DNA of 49,079 nucleotides from Leptolyngbya sp. Prado105 (lineage in GTDB: Bacteria > Cyanobacteriota > Cyanobacteriia > Leptolyngbyales > Leptolyngbyaceae), in assembly GCA_025454375.1 (NCBI GenBank), contig JALOOO010000009.1, positions 1 to 49,079 of the forward strand. The letters run 5' to 3'. This document shows, piece by piece, positions 1 to 49,079 of this stretch. The notes under the pieces are model-generated. The model was not told the origin of the DNA, searched no databases, and was given only the letters and a program-made list of their open reading frames with translations. The translations under genes and the position numbers were made by a program. Each line of letters starts with the position of its first letter. The stretch's first letter is position 1.

Positions 1-286
1 CCATGAAGGCCTTAACATTCTTAACCTGCTTTGGTGCTTCGGAAGCAGGGGGACGTAGCGCAATAATACCCGTTGGCAACCAAGTGATATGAACATTCGA
101 CAACTCTTCAAGTTTGGCGAGCAAGTCTTCAACTTGTCGATTAGAAACATGAACAATGACGAGATCGATACTTTGTTCTGCGCTTTGAGCTTCAGTCTTT
201 GAAGAATTCACGGCATCACAAGACTTTGCGATTTGTAGGACTGTTTCTCCCTGTCCTTGCGGCACTTGAATCATCAGTTGACGCAT
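1..286 (-). CDS. DUF389 (TIGR00341-type) membrane protein, N-terminal part
   Basis: This reading frame runs off the left edge of the window, so only about 95 N-terminal residues are visible. It starts at ATG 286-284 with a good GAGGAG ribosome site just upstream. The residues MRQLMIQVPQGQG, then LVIVHVSNRQVE and a PPASEAP segment, match the soluble N-terminal domain that precedes the membrane part of cyanobacterial DUF389 proteins. The membrane helices expected next lie outside the window. The molecular role of the family is not established. The family call is from recognition of this N-terminal pattern; the gene itself is secure. Confidence 0.75.
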   Translation of the reverse strand, partial: MRQLMIQVPQGQGETVLQIAKSCDAVNSSKTEAQSAEQSIDLVIVHVSNRQVEDLLAKLEELSNVHITWLPTGIIALRPPASEAPKQVKNVKAFM

Positions 287-527
287 GATTAATCTCCTCA
301 GACTGTTTGTTGAGTCTACTCAGACTTGCGCTAGATGACGACTCCCAAAAGAAAGAGGCTAATCCTTGAGCTTATGCCCGTCGAGAGGGGATATCTATGT
401 TATTAGCTGGGTTTCGCAGTTGACTGCGCCAACGCGATCGCAAGTCTTTGTGGACAGACGACAAGCACAGCTAGAAACGAGTCTGAAGCAGGCACTACTC
501 GATGGTAATGTAGCTTTCCAAGAGGCA

Positions 528-1040
528 TTACCGGATGTTCCGAGAATGTTCTCTCCGTCTGGCAATGAGTTGATCTTCATAGTCTCGGAAACTGCCACTT
601 GCACCATAGTAGGTTGGATAGCGATCGTAGATTCCTGGTCCTAGAAGAGGATATCCTGTACCAACAATGCCTGTTGTTGGAGCCAGAGGACTGTAGATAT
701 TTCTGACTTGCTCTTCGTAATCATTGTCAATTCTTAAATCTTCTGTAAACTCTGGCAAATTCTCGACTTGTTGTTTAGTTAGCCCAGGAACAACAACTTG
801 CTTATCTTCGTAATTCACTTGAGCAAGACCAACTGGAAGCAATACTTGCTTACCAAGAAACCAGAAACCTGTATCAACAATGAAGTAACGGAACCGTCCT
901 GTGTCTTCATCAACAAGAACGTTCTTCACGTTGCCAACTTTATCGTCACGATCGGCATAAACATCAAAGTTCTTAATGTCGTGACCTGAAAAACTGTCTT
1001 TATAGTCCGAGTAGAAATCGTCTACTTTGTAGAGTGCCAT
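528..1040 (-). CDS. PRC-barrel domain protein (paralog 1)
   Basis: A 170-residue soluble protein. Residues 1 to about 85 form a PRC-barrel (VGNVKNVLVDEDTGRFRYF, then LLPVGLAQVNY), a small beta-barrel fold found in RNA-processing, photosynthetic and stress proteins. The rest is a short acidic and tyrosine-rich tail ending in DYEDQLIARRREHSR. Two intact paralogs (32180-32680 and 32779-33612) and a remnant share the barrel and the E(D/E)(Q/R)(L/V) tail signature. A GGAGAGA ribosome site precedes the ATG. A copy of the shared 35-nt element lies about 160 nt upstream, suggesting stress-type control. Exact function unknown. Confidence 0.88.
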   Translation of the reverse strand: MALYKVDDFYSDYKDSFSGHDIKNFDVYADRDDKVGNVKNVLVDEDTGRFRYFIVDTGFWFLGKQVLLPVGLAQVNYEDKQVVVPGLTKQQVENLPEFTEDLRIDNDYEEQVRNIYSPLAPTTGIVGTGYPLLGPGIYDRYPTYYGASGSFRDYEDQLIARRREHSRNIR

Positions 1041-1201
1041 AATTCAATCTCTCCTATCGAATTGATGATTTAATTGACTTAAATTCACGTCTGCGATTTG
1101 AGCCTGTAGACTTTGGATGATCAGATCTCTGTATTCCTCGATCGCTGCACAAAGGCTAATATGCTCAACTCGTAACAGAAGTAGTGGATTGGTTATATTT
1201 C

Positions 1202-1236
1202 GACGGTAAGCCTCGAAGGTGGAAATGAGGTGGAGA
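1202..1236 (-). promoter_or_regulatory. Shared 11-nt-period direct-repeat element, upstream of PRC-barrel gene
   Basis: Read on the minus strand, the half-sites are TCTCCAC and TTTCCAC with an 11-nt period. The tail CTTCGAGGCTTACCGTC aligns without gaps to the tails of the other copies (CTTA, then CGT). It points toward the PRC-barrel gene that begins at 1040. A small open frame covering this stretch (1044-1292) is therefore unlikely to be a gene. Operator identity is inferred from recurrence only. Confidence 0.5.
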
Positions 1237-1333
1237 AAAGGTAGAATTATTGCTAATTTTTTCTGAACGCATAGAGGGTGCGGGATTGACACAAAAGATT
1301 AGTCGGCTCTGCAACAAGCGATAACTCTTGGTT

Positions 1334-1726
1334 CTAACCATGCTTGTCTAGGAGGGCTTTGACCTGATTTGCTAATTCTAGAGGCTTGAATGGTTTACTA
1401 ATCACTCCTCGAACATCAAGTTGAGCAAGTTGACTCGGCTCGATCGAGCGTCCCTTAGCGGTGAGTAAGATTACTGTGATGTGCTTTGTAAGCGGATTCG
1501 ATCGCAAGTTTTTCAAAATTGCGAATCCGTCCATCTCAGGCATCATGATGTCGAGCAAGACTGCATCTGGTTGCTCGACTTCAGCTTTGGTGAGTCCTTC
1601 AGTACCACAACACGCTGCGGATACTTGCCAACCGTTGACCAGTTCCAGGCAGGTTTGAATTAAGCTTCGGATATCTTCTTCGTCTTCGATTACCAAAATT
1701 TTATTGATCGCCATTGCTGTCTTCAT
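1334..1726 (-). CDS. Single-domain CheY-like response regulator
   Basis: A 130-residue stand-alone receiver domain. The acidic pocket is in VIEDEED near the N-terminus, the phospho-acceptor Asp is in AVLLDIMMPEMDG, and the conserved Lys is in ISKPFKP. There is no output domain, so it probably acts by protein contact or as a phosphorelay intermediate. It is transcribed divergently from the hybrid histidine kinase starting at 1869, a plausible partner. The start could be ATG at 1726 or the second Met at 1714; neither has a clear ribosome site. Confidence 0.9.
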   Translation of the reverse strand: MKTAMAINKILVIEDEEDIRSLIQTCLELVNGWQVSAACCGTEGLTKAEVEQPDAVLLDIMMPEMDGFAILKNLRSNPLTKHITVILLTAKGRSIEPSQLAQLDVRGVISKPFKPLELANQVKALLDKHG

Positions 1727-1868
1727 CGTTTATCTTTAAGCATAGATCCTAAATTAAATCATGCTACTGAATTAAATAATACTAACAGGTTCAAGCAGAT
1801 GTATCATTAGTAACTCTGCAAGAATTGAACCTCTATAAAGTAGCAAGATAATTCTACTGGCTAGTTAA

Positions 1869-2741
1869 ATGTTTAATGCCCGTTTTTTCTCACTCAACTT
1901 AGAGCATTTATCACAATATGTCGTTGCGATCGCCTCGACCGTGATCGCGCTCCTTCTCACAGACTGGCTACTATGGCAGCTTCAACCTGCATTATATCCG
2001 TTCTTTATTGCAGCGGTAGCAATTAGCTCATGGTATGGAGGGTTAAGATCTGGACTATTAGCAACTATCCTAAGCGCTATTCTCAGTGAATACTTCTTCT
2101 TTTCTAATCTATACGCTTCTTCTTCTACATTGCAAGATTTGCTGCGAATTAGCTACTTTGTAGCAGTAGCAGTCTTGATTTGCTCACTGAATGCGCTGCT
2201 GCGTTCTGAGCAGCAACGGGCGGAAAGACACGCGAGAGAAGCCCGTCGAAACCAAGAACTGTTGCTTCAGAACCAAGAAAGCTTGCGTCAAAGTGAAGAA
2301 CGGTATCGCCTGCTGATTGAAGGTGTAACTGATTACGCCATTTTTATGTTGAATCCGATCGGAGAAATCGTGAGTTGGGGAACTGGAGCGGAACGCCTTT
2401 TAGGATATCAAGAAGCAGAAATTTTGGGTCAGCCATTTGCGCGAATTTTTACCCCTGAAGCCGTTCGGCGGGGCTTACCAGAGAAAGCGCTCAAACTGGC
2501 AGCTACTGAAGGATTCTCTAGAGAAAATCGGTGGCATCTGCGGCAAGATGGTTCTCGATTTTGGGCGCATTGTGTGCTGACTCCGCTTCGCGATGAAGCC
2601 GGGAATCTACGTGGGTTCACGAAAATTATGCAGGACATCACGGCACGAACCGAAGCTGAAAAAGAGCGTGATCAATTGTTACAACGAGAGCAGGCAGCGC
2701 GTCAGGAGGCAGAGACAGTGAATCGATCGAAGGATGAATAG
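1869..2741 (+). pseudogene. Hybrid histidine kinase, sensor half (DUF4118-PAS), ended by in-frame TAG
   Basis: Residues 1 to about 120 contain four hydrophobic segments of the DUF4118 membrane sensor. A coiled linker and a PAS domain follow (about 140-265, SEERYRLLIEGVTDYAIFM to FTKIMQDITAR). The frame ends at TAG 2739-2741 in NRSKDE-stop. In intact kinases this position is followed by a Phe and then LAILSHELRTPL; here that H-box continues in the same frame right after the stop. The half therefore has a sensor but no catalytic part. It may be a single nonsense mutation, a sequencing error, or a readthrough site. The remaining 1.1 kb shows no other lesion. Confidence 0.8.
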
Positions 2742-2786
2742 CTAGCTATTCTCTCGCATGAACTGCGAACGCCTCTAACTGCGATC

Positions 2787-3890
2787 GTGGGTTGGATTGG
2801 AATGATTCGTGCTGGACTCTTGGATCAATCGAGAACTGACCGTGCCCTAGAAACGGTTGAGCGCAACGCCAATTCGCAACTGCAACTCGTTGAAGATCTG
2901 CTCGATGTTTCGCGCATTGTTCGTGGAGACTTAGGACTCAGCTTTAGCCAAATCAACTTCACTGATGTGTTCACTGCGGCAATCCAAGTCATGCAACCCG
3001 TTGCAGATGCAAAAGCGATTCAACTCACGACGATCAACATGCTAGCGAATCAAGCTCCAATCTATTTGTGGGGCGATGCAGATCGATTGCAACAAGTGAT
3101 TTTGAATTTAGTTTCAAACGCAATTAAATTTACCCCAACGGGTGGGCAAGTGACAGTTCAGCTTGATTTAGTAGAAATTGAGGGACACCCTTTTGTGCAG
3201 CTTCAAGTTCAAGATACCGGGATTGGCATCCGTGCAGATTTTTTACCTTATGTCTTTGAGCGATTTCGGCAAGCGGATAGTACCAGTGCGCGATCACATA
3301 AAGGATTAGGTCTTGGACTTGCGATCGTGCAGTACATTGTCAGACAACACGGCGGAACGATTCAAGCCGCAAGTCCAGGAGTAGGACAAGGCGCAACCTT
3401 TACGGTCAAGATTCCGTGTTTGGGAAGCGATCGGGAAAGGCAGAACATGGCTCCATTCATTCCTGATTCCTCTGTTCTCCCCGCGAATACAACGGTTCTT
3501 GTCATTGATGATGAAGCCAATGTACGCGAATGGCTGACGACCCTGCTACAGTCTCATGGAGCAGTCGTGATTGCGGTTGAATCCGTTGCAGAGGCACTCA
3601 AAACACTAGAGGAGCAAACACCAACGGTATTGATTAGTGATATTGCACTACCTTACGAAGATGGTTATGTTCTGATTCAACAAGTACGACGCTTTGAGGC
3701 TTCGCACCAAGAATCACAGGAGTCTTCCGTTGGTGTTCAGATTCCTGCAATTGCTCTGAGCGCTTATGCGGGTGAAGCGTCTCGTCAGAAAGCACTTGCC
3801 GCAGGCTTTCAGGCTTATCTAGCAAAGCCTGTGACACCGAGTGAGTTAATTCGTGCGATCGTCCAGTTGATCGAGAACTCAGAGCAATGA
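2787..3890 (+). pseudogene. Hybrid histidine kinase, catalytic half (HATPase-REC)
   Basis: This continues the frame of the gene at 1869 after the TAG. It carries the end of the dimerisation helix pair (LVEDLLDVSRIV), a HATPase domain with N-box LNLVSNAIKF, DTGIGI and GLGLGL, and a C-terminal receiver with VLVIDDE, phospho-Asp in ISDIALPYEDG and Lys in AKPV. The phospho-accepting His (codon 2757-2759, in SHELRTP) lies between the stop and the first available start (GTG 2787). A re-initiated product would therefore lack the His. No ribosome site precedes GTG 2787. The half is clearly the remainder of one gene. Confidence 0.8.
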
Positions 3891-3894
3891 GATG

Positions 3895-4743
3895 TTAGGA
3901 GCGAACAAGACTCCGATATCGAGCTTCAATCAACGAGTAAATGCTATAAGCAATCAATCCCAGCGCTACAATTCCCAAAATCCATGCTCCATACGGTTGC
4001 TGCGCCAAAACTGCTAAGGCTTCCCCTAATCCTTTCACTTCAGTTGCATCCGATCGCAGCGCAGCGATAATCACAAACAGACCAATAATGCAAAAAACAA
4101 CTCCACGCGCTGCAATCCCAAACCGTCCTAGCCGCTTTGCCCACTTGCGTTCGGTCGTATTCATTTGATTCAGCTTGAAATGTCTTTGAAACTTTGCGGT
4201 GTAAGCCTGATAAAAATACGACAATCCAACTCCAAATACGATCGCGCCTACTAACCCCACGAGCCATTGTCCCAAGGGTTGAGCTAAGACCAGCTTTGTC
4301 CAGTCTTGGGTTGCACCTCCATTGGTTCCGCCATTGTCTAGAATAAGTTTAACCGCAGTAAAGGCTAAACCTAAATAACTGATCGCGCTGATCAAATAAC
4401 CGATGCGCTGTACAATGCGCTTTTTAGAATTCGACTGTCCAGTATGCTCTGGATCGATCAATGCTTGAGCAAATCGCCACAAGACATAACCAATAATGCC
4501 GATCGTCACCAACCCAAGCAGCAATTTTCCAAACGGCTGCACTACAATTTCTTGCAAGGCTCCACTCGTATCGGTGGTTCGTCCTCCACCGCCAATTGCA
4601 GCTTGTGCTGCCAACAATCCTACAATAAAGTAAACAATTCCCTTTGCCGCGTAACCGAACCGAGCCAGCTTTTCAAATCCAGGATGAGCAACAGTCTGTT
4701 GTACGGGCTGTTGCAGTTTGGGAGGAATATTGTGTGGAGTCAT
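3895..4743 (-). CDS. DUF1206 family membrane protein
   Basis: A 282-residue integral membrane protein built from three repeats, each with two hydrophobic helices. The start of each repeat is visible: FEKLARFGYAAKGIVYFIVG near residue 23, QRIGYLISAISYLGLAF near the middle, and KRLGRFGIAARGVVFCIIG near 205. This threefold arrangement is the DUF1206 architecture. Function is unknown; members occur in cyanobacteria and actinobacteria and are often near stress genes. It converges on the histidine kinase, with only a few bases between the two stops. Confidence 0.9.
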   Translation of the reverse strand: MTPHNIPPKLQQPVQQTVAHPGFEKLARFGYAAKGIVYFIVGLLAAQAAIGGGGRTTDTSGALQEIVVQPFGKLLLGLVTIGIIGYVLWRFAQALIDPEHTGQSNSKKRIVQRIGYLISAISYLGLAFTAVKLILDNGGTNGGATQDWTKLVLAQPLGQWLVGLVGAIVFGVGLSYFYQAYTAKFQRHFKLNQMNTTERKWAKRLGRFGIAARGVVFCIIGLFVIIAALRSDATEVKGLGEALAVLAQQPYGAWILGIVALGLIAYSIYSLIEARYRSLVRS

Positions 4744-4934
4744 AATAGGTTGAGAATATTATCTCGCACTATGAAATAACTAGCTCGCACATCACATCTA
4801 TCAAAATAATGAACTTATCTGAGTCCTCTTCAACATGGCTATCTGCGCTACCAAGAATCGCTCTACAGAGAGGCGTTAAGTTTGTTGTTTAAGTTTAAGG
4901 TTGAGCGAATGATTAGACCTCTACGGAGAATAGT

Positions 4935-5254
4935 ATGGAAGCTCCAACGATCGTCGAAAGTGAATCTCTATCTCATAAACTAGAGTAAGCAAATTGGCAA
5001 AATTCTACGTCTGATTGGATGGACGGGTCTTGCCACACAGCCGCAGCTTTGTTATTCACAGCCTTTCTCGCGTTTCGCCAACTGCGATTTGCTCGTCGTC
5101 TTCGCAATCTAGATCCAGACCTTCATCCGAAACAGAGTGAAGTCATGCAAGTGCTTAGAATCGGTGTGATTGCAGGACTTGTCGGTATGGCGCTGACGAT
5201 TTCTTAGGCACGATCGCATCTATTGCAACTGCAAACTGGTTACATCGGCAATAG
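4935..5254 (+). pseudogene. Decayed DUF3611-like membrane protein gene
   Basis: Pieces of one protein are spread over shifting frames. ATG 4935 opens MEAPTIVESESLSHKLE and stops at TAA 4986. QIGKILRLIGWTGLATQ follows in another frame. FRQLRFARRLRNLDPDL and VLRIGVIAGLVGMALTI then return to the first frame, and a further shift gives LGTIASIATANWLHRQ before TAG 5252. The pattern (aromatic/Arg helix end, then Pro-Lys, then a Gly-rich helix) resembles the intact DUF3611 protein at 47358. The middle of the family is missing. Family assignment is moderate; decay is clear. Confidence 0.55.
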
Positions 5255-5255
5255 C

Positions 5256-5537
5256 ATGAGTCACGCGCAGTCCCCTGAACATTCTTTATCTCAAGCACGG
5301 TACGAAGTTCTACAACAGCTTGAAGACTGGCTCGATGTCCCGATGCTGGTCTTGAGTTTTGTTTGGCTGGCGTTGTTCGTGGTGGAACTGATTTGGAGAC
5401 TCAATCCGCTTCTGGAAGCAAAGTCAATCCAAGCGTTACATGCAGAAGTTGCGGCGCTACGAACCGAGATACAAGCTTTGTCTAGCAATTTAACCACTAA
5501 ATCTGCGCTTGAACCTTCAGAGTCAGCAGAAGGCTGA
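5256..5537 (+). pseudogene. Internally deleted ion-channel remnant
   Basis: The ATG lies one base after the stop of the preceding remnant. The frame reads a start like cyanobacterial voltage-gated-type ion channels (QLEDWLDVPMLVLSFVWLAL, first membrane helix). After NPLLEA it jumps straight to a coiled-coil tail (IQALHAEVAALRTEIQAL) of the kind that ends such channels. If so, the remaining helices and pore loop are lost by an in-frame deletion of several hundred bases. The 93-residue product would have one membrane helix and cannot form a channel alone. It could instead be a genuine small membrane protein; I rate the remnant reading as slightly more likely. Confidence 0.5.
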
Positions 5538-7376
5538 TTATCTAGCTGGAGAACTTCTTAGTGTTACCACTTTGTTTGTGTTTCGCTCTAAACAGTTAAA
5601 GATGCGAGTGAGCAGTTTTGATTCAACGATCGATTTATTCACACAATCGGTTGCACCTGCTAAAAACATCTGATGAACTGTTTCGAGATCGGTGTGAATG
5701 GTAAGGAACAAAATCGGTAGATCCGACCAATGAGGATCATTGCGGATGACTCGACAAAGCTCAATTCCGTTGAGATAAGGCATTTCAACGTCCAGAATTA
5801 GCAAATCTGGAGCGCAATCATTGAGAACTTGCCAAAATTGCTCTGGCGTTTGGAGTGTGGTTAGGTTTAAGGACGAGGCTGCTAGGCGCGATCGCATTGC
5901 ATTTAAAACTTGTGGATCATCATCTACTAATAAAACACTTGCTTCAGTCCAATTTCTTTGCTGTATCTCAGTCGCTGCTTTGAAGATTGCGGCAGCCGAC
6001 AAGGACTTGTGCAGAAATTTGCTGCCTCCGTGTCGAGCCACTTCAACCCGATCCAGTAATCCTTCTCGCTCAGCCCAAACTAAAATTCGTAAAGGTTGCT
6101 CAGAAAGTTCTGACAGCAGCGTTAAGCCAGTTTGAAAGCTTGGAGCGCAATCTAGATCGACAAGCACAACATCAGGATTGTGAGCTGCAACTGCGCTTAA
6201 TCCTTGTTCGATGTAGCGATCGTCAACTAAATTAGAAGCTGTTTTCACTTGCAATTGCCAATTCTTTGCTTCTTCGATTAGCGGTTCGACTGAGCCTGAA
6301 TTCTGGCTTAGAACGAGAAGCAATGGATAATTTTGCTTGAGTGTCTGTTCGATCGTAGGCGCATTCTCAAAAATCTGACGCAGTTGAACGATCGCTTGAG
6401 TGAGAATTTGAGCTTGATGAGTTAAATTTTCAGCTTGTAGACTGTCTTCGATTTCTGCTGCTAATCGAGAACCATCATCAAAGCCAAGCGTTCCTAATGC
6501 TCCGGCTAACTTATGGGCTTCGTGTTGTGCTTGCTGCCGTAATTCTTCGTTTAATCTACCCTGATTGAGCGCAAGAATTACTTGCTCTAGAACGCTTAGA
6601 CGATCGCTAAATTTCGCTTTGAAACTTTCTCTTGCTTTTCGGACAGCGATTTCTGTTTGTTGCTCAACCCAACTCGATTCTGAGGCTTGAGAAGTTTGTG
6701 TTTCGGCAGGGTTCAAGCGATAGCCTAATCCATAAACTGTCTCAATCAAATCTGAAGGTGCGCCTACTTGATTCAATTTTTGCCGCAGAGTTTTGATATA
6801 GGATTTAATCGTTGCTTCTTGAGGCGGATCGTTCAAATTCCACAGATGATCCACGATCGCGCTTCGGTTAAAGGTGCGGTGACTATTGCGTAAAAATAGC
6901 TCTAATAAACGATACTCTGTTGAAGTCAAATTCACCGGGAAATTGCGGTACGTTACTTCACACGAACTCGGATCAAGTCGTAAGTAACCCCATTCTAAAA
7001 TCGGAGTTATAGAACCGCTCGATCGACGCAACAACGCCCGAATCCGAGCCATCAACTCTGGAAAATCGAACGGTTTAATCAGATAGTCGTCGGCTCCCGC
7101 GTCTAAGCCTAAAACTTTATCCGTTGTGGTATCTTTTGCTGTCAGTAGAAGAATTGGCGTTTGATCCCCAGCTTGGCGCAATTGCTGACACAAACTCATG
7201 CCATCGAGCTTGGGTAGCATCACATCGAGCAAAATCAAATCATAGTTTGCATGAACGGCACACTGCCGCCCTATTTCACCATCTATGGCAATATCAATAA
7301 CATACTGCTGCTTGATTAGTACGTCTGAAATTGCATTTGCGATCGCGTCATCATCTTCTATTAGCAAAATTTTCAT
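5538..7376 (-). CDS. OmpR-type response regulator with Hpt and two further receiver domains
   Basis: About 612 residues. Receiver 1 (1-120) has phospho-Asp51 in LILLDVMLPKLDG. A winged-helix OmpR/PhoB DNA-binding domain follows (about 130-225, ending ETVYGLGYRLNP). An Hpt domain has its His in EAHKLAGALGTLGF. A weaker receiver and a complete C-terminal receiver (LLVDDDPQVL, LLILDVEMPYLNG) complete it. The chosen ATG (7376-7374) has AAGGAG 7 nt upstream; a longer frame to 7448 lacks this. It can bind DNA and relay phosphate, so it could read the 11-nt-period repeats found in this window. That link is inference. The neighbouring sensor genes are broken, so its kinase is not obvious here. Confidence 0.9.
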   Translation of the reverse strand: MKILLIEDDDAIANAISDVLIKQQYVIDIAIDGEIGRQCAVHANYDLILLDVMLPKLDGMSLCQQLRQAGDQTPILLLTAKDTTTDKVLGLDAGADDYLIKPFDFPELMARIRALLRRSSGSITPILEWGYLRLDPSSCEVTYRNFPVNLTSTEYRLLELFLRNSHRTFNRSAIVDHLWNLNDPPQEATIKSYIKTLRQKLNQVGAPSDLIETVYGLGYRLNPAETQTSQASESSWVEQQTEIAVRKARESFKAKFSDRLSVLEQVILALNQGRLNEELRQQAQHEAHKLAGALGTLGFDDGSRLAAEIEDSLQAENLTHQAQILTQAIVQLRQIFENAPTIEQTLKQNYPLLLVLSQNSGSVEPLIEEAKNWQLQVKTASNLVDDRYIEQGLSAVAAHNPDVVLVDLDCAPSFQTGLTLLSELSEQPLRILVWAEREGLLDRVEVARHGGSKFLHKSLSAAAIFKAATEIQQRNWTEASVLLVDDDPQVLNAMRSRLAASSLNLTTLQTPEQFWQVLNDCAPDLLILDVEMPYLNGIELCRVIRNDPHWSDLPILFLTIHTDLETVHQMFLAGATDCVNKSIVESKLLTRIFNCLERNTNKVVTLRSSPAR

Positions 7377-7559
7377 CTCGGCTCCTTGTTCGGTCTTTCT
7401 TTCTAATCCGTAGCAACTTGACGAAGAGTGAGTGATACGACTATCCAAGTAATTAATTCTTCTTGGAAGCTCTAGCTAAAAATATCATAGGTCATAGCTG
7501 CACTTGGTCTCCACTTTATTTCTACCTTTATTCCATATATCGTATTAAATCCGAGAGGG

Positions 7560-7901
7560 ATGGCTCAACTGCGTATTTATCTAACACTTCCACTCATCAT
7601 GGCAGCAATTCAAGAGGTTTTATCAACAGAGCCGTACTGTTTCTATGAGAAATTACTGCTTGCCCCTGAATCACGGAAACGACTTATTGTGTCTGTCTTT
7701 ACACAGGCTCGCTGTGGCTATCAGGTCTTTATTGATAATGCCAAAGCGCTTTATTTTTCGGCAGTTGAGCCAAAGTTCCTACTGAAGAATCTAATTCATC
7801 AGGAGATGAATTATTTGATTCGAGAACATGACGATCGAGCAATATATTTAGCGGGTTTGACGCTGCGGCGATCGCCAAATATTGACCCTTTCAGCAATTA
7901 A
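7560..7901 (+). CDS. Small conserved hypothetical protein
   Basis: A 113-residue soluble protein without a motif I can name. It begins MAQLRIYLTLPLIMAAIQEV and then alternates short helices and strands with several Arg/Tyr residues. This resembles small uncharacterised proteins common in cyanobacteria. A purine-rich GAGAGGG run directly precedes the ATG, which is close for a ribosome site; ATG 7599 is an alternative start. A degenerate copy of the shared direct repeat (TCTCCAC at 7508, TTTCTAC at 7519) lies about 35-50 nt upstream. Function not assigned. Confidence 0.55.
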   Translation: MAQLRIYLTLPLIMAAIQEVLSTEPYCFYEKLLLAPESRKRLIVSVFTQARCGYQVFIDNAKALYFSAVEPKFLLKNLIHQEMNYLIREHDDRAIYLAGLTLRRSPNIDPFSN

Positions 7902-7967
7902 ATCCCTTGTTGAGATTAAGTGACAGGAATCTATATCTCCAGAAGTAACTTCGAGAATTTATCCTCA

Positions 7968-8002
7968 TTTCCACCTGTTTTCCACCATTTCGCCTTAGTA
8001 TT
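7968..8002 (+). promoter_or_regulatory. Shared 11-nt-period direct-repeat element, upstream of secreted-protein gene
   Basis: Two exact TTTCCAC half-sites at 7968 and 7979 are followed by CATTTCGCCTTAGTATT, which aligns with the tails of the other copies. TAGAAC lies 17 nt after the TTTCGC segment, so a -35/-10 pair directly downstream of the repeats is possible. It faces the gene at 8101, about 100 nt away. Confidence 0.55.
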
Positions 8003-8100
8003 CAAGTTAGTAGAACACTACTCAAATCTAGGGCATTCCGAAGTGCTATTTACAACAACGCTGGAGATGCCTTTTCTGATTTCTTGTCTCTTAAGAACCT

Positions 8101-8859
8101 ATGATGCGTATGCTTGACCTAAAAAACAGCAATTTGATAGGGTTCTTTGGCGGGTTGATCCTTGGAGTTCCTATTCTTTCCTCAACTGCACTAGCTTCGC
8201 CTACTCCCAGGCTTAATCCCTGCCCCAGAATCTACTATGAAGAGCCTTATAACAGTCGATTGATTGTTCCGCAAACTTGTCCGCCGAATGCGATTACTCA
8301 ATTTGCGATCCAGAATCTAGGTGCGTTTCGTCGTGGAGTGGGCGCAGTAGGCAGCGATTTACCTGCACCCACACAAGGTCTGACTCCTAACCTAACTGTG
8401 CCTGTTAATGTACCCAGGACACTGGGTACTGTTAGTCAACGACCTAGCATCTTTAATGAGCCTCCGTACAATCGCACTGCTCCAGGCACACCCATAACAC
8501 GCCCGGTTCAGCCTCCATTACCAGAGCAGCGATCGCAACCTCTTGCCAGCATCACTCCCAACAATGGCAAAATCAACGTCAGATTAAAAAATGACACCAA
8601 TACTATCGTCACATATGAAGCTATTCAGTACACACAAAGACGGTCTTTAAGACCCGGAGAAGAAGTATTGCTGCAAAATATTCCTGTACCCGTGACTGTA
8701 AGCTTCGTGCGGCAAGACAATGGCTTTGTAGAAGTGATTCCAGTCAACAATCCCGAAGCTGGATTGCTATCGCTTACCTTGGATGAAGATACTACTCCGC
8801 TCGATCGCAACCAGGGTGTCATTCGAGTGCAGCAAAACGGTCAGGTATTCCTAAACTAG
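8101..8859 (+). CDS. Secreted protein of unknown function
   Basis: A 252-residue protein. The N-terminus has a basic start, a hydrophobic core (LIGFFGGLILGVPILSS) and an ALA-S cleavage-like site near residue 32, a Sec signal peptide. The middle is proline-rich and of low complexity, with two (N/E)EPPYN-like segments. The C-terminal 100 residues look like a beta-rich domain (KINVRLKNDTNTIVTYEA to VIRVQQNGQVFLN). I recognise no catalytic motif. Three Met codons compete for the start (8101, 8104, 8110) without a strong ribosome site. A shared regulatory element precedes it, and a two-module lipoprotein gene follows about 90 nt downstream. Confidence 0.75.
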   Translation: MMRMLDLKNSNLIGFFGGLILGVPILSSTALASPTPRLNPCPRIYYEEPYNSRLIVPQTCPPNAITQFAIQNLGAFRRGVGAVGSDLPAPTQGLTPNLTVPVNVPRTLGTVSQRPSIFNEPPYNRTAPGTPITRPVQPPLPEQRSQPLASITPNNGKINVRLKNDTNTIVTYEAIQYTQRRSLRPGEEVLLQNIPVPVTVSFVRQDNGFVEVIPVNNPEAGLLSLTLDEDTTPLDRNQGVIRVQQNGQVFLN

Positions 8860-8945
8860 AAGCCTGTAGAAAGTTAGTTTGATGAGCTTTGCTTTTACAT
8901 TGTAGCAATATTTACATTAGCGAATTAATTAAGGAGAATTTTTTA

Positions 8946-9881
8946 ATGCATCGTTCAACCCGTTTAGCCCGAAAGCTCTGGAATGCCAAAAGTGCATTTG
9001 CTTTAGCTCTTGCAATTACAGTTCTACCCGCGTGCAATCAAGTCACTCAGCAAGAAGCAAGAAATGTAACGACTGAAAACATTACCGAGAATACAAATCA
9101 ATACATTGGCAGAACTGTGACGATTCGGAGTAAACCAATCCGCAACCTCGGTTCAAATACATTCACAATGAGTAGTGAACAGTTCTTTGGACGAGAGCCG
9201 ATCGTGGTTGTGAATGCTTCAGGCACTCCATTTGTCCTGCCTGAAAACCAAAATCTTGAAGTGCAGGTCACAGGTCAAGTCCGTCAGTTTGTCCTTTCCG
9301 AAATTAATCAAAGCTACAATCTTGGCTTGCAACCCGATGTGTATCGTGAGTATGAGAATCGCCCTGCAATTATTGCTCAATCGATCGCATTAGCGCCTGA
9401 GCCTGGACAGATTAGCCAAAACCCAAGTGCCTACTATGGTCGAACGATCGCCGTTGATGGAGAAGTTGAAGACGTGAGAAGCGCGAATTCCTTCACGTTA
9501 GAGAATGATCAATTGCTAGGCGGACAGGACTTGTTAGTTCTAAATCCCAACTCTGGGCAACCTGTACAAGATGATCAAAACCTTGCTGTGACTGGTGTTC
9601 TTCGTCCGTTTGTAGTGGCTGACCTAGAGCGCGAATACGGTTTCACCTGGGATCGGGGTTTTGTGCAACAATTGGAAGCAGAATACCGCGATCGTCCCGT
9701 ACTGGTTGCAACAGGTATCTATCCATCTGCCCTTCCAGATAACAGTGATGCACTCTGGGGACTGCTGGGATTAGCTGGTTTACTTGGCTTATTTGGACTT
9801 ACAAGCGGTGGAAGACGCAGACATGAAAATAGGCGCGACTTGCAGGATGCACCCGCCTATCGCGATCCTAGTATTCGCTAA
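8946..9881 (+). CDS. Two-module lipoprotein with WGxxGxxG C-terminal segment
   Basis: The ATG at 8946 is chosen because AAGGAG precedes it. The 311-residue product has a signal peptide ending in VLPAC, making Cys30 the lipidation site. Two copies of a roughly 95-residue beta-rich module follow (about 52-147 and 160-255). Each reads: GRTVTIRS or similar, an FT strand, LVLN or VVVNASG, VTG(Q/V)(V/L)R.FV, E.EY, and ENRP/RDRP..A. The C-terminus has WGLLGLAGLLGLFGL followed by basic residues, a WGxxGxxG sorting-type segment not seen in the two paralogs (17195-17770, 19887-20732). The module may be OB-like, but that is only an impression. Function unknown; envelope location is well supported. Confidence 0.8.
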   Translation: MHRSTRLARKLWNAKSAFALALAITVLPACNQVTQQEARNVTTENITENTNQYIGRTVTIRSKPIRNLGSNTFTMSSEQFFGREPIVVVNASGTPFVLPENQNLEVQVTGQVRQFVLSEINQSYNLGLQPDVYREYENRPAIIAQSIALAPEPGQISQNPSAYYGRTIAVDGEVEDVRSANSFTLENDQLLGGQDLLVLNPNSGQPVQDDQNLAVTGVLRPFVVADLEREYGFTWDRGFVQQLEAEYRDRPVLVATGIYPSALPDNSDALWGLLGLAGLLGLFGLTSGGRRRHENRRDLQDAPAYRDPSIR

Positions 9882-9918
9882 CTGTCTTGAAAGCTAGTTG
9901 ATATTGAACTTATTTTTA

Positions 9919-9962
9919 ACAGCATTGGTTACTAGAACTAGCTTTCTAGTAACCAATGCTGT
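9919..9962. terminator. Perfect 19-bp hairpin between convergent genes
   Basis: Arms 9919-9937 (ACAGCATTGGTTACTAGAA) and 9944-9962 are perfect reverse complements around a 6-nt loop. It lies about 40 nt after the lipoprotein stop and lacks a T-run on either side. A factor-independent terminator without U-tract, as often seen in cyanobacteria, or an RNA-stabilising hairpin is likely. Confidence 0.6.
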
Positions 9963-10183
9963 GTTCGAGTAAATCTATTGATTCTCGTAATTCACTAAAA
10001 CTTAACTGGCGTAGCGAGTTTTTCAGCATGACTGTTGCTCAGGAATTCAATCTCGCTACGATCGCTATTGTACCGATTCATAGCACCAGATTCTACTGAA
10101 AAAGGGCGATCGGTGCGTTATCAATGCCCATTGCCGTAATCATTGATCAACACCGAACACGATCGTAATAAAACGGCTTTGTA

Positions 10184-10229
10184 AAGGACTGCTAATGCTT
10201 GACCCACCTTGTTAGCATCAGCAGTCCTT
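10184..10229 (-). terminator. Hairpin directly after the rhodopsin gene
   Basis: Arms 10184-10199 and 10214-10229 pair over 16 bp with one mismatch (AAGGACTGCT plus ATGCT) and a 14-nt loop. It begins 5 nt beyond the rhodopsin stop on the minus strand and is followed by TTTACAAAG. It is well placed as that gene's terminator. Confidence 0.65.
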
Positions 10230-10234
10230 CACTT

Positions 10235-11167
10235 CTAGCGGCGTGCAGTTGCTAATGCAGGTTCATGCTCTAATGCCTCACTACGTTTGCGAGCAATGTA
10301 GCTGAGGATCGCTCCATAGATTACCTTCGAGGTAATATCAGCGACCGTGTACAGAATCTGTCGTGTCACGGCTCCCCACGCTGTCGGCGCGATCGCAGGA
10401 ATTAAATAAGCGATTGGATAGAGCGTCCAAGTCACGAGAATAAACCAAAACACCCCTCTCATTGCTTTGGGTAAGTTATCCGGTTCTCTCGGTAACTGAT
10501 CCGCAGAGCGATTAATCATGCGCCCTACAACATAAGCGACATAGACGTAGAACACCGAGCTAATTGCGCCCCAAAGAAATAGCAGTGGAATGTTTGTCAC
10601 CTCATAGAACTGTCCAATGTATCCGGTGTAAATCATTAACAATCCACCGATAACAAACTGAGTTCCATAAGCAATGGTGCGACCTCGTGTGAGTCCAAGA
10701 ACGACCGTCAATTGCAAAAGCAACATCGGCACATCGATCGACCAGTTCACATAGCGAAACCCATTAGAAAATGCAGTCGTCGTGGGTCGCCATAGTCCAT
10801 CCACATAGGAGAAAGCGTTGTTCCAGTTTTGAAACAATTGGAACAGTTCAAGAAACGCAGACACCATCACGACGGCGGACAGAGTTGAAGAGAGCCGATA
10901 GCGTGGAGCAATGTTATTACTAGACAGCACAAAGTACACAAAACCTGCGGCTTGTGCCGCATAGCCCAGCGTTAGAACGTGAGAGATAATATCGTGCTGA
11001 ATCGGCGTGTAGGTGAGGGTGTTTTCAAACACTAAGCCTGTATTAATTAGACCCGGTGCAGCCTCAGCAGTAGGAGGAACCTGAGCATAAACCTGAGCCG
11101 TAAAGAGTACAAATATAAGTGCAAAAACGGCAGCTCCAACTGGAAGCAGCTTTTTGGCAAAGCGCAT
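10235..11167 (-). CDS. NDQ-motif microbial rhodopsin, predicted light-driven sodium pump
   Basis: A 310-residue seven-helix type 1 rhodopsin. Helix C reads RYVNWSIDVPMLLLQL, placing Asn141, Asp145 and Gln152 at the positions of KR2 Asn112, Asp116 and Gln123, the signature of sodium-pumping rhodopsins. The retinal-binding Lys281 lies in ADITSKVIYG, with Asp277 one turn before, as in KR2. TGYIGQFYEV also matches KR2. Residues 1-29 add a basic start, a hydrophobic stretch and AQVYAQ, like a cleavable signal, which KR2 lacks. AGGAGG precedes the ATG. Sodium export is inferred from the motif. A CPA1 antiporter lies divergently upstream. No carotenoid oxygenase for retinal is in the window. Confidence 0.93.
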   Translation of the reverse strand: MRFAKKLLPVGAAVFALIFVLFTAQVYAQVPPTAEAAPGLINTGLVFENTLTYTPIQHDIISHVLTLGYAAQAAGFVYFVLSSNNIAPRYRLSSTLSAVVMVSAFLELFQLFQNWNNAFSYVDGLWRPTTTAFSNGFRYVNWSIDVPMLLLQLTVVLGLTRGRTIAYGTQFVIGGLLMIYTGYIGQFYEVTNIPLLFLWGAISSVFYVYVAYVVGRMINRSADQLPREPDNLPKAMRGVFWFILVTWTLYPIAYLIPAIAPTAWGAVTRQILYTVADITSKVIYGAILSYIARKRSEALEHEPALATARR

Positions 11168-11463
11168 AATTTAGCGATCCTCCTAATCGAGTGTGTAGAA
11201 TGTCGCGTTGAGCAAATTTAATCCTGTGAGACACAAGTTCTCCTACTTACAAATAACGCCGCACTGCTCCTGTAACGTCTGTCTTAAGATGTAATACGCT
11301 AGAAATAGCAACTTTTTCCCAGTGTTTCATCTTTGAGTCGCAAGTCCATCGCTAGACAGAGCGTCATGCAATTCAACACGATAAGATTGTTGATAAAAAC
11401 TTGTCATAGTTCTATTTGCTACAACCATAATCTTCAATCTGTTTTTTACTACGATGGCGAATT

Positions 11464-12705
11464 GTGAATCACCTAAATTCAACTGAAATTAACACCGCTT
11501 TTGCTGCCCTTGGTGGACTAATTGTATTGTTGGGACTGTTTTCGGGCTTCCTGAAAGAGCGACTATTTTTATCTGATCCCTTCATTGCATTAGTGGCTGG
11601 AATTCTGCTTAGTCCTGCCGTTTTTAACTGGGTAAATCTTAGCCATTGGGGAAGTACGAAAGGAATTTTAGAACAAGGAGCAAGACTTGCGATCGCGGTA
11701 CAAGTCGTCGCGATCGCACTACGATTACCGAAGGGTTATGTTTATCAAAGTCGGAGATCACTAATGGTGCTGCTGGGCTTGGTGATGCCGCTCATGTGGC
11801 TTGCTAGTGGACTTCTAGCAACCTGGCTTTTAGAAGTTTCGATTTGGCAAGGAATGCTAATCGGCGCGATCGTCACGCCGACTGATCCGGTCATTGGTTC
11901 TGCGGTGGTTACAGGCAGAATTGCAGAAAATCATCTTCCCGGTCGAATTCGTAACTTAATCTCGCTCGAATCCGCAGCAAATGATGGATTAGCATACCCC
12001 TTCGTTTGGCTATCTATTTTGATGCTAACGCGACCGACAGGAGAAGCGATGTCTCACTGGATCTTCAAAACAATTTTGTGGGAAGTTGTGGGAGCCGCGA
12101 TCGCGGGCACAGTTCTGGGTTATGGACTGGGAAAGCTGCTGCTTTGGGTGGAACAAAAGCAAACCCAGGAAAAACAATCATTTTTAGCCTTGACGATCGC
12201 GTTCTCTCTGTTGATCTTAGGCTCAATCAAGCTGCTGGGAGGCGATGGCATTTTTGGCGTTTTTGTTGCCGGGATTGTGTTTGATAACACTGTGGAAGGC
12301 ACTGAACGCGCAGAAGAAACAGAGGTTCAAGATGCCATTGATCGGTTTTTCACGATTTTAATTTTTGCACTTCTGGGACTGGTTCTACCCTGGCAGGAGT
12401 GGATAGCACTCGGATGGCGTGGTGTAGGGCTTGCGATCGCAATTCTTTTATTCCGTCGGCTTCCCGCAATTCTACTCGTTCAGCCGTTGATGCCTCGGCT
12501 GCAATCCATCAAGGATGCGCTATTTGTTGGCTGGTTTGGTCCTATTGGCGTAGCTGCGCTATTCTACTCGATACTGGCACTGAAACAAACCGACTTTGAT
12601 CTAGCCTGGACTGTCGGTAGCTTAGTTATTTGTAGTTCCGTTATTGTGCATGGTTTCACATCAACTCCCAGCACTAAACTTTATGATGCAAACAATCGTG
12701 AGTGA
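11464..12705 (+). CDS. CPA1-family sodium/proton antiporter
   Basis: A 413-residue membrane protein with about 11-12 hydrophobic segments. TPTDPVIGSAVV and LISLESAANDGLAYP are the two conserved ion-site segments of NhaP-type CPA1 exchangers; the Asn-Asp pair marks electroneutral types. It exchanges cytoplasmic sodium for protons at the membrane. The apparent start is GTG 11464; ribosome-site support is weak. It lies back-to-back with the NDQ rhodopsin across 296 nt, so the two may share regulation. Another CPA1 protein at 44599 is only distantly similar. There is no C-terminal regulatory domain. Confidence 0.88.
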   Translation: MNHLNSTEINTAFAALGGLIVLLGLFSGFLKERLFLSDPFIALVAGILLSPAVFNWVNLSHWGSTKGILEQGARLAIAVQVVAIALRLPKGYVYQSRRSLMVLLGLVMPLMWLASGLLATWLLEVSIWQGMLIGAIVTPTDPVIGSAVVTGRIAENHLPGRIRNLISLESAANDGLAYPFVWLSILMLTRPTGEAMSHWIFKTILWEVVGAAIAGTVLGYGLGKLLLWVEQKQTQEKQSFLALTIAFSLLILGSIKLLGGDGIFGVFVAGIVFDNTVEGTERAEETEVQDAIDRFFTILIFALLGLVLPWQEWIALGWRGVGLAIAILLFRRLPAILLVQPLMPRLQSIKDALFVGWFGPIGVAALFYSILALKQTDFDLAWTVGSLVICSSVIVHGFTSTPSTKLYDANNRE

Positions 12706-12716
12706 AAGATTCTGTG

Positions 12717-12757
12717 TGACGCAGCAAACCCTTGTAGTCTTATGGAATGCTGCGTCA
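12717..12757. terminator. Hairpin between convergent genes
   Basis: Arms TGACGCAGCA (12717-12726) and TGCTGCGTCA (12748-12757) are perfect reverse complements with a 21-nt loop. They sit in the 62-nt gap between the antiporter stop and the convergent gene at 12768. A bidirectional terminator is likely. Confidence 0.5.
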
Positions 12758-12767
12758 GTCTTAAAGT

Positions 12768-14225
12768 TCAAGAAACTGCACTAGTTATTGAACTTTCCTC
12801 CCAACGAACTGAAAACTGATCACCCATTCGCGCCAAAAAAGTATCAAGCTGATCGAGAGCTAACGGCTCAGGAAGGGGATAGCGCTGCTCAAACTGTTTA
12901 AGTTCGATGTAGTGGCGAACAAACGACGCTAAATCGTTCGGATAGGTTTCCTCATTGACTCCTAAAAATTGTCCTTTGTGTCGTGCTTTTGCCAGGATGT
13001 TCCGCCATTGCTCGATCGAGGCAATACCAAGCGATCGCATACCATTCGAGAATAAGGTTAGATAAATTTCATCGTAAGGCGCTGTACTATCTAGATAGTT
13101 ACTTAATCGCTCTGCCGAGGTTTGATCGTTAAAGACGCTCCAGAATGGCACGAGTCCAAGATGCACTGCCCACCACGGTTGTAAATAGACAAACGATTCA
13201 ACCATCAAGCGATTATTGCTGATTCCGTGTTGTTGATACCACCAGCGATACAACTCTGCAACGAAGGGACTGAGATCCTGTGGGTAATTCAAAACGATAC
13301 GACGAACCCGGAATTGATGGTCACGGGCAAAAGCTTCCACATCCTCGCGCAGTTCTGGGTCAAAGCCCCACTCTGATTCTGGAAAACATCCATCGGGTGT
13401 TGGTGGCTCCCAGCGTTGATGGCTAGAACCATTTTGGCGGAGGAAGTTTGTGATTTTCTCACTATCTTGAAAATACTCTTCTGGGGTTAAGCCACCTTTG
13501 CCGCCGAACTGGAAAAAGTGTCGATCGCTCACCTGAGTTGCTAACCACGTATTTTGGCTTTCTATCAAAAATAAAGTTGCACTAGGTGCTAAATTCTCAA
13601 TCAAAAACTGTTTGTATGCTTCTCCAAGTCGAGTTCGCTTCAGTCGAAAATAGCCCACATGAGGTACTTTCACGCGATCTTGATTCGGGTCGTGCATCTG
13701 ATAGATTTTGAGATCCGGATTGTGATCTAGTAGCCGTTGAGCTTGCTCTTTTCCCCATGCTAAGGCTTGCTTCGGATCATCAGGGTCAACAGAGTGCTGT
13801 AAACAGACTAAGAGCGTTTGAGGCAACCAAGGCATATCCAGGGCTGCCCCTAAATGTACTGCTGCTCCATTGGTTGAGCCAATCATTGCCGCAGGATACT
13901 TTCGCCGAGGATACTGGCTAATCACCCAGCGAGACATGATTTCTGAGCGAACTTCATCAAGGGTCTTCGTCGATGCCGCATTCATCCAGCCTGCCAGGGT
14001 AGACAAGGACTGAGATAATTTTGTAGGAAGATAGCTAATCGCCTCAGCCGTTGTCGCTTTGAGTGGAGGCGCAAATCCTCCTTGAGAAAACTCTTTGCCC
14101 TTGAGATAGTTCCCCAAAGATTGAAGCGCGACTGTAGCAGAATCCAGGCTCGTAATATAACGAGGTTTAATCCCAAACGATGCCATGATATCCGCTACTG
14201 TTAGATAGGTTGACGAAAACTGCAT
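12768..14225 (-). CDS. Unrecognised 485-residue protein
   Basis: I do not recognise this family. The protein is soluble-looking, without a signal peptide or long hydrophobic helix. It is rich in Trp, Tyr and Phe. Segments that look conserved are SQYPRRKYPAAMIGSTNGA, MHDPNQDRVKVPHVGYFRLKR, QFGGKGGLTPEEYF and ESFVYLQPWWAVHLGLVPFW. STNGAAVHLGAALDMPWLPQT could be a nucleotide or sugar-binding turn, but this is a guess. It is divergent from the GH31 glucosidase at 14413, which hints at a sugar context. Length and codon use are normal for a real gene. Confidence 0.8.
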   Translation of the reverse strand: MQFSSTYLTVADIMASFGIKPRYITSLDSATVALQSLGNYLKGKEFSQGGFAPPLKATTAEAISYLPTKLSQSLSTLAGWMNAASTKTLDEVRSEIMSRWVISQYPRRKYPAAMIGSTNGAAVHLGAALDMPWLPQTLLVCLQHSVDPDDPKQALAWGKEQAQRLLDHNPDLKIYQMHDPNQDRVKVPHVGYFRLKRTRLGEAYKQFLIENLAPSATLFLIESQNTWLATQVSDRHFFQFGGKGGLTPEEYFQDSEKITNFLRQNGSSHQRWEPPTPDGCFPESEWGFDPELREDVEAFARDHQFRVRRIVLNYPQDLSPFVAELYRWWYQQHGISNNRLMVESFVYLQPWWAVHLGLVPFWSVFNDQTSAERLSNYLDSTAPYDEIYLTLFSNGMRSLGIASIEQWRNILAKARHKGQFLGVNEETYPNDLASFVRHYIELKQFEQRYPLPEPLALDQLDTFLARMGDQFSVRWEESSITSAVS

Positions 14226-14412
14226 AATTCAAATCTCACTATCAAATTCTTTGTCCAAACGCTTTGTCCAAATGCTTTGTCTGCTCAGTTAAAGCCTAGT
14301 CAGTTCGATTTGAGAGAGAACCCATCAATCGACAGATATTCTGCCTTCTAGTGGAGGAATCGCGATCGATTGCTCGATAGGGTGTAAGCGCATTTTAACG
14401 CTCTGCAAGACT

Positions 14413-16818
14413 ATGAGATTTCTCAAACAGCTTTCGCTCACGGCTCGATTTCTGTTGAAATCCCTTTTCTATGTGCAGTATGTACCCCAAGCATTGTTCT
14501 ATGCGTATCAACGCGATCGTGCCGAACGATATTTCTCGTCCCAATCCACCTCAGAGCCTTTGTTAGTACCCGGCAAGCTTTTGAATATGACGCGCACGGA
14601 TCGAGGAGTACAGATTGATTTTGAGCAAGCAGAACTTTCTATTGAGTTTCTAGCTCCTGATCTTGTGCGGATCAATTGGTTTCCAGGTCTTGCGCCGATT
14701 TCTTATGCGATTGTTGATCAAGATTGGGATCGCGTTGACGTGACTGTAAAGCAAGATGATCACGGGTATACGATCGCTAGTCATGCACTCAGTATTATTG
14801 TTCAATCTGATGGTTATATTCGTTTCTTAGATTCCACTGGACAAACCTTAAGAGAAGAATTGCCACCTCAACGACAAAGTGAACGATGGGTGCATCAAGC
14901 AAAGTTACAGCCGGAAGAACATATCTATGGACTTGGAGAACGTGCTGCTTCTCTAAACTTGAGATCGTCTAAAACCTATCAGATGTGGAATCGCGATCCC
15001 GCAGGTCACAGTCCAGGTGTTGATCCGCTTTATATTTGTATTCCGAGCTATCTCGGATTGCATGAACAAGGAAGCTACCTAATCTTCTATGAAAACTCGT
15101 TTCTGGCTCAGTTTTCGTTTGATGAGGTAGCAACAGCAGACTTTGAAGGTGGTTCCTTGCGTTACTACCTATCTGTGGGCAATCCTTCACAGTTGATCGA
15201 GCGTTATACCCAGTTAACTGGGCGTGCGCCGCTTCCGGCTCGATGGGCACTCGGCTATCATCAGTCTCGATGGGGATACTATACAGAAAAGATTATTCGA
15301 CAAGAAATTGAAGCGTTTCAAGCGCATCAGATTCCGTTAAGTGCGATTCACTTTGATATTGATTGTCAAGTCGGGCATCGTCCCTTTACTATTGATCCCG
15401 ATCGCTTTCCTAAGCTCAACGACTTTACCCAAGAACTTGCAAAATCAGGGATTCATTGCATTGCAATCAATAATCCTGGTGTGAAAATGAGCCGGGAGAG
15501 CAACTTATTTCTAGAAGGGCAAATTCTCAATGCCTTCTGCACCTATCCAGATGGAACTTTAGTCACTGCACCTGTTTGGGCAGGGCGAAAAGCTTTTCCT
15601 GATTTTACAAATCCCAGAGTGCGATCGTGGTGGAGTCGTCAGTATGCGTACCTTCTAGATGTTGGAATCTCTGGATTCTGGCACGACATGAATGAGCCTG
15701 CAACCTTTGCCTCATGGGGCGATCCCTCGCTGCCCAAAGTAGCTCAACATCACATGGAAGGACGAGGCGGCGATCATCGAGAAGCACACAATCTCTATGG
15801 ATTGCTAGAAGCGAGAGCCGCTTATGAGAGCTTACGAGAGTATCAACCCCAGCAACGTCCGTTTATTGTGTCGCGATCGGGGTGGGCGGGGTTGCAACGT
15901 TATGCTTGGACATGGACAGGCGATGTTTCGAGTACCTGGGAATCCCTGCGGCAAACAATTTCCACCGTTTTGGGATTAGGACTCTCTGGAATTCCCTACA
16001 CAGGTCCTGATATTGGTGGATTTCAAGGAAATCCTTCGGCAGAACTCTACCTGCGTTGGTTTCAGATGGCAACCTTTCTACCGTTCTATCGAACCCATTG
16101 CGCGATCAGTGATTTACCGCGTGCCCCCTGGACGTATGGTGAACCTTATCTCAGCATCATTCGCAGTTTTGTCGAATTGCGCCATCAACTCATGCCGTAT
16201 CTCTATACGCTGGCATGGGAAACAACTCAGAAAGGCTACCCGATCGTGCGTCCACTCTTTTGGCTCGATTGGCAAAATGCTTCGCTATGGGATGTGGATG
16301 ATGCGTTCTGTTTAGGAAATCAGCTTTTAATTGCACCGATTGTAGAAGCAGGAGTAAAAGCACGATCGCTCTACCTGCCCAAAGGAAGTTGGTACTCTTT
16401 CTGGAACGACACATTAAGCGAGGGCGAACAATCGATCGAGGTCGAAGCCTCACTCGAAGAACTTCCAGTTTTTGTTAAAGCTGGAACTGTTCTGCCAATG
16501 GAGAAAGAAGGACAACTGATTCTACATCTTTATCCATTAGCAACTGGGGAAAGCGAGAGCTACATGTACAGTGATGCAGGAGACGGCTATGAAGCAGGGC
16601 GTGTCGATCGCTTTCACTTATCCCGAACTGCGACTGATATAGAGGTGAGTTGGAATCACGATGGAACGGCTCAATTGTTCTATGCAACTGTGCAACTTCA
16701 ATTGCATGGTATAACCGCAACGCAAGCCTGGATAGATGAGCAAGCGGTTGTAGTGCAAGGGCAACAATTAGACTGTCAGCAATTTCAGCGAGCGCGTTTT
16801 CAGATTGCATTACCTTAA
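14413..16818 (+). CDS. GH31 family alpha-glucosidase
   Basis: An 801-residue glycoside hydrolase. The nucleophile is Asp425 in GFWHDMNEP, and the acid/base is Asp504 in WTWTGDVSSTW; both segments are diagnostic of GH31. The order is an N-terminal beta-sandwich (about 60-260), the catalytic barrel (265-620, beginning RWALGYHQSRWGYY) and C-terminal beta domains. The barrel holds RPFIVSRSGWAG and FYRTHCA. It would release glucose from alpha-linked oligosaccharides or glucans. No signal peptide is clear, so a cytoplasmic role in glycogen or trehalose/sucrose-type turnover is likely. The start has weak ribosome-site support. Confidence 0.93.
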   Translation: MRFLKQLSLTARFLLKSLFYVQYVPQALFYAYQRDRAERYFSSQSTSEPLLVPGKLLNMTRTDRGVQIDFEQAELSIEFLAPDLVRINWFPGLAPISYAIVDQDWDRVDVTVKQDDHGYTIASHALSIIVQSDGYIRFLDSTGQTLREELPPQRQSERWVHQAKLQPEEHIYGLGERAASLNLRSSKTYQMWNRDPAGHSPGVDPLYICIPSYLGLHEQGSYLIFYENSFLAQFSFDEVATADFEGGSLRYYLSVGNPSQLIERYTQLTGRAPLPARWALGYHQSRWGYYTEKIIRQEIEAFQAHQIPLSAIHFDIDCQVGHRPFTIDPDRFPKLNDFTQELAKSGIHCIAINNPGVKMSRESNLFLEGQILNAFCTYPDGTLVTAPVWAGRKAFPDFTNPRVRSWWSRQYAYLLDVGISGFWHDMNEPATFASWGDPSLPKVAQHHMEGRGGDHREAHNLYGLLEARAAYESLREYQPQQRPFIVSRSGWAGLQRYAWTWTGDVSSTWESLRQTISTVLGLGLSGIPYTGPDIGGFQGNPSAELYLRWFQMATFLPFYRTHCAISDLPRAPWTYGEPYLSIIRSFVELRHQLMPYLYTLAWETTQKGYPIVRPLFWLDWQNASLWDVDDAFCLGNQLLIAPIVEAGVKARSLYLPKGSWYSFWNDTLSEGEQSIEVEASLEELPVFVKAGTVLPMEKEGQLILHLYPLATGESESYMYSDAGDGYEAGRVDRFHLSRTATDIEVSWNHDGTAQLFYATVQLQLHGITATQAWIDEQAVVVQGQQLDCQQFQRARFQIALP

Positions 16819-17194
16819 TGTTCCTGCATCACTTCAAGGCGACTTTGTTTCGACGATCGCCATTGATCGATGCAGTCCAAGATGAGGGCGATTTTGTTCT
16901 AAAAAGGGTTCGATCGCTTGGTCAAAACTACCTTGATTCTGCTCCAAACGATGAAAGCAGGAGAAACCGTATCGACTAAATTTTCATCAGAGGCATTTCT
17001 TCTCTAAATTCACTTGGCTGCATGATGGGGTGATTGAATTGTTCATCAACCGCCATGAGCTTGAACGAGCCGTATGATAGTTCGTTCACAGGTCTAGAAT
17101 ATTACCGATGCTGACTTAATCGTGAAAGAAATGCCCTAAGCAAACTGAGTGAGCCAAACTTAAACAATGAGCTTAGGACACCAAGGAATTTTGG
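16819..17194. other. Intergenic region, nothing recognised
   Basis: The stretch separates the GH31 gene from the convergent lipoprotein gene. Short open frames occur but none has a start, ribosome site or family resemblance. Several GATCG cores are present. It may contain eroded coding sequence, but I could not identify it. Confidence 0.5.
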
Positions 17195-17770
17195 TTAGTT
17201 AACTCGCTCGATCGCAGCGGCGGCAACGTAAGGTTGATTGGCGTATTGCTGTTCAATTTCAGGAGTAATATCGATGCTGTACTCCTTCTCAACATCAGCC
17301 ACTACAAGATTACGGATAACCCCAGTCATCTCAATGTTAGTGTTGACTGGAGGTGCTGAATCTTTAGTGGTAACAAGGACTGTTTGTCCTCGCAGTGATT
17401 CGGTATCGTAAACGGTGAATAAATTGGGCGTAATCACTCTTTGGACTTTCGTGCTGACGGTCACAGTCTGTCCAACTAGCTCTCCCAGTGGTCTAGTAAT
17501 AGGCACAGGTGAAGCTGTGGGTGAGGCAGGTGCAGGCGAAGCTGTGGTCGGTGAGGTAGGTGCAGGCGAAGCTGTGGTCGGTGAGGTAGGCGTAGCAGGT
17601 GAGGGTGAAGCAGGTGAGGGCGAAACAGGAGCTACAACTTCTCGTTGCTCGGCTGCACAGGCGGAAAATACTAGGGCTAGAAGTCCGGCTGTAATCATTC
17701 CAGGAATTTTTCCAGAAAGGGAGCGAACAATACCCTGCTGAACCTTGACATTACTTGTTCTACGAACCAT
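17195..17770 (-). CDS. Lipoprotein with proline-rich linker and one copy of the shared module
   Basis: The start is set at ATG 17770 because GAGGAG precedes it; earlier TTG codons overlap that site. The 191-residue product has a long basic N-terminus, a hydrophobic core and lipobox LVFSAC, giving a membrane-anchored lipoprotein. A roughly 50-residue Pro/Ser/Thr/Ala linker follows, encoded by 30-bp tandem repeats. One copy of the module also found twice in each lipoprotein at 8946 and 19887 comes next: GQTVTVSTKV, FTVYD, VLVTT, MTGVIRNLVVADVEKEYSI, YANQPYVAAAAI. A shared regulatory element lies about 35 nt upstream. Function unknown. Confidence 0.8.
   Translation of the reverse strand: MVRRTSNVKVQQGIVRSLSGKIPGMITAGLLALVFSACAAEQREVVAPVSPSPASPSPATPTSPTTASPAPTSPTTASPAPASPTASPVPITRPLGELVGQTVTVSTKVQRVITPNLFTVYDTESLRGQTVLVTTKDSAPPVNTNIEMTGVIRNLVVADVEKEYSIDITPEIEQQYANQPYVAAAAIERVN
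17507..17590. repeat. 30-bp in-frame tandem repeat in lipoprotein linker
   Basis: Two nearly identical 30-bp units start at 17521 and 17551 (GTGAGG, C or T, AGG, TGCAGGCGAAGCTGTGGTCG), with partial units on both sides. They encode a 10-residue Pro/Ser/Thr/Ala repeat. The unit length keeps frame, so copy-number change would vary linker length without breaking the gene. Confidence 0.75.
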
Positions 17771-18240
17771 GAGAAAAAAGCTCCTCAACAATATACCAAA
17801 CGATAAACGATAAGCTGCAATTGTGGAAATCTGGTGGAAAACTATAAAAATTAGCCCAAGTTCACTCTAAGGAGATAGGAATAGAAAGCGCTTTCATTAG
17901 GCTTGCTATCAACTTCGAGCAAGTCTTACCTGCACAATCAACCAATATTTGAGTTCCTGTTTATCAAGGAAACAGGGCAAAAAATGTCAGTGGGGCCCTC
18001 TCCATCTTCAGCCAGAGGTAGTCGAAGCGATCGTTCTCTAAAGTTGAGGTTATAACATTGACTCTGCTCAGAGAAGATAGTCTTTGGAAGTATTTGAGCT
18101 TTTAGATTGAGTTGGTTTGAGTGCTGTATGCGCCTCAATTTGTGAATTCTACTACCAATTCATACTGATTATCTTAGAACTGAGTACCTTAGAACTGTCA
18201 TGTTGCTGTTAGTTATATGACAACATTTATTAGAACTTAA
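17771..18240. other. Divergent intergenic region with one shared element
   Basis: The stretch lies between the lipoprotein gene (minus) and the Tat-exported glycosidase (plus). It holds the direct-repeat element at 17806-17840 facing the lipoprotein. The remainder, 17850-18240, is AT-rich with no credible gene and should carry the promoter of the gene at 18241. Confidence 0.5.
17806..17840 (-). promoter_or_regulatory. Shared 11-nt-period direct-repeat element, upstream of lipoprotein gene
   Basis: On the minus strand two exact TTTCCAC half-sites (first base 17840 and 17829) are followed by AATTGCAGCTTATCGTT. With the copy at 36352-36386 it shares the whole repeat block and 13 of 17 tail bases. 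TATATT lies about 19 nt beyond TTGCAG and could be a -10. The gene begins only 35 nt further on. Confidence 0.65.
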
Positions 18241-19341
18241 ATGAAAAAAAATCAGCCGCGTCAATTGACCCGCAGACAATTTACTAATTTTTCTATTTCA
18301 AGCTTTTTTGGACTGATGCTCTCAAGCGCCAGCGTCGTTGCAGCAGCTCCGCAGGTGAAACAGCTTGTGAAACGCACATTTAGAGGACGGCACTGGCTAG
18401 GAACAACATTCAGCCAGCTTCAATGCTCCTACTTAGGATTAAACTATCAAGAAACCTTTCGCCAAATCTGTAACCTGGGAATTGGTCGTGTTCGGCTATG
18501 TAGCTATTGGAATGAACTAGAGCCGAGCCGAAATCAGTTTGATTTTACGAAGCTTGATTGGTTACTCGACGAAAGCGATCGTTGTGGAATTGAAGTAGTG
18601 CTAACCGTTGGCATGAAAGCACCGCGCTGGCCCGAATTCCATTTTCCCGATTGGCTCAAAGCAGAACAAGATACCGAAGACAACTCGAAACCGCTCGATA
18701 GTCATCCGGCGATCGCAGATCGAACACTTCAGCTTGTCGATCGCGTTGTGAACCATACTCGCACTGCACGGGGATTGCGGTATTGGCAAGTTGAAAATGA
18801 GCCATTGACTCAATTAGAAATTACAGCAGGACGCTTCCTTAGCCCGGAATTTGTTCATCAAGAAGTTACTCTAGTGCGTCGCCTTGCCTTACCCAATCAG
18901 AAAATCCTGCTGACAAATGCAATTTCACTGCCGTCACCTTTAGCCGAGGATGATATCGCCTTTCAAGAGAGTCTTGCTGTTGCAGATGCAGTTGGCATTA
19001 ATGTTTATACGCGAGTCCCTGATGGTGATTTGGGCTATCTAGAACCCCAGGAAGATTATTGGAAGAAGCTGCAAGACTGGCAACAAGCATTACAACAGCA
19101 AGGTAAAGAAGCCTGGATTGCGGAAGCTCAAGCGGAACCTTGGGAACCAAATCAATTGGTTGCAATGGATGATATTTACTACCCTAGTGCATCTCCAGAG
19201 CGTATGACTGAACTTATCAGTATGGTGAGAAACCTTGGCTATAGTCCTGTCCTGCTTTGGGGTAGTGAGTATTGGCATTGGCACCAGAAAAATGGTCGAT
19301 CGCATTGGTGGCAAGCTATTCAATCTACAATCGAAGCATAA
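18241..19341 (+). CDS. Tat-exported clan GH-A glycoside hydrolase
   Basis: A 366-residue protein starting with basic residues and TRRQFTNFSISSFFGLML, a twin-arginine signal, so it is probably exported folded. The mature part is a TIM-barrel glycosidase. Glu187 in YWQVENEP fits the acid/base in the Asn-Glu-Pro motif of clan GH-A, and Glu295 in WIAEAQAEPW fits the nucleophile. RVRLCSYWNELEPSRNQFDF near the N-terminus is the usual first barrel segment of GH5/GH42-like enzymes. The substrate cannot be told; cell-wall or exopolysaccharide beta-glycans are plausible. No clear ribosome site precedes the ATG. Confidence 0.82.
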   Translation: MKKNQPRQLTRRQFTNFSISSFFGLMLSSASVVAAAPQVKQLVKRTFRGRHWLGTTFSQLQCSYLGLNYQETFRQICNLGIGRVRLCSYWNELEPSRNQFDFTKLDWLLDESDRCGIEVVLTVGMKAPRWPEFHFPDWLKAEQDTEDNSKPLDSHPAIADRTLQLVDRVVNHTRTARGLRYWQVENEPLTQLEITAGRFLSPEFVHQEVTLVRRLALPNQKILLTNAISLPSPLAEDDIAFQESLAVADAVGINVYTRVPDGDLGYLEPQEDYWKKLQDWQQALQQQGKEAWIAEAQAEPWEPNQLVAMDDIYYPSASPERMTELISMVRNLGYSPVLLWGSEYWHWHQKNGRSHWWQAIQSTIEA

Positions 19342-19886
19342 TGCTTGTTGTAGTAGTCTGAATCCTGACTGTAGTCTGGGACAAAAAACATTGATTCTGA
19401 GCAATGGCACTTTATTAATAAAAAACGGATTTCTAGAAATAAAATCGAATATTTCCACCAAATTCCCACCTTCTATTTGTATAGTCACTTCATCTATTTT
19501 CGTCGTTCTAAAAGCTTCTAATTTGCATCAAGAAATACTGCCTAAACCTTGTATCAAGAGGTCTCAGCTTAAAGAATGTCGGCGTTTTAGGTCTAATCAT
19601 TATTAAACTTGCTAAGTATTTAGAGCAACAATTTAACGACATTTCTATCAATCGGTGGAGAAAAGAAATTGAGAGAATGCTTATGCTTAAAGCACATTTA
19701 CAAGCTCAGAGTGTTACGGTTTATGCTCCCTCTCGCATGATTTGATCTCTGGATATTTTTGTTGCTTTAGCAAATATGACGAGCATTGCAGCACACCGGA
19801 TTGCCACATTCACTTCTGCCAGCCTATTTGAATGAATTCATCGACAGTAAAAACCCTTATTGCTGTAAAAAGGAGAAATCTGACCT
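19342..19886. other. Intergenic region with one shared element and a start-less open frame
   Basis: The direct-repeat element lies at 19452-19486. From about 19518 to 19742 one plus-strand frame stays open and reads protein-like (LAKYLEQQFNDISINRWRK, then LKAHLQAQSVTVYAPSRM). It has no start codon except Met codons near 19676, so it may be a gene remnant. AAAGGAG before 19887 is the ribosome site of the next gene. Confidence 0.4.
19452..19486 (+). promoter_or_regulatory. Shared 11-nt-period direct-repeat element (weaker copy)
   Basis: Half-sites TTTCCAC (19452) and TTCCCAC (19463) keep the 11-nt period. The tail CTTCTATTTGTATAGTC matches the consensus less well. The next gene, a module lipoprotein at 19887, is about 400 nt away, so the target is uncertain. 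Confidence 0.35.
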
Positions 19887-20732
19887 ATGAATCGATTTAG
19901 CGTAAATCAACTAATCCGCCGATCGCATACCAATCGCAAATTATTCAGAAGTAGCGGAGTTGCAGCTTTGGCTCTCATGGCATTCATTTTGCCCGCTTGT
20001 AATCTAAATCGTGAAGCGGCTGCTCCAACGAATGCAACCGCAGAAAAGGTGGCTACCAACACCGATCGCTGGATTGGACAAACTGTGACGATCCGAAGCG
20101 AACCGCTCAAAAAGATTGCTCCGAACACATTCACGATGAGCAGCAATCAATTTTTTGGACAGGAACCGATTTTGGTGGTGAACGCATCCGGCAAGCCGTT
20201 TGTCCTACCCACTACACAAGGACCTGATGTTCAAGTCACTGGACAAGTCCGTCGCTTCGTTCTGACGGACGTTGAGCGGGAGTACAACTTAGACTTAGAT
20301 CCTAATCTGTATCGCGAGTATGAAAGTCAGCCTGCTATCATTGCTCAATCGATCGCCCTAGCTCCCGAACCCGGAGATATTGGTCAAAATCCAGATCGTT
20401 ACTATGGTCAAGCGATCGCGGTGACTGGAGAGATTGAGGCGGTAAGAAATCCGCAAGTCTTCACGTTAGATGAGGATAAATTGTTTGGCACACAAGATCT
20501 TTTAGTCCTGAATGCTCGACCTAGAGAAAATGCAGCCAATCCAAATTTAGCGGTGAAACCAGGAGATACGATCGCAGTGACCGGAGTCGTTCGTCCTTTT
20601 GTCGTTGCTGACCTAGAGCGAGAGTACGATTTTAACTGGGATCAAGGCTTTGTCCGAACATTAGAAGCTGAGTACCGGAATCGCCCCGTTTTAGTTGCAA
20701 CTGGACTGTACCCATCTGAAATTCCAGAGTAA
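19887..20732 (+). CDS. Two-module lipoprotein (paralog)
   Basis: A 281-residue protein with signal peptide and lipobox FILPAC. Two copies of the module described for the gene at 8946 follow: IGQTVTIRSEPL to YESQPAIIAQSI, then YGQAIAVTGEIEA to YRNRPVLVATGLYP. It is highly similar to that paralog over the whole module region but ends right after the second module, without the WGxxGxxG tail. A clear AAGGAG lies 11 nt before the ATG. The three genes form a family expanded within this window. Envelope location is inferred from the lipobox; activity unknown. Confidence 0.82.
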   Translation: MNRFSVNQLIRRSHTNRKLFRSSGVAALALMAFILPACNLNREAAAPTNATAEKVATNTDRWIGQTVTIRSEPLKKIAPNTFTMSSNQFFGQEPILVVNASGKPFVLPTTQGPDVQVTGQVRRFVLTDVEREYNLDLDPNLYREYESQPAIIAQSIALAPEPGDIGQNPDRYYGQAIAVTGEIEAVRNPQVFTLDEDKLFGTQDLLVLNARPRENAANPNLAVKPGDTIAVTGVVRPFVVADLEREYDFNWDQGFVRTLEAEYRNRPVLVATGLYPSEIPE

Positions 20733-20947
20733 GGTATTGAACAAAAATGTCGTTTTTTACTGCTCTTTCTCTAGCCATTAACACTGTCCAAAACTCGATA
20801 GGAAGCAATTCTACTCCAACAGGTGTATCTTCCTCTAGCGCAATATCGGTATCTTTATTGCGTCAAATAGTAGTAGTGTTATGGACGTGTGGATCTATGC
20901 GAGAGTGAGAATTGACGTGTCAGATCGCATAGATCGGGAAGGTAAGA

Positions 20948-21130
20948 ATGGTGGTCGAACCAATTTGCTGCCCAGATTGCCAGAGTACGGATGTCGTCAA
21001 GCATGGTCTTAGTGCTGCTGGGAAACAGCGCTACTGTTGCCGAAACATGGCTTGCTCTCGGCGATCATTTATCTTGCATTTCAGCTACCGAGGATGACTG
21101 AAGCACGTGAAGCAACAGATCAGCAACATG
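20948..21130 (+). mobile_element. IS1-family transposase remnant (InsA-like N-terminus)
   Basis: ATG 20948 opens MVVEPICCPDCQSTDVVKHG, followed by AAGKQRYCCRNMACSRRSF. These are the paired-Cys zinc finger and following sequence of IS1-type InsA proteins. A TGA in FSYRG-stop interrupts the frame; LKHVKQQISNM then continues in the same frame, still matching the family. The similarity stops near 21130, so the helix-turn-helix, the InsB part and the right end are gone. I could not identify a terminal inverted repeat. It directly adjoins the decayed invertase gene, suggesting that insertion or deletion by the element damaged the locus. Confidence 0.7.
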
Positions 21131-21142
21131 TGGCATAATTTT

Positions 21143-21746
21143 TTATTCAAAACTTAACCAGTTCAAGTGCTGAGGAGCGTTGACCAGTGCTTGAGCCGTG
21201 ATCAGGGCTGCAATACTCCAGGTTTGTTTGAGTCGCGCTTTCTTTCCAATTAATCGTCCGTTTTTGCCGTCATAGTATTCGGGAAACTGATCTCGAATTA
21301 ATCGGTCGTGAGCAACCTCGATCGCGCTTTTTGCAAAGTCGATTCGACCTGTTTTTTGTGCAGCAGCAACCAGCATCCACAACAACATCGCCCAGTTGCC
21401 GCCATTGTGATACGACCACGGTGTATTCTTCAAATCGTACCCAGTGATTGATAGCCATTCTTGACCTTCCAGTGCTGGGAAACAGAGCTTCACAGGCATA
21501 TACCCGATCAGATCCGATTCGCGATGCTCGAATAGATTCATAATGCTTTGCGATTCAGATTCAAGTGTTGCCGTGCATGAGAAACACCAAGGCAGAAGGC
21601 ACGAAATCCCGTACAAAACACTGGTCGTAGTTCAAGAAACTAACCGTCGAATCTTGTGCAGCAACTGTACCGATAGGCTCTCCACGATAATAGATTACTG
21701 CTCTTTCGTGGAGTGCGGCAAGGGTTTCCGTCGAGCTTTGTGACAT
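21143..21746 (-). pseudogene. Internally deleted GH100 alkaline/neutral invertase
   Basis: Two pieces of one family lie in different frames. The N-terminal piece (21746 to 21561) reads [15 protein letters not shown] and [20 protein letters not shown], the start of the GH100 catalytic domain. The C-terminal piece (about 21575 to 21143) reads [33 protein letters not shown] and [20 protein letters not shown], the end of the family. About 270 residues between them are missing and the join shifts frame. Intact members are about 450-490 residues and split sucrose to glucose and fructose. The product here would be inactive. Confidence 0.8.
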
Positions 21747-21881
21747 GGGCTTTTACTGGTCGATGAATTGGGCAATAAAGGGCTTTCCCTTGATCGTTGC
21801 ATCCTTAAAGGTATTATTTTTTGATGAATGAGCATCTTTCGATAGGAGGACTCAGAGAATGAGTGAACTTTATTGCTGCTT

Positions 21882-22480
21882 CTAAGACGATTCAAAACTT
21901 AAGCGATATTGCTCCTGATCCTGGAGCAGAGGCAGGCTCACAATAAAGGTTGCTCCTTGTCCTTCGCCAAAGCTCTTGGCTTGGATTGTTCTGCTATGTT
22001 GCTCAACTAAGTAACGCGCGATCGCAAGTCCTAGCCCTAACCCAGAGTACGATCGAGTACTGGTACTACCGGCTTGACGAAAGCGATCGAACACATACGG
22101 CAAAAAATCGGCGCGAATGCCGACTCCGGTGTCGATCACTGTAATTTGTGCGATCTGGTCTATTCGCTCTAGTCTCACCGTGACTCGCCCTTTTTCAGGC
22201 ATGAACTTCGCAGCATTAGAAAGTAGATTCCAGAATACCTGCTGCAATCGATCGGCATCTCCCCAGACGAAAGGCAAAGCTTGATTTTGTTCAATTAAGA
22301 ACTCAAACTGAAGCCGTTTTGCCTCAATTTTGGGTCGAACAACATCCGCAGCAGCAGTGATAATATCAATCAGATTCACAGCGGCACAATCGATTCTGAG
22401 TTCTGAGTGAATAATGCGCGAAATGTGGAGTAAATCCTCGATCAATTGAGCTTGCAAGTTTGCATGACGCTCAATCGTTT
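21882..22480 (-). pseudogene. Headless histidine kinase fragment (HATPase)
   Basis: The frame is open from about 22480 and reads ALETIERHANLQAQLIEDLL, the second helix of a HisKA domain. A complete HATPase domain follows: LLSNAAKFMP, DTGVGIRADFLPYVFDRF, GLGLGLAIARYL. Sensor, H-box and any receiver domain are absent. The left side joins directly to the end of the metallophosphoesterase gene, whose last codons lie on the same bases in another frame. The sequence is close to the kinase at 2787. No start with a ribosome site is visible; TTG 22457 is possible. Most likely a deletion remnant. Confidence 0.7.
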
Positions 22481-23337
22481 CTAATGCGTTTGGCTATCAA
22501 CGAAAAGACAGTAACTTCTGGTGGACAATTCCAGCGTCCAGGTGGAAAGGTTCCGAGTCCTCGATTCACATATAGCTGATTCTCGCCAACTGAATGTAAG
22601 CCCTGCGCCCACTGCCAGTGATTCACGACTTTGGGCCACTTAGCATCGAGAAAGGGTGTCCATTTCCACAGCGGTTTAGGAATACGACCGCGCGATGCCT
22701 GAATCCAGGTTGGAACTGCCCCGACTCCAGGAATCACAATTTGCCCTCCATGCGTATGTCCCGATAATTGTAAGTCCACACGCCATCGGTTGAGATCGAT
22801 TGCACTATCGGGATTGTGAGACAACACTACGCGCGGAATTGTTGAATCTATCTGATCGAACACTGAAGCGGGAGCGAATTCTGATGACCAGAAATCGGGT
22901 AAACCGACGATCGCAAAATCTTCTCCAAACGGATAGACGACCTGGTTCCAAAGCACATCAATACCTACATCGGTTAAAGCATTGCGAATCTTTGTTTTAG
23001 AGTCAGGCAGTTCCAGATCATGATTGCCCAATACCGCATAGACTCCAGCACGACTTTGTAATCTGCGTAGATGGTGTGCGAGTTGATCAATCGGTTTAGG
23101 GGTGTGTGTCACATAATCGCCCGTGAGAACAATTAAATCCGGTTCAACTCGATTGGTTGCCTCGATCGCTTGGTTCAGTAAGTCATCGGACAACAGCAAG
23201 CCATCATAGTGAAAATCAGACAGTTGAACAATTTTTATTCCATTTAAGCGATCAGGAAGTTCAGCAATTTTAATCAATACTGTTTCAATACTTAATGGCT
23301 CCGACAAAAAGGGAATCGAGGTCACAGGAATTACCAA
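22471..23337 (-). CDS. Calcineurin-like metallophosphoesterase
   Basis: About 288 residues with all metal-binding blocks of the family: QLSDFHYDG (Asp and His), LTGDYV, LGNHDLE, LSHNPD and LSGHTHGGQI. It resembles the YkuE/YaeI-type phosphoesterases, cytoplasmic or membrane-peripheral enzymes acting on phosphodiesters, possibly lipid-linked ones. The C-terminus (NRGLGTFPPGRWNCPPEV) is complete. Only a TTG at 23337 is available as start, and an upstream stop is close, so a few N-terminal residues may be lost or the start may be unusual. Its end overlaps the kinase fragment, which marks a rearrangement junction. The PLD-type synthase at 23500 is divergent. Confidence 0.88.
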   Translation of the reverse strand: MVIPVTSIPFLSEPLSIETVLIKIAELPDRLNGIKIVQLSDFHYDGLLLSDDLLNQAIEATNRVEPDLIVLTGDYVTHTPKPIDQLAHHLRRLQSRAGVYAVLGNHDLELPDSKTKIRNALTDVGIDVLWNQVVYPFGEDFAIVGLPDFWSSEFAPASVFDQIDSTIPRVVLSHNPDSAIDLNRWRVDLQLSGHTHGGQIVIPGVGAVPTWIQASRGRIPKPLWKWTPFLDAKWPKVVNHWQWAQGLHSVGENQLYVNRGLGTFPPGRWNCPPEVTVFSLIAKRIRND

Positions 23338-23499
23338 ACTCAGGGCAGTTTCAGCCTAACAAACTCGAAGATAGCTCACGCGACTCTATATCTTGATTCA
23401 TTTCGCTATGCTCAAGGAAAGGTCTATCTTCTGAAAGACTTCAGCGATCGAGTTGACCTGATACAGTGAATCACAACCTAGCAATTGGTGCGGGGAGTT

Positions 23500-24771
23500 A
23501 TGACTTGGACAGAGATCATTCTTTTCGTTGCAGTCTTTGCGATCGCGTGGTTGATTCTGTATCTACGCGGGGTATTTGAGCCGAAAGTAAAGTACCAATC
23601 CGATCGTCGCTTATTGCTGGATGATCCAAACTTTCTGCCTCTGTTTGTCGGCTTTTCGGGGTCGTTTTTGACACAAGCTCACATTTCTGGATTTTGGTCG
23701 CAGCCGGATCAAATTTATGCAGCAAGGCTCGCCGCGATCCGAGAAGCACAACATCTAATTCAGTTTGAAACCTTTTTCATGACACCGGGATTGCGTGCAA
23801 ATGAGTTTGCGGACGCATTGATCAATCAAGCGATCGCGGGTGTTCGTGTCGAAATTCTCGTCGATCACTCTGGGACGCTGAAGATGTCCTCTTCCTACTG
23901 GAAACGGCTGAGGTCGGCTGGCGTTGAAGTTCGCTTCTTTCATCCGCCTAAATTGAAAATGCCGTTGCAATATCTTAGCCGCACTCATCGCAAACTCTTA
24001 ATTATTGATGGCGCGATCGCTTTTATCGGGGGAGCAGGTGTATCCGACAATTGGGACGGTGATCCCAACATTGGAGATACAGCACCTTGGTTTGATTGCG
24101 AAATTCGGTTAGAAAGCAACATTGTGCCTGTGCTGGTGGGTGTTTTTCGACGGCACTGGCTGTATGAGGGTGGTAAAGCGAGCGGTGGCTATTTTCCCCC
24201 GCAGCAATCTTCGATTGAAGCAAAGCCAATGCTCGTCGTTCCTCACGATGCTGAGAGTAAGATTTCGTCAATTAATGCCCTATTTTGGTTCAGCCTGCAA
24301 GCTGCACAGCAGAGAATTTGGATTGCGAGTCCTTACTTCCTTTTGGATCACAATACTCGCACTGCCTTGATCCAAGCGAAAAAGCGTGGTGTGGATGTGC
24401 GAGTAGTAACTACAAGTGCCCGCAACGATAAGCCCTTTGTTTACTATGCCGTTCGTGAGCGCTATCGGTATCTTCTCCCGACTGGAATTGAGATTTACGA
24501 GTATCAGCCCAGCATGATTCACGTCAAACTGATGTTAGTTGATCGAGATTGGATTAGCTTTGGGAGTGCAAACTTTGATCCTCGAAGCTTTTATCACAAC
24601 GATGAGTTAAATCTGGCTTGGTTTGATCCAGACCTTGCGACGACGATTGAAAAATTACTTCTGGAGGCGTTTGAGAAGAGCGATCGCATTGAGCAGTCAA
24701 GCTGGCGACACCGACCTTGGTGGCAAAAATTGATCGGTCGCTGCTTTCTCTTACTTCGGTGGCAACTCTAG
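23500..24771 (+). CDS. PLD-superfamily cardiolipin-synthase-like enzyme
   Basis: About 423 residues from ATG 23500. One N-terminal membrane helix (ILFVAVFAIAWLILYL) precedes two phospholipase D motifs: SRTHRKLLIIDGAIAFIGG and MIHVKLMLVDRDWISFGSAN. In such enzymes the two His-Lys-Asp sets form one active site, joining phosphatidylglycerol molecules into cardiolipin at the membrane. GGGGAG lies very near the ATG; TTG 23485 or GTG 23488 upstream are alternatives that give better spacing, so the start is uncertain by five residues. Role as phospholipase or cardiolipin synthase is from the family, not from a specific residue. Confidence 0.87.
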   Translation: MTWTEIILFVAVFAIAWLILYLRGVFEPKVKYQSDRRLLLDDPNFLPLFVGFSGSFLTQAHISGFWSQPDQIYAARLAAIREAQHLIQFETFFMTPGLRANEFADALINQAIAGVRVEILVDHSGTLKMSSSYWKRLRSAGVEVRFFHPPKLKMPLQYLSRTHRKLLIIDGAIAFIGGAGVSDNWDGDPNIGDTAPWFDCEIRLESNIVPVLVGVFRRHWLYEGGKASGGYFPPQQSSIEAKPMLVVPHDAESKISSINALFWFSLQAAQQRIWIASPYFLLDHNTRTALIQAKKRGVDVRVVTTSARNDKPFVYYAVRERYRYLLPTGIEIYEYQPSMIHVKLMLVDRDWISFGSANFDPRSFYHNDELNLAWFDPDLATTIEKLLLEAFEKSDRIEQSSWRHRPWWQKLIGRCFLLLRWQL

Positions 24772-24941
24772 TACAAGAGATAAATCTACACTTTTCACAT
24801 TTTTAGGCAGAACATCCGAAGCGATCGCTGTTTTCCCACCACTTTTCAACCTTTGCTTTCTATGTTTGAAGCATCAATAAAAGCAAGTTACATTTGCAGA
24901 GATCTATACCCACGGAAGTAAATTGAAGGGACTTATTCAGT

Positions 24942-24976
24942 TTTCCACCAGTTTTCCACTATTGCTCTTTATTGTT
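24942..24976 (+). promoter_or_regulatory. Shared 11-nt-period direct-repeat element, upstream of hdeD-like gene
   Basis: Exact TTTCCAC half-sites at 24942 and 24953 are followed by TATTGCTCTTTATTGTT, matching the consensus tail. A second, degenerate pair (TTTTCCCACC, then TTTTCAACC) lies about 110 nt further upstream at 24831-24851. The HdeD-like gene starts at 25034. Confidence 0.6.
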
Positions 24977-25033
24977 TCAGGTTGATTGTGACAACAACCC
25001 ACGAGAAGCAGCAGAAACGCTAAGGAGGCATAG

Positions 25034-25588
25034 ATGAGAGTTGAAGATTCTGAATCAACAGAGCAAAAAACTCAGGCGGCAAGCGGTTGGGGAATCGTCA
25101 TTGGGAGCATTATGGGACTCTTAGGACTGGTTGCGATCGCTCGACCACTCTATGCCACGATCGCGTCCACTTTGGTCTTTGGTTGGCTATTCGTTGTTGC
25201 AGGGATTGCTCTAGTTGCTTATGCCTGTCAATCAAATGGTGTAGGAAAGATTCTTTGGAAACTGCTACTTGCAGCCCTTTATCTAATCGGGGGAATTTAT
25301 TTGATTTCCAACGTGGTTACAGGAGCGATCTTCTTGACGATCGCGCTTGGCATCATCATTTTCGGACAAGGTATCGTTCAGGTGTTCATGGCATTCGAGC
25401 TACGGGCACGAGACCGAGGAGTGATGATAGTTGGTGGAATTCTAAACATTATTTTAGGGATTTTCGTTTGGTCAAATTTCCCCTCTAACGCAGCTTGGAT
25501 TTTGGGGGTTTGGGTTGGACTGAATCTGCTCACTCATGGAGTTTGGATTCTGAGCCTTTCTCTAGCAAAACGTTCTGCTGTTCGATAG
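25034..25588 (+). CDS. HdeD-like (DUF308) membrane protein
   Basis: A 184-residue protein with six hydrophobic helices in pairs (VIGSIMGLLGLVAIARPLYA, FGWLFVVAGIALVAYA, and so on to GVWVGLNLLTHGVWIL). This is the DUF308/HdeD fold, linked to acid resistance in enterobacteria. Its role in cyanobacteria is unproven. AAGGAGG precedes the ATG. The N-terminus (MRVEDSESTEQ) is nearly the same as in the paralog at 46350-46901 (MRVRDSETTEQ), showing a recent duplication. A shared regulatory element lies about 60 nt upstream. The AI-2E gene follows within 26 nt and may be co-transcribed. Confidence 0.88.
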   Translation: MRVEDSESTEQKTQAASGWGIVIGSIMGLLGLVAIARPLYATIASTLVFGWLFVVAGIALVAYACQSNGVGKILWKLLLAALYLIGGIYLISNVVTGAIFLTIALGIIIFGQGIVQVFMAFELRARDRGVMIVGGILNIILGIFVWSNFPSNAAWILGVWVGLNLLTHGVWILSLSLAKRSAVR

Positions 25589-25613
25589 AAGGTTCAAAAG
25601 AGTAGTAACGGTA

Positions 25614-26663
25614 ATGAATCGATCACCAGAACCCAACAATCATTCACCGCTCTGGAGTCGGATTAGCACAAATGCGTTAGTTCGTTTTCTGCTATTCTTT
25701 GCTTGCGGTTGGGCATTTGTTGCCCTGTTTCAATATTTTGAATATGTCATCTTCGTCTTTGCAATTTCAGCAATTCTCGCCCTGATATTGAACTATCCAG
25801 TGCAATATCTACAGCGCTTTGTGAAAAGAAGCATTGCACTGGGTCTAGTCATTGCTTTGAGCCTGATCGTTATTCTTGTCGCCGTGGTTGCGATCGCGCT
25901 CACGCTGACCAATCAAATTCAGCAATTAACAACATTGTTACTGCAAACGCTGAATACTTCAAACAATCCACTCGATCAGCTACAAACTGCATTAGCAGCC
26001 CGAAACATTCCGCTCAACCTCGATGCGATCGAAATTCAGATTCGTAATCTATTCACGACTGGACTAAATTGGGCGCTGACTTCTCTACCAATTCTTTTAC
26101 AAAACTATGTCACATTTATTATTATTCTGGTCGTTTCCTTTTTCATGTTGATTGATAGTACAAAGCTATGGCGACTGGTGCTGAAGTTAGTTCCATCTCA
26201 ACATCGAAATCGAGTTGCGAAAGCAGTGCAAACGAACTTTGTCGGCTTTCTTCGCGGTCAACTGCTCATTTCATTTCTCCTGAGTGCTGCAACCTTTCTT
26301 GTTTTTGTACTATTTGAAATTCCATTTTCATTCTTACTTGCAGTCACCATCGGCGTGTTTGACTTGATTCCGGGTATTGGCGCAACGCTAGGCGTGACTG
26401 TTGTTTGCTTCGTTATTTTAGTGCAAAGCGGCTGGCTCACGGCACTGAAGGTTTTAGCAGTTTGCGTACTTCTACAGCAACTACAAGATAATTTACTTGC
26501 GCCGCGCGTCATGCAAACGACGGTTCATCTTAGTCCTGTGATTGTATTTTTTGCGCTTTTAGTTGGAACACGAGTATCAGGACTGTTAGGGATCTTTCTA
26601 TCAGTGCCGATCGCGGGTGTGATTGTCAGTCTGTTGAATCTTGAAGAAGCACAAGGCGGTTAG
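25614..26663 (+). CDS. AI-2E family transporter (paralog 1)
   Basis: A 349-residue membrane protein. It has two N-terminal helices, a central soluble region rich in Gln/Leu (about 105-155), and C-terminal helices. The family block FDLIPGIGATLGV and QDNLLAPRVMQ identify the AI-2E/PerM family. Members export small molecules; some act as sodium/proton antiporters, so the substrate is open. It sits 25 nt after the HdeD-like gene, likely one operon under the upstream repeat element. A paralog lies at 38034-39053. Confidence 0.9.
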   Translation: MNRSPEPNNHSPLWSRISTNALVRFLLFFACGWAFVALFQYFEYVIFVFAISAILALILNYPVQYLQRFVKRSIALGLVIALSLIVILVAVVAIALTLTNQIQQLTTLLLQTLNTSNNPLDQLQTALAARNIPLNLDAIEIQIRNLFTTGLNWALTSLPILLQNYVTFIIILVVSFFMLIDSTKLWRLVLKLVPSQHRNRVAKAVQTNFVGFLRGQLLISFLLSAATFLVFVLFEIPFSFLLAVTIGVFDLIPGIGATLGVTVVCFVILVQSGWLTALKVLAVCVLLQQLQDNLLAPRVMQTTVHLSPVIVFFALLVGTRVSGLLGIFLSVPIAGVIVSLLNLEEAQGG

Positions 26664-26862
26664 ATGCACGATCGCTCGTTGAAGATAAATTCTCTCTGAT
26701 GGGAATTGTTGAGATCAGCCTAAATGCTTCCATAGGAAGACGTTCTTACTCCAAAAATTCGTAACTTTTAACAGTAAATTCAGCGGAATTTGTCGATCGT
26801 TAAAGTGTTAAGTGACTTATTAGAAAATCGCTTACTTCTTTATTTATCAATTTGGAGATGCA

Positions 26863-28011
26863 ATGGTTATTGTTAAAATATCTACTCTGTTCTCAGTCTT
26901 ACTCGTTGCCGCTAACCTATCCAGTTGTGCTTCGCCTCAAACCAGTAGTAATGCACAACAGCCTACGAATCCTGTAGCATCGCCTGCTCCCGCCCCTCAA
27001 GAAGGGATTAGTGCAGTTGCGCCCGTGGCAGAACGAGTAGGACCTGCGGTCGTGCAAATTAATACATCGCGCACAGTGCGAGAATCGATCGATGATTTTG
27101 GTTTAGATGAGTTCCTGGGCAGAAGAGTTCCCCAACAGCAGCAAGTGCAGCGGGGAACCGGATCAGGCTTTATTACCACTGCCGATGGGCAAGTGATTAC
27201 CAATGCTCATGTGGTTGAAGGTGCAGATACTGTTACCGTAGTTCTAAGAGATGGACAAACTTATCCGGGGCGCGTCGTTGGCTCTGATGCTATCAGTGAT
27301 CTAGCGGTCGTTAAAATTGAGGGAAATAATCTACCCGCCGCGCCATTAGGAGACTCGGATGCTTTAGTTCCTGGACAATTAGCAATTGCGATCGGGAATC
27401 CATTGGGACTCAGCAATACCGTAACGCAAGGTGTGATCAGTGCAACGGATCGATCGGTCGCGGAAATTGGGATTCCAGATAAACGAGTCAATTTTCTACA
27501 AACCGATGCTGCGATTAATCCAGGCAACTCTGGAGGACCTTTGCTGAATGCAGCCGGACAAGTCGTGGGTGTGAATACAGCTATCATTCAAGGGGCACAA
27601 GGGATCGGATTTGCCATTCCAATTAATACTGTAAAGACTATCTCTCAACAATTGGTGACAAACGGGCGAGTGGAGTATCCCTACATTGGGATTCAGATGG
27701 TGTCCCTCACACCACAATTGCGATCGCAGATTAATCAAAGCAATCCGGGCTTTCAGGTGACTCAAGACCAAGGCATCCTGGTACTAAATGTGTTACCAAA
27801 TTCGCCAGCGGCTCGTGCGGGGCTGCGTGCTGGCGATATAATCGCCAGTGTGAATGGCAAACCAGTTGAAAACGCAAATCAGATTCAACAGCAAGTTGAT
27901 ACAACTGGAATTAATAACACGATGCAGGTTACGGTCAACAGAAACGGAAATACTCAGCAAGTCGCGATCCGACCTCAAGCATTACCTCCTCAACAAGCCC
28001 GTCAAAGTTAG
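26863..28011 (+). CDS. HtrA/Deg-type serine protease, lipoprotein form
   Basis: A 382-residue periplasmic protease. The N-terminus has a hydrophobic core and lipobox-like LSSC, so it is probably lipid-anchored. A Pro-rich linker leads to the trypsin-like domain with catalytic His116 (VITNAHVV), Asp146 (AISDLAVVKI) and Ser223 (INPGNSGGPL). One C-terminal PDZ domain follows (about 265-365, AARAGLRAGDIIASVNGKPV). It would degrade or refold damaged envelope proteins. TTTGGAGA precedes the ATG. It is followed within 40 nt by the SDR gene. No gene symbol is given because cyanobacteria have several Deg paralogs. Confidence 0.93.
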   Translation: MVIVKISTLFSVLLVAANLSSCASPQTSSNAQQPTNPVASPAPAPQEGISAVAPVAERVGPAVVQINTSRTVRESIDDFGLDEFLGRRVPQQQQVQRGTGSGFITTADGQVITNAHVVEGADTVTVVLRDGQTYPGRVVGSDAISDLAVVKIEGNNLPAAPLGDSDALVPGQLAIAIGNPLGLSNTVTQGVISATDRSVAEIGIPDKRVNFLQTDAAINPGNSGGPLLNAAGQVVGVNTAIIQGAQGIGFAIPINTVKTISQQLVTNGRVEYPYIGIQMVSLTPQLRSQINQSNPGFQVTQDQGILVLNVLPNSPAARAGLRAGDIIASVNGKPVENANQIQQQVDTTGINNTMQVTVNRNGNTQQVAIRPQALPPQQARQS

Positions 28012-28050
28012 ATAATGTACACCAACTTTCGCTGATTGGAGATAGTAAAA

Positions 28051-28860
28051 ATGAAGGGATTAGCTGGAAAAACTGCGCTGATTACAGGAGCAAGTTCGGG
28101 AATTGGGCAAGCGATCGCGATTCGACTCGCTCAGGAGGGCTGCAATGTTGCGATTAACTATCGCAAGAGCGTCGAAGATGCTGAAGAAACCGAAGAAATG
28201 GCAATGAAAAAAGCCTGTGGACAAGTTGAAGAATGCGGCGTGAAATCACTCTTGGTACAAGGTGATGTTTCTCAAGAGCAAGACATTCTTAAGATGATGA
28301 AGGCAGTGATTGATCAATTTGGTAGCTTTGACATTTTGATCAACAATGCGGGAATTCAGACAGAATACCCTTCTCACGAAATTCCGACTGAAGAGTTCGA
28401 TCGAGTTTTGGGAACCAATCTTCGCGGGGCTTTCCTATGTGCGCGTGAAACGATTAAGCATTTTCTGTCTCAAAACCGCTCTGGTGTCATTATTAATGTG
28501 TCTAGTGTTCATGAACAAATTCCCCGACCGTTGTATCTCACTTATTCGATGAGCAAAGGCGGAATGGGCAACTTAACGCGAACACTGGCGCTAGAGTATG
28601 CCGATCGCCAAATTCGAGTCAATGCGATCGCGCCTGGAGCTACGATTACTCCGATTAATGAAGCTTGGACGAATGATCCCGAACAGAAAGCGATCGTATC
28701 AAGTCATATTCCAATGAATCGCCCTGGAACCTCAGAGGAAATGGCAGCCGCAGTCGCATTTCTTGCATCTGATGAAGCTGCATACATTACGGGACAAACA
28801 CTTTACATTGACGGTGGACTGACTCTTTATGCCGACTTTCGAGAAGCTTGGTCAGCATAA
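28051..28860 (+). CDS. SDR-family dehydrogenase, glucose-1-dehydrogenase-like
   Basis: About 269 residues; ATG 28051 is chosen because TTGGAGAT precedes it. The NAD(P)-binding Rossmann motif is TGASSGIGQ near residue 13. NNAG lies near 95. The catalytic Ser is in INVSSVHEQ, and Tyr and Lys in TYSMSKGG (YxxxK). IDGGLTLYADF at the end is typical of glucose 1-dehydrogenase-like SDRs. The sugar substrate is a family-level inference, supported by the adjacent glucosidase gene 55 nt downstream, likely in the same transcript. Cytoplasmic. Confidence 0.9.
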   Translation: MKGLAGKTALITGASSGIGQAIAIRLAQEGCNVAINYRKSVEDAEETEEMAMKKACGQVEECGVKSLLVQGDVSQEQDILKMMKAVIDQFGSFDILINNAGIQTEYPSHEIPTEEFDRVLGTNLRGAFLCARETIKHFLSQNRSGVIINVSSVHEQIPRPLYLTYSMSKGGMGNLTRTLALEYADRQIRVNAIAPGATITPINEAWTNDPEQKAIVSSHIPMNRPGTSEEMAAAVAFLASDEAAYITGQTLYIDGGLTLYADFREAWSA

Positions 28861-28915
28861 CTGAATGCGAGTTTGGTAGAAACAGTTCGCTTCAATGTAA
28901 CTGAGGTAAAAATTT

Positions 28916-31576
28916 ATGACAGCCGAAGAACGTCGTTTAGAAGAAGCCCGTAACCGCACAGCACACTGGCGTAGGTGGGGCCCGTATTTAAGTGAGCGAC
29001 AATGGGGAACGGTTCGAGAAGACTATAGTTCTTATGGAACAGCATGGGACTATTTCCCGCATGATCATGCTCGTTCTCGTGCATATCGCTGGGGTGAAGA
29101 TGGCATTGCTGGCATCTCTGATAACCATCAGCGATTGTGTTTTGCGATCGCGCTCTGGAATGGCGAAGATCCCATTCTCAAAGAGCGGTTGTTTGGTCTG
29201 ACTGGTACTGAAGGCAATCATGCTGAGGATGTCAAGGAGTACTATTTTTACCTCGACAATACGCCCAGTCATGCCTACATGAAGTATCTGTACAAGTATC
29301 CCTACTCCGCTTTTCCTTATACTCAACTGGTGCAGGAAAATCAGCGACGCGGATTCCACGATTTCGAGTTTGAGCTAATGGATACGGGGATTTTTGAGGA
29401 CGATCGTTATTTTGATGTGGTGATCGAATATGCAAAAGAATCCGCAGAAGACATTCTGGTTCAAATTCGTGTAACCAATCGAGGCAATGAAGATAGAACA
29501 TTGCATCTGTTACCGACGCTGTGGTTTCGGAATACTTGGTCTTGGGATACATCAAGCGAAAAGCCATTTCTCAAACAATTACGATCGGATGAGCAATTCG
29601 GTCTAATCGAGGCATCTCATCCGACCTTAGACAATCGCTGGTTATACTGTGAGCCAGCGAAAGAGCTTTTATTTACCGAAAATGAAACGAACTATGAGCG
29701 ATTGTTTGGTGTAAGCAATGCTTCTCCATTTGTGAAAGATAGTATCGATCGCTATGTGGTTCACGGTGAAACATCTGCGGTGAATTCCGAGCAGGTTGGA
29801 ACGAAGGTTTCTAGTTATTACTTATTGAACATTGATGCAGGGCAAACAAAAGTTGTTCGATTGAGACTCAGTAACATTGAGAGCTTATCTGATCCTTTTG
29901 GCTCAAGCTTCGATACAGTGTTGCAAATTCGTAAGTCCGAAGCAGATGAATTCTACGATCGTATTACTCCGAATCCTTTCTCAGAAGATGCTCGCAATGT
30001 TCAGCGTCAAGCCTTTGCGGGAATGCTTTGGAACAAGCAATTTTATCATTTTGTGATGGAAGACTGGCTGAAAGGCGACCCCACTCAACTGCCCCCACAG
30101 CGACAATTTGCTCGAAACTCAGAGTGGTTTCATCTGTTTAATGATGACATTCTCTCAATGCCCGATAAGTGGGAATTTCCCTGGTTTGCCGCTTGGGATT
30201 TAGCCTTTCATACCATTCCATTGGCGATGATCGATCCCGACTTTGCCAAGCGCCAACTCGATCGCTTAACTCGTGAATGGTATATGCACCCGAATGGTCA
30301 GATTCCAGCTTACGAGTGGAACTTTAGTGATGTGAATCCTCCGGTTGAAGCTTGGGCAACCTGGCGAGTCTATGAAATCGAGAAACAGTTCTATGGTCGT
30401 GCGGATACTGATTTCCTAGAGCGCGTGTTTCAGAAGTTGCTGCTGAATTTTACCTGGTGGGTAAATCGCCAAGACCAAGAAGGCAATAACATTTTTGAGG
30501 GGGGCTTTTTAGGACTCGACAACATTGGCATCTTCGATCGTAGTGCAGAACTACCGAGCGGCTTTCATTTGGAACAGTCAGACGGCACAGCCTGGATGGC
30601 AATGTATAGCTTATCAATGCTACGAATTGCGCTAGAACTTGCGAAAAAGAATCCGCCTTACGAAGATATTGCCAGCAAATTTTTCGAGCATTTCCTGTAC
30701 ATTGCAGATGCGATGAACCATATCGGTAATGGCAATACACCGCTGTGGGACGAACAAGACAGCTTTTACTATGATCTACTCCATCTACCGAATCAACAGA
30801 GATTGCACGTCAAAGTACGATCGATGGTCGGAATTCTTCCCTTATTTGCAGTCGAGGTGCTGGATCTAGAGCAGATTAATGCTTTTCCTGGGTTCAAACG
30901 GCGAGTGGACTGGTTTATCAAACATCGTCCAAATCTCACGCAGAACATTGTCTGTATGGAATCTAAGGAGACGAAAAGATTATTGTCGATCGTCAATCTA
31001 GAGAAGCTGAAAAAGATTCTAGCCAGACTGCTGGATCAAACTGAATTCTTGAGTCCTCACGGCATTCGATCGGTGTCGAAATTCCACGAAGCCCATCCCT
31101 ACGTCTTTTCCACCAATGGGCAAGAGTTTCGATTACAGTACGAGCCTGCTGAATCTAGAAACGGCACCTTTGGGGGAAATTCTAATTGGCGAGGTCCGGT
31201 TTGGTTTCCGATCAATTACTTGCTGGTTGAATCCCTGCACAGGTTTCATAACTATCTTGGCGATGAGTTTCAGGTAGAGTGTCCAACTGGATCAGGTCAA
31301 TTGATGACTTTAGCAGAAATCGCAACTGAGTTATCGAGACGGCTCACGAACATCTTTTTAAGAAACGAATCTGGCGGGAGCTTCGCTGTTGCCAAAGGCG
31401 ATCGCGCTGTGTTTGGGGGCAATGCTCGATTTCAAACTGATCCTCACTGGCGCGATTTGATTCTATTTCACGAATACTTTAACGGCGACAACGGTGCAGG
31501 GCTAGGAGCAAACCACCAGACAGGCTGGACTGGTTTGGTTGCAACTTTGATATCAACCCTATCGCAACGGACTTGA
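28916..31576 (+). CDS. GH63-like (MGH1-type) glucosidase
   Basis: An 886-residue enzyme with an N-terminal region ([20 protein letters not shown]) and an alpha/alpha-toroid catalytic region of the GH63/mannosylglycerate-hydrolase-like type. Conserved blocks are [39 protein letters not shown] and [18 protein letters not shown]. It would remove terminal glucose or a related sugar from small glycosides in the cytoplasm; the true substrate is unknown, and hydrolysis of a compatible solute such as a glucosyl- or mannosylglycerate is possible. It follows the SDR gene in the same direction. Complete, with no lesion seen. Confidence 0.88.
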
Positions 31577-32025
31577 GCCTGTTTGGTTGAAGTGAATTGC
31601 TTTTATCCGTCTACTGTTGGCTTCCGGGTTGGTTTAGAACCGCAAATGCAATTCTTAGTTTGGGATTAATTCCGCTCATCGGTAGCATTATTGTCTTTGG
31701 TTTAGCAGCCTGGTAGTTGAGGGGTTTCGTTTAAGATGGGGAATCTGGAGTGCGATTTTAGGCGCGATCGCACTCAGCAATATAAGAATAGAAGTACCAG
31801 GGCTTACGGTGGTCTTCGATGAAGTGGAGTTAGCATCGGGTCGGTTCAGAATGATTGGATCAGACGGAATTGTTTCTTGAGCAGATTGCATCTCTACTTC
31901 TCCAATTTCCAATTTTCTTTGTCGAATCAAGCATGCGAAGTGATTCGACTGAATCATTCCGGCGTTCGCTATCAATGCTTTAACCTGCAACTGTCTCGCA
32001 TCTGGTGTCGTCAGTTACTCAGCTT
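31577..32025. other. Eroded intergenic region
   Basis: On the plus strand, about 31600-31716, a stop-bounded frame reads like the last membrane helix of a lost protein (GWFRTANAILSLGLIPLIG, then IIVFGLAAW). It has no upstream body. On the minus strand a possible small gene at 31688-31891 overlaps it. The zone looks like a collection of gene ends. Confidence 0.4.
31688..31891 (-). CDS. Possible small membrane protein
   Basis: ATG 31891 has TTGGAG about 10 nt upstream. The 67-residue frame has a Ser/Thr/Asp-rich start (MQSAQETIPSDP) and one hydrophobic stretch (TSILILLSAIAPKIAL). No family is recognised. The frame remains open upstream of this ATG, which weakens the call. It overlaps a remnant on the other strand. 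It may be real, or a by-product of an eroded region. Confidence 0.25.
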   Translation of the reverse strand: MQSAQETIPSDPIILNRPDANSTSSKTTVSPGTSILILLSAIAPKIALQIPHLKRNPSTTRLLNQRQ

Positions 32026-32169
32026 TTAATGTTTCTCGTGCCGAAACTGATTCACTAAACGTTCTGAGTAAGCACGGATCGAAGGATGTTCGGCTTCGTT
32101 AATGCCGTACAAATCTAGATGGTCTTCATGTCCAAAAAGATCGCCATCACGATTCACACGATCGCTGAC
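32026..32169 (-). pseudogene. C-terminal remnant of a fourth PRC-barrel protein
   Basis: Directly after the stop of the PRC gene at 32180, the minus strand reads VSDRVNRDGDLFGHEDHLDL, then YGINEAEHPSIRAYSERLVN and a short basic end. This matches the inter-domain segment of the PRC-DUF2382 protein at 32779 (DRDLYDLNDQDHNALKLYEERLV). No barrel domain precedes it. A GTG at 32157 could start a 43-residue peptide, but a truncated paralog is the better explanation. Confidence 0.55.
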
Positions 32170-32179
32170 TTTGTTCTAA

Positions 32180-32680
32180 TCAGAGCGATGATCCGTTACG
32201 GTTTGCACTAGCCATACGCTGAGAAATCAATTCATTCTCATAATCACACAAGTCCCCAGTTGCAGTGTAGATGTCTGAATTTCGATTGTGAGACTCAGTA
32301 TCTGTGAAGCTTGTAGCCGCATTCAAAGAACCGTAGACTCTGCTAATTCGGTCTTCATAGCTCGCTTCCGTTCCTAGCTCTCCAGCTAAATCAGGGAGAC
32401 TTTCAATTTGTTGTTTCGTGAGTTGAGGAATGCAAATTGATCTCGTTTCATAGTCAAGTTGCACTAGACCCACAGGTATCAGGACTATCCTGCCAACATA
32501 CCACAGCCCAGTTTCTAGAATTAAATAACGAAAACGACCTGTTTCCCCATCGACTAAAAGATTTCTCACAGTTCCCACTTTTTCATGGTTACGTGCAAAC
32601 ACCTTCATCACTTTAATCGTGAAGCCACCGAAAGGACTTGTGTAATTTGAATAATGGTCTTCAAGCTTATATAGCACCAT
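32180..32680 (-). CDS. PRC-barrel domain protein (paralog 2)
   Basis: A 166-residue protein with a PRC-barrel over residues 1-85 (VGTVRNLLVDGETGRFRYL, LIPVGLVQLDYETR) and a short hydrophilic tail ending DYENELISQRMASANR. It is most similar to the barrel of the gene at 528 and of its neighbour at 32779. Conserved features shared by all three are the E/D-TGRFRY turn and the TKQQ(I/V)E(S/N)LP segment. GGGGGAAAC precedes the ATG. It follows the PRC-DUF2382 gene by about 100 nt, separated by a strong hairpin. Function unknown, with stress association inferred from the array. Confidence 0.88.
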   Translation of the reverse strand: MVLYKLEDHYSNYTSPFGGFTIKVMKVFARNHEKVGTVRNLLVDGETGRFRYLILETGLWYVGRIVLIPVGLVQLDYETRSICIPQLTKQQIESLPDLAGELGTEASYEDRISRVYGSLNAATSFTDTESHNRNSDIYTATGDLCDYENELISQRMASANRNGSSL

Positions 32681-32710
32681 TGTTTCCCCCTCAGTCGTTG
32701 CATAGTTGTT

Positions 32711-32748
32711 TTCGTCGATCGCTCTAGTTTCCTAAAGCGATCGACGAA
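32711..32748 (-). terminator. Perfect 13-bp hairpin between PRC-barrel genes
   Basis: Arms TTCGTCGATCGCT (32711-32723) and AGCGATCGACGAA (32736-32748) enclose a 12-nt loop. It starts about 30 nt after the PRC-DUF2382 stop and ends before the next PRC gene. It has no T-run, so termination or RNA processing within the array are both possible. Confidence 0.55.
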
Positions 32749-32778
32749 GCTACATCAATCTAATTGGTGACACAGGTT

Positions 32779-33612
32779 CTATTTACTAACGGTCGGGCGA
32801 CCTTGAGTATCGACATCCAGTTCTTCCCGGCGAACGGTGTCTGCTGCCGTAGCAACATCCTGATCGACTTCTTTCCGCACCCGCACTTCCTCGCGCACGA
32901 AGGCTTCTTTGTGAATCTCTGGGGTTTCTTCGTACACTTCCATCCGAGCGACTGCACCTTCTTGAAACGCAGTTCCTGGAGCAACTGTTGAGCTACTTGT
33001 AGGAGATGACCGCTCAATTACGACTCGTTCTTTCTCAACCGGAACTTCAACGCGATCGGTATCTGTTTCGACGTGCTTCCCGATCGTGACTTCCCCAGCT
33101 TTTTGACGGGTCTTGCCAGCGACTAAACGCTCCTCATACAGTTTGAGTGCATTGTGGTCTTGGTCGTTTAGATCGTACAAATCGCGATCGTAGTCGTAGT
33201 TGTAGGTATTGCGATCGTAAGCGGGTGCAGCAGTCGTTGTTGCAGTCGCCGCTGCTGCGGGACGGTAGATACCACGAACTTGCTCTTCATAGTCATAGTC
33301 TACAGTTTCAAGATTATCAAAGTTGGGCAAGCTCTCAACTTGCTCTTTGGTCATGCTTGGAACATAAATCCGTTCTTCTGCATAATCAATCCGGGTAGTA
33401 CCTACTGGAAGCAGAACTTTTTTACCAAAAACCCAGAATCCAGTGTCAACGACGAAGTAGCGGAAGCGACCCGTTTCGCTATCCACCAGAACATCAGTCA
33501 CTGTTCCAACTTTGTCATCGTCTTGTGCATAAACACTGAAGTTGTTCAAATTCTTATTGTCTGAATCGCTGCGATAATCGGGATAAAAATCTTCGAGTTT
33601 GAGAATCGGCAT
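32779..33612 (-). CDS. PRC-barrel and DUF2382 (AvaK-like) protein
   Basis: A 277-residue soluble protein. The N-terminal PRC-barrel is at about 1-85 (VGTVTDVLVDSETGRFRYF, LLPVGTTRIDYAEE). An Ala/Thr and Tyr/Asp-rich linker follows (about 115-150). The C-terminal DUF2382/YsnF domain (about 165-277) has its charged strands VTIGKHVETDTDRVEVPVEK and EEVRVRKEVDQD. This PRC plus DUF2382 layout is that of AvaK, an akinete-associated protein of heterocystous cyanobacteria, but its biochemical role is not known. It heads an array of PRC genes on the minus strand. Confidence 0.9.
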   Translation of the reverse strand: MPILKLEDFYPDYRSDSDNKNLNNFSVYAQDDDKVGTVTDVLVDSETGRFRYFVVDTGFWVFGKKVLLPVGTTRIDYAEERIYVPSMTKEQVESLPNFDNLETVDYDYEEQVRGIYRPAAAATATTTAAPAYDRNTYNYDYDRDLYDLNDQDHNALKLYEERLVAGKTRQKAGEVTIGKHVETDTDRVEVPVEKERVVIERSSPTSSSTVAPGTAFQEGAVARMEVYEETPEIHKEAFVREEVRVRKEVDQDVATAADTVRREELDVDTQGRPTVSK

Positions 33613-34091
33613 TGGCTCTTCTCTCTAAATACTATAATATTAGTTATAAAAAATCTTGGGATTTGAGCCATCTACCAATTGAAAGAGTTAGGTAATATTA
33701 GATTTATTTTTAGCGATTTTCGTTAAAGCTACAATTACAAAATGCAGAAAGTAAAACGCAGTGATTCTTTCTCAGAGCTAGATGCAGCAAACGTTTTAGC
33801 TAATATAAACTGTAAGGAAAAATCCATATAAACAGAATTTATAGATAAGAAATTTGTATCATAATGTTACTAAATAAACATATCTTGAACTGAAATGTGT
33901 AGACAGATATAAGAAATAGAAAAAACTAAATAAGTTACGGTTATTAATGCTGTAATACATCAATTTCTTACGATTCTTCAACCGCAAGAAATTAATGCAG
34001 ATTGTCAAATACCACTCTAAATACCACTTACAGCGATCGATGATTATGACTCTCGCCACTATCACTGAGACAATAATTTGCGTTCAGCACT
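33613..34091. other. AT-rich intergenic region
   Basis: This lies between the start of the PRC-DUF2382 gene and the stop of the debranching-type gene. It is markedly AT-rich (33640-34000). No gene, hairpin or shared repeat element is convincing; only short frames are present. It should hold the promoter of the PRC-DUF2382 gene. Confidence 0.5.
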
Positions 34092-36269
34092 CTAAGGAGT
34101 CCGAGCCTTTGATTTCACTTGTATGGTTGTCCGCTCTCCTAACAAAACTGCATGAACTGCGGCATCCCATCGCGTCTGTTCTCCCTCGCGCCAAAACTTC
34201 AAATCCACCAAATCTTGACCTACTTGAATGTTCTGTAGAGTAATTTCAGGCAACCACTGAGGTAAATGGGGATCAACATAGAGATAACCATTTGGAGCAT
34301 CCGCCTGCACTCCCAACATCGCTTGGAGTAACTGGAACACTGATGCCGCTGCCCATGCCTGCGGAACATTTGCTGCTAGATAGGGCGCAGGGAAAGTTCC
34401 AGGTTGACGGGGTACTCCTGCATATAACTCTGGTAAACGATAGCTTGCAAAGTAGCTTCCCGCATCAAAAATACCTTCTGCAACTTGAGCGGCTTCGGTT
34501 GCAAATCCATACCGCTTGAAACCCATTGCAATAAGGCTGTTGTCATGGGGCCAAACCGTGCCTCGGTGATAGGAAAACGGGTTGTAAGCAGGATTTTGGC
34601 TCGATAGAGTGCGAATGCCCCATCCGCTCCACATATCGGGCTGTAAAAGGCGTTCTACGACCCGCGCCGCTCGATCGCGACGAATGATGCCACTCCAAAG
34701 ACAATGCCCTACGTTCGAGGCGATCGTATTTACGGGTTGCTTATCCGGATCAAGCGCGAAAGCATAGAATCCTAACGCTTCAGACCAAAACTTCTCCTCG
34801 AATTGAGCTTGTAACTGTGCTGCTTTGGTGCGAAGTGTATTTGCTCGATCGAGTTCTCCCAAATGCTCAAATACTTCTGCCATTCGCATCCAAGCATCGA
34901 ACGCATAGCCTTGTAACTCGCAGAGCGCTTTTGGTGCTTTTACTTGGGTTCCATCTGGGTAAACGATCGCATCTCCTGAATCTTTCCAAGCCTGATTCTC
35001 AATTCGATACGATGACGAGGTGCGCGATTTGTACTCCTGGAATCCATCGCCATCGAGATCACCATAGCGATCGAGCCACTCCAGAGCTAGTAGAATCGTA
35101 TCCCGATAGTCTTTTAACAAAGCATCATCGCCTAACCATTTCCAGGCTTCGTGGAGTGTAATGAGGAATAAAGCAGTTGAATCAGCACTTCCGTAGTAGG
35201 GACCAAAAGGAATTTGCTGAGTTTGCGCTAACTCTCCTCGTCGAATTTCATGCAGAATCTTACCAGGTTGAGCATCTCGCCAATCATCTACCTCTTTTGC
35301 CTGAAATTCAGCAAGCCTACGAACTGCTCCCAAGGCAAAGTTCGGATGCACAATCATTGTCTGCAAGCTAGCAATTAAGCTATCCCGCCCAAACAATGTG
35401 ACAAACTTTGGTACACCCGCAGCAGCAATCCAGATATCTTCTCCATAGTCATAATCAAATAATCTCAATGCACCTAAATCTTCAACGGATTGTTGATACA
35501 ATCGCTGCACAATATCATGAATCGTTTTAGCCTTGGTTGCAGAACGCCGCCAAATCTCATGCAGTCGCTCAATTTCGGTGTTAACTTGGCTTGGATCGAC
35601 TGCATCTTTGTAGCGATAGGCGATCGCATCCCGAATATGTTCATTGTCTGCTAAAACATAGTTACAGACTGTTTGCCAGACTTCGCCCGGTTGTAGTTTG
35701 ATTTCAAAGGTAATTCGTCCATTCGCATAGTGTACTGGCGAGTTGCAATGACGAATTTGGTATCTTAAGCAGCGGTAGAAGTTTTCGTTGTGATACGTGG
35801 TTGTTAATTCTCGATCGTCTCGATTCCATTGGGTTTCAATCTTTCCTCGTCGAACAAATTTCTGGGATTCGACTTCAAAGACATCCGCGAAATCCGATCG
35901 CAGTGCAATCTCCAGATTAAAACTGACAGGATGAAGCGAGTGATTTGTTATTTCTAGCTCTTCAAGTACGCCAGATTCAACGACGCGGCTAATGACAAAA
36001 GATAGCGTCCCGGCTTGAATTTCGCCTTCTTTTGCTGTAAACGTGGGATTGGTGAGATAGATTTTTGCAGCATAGTAAGTGGTAGTGGTGGAATTGATTC
36101 GAGTCCACTCGTACCCATTAATATACGAACCGTAGTAACTTAGAAACCGCGTGTCGTCGGAAAAGATACCGAGATAGCCATCTGAGTAGATTTGTCCAGC
36201 TAAATCACTCACCATGAACGTATTGCCGTGATTGAGGGTGAGAATTCGTGGCCCGACATAAATTTGCAT
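34092..36269 (-). CDS. Glycogen-debranching-type amylo-alpha-1,6-glucosidase
   Basis: A 725-residue protein. The N-terminal glycogen-debranching domain spans about 1-220 (GNTFMVSDLAGQIYSDGYLG, FSDDTRFLSYY). The catalytic alpha/alpha barrel (about 270-720) has IWIAAAGVPKFVTLFGRDSL, YDGDGFQEY-like calcium-type residues in DLDGDGFQEY, and YHRGTVWPHDNSLIAMGF. It would trim branch glucoses from glycogen-like glucans or related sugars. GAGGAG precedes the ATG. A shared regulatory element lies about 80-115 nt upstream, linking it to the lipoprotein, HdeD and PRC genes. Substrate is family inference. Confidence 0.9.
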   Translation of the reverse strand: MQIYVGPRILTLNHGNTFMVSDLAGQIYSDGYLGIFSDDTRFLSYYGSYINGYEWTRINSTTTTYYAAKIYLTNPTFTAKEGEIQAGTLSFVISRVVESGVLEELEITNHSLHPVSFNLEIALRSDFADVFEVESQKFVRRGKIETQWNRDDRELTTTYHNENFYRCLRYQIRHCNSPVHYANGRITFEIKLQPGEVWQTVCNYVLADNEHIRDAIAYRYKDAVDPSQVNTEIERLHEIWRRSATKAKTIHDIVQRLYQQSVEDLGALRLFDYDYGEDIWIAAAGVPKFVTLFGRDSLIASLQTMIVHPNFALGAVRRLAEFQAKEVDDWRDAQPGKILHEIRRGELAQTQQIPFGPYYGSADSTALFLITLHEAWKWLGDDALLKDYRDTILLALEWLDRYGDLDGDGFQEYKSRTSSSYRIENQAWKDSGDAIVYPDGTQVKAPKALCELQGYAFDAWMRMAEVFEHLGELDRANTLRTKAAQLQAQFEEKFWSEALGFYAFALDPDKQPVNTIASNVGHCLWSGIIRRDRAARVVERLLQPDMWSGWGIRTLSSQNPAYNPFSYHRGTVWPHDNSLIAMGFKRYGFATEAAQVAEGIFDAGSYFASYRLPELYAGVPRQPGTFPAPYLAANVPQAWAAASVFQLLQAMLGVQADAPNGYLYVDPHLPQWLPEITLQNIQVGQDLVDLKFWREGEQTRWDAAVHAVLLGERTTIQVKSKARTP

Positions 36270-36578
36270 ATCTGCTCCTCATTATAAAAAGAGGCTTCTG
36301 ATACGAATTGCCCACGCTTCAAAAAGCCTCGACTCAGGACAGTACAAATTGAACGATAAGAAGCAAGCGTGGAAATCTGGTGGAAAACAACCGCGATCGC
36401 TTCAAACTACTTCTATGGAGATATACACTCTCCATCTAGAATCTCAATGCCTCGATAAGCATACGACTTAAGATAAATCTATTGACGATCGCACACATAG
36501 TACAAGTACGCTCTCTTATTGCTGATTTAATCGGTTGAATCACAGACGAAGCACAGTTTTTCTACAGGGGAGCCATCT
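36270..36578. other. Divergent intergenic region with one shared element
   Basis: It separates the debranching-type gene (minus) from the wrecked regulator gene (plus). It carries the direct-repeat element at 36352-36386, facing the debranching-type gene, and AGGGGAG just before ATG 36579. Nothing else recognised. Confidence 0.5.
36352..36386 (-). promoter_or_regulatory. Shared 11-nt-period direct-repeat element, upstream of debranching-type gene
   Basis: On the minus strand two exact TTTCCAC half-sites (first base 36386 and 36375) are followed by GCTTGCTTCTTATCGTT. The 20-base block spanning both repeats is identical to the copy at 17806-17840. TACTGT lies 16 nt beyond TTGCTT and could be a -10. 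Confidence 0.65.
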
Positions 36579-37298
36579 ATGAAAATTCTGCTAGTAGAAG
36601 ATGATGATGAAATGGTGATCTCAAACGAACTCAAGCAGCTTTAGCACAAAGTGAAGAACAATTGAGATTAGCACTCGAAGCAACAGGTGCAGCAGTTTGG
36701 GACTGGAATTGCCTGACGGATGAAGCCTGGACATCCGAGGAATACCACAACATCTTTGGAATTCCGCCTGGGAGTCACTCTTTAAGCTATGACATTTGGC
36801 TGAATGAATTTGTGCATCCCGACGATCGCGCTTGGGTGGATGAAGCCATGCAGCAAGTTCGGAATCATCAACACCTAGAGTTCTCGATCGAGTATCGCAT
36901 TCTTCATTCGGAAGGTGTCCGCTGGGTCGCAGTTCAAGGGAAAACCGTTTATAACAGCAATGGTGAACTGATTCGAGCAGTCGGAACGGTACTGAATATC
37001 ACTTCACGTAAGCAGGTAGAAAAGGACATCGGCTCAAGAAGCTTTAGCAAGATGGTCACAAACGAACCCGAACCTATTAATTAGTGACATTGGAGTGCCA
37101 GATACAGATGGCGATCAATTGTTGCAGCACATTCGTTCTCATGTTGCAGAGTTCCAAACGATACCTGCAATCGCACTAACCGCTTATGCTTCTGAGGTCG
37201 ATCAGCAGCAAGTCTTAGATGCTAGTTATCAAAGGTACTGAGCAAAGCCGATCGATCCAGGTACTCTTGTTGTAACAGTTGCACAATTGATTACGTAA
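36579..37298 (+). pseudogene. Wrecked REC-PAS-REC signalling gene
   Basis: Three pieces in shifting frames. ATG 36579 (with AGGGGAG upstream) opens MKILLVEDDDEMV, a receiver start, and stops after 21 codons. In another frame a PAS domain follows (36640-37050, AQSEEQLRLALEATGAAVWD to GTVLNITSRKQVE). After a further shift a receiver C-terminus reads LLISDIGVPDTDGDQLLQHI and PAIALTAYA, is interrupted by TGA after SYQRY, and ends AKPIDPGTLVVTVAQL. The histidine-kinase core and most of the first receiver are missing. An open 140-codon frame (36662-37084) covers only the PAS part. Confidence 0.75.
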
Positions 37299-37378
37299 CC
37301 TACTATCTCTACAGATAGATTGATTTACTACCTACTGCTCAAATAGGATGAATTCATAAACGCCCAAGGAGGGTTCCC

Positions 37379-38011
37379 GTGAGTAATAGTTTGACCGCAA
37401 ATAAGATAGCAGAAACCCAGTGCCCGATCGAGGAATCGCTACAACAGCGCTGGAGTCCTTGCACATTCTCCGATCGCAAAGTTGAAACGAAGAAGTTGTG
37501 TAGTGTTTTAGAAGCAGCACGCTGGGCAGCTTCTTCTTACAACGAACAACCTTGGAGCTATATTATCGCAACTCAAGACAATCCGGCTGAATTTGATCAA
37601 TTACTCGGTTGCCTTGCCGAGGGAAATCAAGAATGGGCGCGAAATGCTCCAATACTCATGCTATCTGTCGCAAAACTGAATTTTGAGCGGAACGGTAAAG
37701 ACAATCGCCATGCTTTTCATGATGTTGGAGCCGCTTCTGCAAACTTAGCAATGCAAGCGGCTGCATTAGGATTATTTGTGCATCAGATGGCAGGCTTCGA
37801 TGTACAAAAAGCGAAAGACATCTACAATATTCCTGAAGGTTATGAGCCAGTTGCAGCGATCGCATTAGGCTATATGGGCGATCCCAGCACTGCATCGGAA
37901 AAACTACAAGAGCGAGATTCGGCTCCGCGTACTCGCAAATCATTGGAGACTTTTATCTTTACAGAAAGTTGGGGACAAACTTCAGCATTGCTCAACACTG
38001 AGCCAGAATAA
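37379..38011 (+). CDS. Nitroreductase family protein
   Basis: A 210-residue flavin enzyme. The GTG start at 37379 is chosen because AAGGAGG lies 5 nt before it. QQRWSPCTFSDRKV near the N-terminus and LEAARWAASSYNEQPWSYII bind FMN in this family. HDVGAASANLAMQAAALGL and ALGYMGDP complete the fold. It would use NAD(P)H to reduce nitro compounds or quinones in the cytoplasm as a dimer. It is single and not clearly part of an operon; the AI-2E gene converges 22 nt away. Physiological substrate unknown. Confidence 0.9.
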   Translation: MSNSLTANKIAETQCPIEESLQQRWSPCTFSDRKVETKKLCSVLEAARWAASSYNEQPWSYIIATQDNPAEFDQLLGCLAEGNQEWARNAPILMLSVAKLNFERNGKDNRHAFHDVGAASANLAMQAAALGLFVHQMAGFDVQKAKDIYNIPEGYEPVAAIALGYMGDPSTASEKLQERDSAPRTRKSLETFIFTESWGQTSALLNTEPE

Positions 38012-38033
38012 CGTTCTGAAAGGGTCTTCTAAA

Positions 38034-39053
38034 TTAACGCTGATTCAGCACATCCTTAACCAGTAGTTCTTTGACCCAAACCTGAGTCACAACAAGCAGT
38101 GGTAGTGCAAGAAACAAGCCTAAGAATCCAAAGAAACTCGCAAAGACTAGCTGAGATGCTAGCGTGACAGCGGGTAGCAAAGAAACCTGTCTTTGCATGA
38201 TCAGGGGCGTAAGAACGTTGCTTTCAAGTTGTTGAATTGCAATGTACGCGATCAAGACTGCGATCGCTTTTTCCGGAGAATCAAGCAGCGCTAGTAATAT
38301 CGGCGGAATTGTACTTAGCGTTGGTCCAATATTCGGGATAAATGTGAGTACACCTGATAGAACTCCATTCGCTAAGGCTAATGGCACTTGTAGGATTAAT
38401 AGCGCGATCGCATTCAACACCGAAATGATCACCATATTCGCTAAAGTGCCTGTTACCCAACCGCCTAAGCTTCTTTCACACTGCTGTAAAATCTCTTCGA
38501 CGCGGGGACGATACGACGCGGGAAACAGCAGCGTAAAGCCTTGTCGATAAGGAGTCGGACTTGCTAGGAGCATGATCGTTAGAACCAGAACGATCAGCAC
38601 GTTCAACAGCACTCCTAGTGAATTCGTGAACAAGGTTAAGAAGTTCCCGAATAGATTAAACGTCAGCGATCTCAGTTGTTCAGCCAGTCCGCCCCAGTTG
38701 CGAGTTTCCTGAACAAACTGGTCTGGAATGATGTCTCGGAGCCAACCTGACCAACTGCGGAGTCGTTCTAATCCTTCAGGTGCAAGCGTCGCTAGATCCT
38801 GCAATTGAGTGAGAAACGGAGGCACGACTAGAATAAAAAAACCAGCAATTAGCAAGAGCAATAGGGCGATCGATAGAAAAATTGCGATCGGACGCTTGAT
38901 TCGCAATCGTTGAAAGACTCGGACTAATCGATTCAATGCAACCGCAATGACGATCGCGCTAAACACCAGCAGCAGAACTTGCCGAATTTGCCAGGAAAAA
39001 TAAAGACAGACAATAAAAATAACGATAGCGATCGCTTGTCCGGTTCTCATCAT
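38034..39053 (-). CDS. AI-2E family transporter (paralog 2)
   Basis: A 339-residue membrane protein with the same layout as the protein at 25614: N-terminal helices, a soluble segment (about 95-150), and C-terminal helices with FIPNIGPTLSTIPPILL and ESNVLTPLIMQRQV. It is clearly the same family but only moderately similar, so the duplication is not recent. The ATG lies 4 nt after the stop of the hydrolase-like gene at 39058, which indicates a two-gene operon. Substrate unknown. Confidence 0.9.
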   Translation of the reverse strand: MMRTGQAIAIVIFIVCLYFSWQIRQVLLLVFSAIVIAVALNRLVRVFQRLRIKRPIAIFLSIALLLLLIAGFFILVVPPFLTQLQDLATLAPEGLERLRSWSGWLRDIIPDQFVQETRNWGGLAEQLRSLTFNLFGNFLTLFTNSLGVLLNVLIVLVLTIMLLASPTPYRQGFTLLFPASYRPRVEEILQQCERSLGGWVTGTLANMVIISVLNAIALLILQVPLALANGVLSGVLTFIPNIGPTLSTIPPILLALLDSPEKAIAVLIAYIAIQQLESNVLTPLIMQRQVSLLPAVTLASQLVFASFFGFLGLFLALPLLVVTQVWVKELLVKDVLNQR

Positions 39054-39057
39054 CTTT

Positions 39058-40104
39058 TTAATTAGGTTGTGCTGTCAGTGAGCCTGTTTGAGCAGGACAG
39101 TTCGCGGTTAGGGGTTGATCGATCGACCAGATTGGCAATTGATTCACCTGATCTATCGTGTGTTGAAGATGAGAGGTCTGGTTAAAGGCAATGGCATCTC
39201 CGAAATACCCTTCAGATCCAGAGTGTTCTTGATCCCCGATATTGCAAACCGTATAGCGTTCTTGTTGTCTTGCTTGGTTCACCGGAGAACCGCTCACGAT
39301 ACGCCAACGTGCAGGAAAGACGACACGGGGAAGCTGAGTGATCCAATCGCGATCGCCCCACAAGTGATAAACATGATCGACCTCGTTAAATCCTGCTCTA
39401 CCGTCAAAATCGCCCCCAATCGAAACAACTGTGACACGAGCATTGATCCAGTGGTTAAGATGCGGTGCTGCACCTAAAGCAACTTGAGTTCCGCCACTGG
39501 TACTCAGGAGAATTAAGTTAATCGGTCGATCAGAACGAGCAATCCGATGGGCAGCATTCATCCGATCGACGATGGTGTGAGCAATACTCAAGTTGTAAAC
39601 CGGACCATAGCGATCGTCGGCTGAGATCGCAAAGCGCCAAAGATTGCGGATTTGAATCAGCGCATATGCGAGTGATTCGCTATCTTTTGCAGTTTGCCAC
39701 ACCGCAGATGAAAATCCTTCGTCAAGACCTAGATTGGCGACTGAATAAGGAAAGACATCGCGCACCGCAACACAGTTCGAGTGACGTGCAGCAAGTTGAT
39801 CCACAAACTGCCGTTCGCCCTCGGTAATTTCATCTGACGAAAAGTTTCCCACACCAGGAAGAAACACAAGATAACAATCAATCTTTGAGACTGGAGAAAC
39901 GGCGGCAGACTGGAGCAACACGTCTGGCTTTTCTTCATCTTCCTGTTCCAGACCTAAGCTTTCAGCAGTCTGGTTCAACCACCAAACGATCGTGGTAACG
40001 GGTGCAAGCATTCCCCACAATACGAGGAACCCGCCCGCTAGAAAAATGAGCTTCACGGTGGTTCCACTCAAGCGATGCACTGTCCGGCTAATCCATCGAC
40101 GCAT
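39058..40104 (-). CDS. Membrane-anchored alpha/beta-hydrolase-like protein
   Basis: A 348-residue protein with an N-terminal membrane helix (LIFLAGGFLVLWGMLAPVTT) and a hydrolase-like domain. The domain is homologous to residues about 365-620 of the 1210-residue protein at 40970. Both share a (F/Y)L.GVG start, a PYSV segment, SAD.RYG..YNL, a SGG turn (here LSTSGGTQ, there GFSGGGQ) and HLYHL/HVYHLWGD. The nucleophile Ser would be in the SGG turn. Known function: none that I can name. It forms an operon with the AI-2E gene and is divergent from the Yip1-like gene. Confidence 0.75.
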   Translation of the reverse strand: MRRWISRTVHRLSGTTVKLIFLAGGFLVLWGMLAPVTTIVWWLNQTAESLGLEQEDEEKPDVLLQSAAVSPVSKIDCYLVFLPGVGNFSSDEITEGERQFVDQLAARHSNCVAVRDVFPYSVANLGLDEGFSSAVWQTAKDSESLAYALIQIRNLWRFAISADDRYGPVYNLSIAHTIVDRMNAAHRIARSDRPINLILLSTSGGTQVALGAAPHLNHWINARVTVVSIGGDFDGRAGFNEVDHVYHLWGDRDWITQLPRVVFPARWRIVSGSPVNQARQQERYTVCNIGDQEHSGSEGYFGDAIAFNQTSHLQHTIDQVNQLPIWSIDQPLTANCPAQTGSLTAQPN

Positions 40105-40288
40105 TTGAGAATTCTTCCGTTTATTCTTGAGGACGCGAAGCTAATTTGTTGAAGCTTAACGACATCGCTAGACTACGAAGTTGCCCAGAAAGATACGTCT
40201 ACCCTCGGAGTAAGATATCGTGGAGAAACACATGGAATGATAGATTGTTCAAGATAAAGTCATTGTTGCTATCAGTAAGGAACTCGAT

Positions 40289-40852
40289 ATGAAGCACGAT
40301 GCCGCGAGAGAAGTAAGTATATGGCGAACGATTCGGGATGCGCTTACCCTCAGTCCTCGTTTATCTGAATCTGTAGAGGGCAACCAGAAAACCCGTCGCT
40401 TTGCATTCACGATCGTACTTCTCGCAGCACTTTCCCGGACGCTCGGAAGCGCAGTGATTTCTTTACTGAACCGAGTCACATTACCAGCACTTTTAATTAC
40501 TGCGGTATCAGGATTCTTCACGGTCATTGTGGGTTACTACTTCTGGACATTCACCATTTGGAAACTGGGGCAGTGGTCAAAGTTCAATCCACCCGCGTAT
40601 CAAGAGTTACTAACTCTAGTTGGATTTGCTTACTCGCCCCAAATCCTGAACGTTCTAACTCTAATCCCGCTATTCGGCAGACCGATCGAGCTAATTCTAG
40701 CCGCGTGGACACTTTTAGCTGTGACGATCGCAGTTCAGCGAGTCATGCGGATCACGATGCTTCAGGCTACCGTGATTAGTTTCGTCAGTTTTCCCGTGAT
40801 TCAGATTGTGTCAACGGTGGTTCAAGTTTTGTCACAACAGTTCAAAAATTAA
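40289..40852 (+). CDS. Yip1-like membrane protein
   Basis: A 187-residue protein with about five hydrophobic helices after a basic N-terminus. The layout, with ALSRTLGSAVISLLNRV, then GYYFWTFTIWKLG, then FAYSPQILNVLTLIPLFG, follows Yip1-domain proteins: a YSP-type segment followed by helices. The first 210 residues of the next protein (40970) repeat the same layout (LSQAVAQSVILFANRV, ASYAPLIFSVFGAMPYFG). Yip1-type proteins affect membrane organisation in eukaryotes; bacterial roles are unclear. It lies 117 nt upstream of the fusion gene in the same direction. Confidence 0.75.
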   Translation: MKHDAAREVSIWRTIRDALTLSPRLSESVEGNQKTRRFAFTIVLLAALSRTLGSAVISLLNRVTLPALLITAVSGFFTVIVGYYFWTFTIWKLGQWSKFNPPAYQELLTLVGFAYSPQILNVLTLIPLFGRPIELILAAWTLLAVTIAVQRVMRITMLQATVISFVSFPVIQIVSTVVQVLSQQFKN

Positions 40853-40969
40853 CTAAGCAATGAAAAAGTGGGTTTCTCTCGATCGATAGAGACAGCATTG
40901 ATTTGTAAACCAGTAAGATCCGCACGCTTGATCAAAGGCAACGCGAAACAAATCTAGAGCAAGCGATAA

Positions 40970-43900
40970 ATGATCAATGAAACTTTCAGCCAGTTTTGGC
41001 AGCAGTTCGGAGAAATTTTGGCGCTGCATTCTGAGGCATTTGAGCAACTGAACACGCTGCCAGGTAGCTCTACAGCGGCAGTGATGATTGTCTTAGCAGC
41101 AGGTCTATCTCAAGCTGTGGCTCAGAGTGTGATCCTGTTTGCCAATCGAGTCAAGCCGCTCCGCTTTGTGTTGACGCTGATTATTGGCGTGATTCTTTTT
41201 GCGTTTGGGTATCTCTTTCTGGTTCTGAGTACCTGGATGATTAGCTTTGCTCCGTTTACGATCGAAGCTCCGTTTGCGGTAGTGGAGCGCACTCTTGGCG
41301 CAAGCTATGCCCCATTAATTTTTAGTGTGTTTGGAGCCATGCCCTACTTCGGCGAACCGATTCTCTCCCTGTTGTCGTTTTGGCACTTGCTGACGATTGT
41401 GGTTGGGTTCGCGTCTGCCACTCATGCAACGCTATGGCAAGCCTTTGGAACTGTGGGATTAGGATGGCTGATGCTGTGGTTGCTACAGCACACGATTGGA
41501 CAACCGATCTCGAATTTGGGCTACCGGATTGCTTGCCAGGTTGCAGGTGTGGAGCTAGTGATTAAGCGGCAGTCTTTTTTAAGGCGTTTGCAGCAAAATC
41601 TTCGTGCTTTTCCGATTCGGGATCAGTCCCCCGTAAAAGTTGCAGCAACCGGAAGTTCTGTTGTATCTCCGATCGAAGAACTAGATAAAATCGCGCCTTC
41701 ACTGAGCGTCTTAGAACCTGCTGCAATTTTTCAGACCGATGCTGTGACTTCAGCACCTTCTAAAGTTTCAAGTCGATTCTCGACGATCGCCGTTCAAGGA
41801 GGCGGGTATCTCAGTCTGATCGGGGTCACATTGATCGCGATCGTGCTACTTTTGCCGATTCGCGCTTTATTTATTGGGGTTGAGCAGTCTGGTAGCATTT
41901 CGCAATTCGTTCTGAATTTAGTTTGGATTGGGATCATTGCGATCGTGGCGGCGGCGCTGCTTGCGCCGTGGGAAACGTTGGGTTGGTGGGCAGGTTGGTA
42001 CGGCGATCGCTTAGATACAACTTCTGATCCGCAACCTCAAACGATTTCCGCTCAACCCTCACGGTATGTGGTGTATCTTGATGGCGTTGGACAGTCTACG
42101 CTTGATTATTTGTCGGATAGTCAAGCTTTTGTCGATGCTTTAGAACACGACCTGCCGCAGGACATTCAAGTGATCAAAGGCATTATGCCGTACTCAGTTC
42201 GTAATAACCCTTTAACTGGTGCAACTCGTCCGCTTGCTTTTCTTTGGCGACTGGCAGACCAATTTCGCCTCAAAGATCCGACAAGCGTATTCGGTTACTT
42301 TGTCAATCTTCGCAATGTTCTAGCTGTTGCAGTTTCAGCAGATAAACGCTATGGACTGCTCTACAACTTGGGCATTGCTCGGATTATCTATCGATCGCTG
42401 ATTCAACACGGTTACTCGATCAATCAGAATGTTCCGATCACACTGATTGGATTTAGTGGCGGTGGACAAATGGCTGCGGGAGCCGCGCAATATCTACGAC
42501 AGGCATTGATTGCTCCGATCGAGATTATTTCGCTCGGTGGGGTGATTAGTGGCAACCTCAACATTCTCAATGTCGAGCATCTCTATCACTTGGTCGGAGA
42601 CAAAGATGAAGTTGAACGAATTGGTCCTGTGATGTTTCCTGGACGCTGGAAAGTTTTCTTTCTGTCCTACTGGAATCGCGCGAAACGGATGGGAAAAGTA
42701 AGCCTGATTTCTCTAGGTCCGGTTGGACATCAACTTCCAGGCGGATTACTAGACCCAGAACAGTTTTTGCCGGATGGTCGGAGTCATCTACAGCAAACCC
42801 TCGACCGCGTTGAAGAAATCTTACTCAGTACAGCTGATAATGTCGATCGAACGACTCCCCAGCAATTAAGTAACTACGATCGATATCGAAAAGCTACTTT
42901 CAATCAACCCCAGTTCTATCCGATTGGTCGATCAGTGTCATCAGAACATTACCAACCCATCGCGCAATGGCTGGGACGATTGATTCTTCCGTCTAAGAAT
43001 CAACGATACAAAGGTATTCTGTTTGAAATTCATCATGCCCCAGTTGATTTCCAGGATTTAGTTGGACAGATTGTAACGCTGCGGTTTAGCGATGATCCTC
43101 AAGTGCAAGCATACATTCAGGCAGTCACAAGAGATGTTCATTTGAGTCCTCAAGCGGAACATAGCATCGAACAGGGTAGAGTTCATCCTACTCGACTCAA
43201 CCATTGGAGACAGGTCAATCCCTTAGAATCCTTGGCAGGATCGCATCCGATCAATGATGTGATTGTAATGTTGCAAGATCCGATCGTGGTGGATCAATCT
43301 ACTTCCGTTCTGACGATCGCTCATGATCCAGTGCAAATCACAGGTCGCTACTATGGGCTGGTGAAATTTGTGCAACCGATTCAGAGCGATTTGTTTCAGG
43401 TGATTCACTTCGATCGAACTTCTCGACAGTTCACCGGAGCAGAAGAAACCGTTTACTTACCTCAAGTGATTGCGAATCAATATGATACGTATTCATCTAG
43501 CATTCAAAACATTGAACAGTCTCCCCTCAACGATATGGGATGGTACATCTATGGTGCGCCAGATGAGTCAGGACGGTTTGTAGTGCAGGCAATTGCGCCC
43601 CGGAAATTGTTGCAAGTGAAATGCGATCGACAAATCACAGGCATATCATCAGCCAAACACTACCTCAAAAAAGAGTCTTGGAACAATCTTGCGGCTCAGA
43701 AAGGTCAAATCAGCAGAATTCTTCTGAGTGATGAAACTGAGAATACAACCACTTGGCACGAAGGAAAACGAGCATTACTGATTCACATTTACGGTGGAAT
43801 TGGCGGTAAAAAAACAGAACCTGCCGCGCAAAGTCCGCTTTACTTTGGTCACTTTGCTTATGGGATTGCAAAAGTGGTGCGAGATCCTTTAGCAGATGAA

Positions 43901-44602
43901 TTACGGTTTGATATTGTGTATCACCAAATCTATACGCATAACCATGATGGATTGATTGCTGGAAGTTTGCACTGGTCGCGCTACATGGGCGATCGACAAT
44001 TCGGCTGGTTAGGATTGCGCCCTGTTTCCGATACCATCCTTGAACTCGATGCTTTTACCGGAGATTACGAAACCGAAGAAGGTTGGCAGCGCTCTCCGCT
44101 CGATCAGTTGATTTATCAACTCCAAATCATGGCGGCTCGTTATCGAATTGGAGATGGAACGGGCGGAACCTTTGTTGGACCTGCTTACAATTGCACTCAG
44201 GATTCTAATCAAGCACTGTATGCAGCAATGCGACAGATTGTGAGATCGCTCAGGGATAATCCAAACGTTGAGCAGTGGAAGCAGCAACATCCTGACCAGC
44301 ACCATCGCTTAGAGGTCTTAGAACAGTTTAGCAAAGACTTAAAGCGGCTCCTCTTACCTTGGGGAACTGCTCGCGCCGACTGGAAGAATCAAGCTGAGGT
44401 GCTGGGTAGTACCATAGAAGACCGTCCTCTGAGTAAAATTCGCCGAAGTCTACTAAGTTGGCGCACGATTTTACCTCGTCTTACCAGTGATGAGGTGACG
44501 GAAGCAATTCTGAAGCGAGGCGGATCAGTATTAGTGTTGCGAACCAATCAGGTGGGAGGAAACGATCCCGATATTGAACCAATCGCACCGATGACACTTT
44601 AA
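40970..44602 (+). CDS. 1210-residue fusion: Yip1-like, hydrolase-like and conserved Cys domain
   Basis: Parts in order: a Yip1-like membrane domain (about 1-210); a linker (210-265); two membrane helices (about 275-345); an alpha/beta-hydrolase-like domain (about 365-620) with Ser496 in LIGFSGGGQMA; and a C-terminal domain (about 660-1200). The last domain holds IHIYGGIGGKK, YFGHFAYGIA, YHQIYTHNHDGL, LHWSRYMGDRQFGWLG, ARYRIGDGTGGTFVGPAYNC with Cys1075, and QDSNQALYAA. These look like conserved catalytic or binding blocks; a similar C-terminal block occurs in some cyanobacterial proteins, but I know of no assigned activity. A Cys and several His suggest a hydrolase or peptidase (speculative). 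The stop overlaps the convergent antiporter stop. Confidence 0.8.
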   Translation: MINETFSQFWQQFGEILALHSEAFEQLNTLPGSSTAAVMIVLAAGLSQAVAQSVILFANRVKPLRFVLTLIIGVILFAFGYLFLVLSTWMISFAPFTIEAPFAVVERTLGASYAPLIFSVFGAMPYFGEPILSLLSFWHLLTIVVGFASATHATLWQAFGTVGLGWLMLWLLQHTIGQPISNLGYRIACQVAGVELVIKRQSFLRRLQQNLRAFPIRDQSPVKVAATGSSVVSPIEELDKIAPSLSVLEPAAIFQTDAVTSAPSKVSSRFSTIAVQGGGYLSLIGVTLIAIVLLLPIRALFIGVEQSGSISQFVLNLVWIGIIAIVAAALLAPWETLGWWAGWYGDRLDTTSDPQPQTISAQPSRYVVYLDGVGQSTLDYLSDSQAFVDALEHDLPQDIQVIKGIMPYSVRNNPLTGATRPLAFLWRLADQFRLKDPTSVFGYFVNLRNVLAVAVSADKRYGLLYNLGIARIIYRSLIQHGYSINQNVPITLIGFSGGGQMAAGAAQYLRQALIAPIEIISLGGVISGNLNILNVEHLYHLVGDKDEVERIGPVMFPGRWKVFFLSYWNRAKRMGKVSLISLGPVGHQLPGGLLDPEQFLPDGRSHLQQTLDRVEEILLSTADNVDRTTPQQLSNYDRYRKATFNQPQFYPIGRSVSSEHYQPIAQWLGRLILPSKNQRYKGILFEIHHAPVDFQDLVGQIVTLRFSDDPQVQAYIQAVTRDVHLSPQAEHSIEQGRVHPTRLNHWRQVNPLESLAGSHPINDVIVMLQDPIVVDQSTSVLTIAHDPVQITGRYYGLVKFVQPIQSDLFQVIHFDRTSRQFTGAEETVYLPQVIANQYDTYSSSIQNIEQSPLNDMGWYIYGAPDESGRFVVQAIAPRKLLQVKCDRQITGISSAKHYLKKESWNNLAAQKGQISRILLSDETENTTTWHEGKRALLIHIYGGIGGKKTEPAAQSPLYFGHFAYGIAKVVRDPLADELRFDIVYHQIYTHNHDGLIAGSLHWSRYMGDRQFGWLGLRPVSDTILELDAFTGDYETEEGWQRSPLDQLIYQLQIMAARYRIGDGTGGTFVGPAYNCTQDSNQALYAAMRQIVRSLRDNPNVEQWKQQHPDQHHRLEVLEQFSKDLKRLLLPWGTARADWKNQAEVLGSTIEDRPLSKIRRSLLSWRTILPRLTSDEVTEAILKRGGSVLVLRTNQVGGNDPDIEPIAPMTL

Positions 44603-46206
44603 TCATCTTCCAACTTCAGAAGCTTCTCATCCAATTCCTTGATGTAGGACTGGACAAGATCCTCTGGCAGAATCTGTTTGCGAAGTGCATTCGTAACCGC
44701 TCCTTTTTCTGCAAGCAACAATCGTCGTTGAATCGTATCTAGTTCGCTGCGATCGCTCTCTACCGATCGACGTTGATTGTAAAGGTCACGTAAGACTTGC
44801 TCAGACCGCACGATCCGGACTTGGTAAGATGCTCTTAACTCCTCATAAATTGCTTTTGGTAGCACACCCGATCGCAGCAAACTATCAAGTTCTTCTTGAG
44901 CCGCTTTTGACACAATTAACTGCATCTGTAATTGTTTTGCCTGCTGCAATCGATCCGAAACTTGACCCAGTTTGAGCCTTTTGACCATCCACGGTAAGCT
45001 TAATCCCTGTGCTACAAGCGAGAACAAGACTGCCCCAAACACCAGCGCAATAATGTCACTCCGTCCAGCAACCGTCAGCGGAATACTCAACGCTAATGCC
45101 ATCGAGAGTGAGCCTTTAATGTTGCCCAGGAATAAAAGATGTTGCCAGGAAAGCGGAATCGGTCGATCGAACCAGCGTAGCCCTGCCAATAGTGGGTAGA
45201 CCGATAGAATTCGCCCTAGTTGATATGCCAAAATTACAAACAGAATCGAAGGTAAAAGACTCCACAGCGTTCCCAGGTTAATTTCAATGCCAATCAGCAA
45301 AAAAATAAAGGTATTCACACTAAAGCTGGCATAGTTCCAGAAGCTCAACAGTGCAATGCGCTCTGAAGCGGAAGCGTTGCGGGATAGTCCCAGATTGCCG
45401 AAAATCAGTCCTGCAACGACAACCGCGACTGCGCCAGACACACCGAGAAATTGTCCGAACTGAAAAGTTCCTAATGCGAGTGCGACCGTTAACAAAAGAC
45501 TACTTAATGGATCTTGCAATCGGATAAATATTGGTAAACAGAGATAGCCCAAAACGGCTCCAACCAGAACTCCACCCAGTGCCACTACTAGCACTTCTCG
45601 AATTCCTCCGGCAACGGTAATTGATCCGGTCGTATAGAGAACTAACAGCAAATTAAAGGAAACTAAAACAGCCGCATCATTGAATAGTGTTTCTCCCTCA
45701 ACGATCGTAGTTAAGCGAGACGGAACTCGAATTTCCTTAAACACCGCAATCATTGAAACCGTGTCCGTATTTGCCAAAATGACTCCTAACAACAGAGCCG
45801 GAATCCAATCCAGTGCTAATCCAAACTTAAGCAGCGTTGCAATTACGCCTGAAGAAAGGATTGAGCCTGGACCTGCTAGCAGCGCGATCGGCTTAAAGGT
45901 ACTGCGGAGACGACGAATATCGGTATTAATCGCCGCTTCAAAAATCAAAATTGGTAGAAAAAGATTTAGAACTAATGTTGGATCGAGTCCAACCCGTCGC
46001 GACCAAAGCTCCGTGATTGGCAATCCTGCTAAGACCAACCCGGTGACATACGAAATTCTTAGGCGTTGAGTCACCAAAGCAACAAGGGTCGCAATCAACA
46101 GCAGAATGATCAAGATAATGACTAATTCCGGGATGGTTACGGCTCCTTGAGCATCACCAGTCGGACTGCCGTTCAAAGTTTTTTGCGCGATCGACCACTC
46201 CATCAC
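44599..46206 (-). CDS. CPA1-family sodium/proton antiporter with C-terminal domain
   Basis: A 535-residue protein. About 12 membrane helices fill residues 25-415, with LFLPILIFEAAINTD, LANTDTVSMIAVFKE and VEGETLFNDAAVLVSFN holding the Asn-Asp pair of the ion site. A hydrophilic helical C-terminus (about 420-535) probably regulates it. It exchanges sodium or potassium for protons. It is longer than and only distantly similar to the antiporter at 11464. The start could be either of two adjacent Met codons (46206). It is convergent with the fusion gene and overlaps its stop by four bases. Confidence 0.92.
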   Translation of the reverse strand: MMEWSIAQKTLNGSPTGDAQGAVTIPELVIILIILLLIATLVALVTQRLRISYVTGLVLAGLPITELWSRRVGLDPTLVLNLFLPILIFEAAINTDIRRLRSTFKPIALLAGPGSILSSGVIATLLKFGLALDWIPALLLGVILANTDTVSMIAVFKEIRVPSRLTTIVEGETLFNDAAVLVSFNLLLVLYTTGSITVAGGIREVLVVALGGVLVGAVLGYLCLPIFIRLQDPLSSLLLTVALALGTFQFGQFLGVSGAVAVVVAGLIFGNLGLSRNASASERIALLSFWNYASFSVNTFIFLLIGIEINLGTLWSLLPSILFVILAYQLGRILSVYPLLAGLRWFDRPIPLSWQHLLFLGNIKGSLSMALALSIPLTVAGRSDIIALVFGAVLFSLVAQGLSLPWMVKRLKLGQVSDRLQQAKQLQMQLIVSKAAQEELDSLLRSGVLPKAIYEELRASYQVRIVRSEQVLRDLYNQRRSVESDRSELDTIQRRLLLAEKGAVTNALRKQILPEDLVQSYIKELDEKLLKLEDD

Positions 46207-46349
46207 GAATACACCTCTTACAATGCCATAGCATTTATCATAGGGGCTTGCATCGAATTAACTCGTGAAAAAGTGTATTAATTTGAAGTGGGTGCGATCG
46301 CGTTCATTCATTTCGTAGGACTCTCGATCGCAGATGAATCTGGGATCTT

Positions 46350-46901
46350 TTAGCGCGAAGAGCGTGATGCTGAAGATAAGCCCATAATCCAGATGCCATT
46401 AAAAAGCAGACTCACACCAACAAAAAGCCCAAGAATCCATGCGGCGTTGAAGGGAAAGTTTGACCAGATAAAGATGCCTAAGATAATTCCCAAAAGTCCA
46501 CTGACTAACACGGCTCCCCAAGCACGTGCAGGACGAAGTTGAAACGCCATGATCACCTGAATAACACCTTGCAAGAAAATAGTAATTCCAAGTACGAGCG
46601 TGACGGAAAGGGCACCTGAGATCGGGCTACCCAGGAGAAAAATCCCAGCAAGCAAATACAGGATTCCAAGCACGATTTTCCAAACAACTTGTCCTGCGCT
46701 ACGCGACCCAAACGCATAAAAAATCTGACCAATTCCTGCAATGATGAACAGCCAACCAAATGCCAGCGTCGTCGCGATCGTGGCATAAAACGGTCGGGCA
46801 AATGCAATCAGTCCCAGAATCACCAAAATGATTCCAGCGACAATTCCCCACCCGCTCGATGATTTAACTTGTTCGGTTGTTTCAGAATCTCTGACTCTCA
46901 T
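46350..46901 (-). CDS. HdeD-like (DUF308) membrane protein (paralog)
   Basis: A 183-residue six-helix membrane protein, nearly the same in layout and length as the product at 25034. It shares MRV.DSE.TEQ, SGWGIV, ARP.YATIA(T/S)TL.FGWLF and FVWSNFP/FIWSNFP. Both genes therefore stem from one duplication. AAAGGAGAT precedes the ATG. One TTTTCCACC half-site lies about 150 nt upstream (47051-47059, minus strand), a possible eroded copy of the regulatory element found before the paralog. Role in acid or general stress is inferred from the family. Confidence 0.88.
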   Translation of the reverse strand: MRVRDSETTEQVKSSSGWGIVAGIILVILGLIAFARPFYATIATTLAFGWLFIIAGIGQIFYAFGSRSAGQVVWKIVLGILYLLAGIFLLGSPISGALSVTLVLGITIFLQGVIQVIMAFQLRPARAWGAVLVSGLLGIILGIFIWSNFPFNAAWILGLFVGVSLLFNGIWIMGLSSASRSSR

Positions 46902-47357
46902 TTGTATCTCCTTTAATGATTATCGTGCGATCGCACCTTGAGACCTTGCTCAAGGAAGCTATGTTTAGCAAACTAAGATTAGGACAAGCGGTAGAATCTC
47001 TCGATGCAAAGCGAGAAACTCAAGCAGAGCAAAAATAAAGATATTGGATTGGTGGAAAAGCTGCCGTCTTCAGGAACAAATAGACTCAAACTTGTTTTTA
47101 GTACAGCGTAACCTGAATGCTAGTTGAATTAACTAAGCTATAGTGACAGTCGCACAAGGTACTGTGAAAAGCCTCTATCAAAAGTTAGGTGAGAGCAATC
47201 GGATGCAACTTCTTCTAAAGCCGCTTCTAAAACTGCAATAGTCTACCTTCAGCAGTAGATTGTCTATCAACACTTCCATTACTATCAGCTTGCCGCAATA
47301 TTGTGGTTCATCTGCTTTGATCGATTATTCTAGCTAGAACGATTCGGAGAATCGAAT
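46902..47357. other. Divergent intergenic region
   Basis: It separates the HdeD-like gene from the DUF3611 gene. It holds one TTTTCCACC half-site facing the HdeD-like gene, without a clear second half-site. No gene or hairpin is recognised in the remainder. ATTCGGAGAATCGAAT just before ATG 47358 supplies the ribosome site of that gene. Confidence 0.45.
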
Positions 47358-47933
47358 ATGTTAAACCCCTTCAGTGTTTCCTTACCGACACCGACGAAAC
47401 GACGATTTTCAGCAACTTTTCATATCGCTAGGCAGATTAGCTTCTCGGTACAGTTGTTTTTAGGTGCTATTGCTAGTTTAGCTTTACTATTATCAATCTT
47501 TAGCCGCAATCTTACCCCTCAAGCGACCACGAATCCGCTGATGGGATTTGGTGTGTTTGTAGGAATTACTGGCATTTTAGTGCTGTGCTTTAGACTCTAT
47601 TTGTCTTTCCGTTACCGGAGTTTAGATAAGCAATTGCAGTCCCCCAATCGTGAATCACATCCAACCAAGGAGAGTGTGGCTCAGTTATTAGGCACTGGCG
47701 CGATCGTCAGTTTGATTGGTTTACTGCTCGCTTTTTTAGCTTCTGAAATTACGATCGCGGTTGTTGCTGCCAAAGCCGTTTCGCTACCGCCAGGAGTTGC
47801 TGTTTATACTGCGACAAATTTCATTCGACCTTTAGATATTTTTGTGGTGTTAGCCAACGTGAATCTAATTGGCGCTCATTTTGTGGGCAGTGTGACTTCT
47901 TTGGGCTTGCTGAACTGGTTGGAGCAGTCCTAG
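47358..47933 (+). CDS. DUF3611 family membrane protein
   Basis: A 191-residue protein with four hydrophobic helices. The opening ARQISFSVQLFLGAIASLAL, the central FRYRSLDKQL and the end IRPLDIFVVLANVNLIGAHF are typical of DUF3611, a family of cyanobacteria and plastid-bearing plants with unknown function. CGGAGA precedes the ATG. A decayed relative lies at 4935-5254. It stands alone; the deacetylase gene follows about 110 nt later. Confidence 0.85.
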   Translation: MLNPFSVSLPTPTKRRFSATFHIARQISFSVQLFLGAIASLALLLSIFSRNLTPQATTNPLMGFGVFVGITGILVLCFRLYLSFRYRSLDKQLQSPNRESHPTKESVAQLLGTGAIVSLIGLLLAFLASEITIAVVAAKAVSLPPGVAVYTATNFIRPLDIFVVLANVNLIGAHFVGSVTSLGLLNWLEQS

Positions 47934-48041
47934 TTTGAATGCACTTAGGGTAAATTGAACTGTGATAACATCAATCGATATTCCTTCATGATGAGCATCA
48001 AGCGAACTCCTCAGCAGCGACTCGTAATCCGTCTTGCTTGA

Positions 48042-48716
48042 ATGTTTCCAGAAGCCGTGTTCTACAAAGAAACTTCTGAGAAAGTCGTCGCTTTGACGAT
48101 CGATGATGTTCCGACTCCGAACGAGGCAAACGATGAATCGACTCAACTGATCCTCGATGCGATCGCTGCTCATAATTACAGCATTGAGTCTGAGCGCGAT
48201 CGCGTCCGGGCGACGTTTTTTATCATTAGTAATCATCTGTTTGATGAAACGACACTGCTCGATCTCATGGTGGAGCAAGGGCACGAAATTGGCAATCATG
48301 GACTAGCAGATCAGACAACAGCATTGCTGCATCCAGAGGTGTTTGCCGCGCAACTGAGTGCTGCCCATCGCTATATTTCAGCCATGCACCATCACCCTCT
48401 GCGATGGTATCGTCCTGGACGAGGACTCTACAATAAAACCATGCTGCGATGCCTACAACAAATGCCTGGATATGTTCCCCGGTTTGCGCTGGCATCGATG
48501 CTACCCGTCGATACCTTTAAACCCACTGCTGATAGTGTCTTTACGGTTTGGTATGTCACTCAACATATTTTTCCAGGAGCAATTTTACTGCTACATGGGG
48601 GCACGGCTGAACGATCGAAACAAACTGCCCAAGCCTTGCCGCTGATTCTGAATGAACTGAAGCAACGCAATTATCGAACAGTCACCCTCAGTGAGCTATG
48701 GGACGGAATGAAATAA
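48042..48716 (+). CDS. Polysaccharide deacetylase (NodB-type, CE4)
   Basis: A 224-residue NodB-fold enzyme. Motif 1 is ALTIDDVPTP (catalytic and metal Asp), motif 2 is HEIGNHGLADQ (metal His; the usual two-His spacing is altered), and motif 3 is RWYRPGRG. LLLHGGT near the end gives the last His. It would remove acetyl groups from cell-wall or capsule amino sugars. In the same frame directly upstream, ATG 47988 opens 17 codons that end at TGA 48039-48041, immediately before ATG 48042. Those codons may be the lost N-terminus. No good ribosome site precedes ATG 48042. Confidence 0.82.
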   Translation: MFPEAVFYKETSEKVVALTIDDVPTPNEANDESTQLILDAIAAHNYSIESERDRVRATFFIISNHLFDETTLLDLMVEQGHEIGNHGLADQTTALLHPEVFAAQLSAAHRYISAMHHHPLRWYRPGRGLYNKTMLRCLQQMPGYVPRFALASMLPVDTFKPTADSVFTVWYVTQHIFPGAILLLHGGTAERSKQTAQALPLILNELKQRNYRTVTLSELWDGMK

Positions 48717-48742
48717 CAGATTGAAACTTGTCGTTCTCTACT

Positions 48743-49079
48743 CTAGGAAAGCTCTGATCTGCGGTTACGCCGACCTAGTTCCCCAGCAGCAGGAAAAAGA
48801 ATCACCATCATTAACAAGCTACCAATGACAATCATGGTCAATACGGCGGGATCATCACCGAAATTACCTGTAGCAACCACCAACGCAGCAGCAATATTGC
48901 GTTGAGCCGTTCCCAATCCCAAAACCGATCGAGCTTCCGGGTATGGTGCAAGGAAGTAGCCAATCGCAAAGGAAATCGCTACAAACAAAATCGTGGTGAA
49001 GATTGCACCAGTGCCAATCGTGCCAATGAGCGTTTGAAAATTTAACACGAGCAGCAGCACAAATAAAACAATCACACTC
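48743..49079 (-). CDS. Bile acid:sodium symporter (BASS) family transporter, C-terminal part
   Basis: The frame continues beyond the right edge, so only about 112 C-terminal residues are seen. GLGTAQRNIAAALVVATGNF followed by DDPAVLTMIV is the conserved helix pair of BASS transporters, with the sodium-site Asn near the start of the second block. The tail LFPAAGELGRRNRRSE is typical. Members import organic anions with sodium at the membrane; substrate unknown. It would depend on the sodium gradient that the rhodopsin and antiporters in this window could maintain (inference). Confidence 0.8.
   Translation of the reverse strand, partial: SVIVLFVLLLVLNFQTLIGTIGTGAIFTTILFVAISFAIGYFLAPYPEARSVLGLGTAQRNIAAALVVATGNFGDDPAVLTMIVIGSLLMMVILFPAAGELGRRNRRSELS

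Follow-up and report, generated by a model that had tools for sequence, protein, structure and literature searches.

A tandem-repeat promoter element in a stress gene island of Leptolyngbya sp. Prado105 and its probable RcaC-like regulator

A 34-nt element recurs before genes of a stress and envelope island in Leptolyngbya sp. Prado105, and it is probably an activator-dependent promoter bound by the island's own RcaC-like regulator, which would drive many island promoters. The most likely arrangement is a promoter switch worked by a regulator from the same cluster, kin of the regulator of light-harvesting pigments; because the same switch stands before many genes of the cluster, a single signal could switch on the whole cluster. 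Such a design would place the PRC-barrel, HdeD-like, debranching and other genes of an entire stress/envelope island under one regulator, by way of promoters that can be read from the sequence.

The box and its promoter architecture

The window, i.e., the whole 49,079-nt stretch of DNA analyzed, contains the tandem TTTCCAC-N4-TTTCCAC in four exact copies, six copies with at most one mismatch and eight with at most two, compared to means of 0, 0.03 and 0.5 in 300 window sequences simulated with a first-order Markov model. Exact TTTCCAC pairs occur with the N4 spacer only, among spacings of 0-19 nt. The six sites listed in the initial annotation were all recovered at their positions and on their strands. 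Its weaker copies at 7508 and 24833 also hold, with two mismatches each and a TA at the right place, whereas the one at 47051 is a partnerless half-site on the minus strand. The sites and the genes that they face are as follows.

1203-1236, minus strand: box with one mismatch and -10 TACCGT (1203-1208), upstream of the PRC-barrel gene 528-1040 (minus)
7508-7541, plus strand: weak box with two mismatches, the TA at +10 belonging to TATATC, not TANNNT; upstream of 7560-7901 (plus)
7968-8001, plus strand: exact box and -10 TAGTAT, upstream of 8101-8859 (plus), a gene without Pfam match
17807-17840, minus strand: exact box and -10 TATCGT, upstream of 17195-17791 (minus)
19452-19485, plus strand: box with one mismatch and -10 TATAGT, about 400 nt before 19887-20732 (plus)
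24833-24866, plus strand: box with two mismatches and -10 TATGTT; its G022 counterpart by synteny, C395:4095, is an exact box
24942-24975, plus strand: exact box and -10 TATTGT, upstream of the HdeD-like DUF308 gene 25034-25588 (plus)
36353-36386, minus strand: exact box and -10 TATCGT, upstream of the glycogen-debranching-type (GDE_N_bis) gene 34092-36269 (minus)

Five genes start about 36-162 nt from the end of their site and the sixth (19887) at about 400 nt; the gap for the 17195-17791 gene was measured from an inner ATG. The idea that unrelated stress genes share one regulatory box is supported.

When 16 sites from the window and from two relatives, G009 and G022, were chosen on the two 7-mers alone, a TA was found to begin 10 nt past the second 7-mer in all of them. 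The full TANNNT stands at this offset in 15 of the 16, against a background of about 1.2%, and counts at the other offsets from 0 to 39 reach at most 3. The G009 and G022 sites, several of which are orthologous to window sites, show it by themselves (8/8). The common CTTATCGTT tail, at its fixed spacing, is a -10 element, and the box therefore occupies the place of the -35 rather than lying just upstream of one, as had been proposed initially. The tandem PhoB/OmpR-type layout suggested at the same time fits well: two 7-mers with an 11-nt period, a fixed distance to the -10 and no -35, as in pho-box-like activator promoters.

Conservation across the 16 sites is confined to blocks at -37 to -15, 0-17, 20-22 and 28-37, separated by weakly conserved spacers of constant length. 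The block at -37 to -15, approximately TATCTCNNTAGAAGTAACTTGAAG, stands out by eye in 8 of the 16 sites; it was absent from the initial annotation. In the window it lies at the following positions.

7931-7953, plus strand: second conserved upstream block, 7968 promoter
17855-17877, minus strand: second conserved upstream block, 17840 promoter
24905-24927, plus strand: second conserved upstream block, 24942 promoter
36401-36423, minus strand: second conserved upstream block, 36386 promoter

None of the 16 sites is contained in an ORF of at least 150 aa. Small ORFs, taken to be spurious, overlap two of them: 19452 (ORFs of 123 aa and 132 aa) and G022 13380 (one of 102 aa). The sites are therefore intergenic rather than found as often inside genes, an outcome on which the initial annotation had made its proposal depend.

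Distribution of the box

All six matches with zero or one mismatch in the 5.69-Mb genome fall in the 49-kb window contig (0.86% of the genome), which points to an island-local regulon instead of the genome-wide one first envisaged. With up to two mismatches this whole-genome scan gives 18 matches, 7 in the window contig and 11 outside it. These 11 serve as an internal negative control, since only one has TANNNT at +10, and nine lie inside ORFs of at least 150 aa. A genome-wide regulon was accordingly rejected, as beyond the island only G000:C214:4708 fits (G000 being the window genome), with one mismatch to the full promoter pattern. Three more matches outside the island, with three mismatches, are at control level (two in all for the reversed pattern).

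Among 388 genomes of the class, eight contain the exact box, and more than one match occurs only in G000, G009 and G022; the single matches in the other five have TANNNT at +10 in 0/5. The box is kept before the G009 orthologues of the 8101 gene (at 21338) and the 17195 gene (at 28791), the promoter conservation expected of a true regulon. The exact G022 matches are on two contigs, one of which, C395, is without the regulator. The G022 promoter at 2133, on a small contig, has only a short ORF downstream and no debranching gene, which counts against the proposal. Scans of further genome contigs for a carrier of the island gave nothing close, at best 45% full-length.

The island regulator and its phosphorelay

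Three features of the window belong to the putative signaling pathway.

5538-7376, minus strand: candidate regulator, REC-wHTH (Trans_reg_C)-Hpt plus two further REC stretches
1334-1726, minus strand: single-receiver protein, RcaF-like, 45% to the REC gene adjoining the L124 RcaC-like gene
1869-3890, plus strand: membrane (DUF4118)-PAS histidine kinase-REC region, in two ORFs

The regulator ORF can be read from TTG 7448, and the orthologues start at ATG 7376. Response_reg (27-137) and Trans_reg_C (171-245) are above the Pfam cut-offs, followed by Hpt at 273-360, and Pfam gives three REC stretches in total. A receiver followed by a winged helix places the protein in the OmpR/PhoB family, its PDB matches are full-length OmpR-type regulators, and the order REC-wHTH-Hpt-REC is the multi-domain build of RcaC-like proteins. 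The G020 regulator has the same build plus a GGDEF domain. The island regulator does not group with RcaC proper, the genes that lie beside cpcBA and a TTGCAC tandem; in a tree of 55 rows (L138, with an ORF below 450 aa, was omitted), it and RcaC fall in separate, fully supported clades. Judged by sequence, it is RcaC-like yet outside the RcaC clade.

Among 40 window ORFs scanned, only this one carries a DNA-binding Pfam domain. Relatives of at least 65% occur in three of the 388 class genomes, G000, G009 and G022 (next best, 52%), precisely those with more than one exact box, and in each of these the regulator is on a contig that also carries the box; the base of this co-occurrence is three genomes only, two of them of a single genus. 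The recognition-helix segment EATIKSYIKTLRQKL is identical in the three and appears in 0/34 other aligned RcaC-like regulators. The initial annotation had already named this gene as the candidate, and the restriction of its relatives to the box-rich genomes strengthens that choice. The regulator gene itself has no box pointing at it. The kinase region is divided by an in-frame TAG immediately before the H-box, and the gene is broken in both the window and G009, which counts against the proposal.

Proposed mechanism and alternatives

The two TTTCCAC 7-mers, 11 nt apart on one DNA face and followed after 10 nt by the hexamer TANNNT, would form in the -35 position the binding site of regulator 5538-7376. 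This protein would receive phosphate from a kinase by way of the single-receiver protein 1334-1726, possibly in response to an osmotic or drying-type signal. It would then sit as a head-to-tail dimer on the box and recruit RNA polymerase, activating numerous promoters within a single stress/envelope/carbohydrate gene island.

The promoters could be real and the box bound by another OmpR-type regulator, such as a further RcaC-like or an RpaA/RpaB-like protein of the cell, with the island regulator acting elsewhere. At E <= 1e-60 the regulator has nine matches in the window genome, and 11-nt tandems are common to wHTH regulators; this reading is nevertheless unlikely, as box and island regulator occur in the same 3/388 genomes and on the same contigs, and of the 37 aligned regulators only those 3 have its recognition-helix segment. 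Recent copying of a promoter segment as a small repeat, with no common regulator, would explain why 36386, G022 2133 and G022 14765 are alike well past the box, leader included. Some copies, however, have little in common outside the blocks, and conserved blocks between poorly kept, fixed-length spacers are the pattern of selection on contacts, which makes copying quite improbable.

It is least credible of all that the sites are DnaA boxes marking a replication origin or DnaA-controlled promoters. The half-site does resemble the cyanobacterial DnaA consensus TTTTCCACA (PMC4674748), and L113 contains a genuine TTTTCCACA tandem with an 11-nt period. Yet where that consensus ends in A, 13 of the 16 first half-sites have C after CCAC, and the second half-sites vary. 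The -10 coupling is fixed, and the sites are scattered across 35 kb upstream of genes. DnaA, moreover, is universal, and the clustered box is present in 3/388 genomes. DnaA boxes were rejected on these grounds.

A possible general cis code

A cyanobacterial genome in this survey has 1 to 13 RcaC-like regulators by matches at E <= 1e-60, and few targets of these proteins are known. It is conceivable, and proposed here tentatively, that they share the code T.T.CAC-N4-T.T.CAC-N10-TANNNT, in which the recognition helix of the individual regulator would set the two variable bases, and that each mainly controls genes beside its own phosphorelay operon. Other RcaC-like phosphorelay operons have T.T.CAC tandems downstream with the same spacing.

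Exact 11-nt tandems near RcaC-like genes do not stand out (194, vs 328 for period 9 and 967 for period 14). With one mismatch and TANNNT, the cell of period 11 and gap 10 gives 8 matches, and other period-11 cells also give up to 8. T.T.CA(C/T) is common to 6 of the 8, and the rule was derived from these loci. Over 118 regulator loci it finds 6 matches (L119 being the only new locus) vs 1 in the other 62 period/gap cells combined. Over 42 whole genomes it finds 25 vs 4 for the reversed pattern, or 10 vs 4 once 11 island sites, C214 and 3 derivation sites are removed, a modest surplus. Without the -10, the tandem is matched 10 times at period 11 (reversed motif, 5) and 11 times at period 15. 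The closest outgroups of the island regulator come from G150 and G091, and the stretches examined there hold no T.T.CAC box. Autoregulation by a tandem directly upstream of the regulator genes found no support: in the 400-nt stretches before 34 other RcaC-like genes, period 11 is not in excess.

If the code is true, no other local regulon of this kind seen here is as large as the island with its eight boxes, the chromatic-acclimation L-box is a light-specialized member, and many orphan regulators could be matched to targets from sequence alone. It would give a testable rule for target finding for the many uncharacterized RcaC-like regulators of cyanobacteria.

Comparison with known systems

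The consensus of the RpaB HLR1 and of the SphR pho box in cyanobacteria presumably differs from the island box. A literature search returned, among the titles of the matches listed, no description of such a box, and its coverage took in few subscription papers. The exact sequence is thus new as far as searched, in line with the initial annotation.

The pho box (PMC4971064) consists of two 7-bp direct repeats with an 11-nt period that replace the -35 near a sigma-70 -10. The island box shares the repeats, period and -35 replacement, and differs in sequence, regulator build and genes. OrrA, the osmotic/dehydration regulator of Nostoc, is comparable in its dehydration-type target genes; it has a LuxR-family DNA-binding domain (PMC13131328), not the type of the island regulator, and was rejected on that ground. 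RfpA-RfpB-RfpC, the far-red photoacclimation system (PMC4658448), comprises a kinase, a multi-receiver wHTH regulator and a single receiver that control a local gene cluster. Component set and local control recall the island, whereas the Rfp cluster is a light-driven photosynthesis cluster and RfpB has two receivers around the wHTH.

The closest parallel is the Rca system. The published L-box has TTGCAC-type half-sites, and the window contains no TTGCACA-N4-TTGCACA with up to two mismatches. An unguided scan for 11-nt tandems near RcaC-like genes recovered TTGCAC tandems upstream of phycocyanin genes; because this is the known RcaC arrangement, it served as a positive control for the scan. Both boxes are tandem 7-mers with an 11-nt period, and in sequence the island box and the TTGCAC tandem beside RcaC-like genes are close variants of one another, which qualifies the novelty of the former. 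In the four L-box-type loci found, a -10-like TTTAAT, picked out by eye, lies 11 nt past the second half-site, compared to 10 nt in the island, where the half-site is TTTCCAC. RcaE phosphorylates RcaC via RcaF, and RcaC binds the L-boxes (PMC8256508). The island has a regulator of the same multi-domain build, from another clade, and a single-receiver partner, the RcaF-like protein; its kinase is of the membrane/PAS type instead of a photoreceptor, and its genes are stress genes instead of phycobiliprotein genes. Besides its known part in light-color responses, the RcaC-type phosphorelay may run stress regulons as well.

The Tandem Box and Its Promoter

The positions of the six sites from which the initial annotation had proposed a stress regulon were confirmed. 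The tandem TTTCCAC-N4-TTTCCAC occurs in the window four times exactly, six times with at most one mismatch and eight times with at most two, against means of 0, 0.03 and 0.5 in 300 simulated sequences; no exact TTTCCAC tandem was found in the window at any other spacing from 0 to 19 nt. Across the genome (5.69 Mb in 383 contigs), TTTCCACCNNNTTTCCAC has 18 matches with at most two mismatches, and all six of those with zero or one mismatch lie in contig C300, which is the window in its entirety and makes up 0.86% of the genome.

Selection by the two 7-mers alone (at most two mismatches) yielded sixteen sites across the window and the island contigs of two relatives. TA begins exactly 10 nt past the second 7-mer in all 16, and in 15 of them it opens a TANNNT, the exception being site 7508 (TATATC); the background of TANNNT is about 1.2%, and it is found in at most 3 of the 16 sites at every other offset from 0 to 39. 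Because of this fixed offset, CTTATCGTT is a -10 element and the tandem itself occupies the -35 position, rather than standing just upstream of a possible -35 as had been proposed. None of the 16 sites falls within an ORF of at least 150 aa, although such ORFs span 79% of the window; among 11 control matches elsewhere in the genome, nine are inside ORFs of this size and ten are without TANNNT at that place. A second block, from -37 to -15, is evident by eye in half of the sites (8/16), and its consensus, searched with at most three mismatches in the three genomes concerned, was found at three places, each adjoining an island box.

Downstream of the sole strong promoter match outside the island (G000:C214, locus L109, 4708-4741) are an ORF for a possible lipoprotein of 54 aa (5085-5249), a gene for a DUF1400 hydrolase and one whose product has 48-49% identity to window 8889-9881 and 19887-20732. 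Within the stress island, a bacteriorhodopsin-like protein is encoded at 10235-11167 (Bac_rhodopsin, E 5.5e-40), adjoined by a sodium/proton exchanger (11464-12705). The GH100 invertase ORF at 21143-21616 comprises the C-terminal third only (profile 304-435 of 435) and is likely a gene remnant.

Conservation in Other Genomes

The exact box is present in 8 of the 388 genomes of the class, with four copies in the window's genome (G000), two each in G009 (a different genus of the same family) and G022 (the window's genus), and one each in five more; the reversed-pattern control gave 4 matches in the 388 genomes. None of the five single matches has TANNNT, and three lie inside ORFs. Two orthologous promoters, of genes 8101 and 17195, are preserved in G009. 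G022 retains the 24833 site at the corresponding position behind the PLD-domain gene, the next gene there being an S-layer-homology gene. The 36386 promoter, G022:C139:2133 and G022:C395:14765 have box, upstream block and a portion of the leader in common, with differing genes downstream. Because this longer stretch and leader are shared despite the differing genes, some promoters probably spread by copying of a promoter unit.

The Island Regulator and Its Probable Partners

Only one of the 40 window ORFs scanned has a DNA-binding Pfam domain, and it encodes the candidate box-binding protein.

5538-7376 (-): island regulator, REC-wHTH-Hpt plus two further REC stretches (Pfam)
1869-3890: histidine kinase region, membrane DUF4118 plus PAS domain

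Relatives of the regulator with at least 65% identity occur in three of the 388 genomes (next best, 52%), which are exactly those having more than one exact box, and box and regulator lie on one contig in all three. The three island regulators share EATIKSYIKTLRQKL, a stretch of the wHTH that is absent from all 34 other aligned regulators. In a tree of 55 rows these three regulators group in a supported clade that has G150 and G091 for its outgroups and is separate from the clade of RcaC, the chromatic acclimation regulator. The single-receiver gene at 1334-1726 has 45% identity to one adjoining the RcaC-like gene of Drouetiella.

As assembled, the window kinase has an in-frame TAG directly before the H-box and the G009 kinase a frame change in the PAS part, while the G022 copy is open as far as the contig end. 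A HATPase-only ORF at 21882-22457, whose product matches the G009 kinase at 71% identity across 188 aa, seems to be a piece of a second copy of the kinase.

In E. coli, the PhoB box of two 7-bp repeats usually replaces the -35, as described in PMC4971064. By analogy, the island regulator, once phosphorylated, would occupy the tandem as a head-to-tail dimer, bring RNA polymerase to weak -10 elements and so switch on together a set of island genes that includes those for the PRC-barrel, HdeD-like and debranching proteins. The input signal is probably membrane or osmotic stress, judging solely from the genes present and the DUF4118-PAS make-up of the kinase.

A Probable Wider Rule and the RcaC L-Box

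In other RcaC-like clades, the regulator-kinase-receiver genes are followed after 23-30 nt by T.T.CAC tandems in G020, G017, G021, G270 and G235, and in G158 after 75 nt by one of this type whose second half-site ends in CAT. Each of the six has TANNNT at exactly +10. The next genes are, where identified:

G020: Mo-nitro_C protein, then NYN-domain protein
G270: glycosyltransferase
G235: APH-family kinase

Since G017, G020 and G021 are closely related and the tree places G235 next to G270 as its sister, these amount to about three independent cases. The rule, derived from those same loci, gave 6 matches over 118 loci against 1 in 62 other spacings, L119 alone being new; in 42 genomes it gave 25 matches against 4 in the control, or 10 against 4 when those already explained are set aside. 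A wider putative T.T.CAC rule for RcaC-like regulators is likely. More such tandems with TANNNT at +10 were seen in other genera (G028:C75:59279, G039:C550:3222, G002:C113:22962 and G039:C320:6220, the last two alike). The TTTTCCACA tandem at L113:4471(-), which has the 11-nt period and is DnaA-box-like, is a look-alike to be kept distinct.

The hits of a search near RcaC-like genes for exact 11-nt tandems, with no sequence preset, included TTGCAC-type tandems in L122, L124 (the Drouetiella locus), L131 and L138, a type that we take to be the published L-box sequence. By eye, TTTAAT lies 11 nt past the second half-site in all four. Two phycobilisome proteins (Pfam) follow in L122; the ORFs after the tandem in L124 and L138 start alike, as judged by eye, and in L131 the contig ends before any next gene. 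The arrangement of the RcaC L-box is described in PMC8256508, and the TTGCAC tandem loci are this same arrangement.
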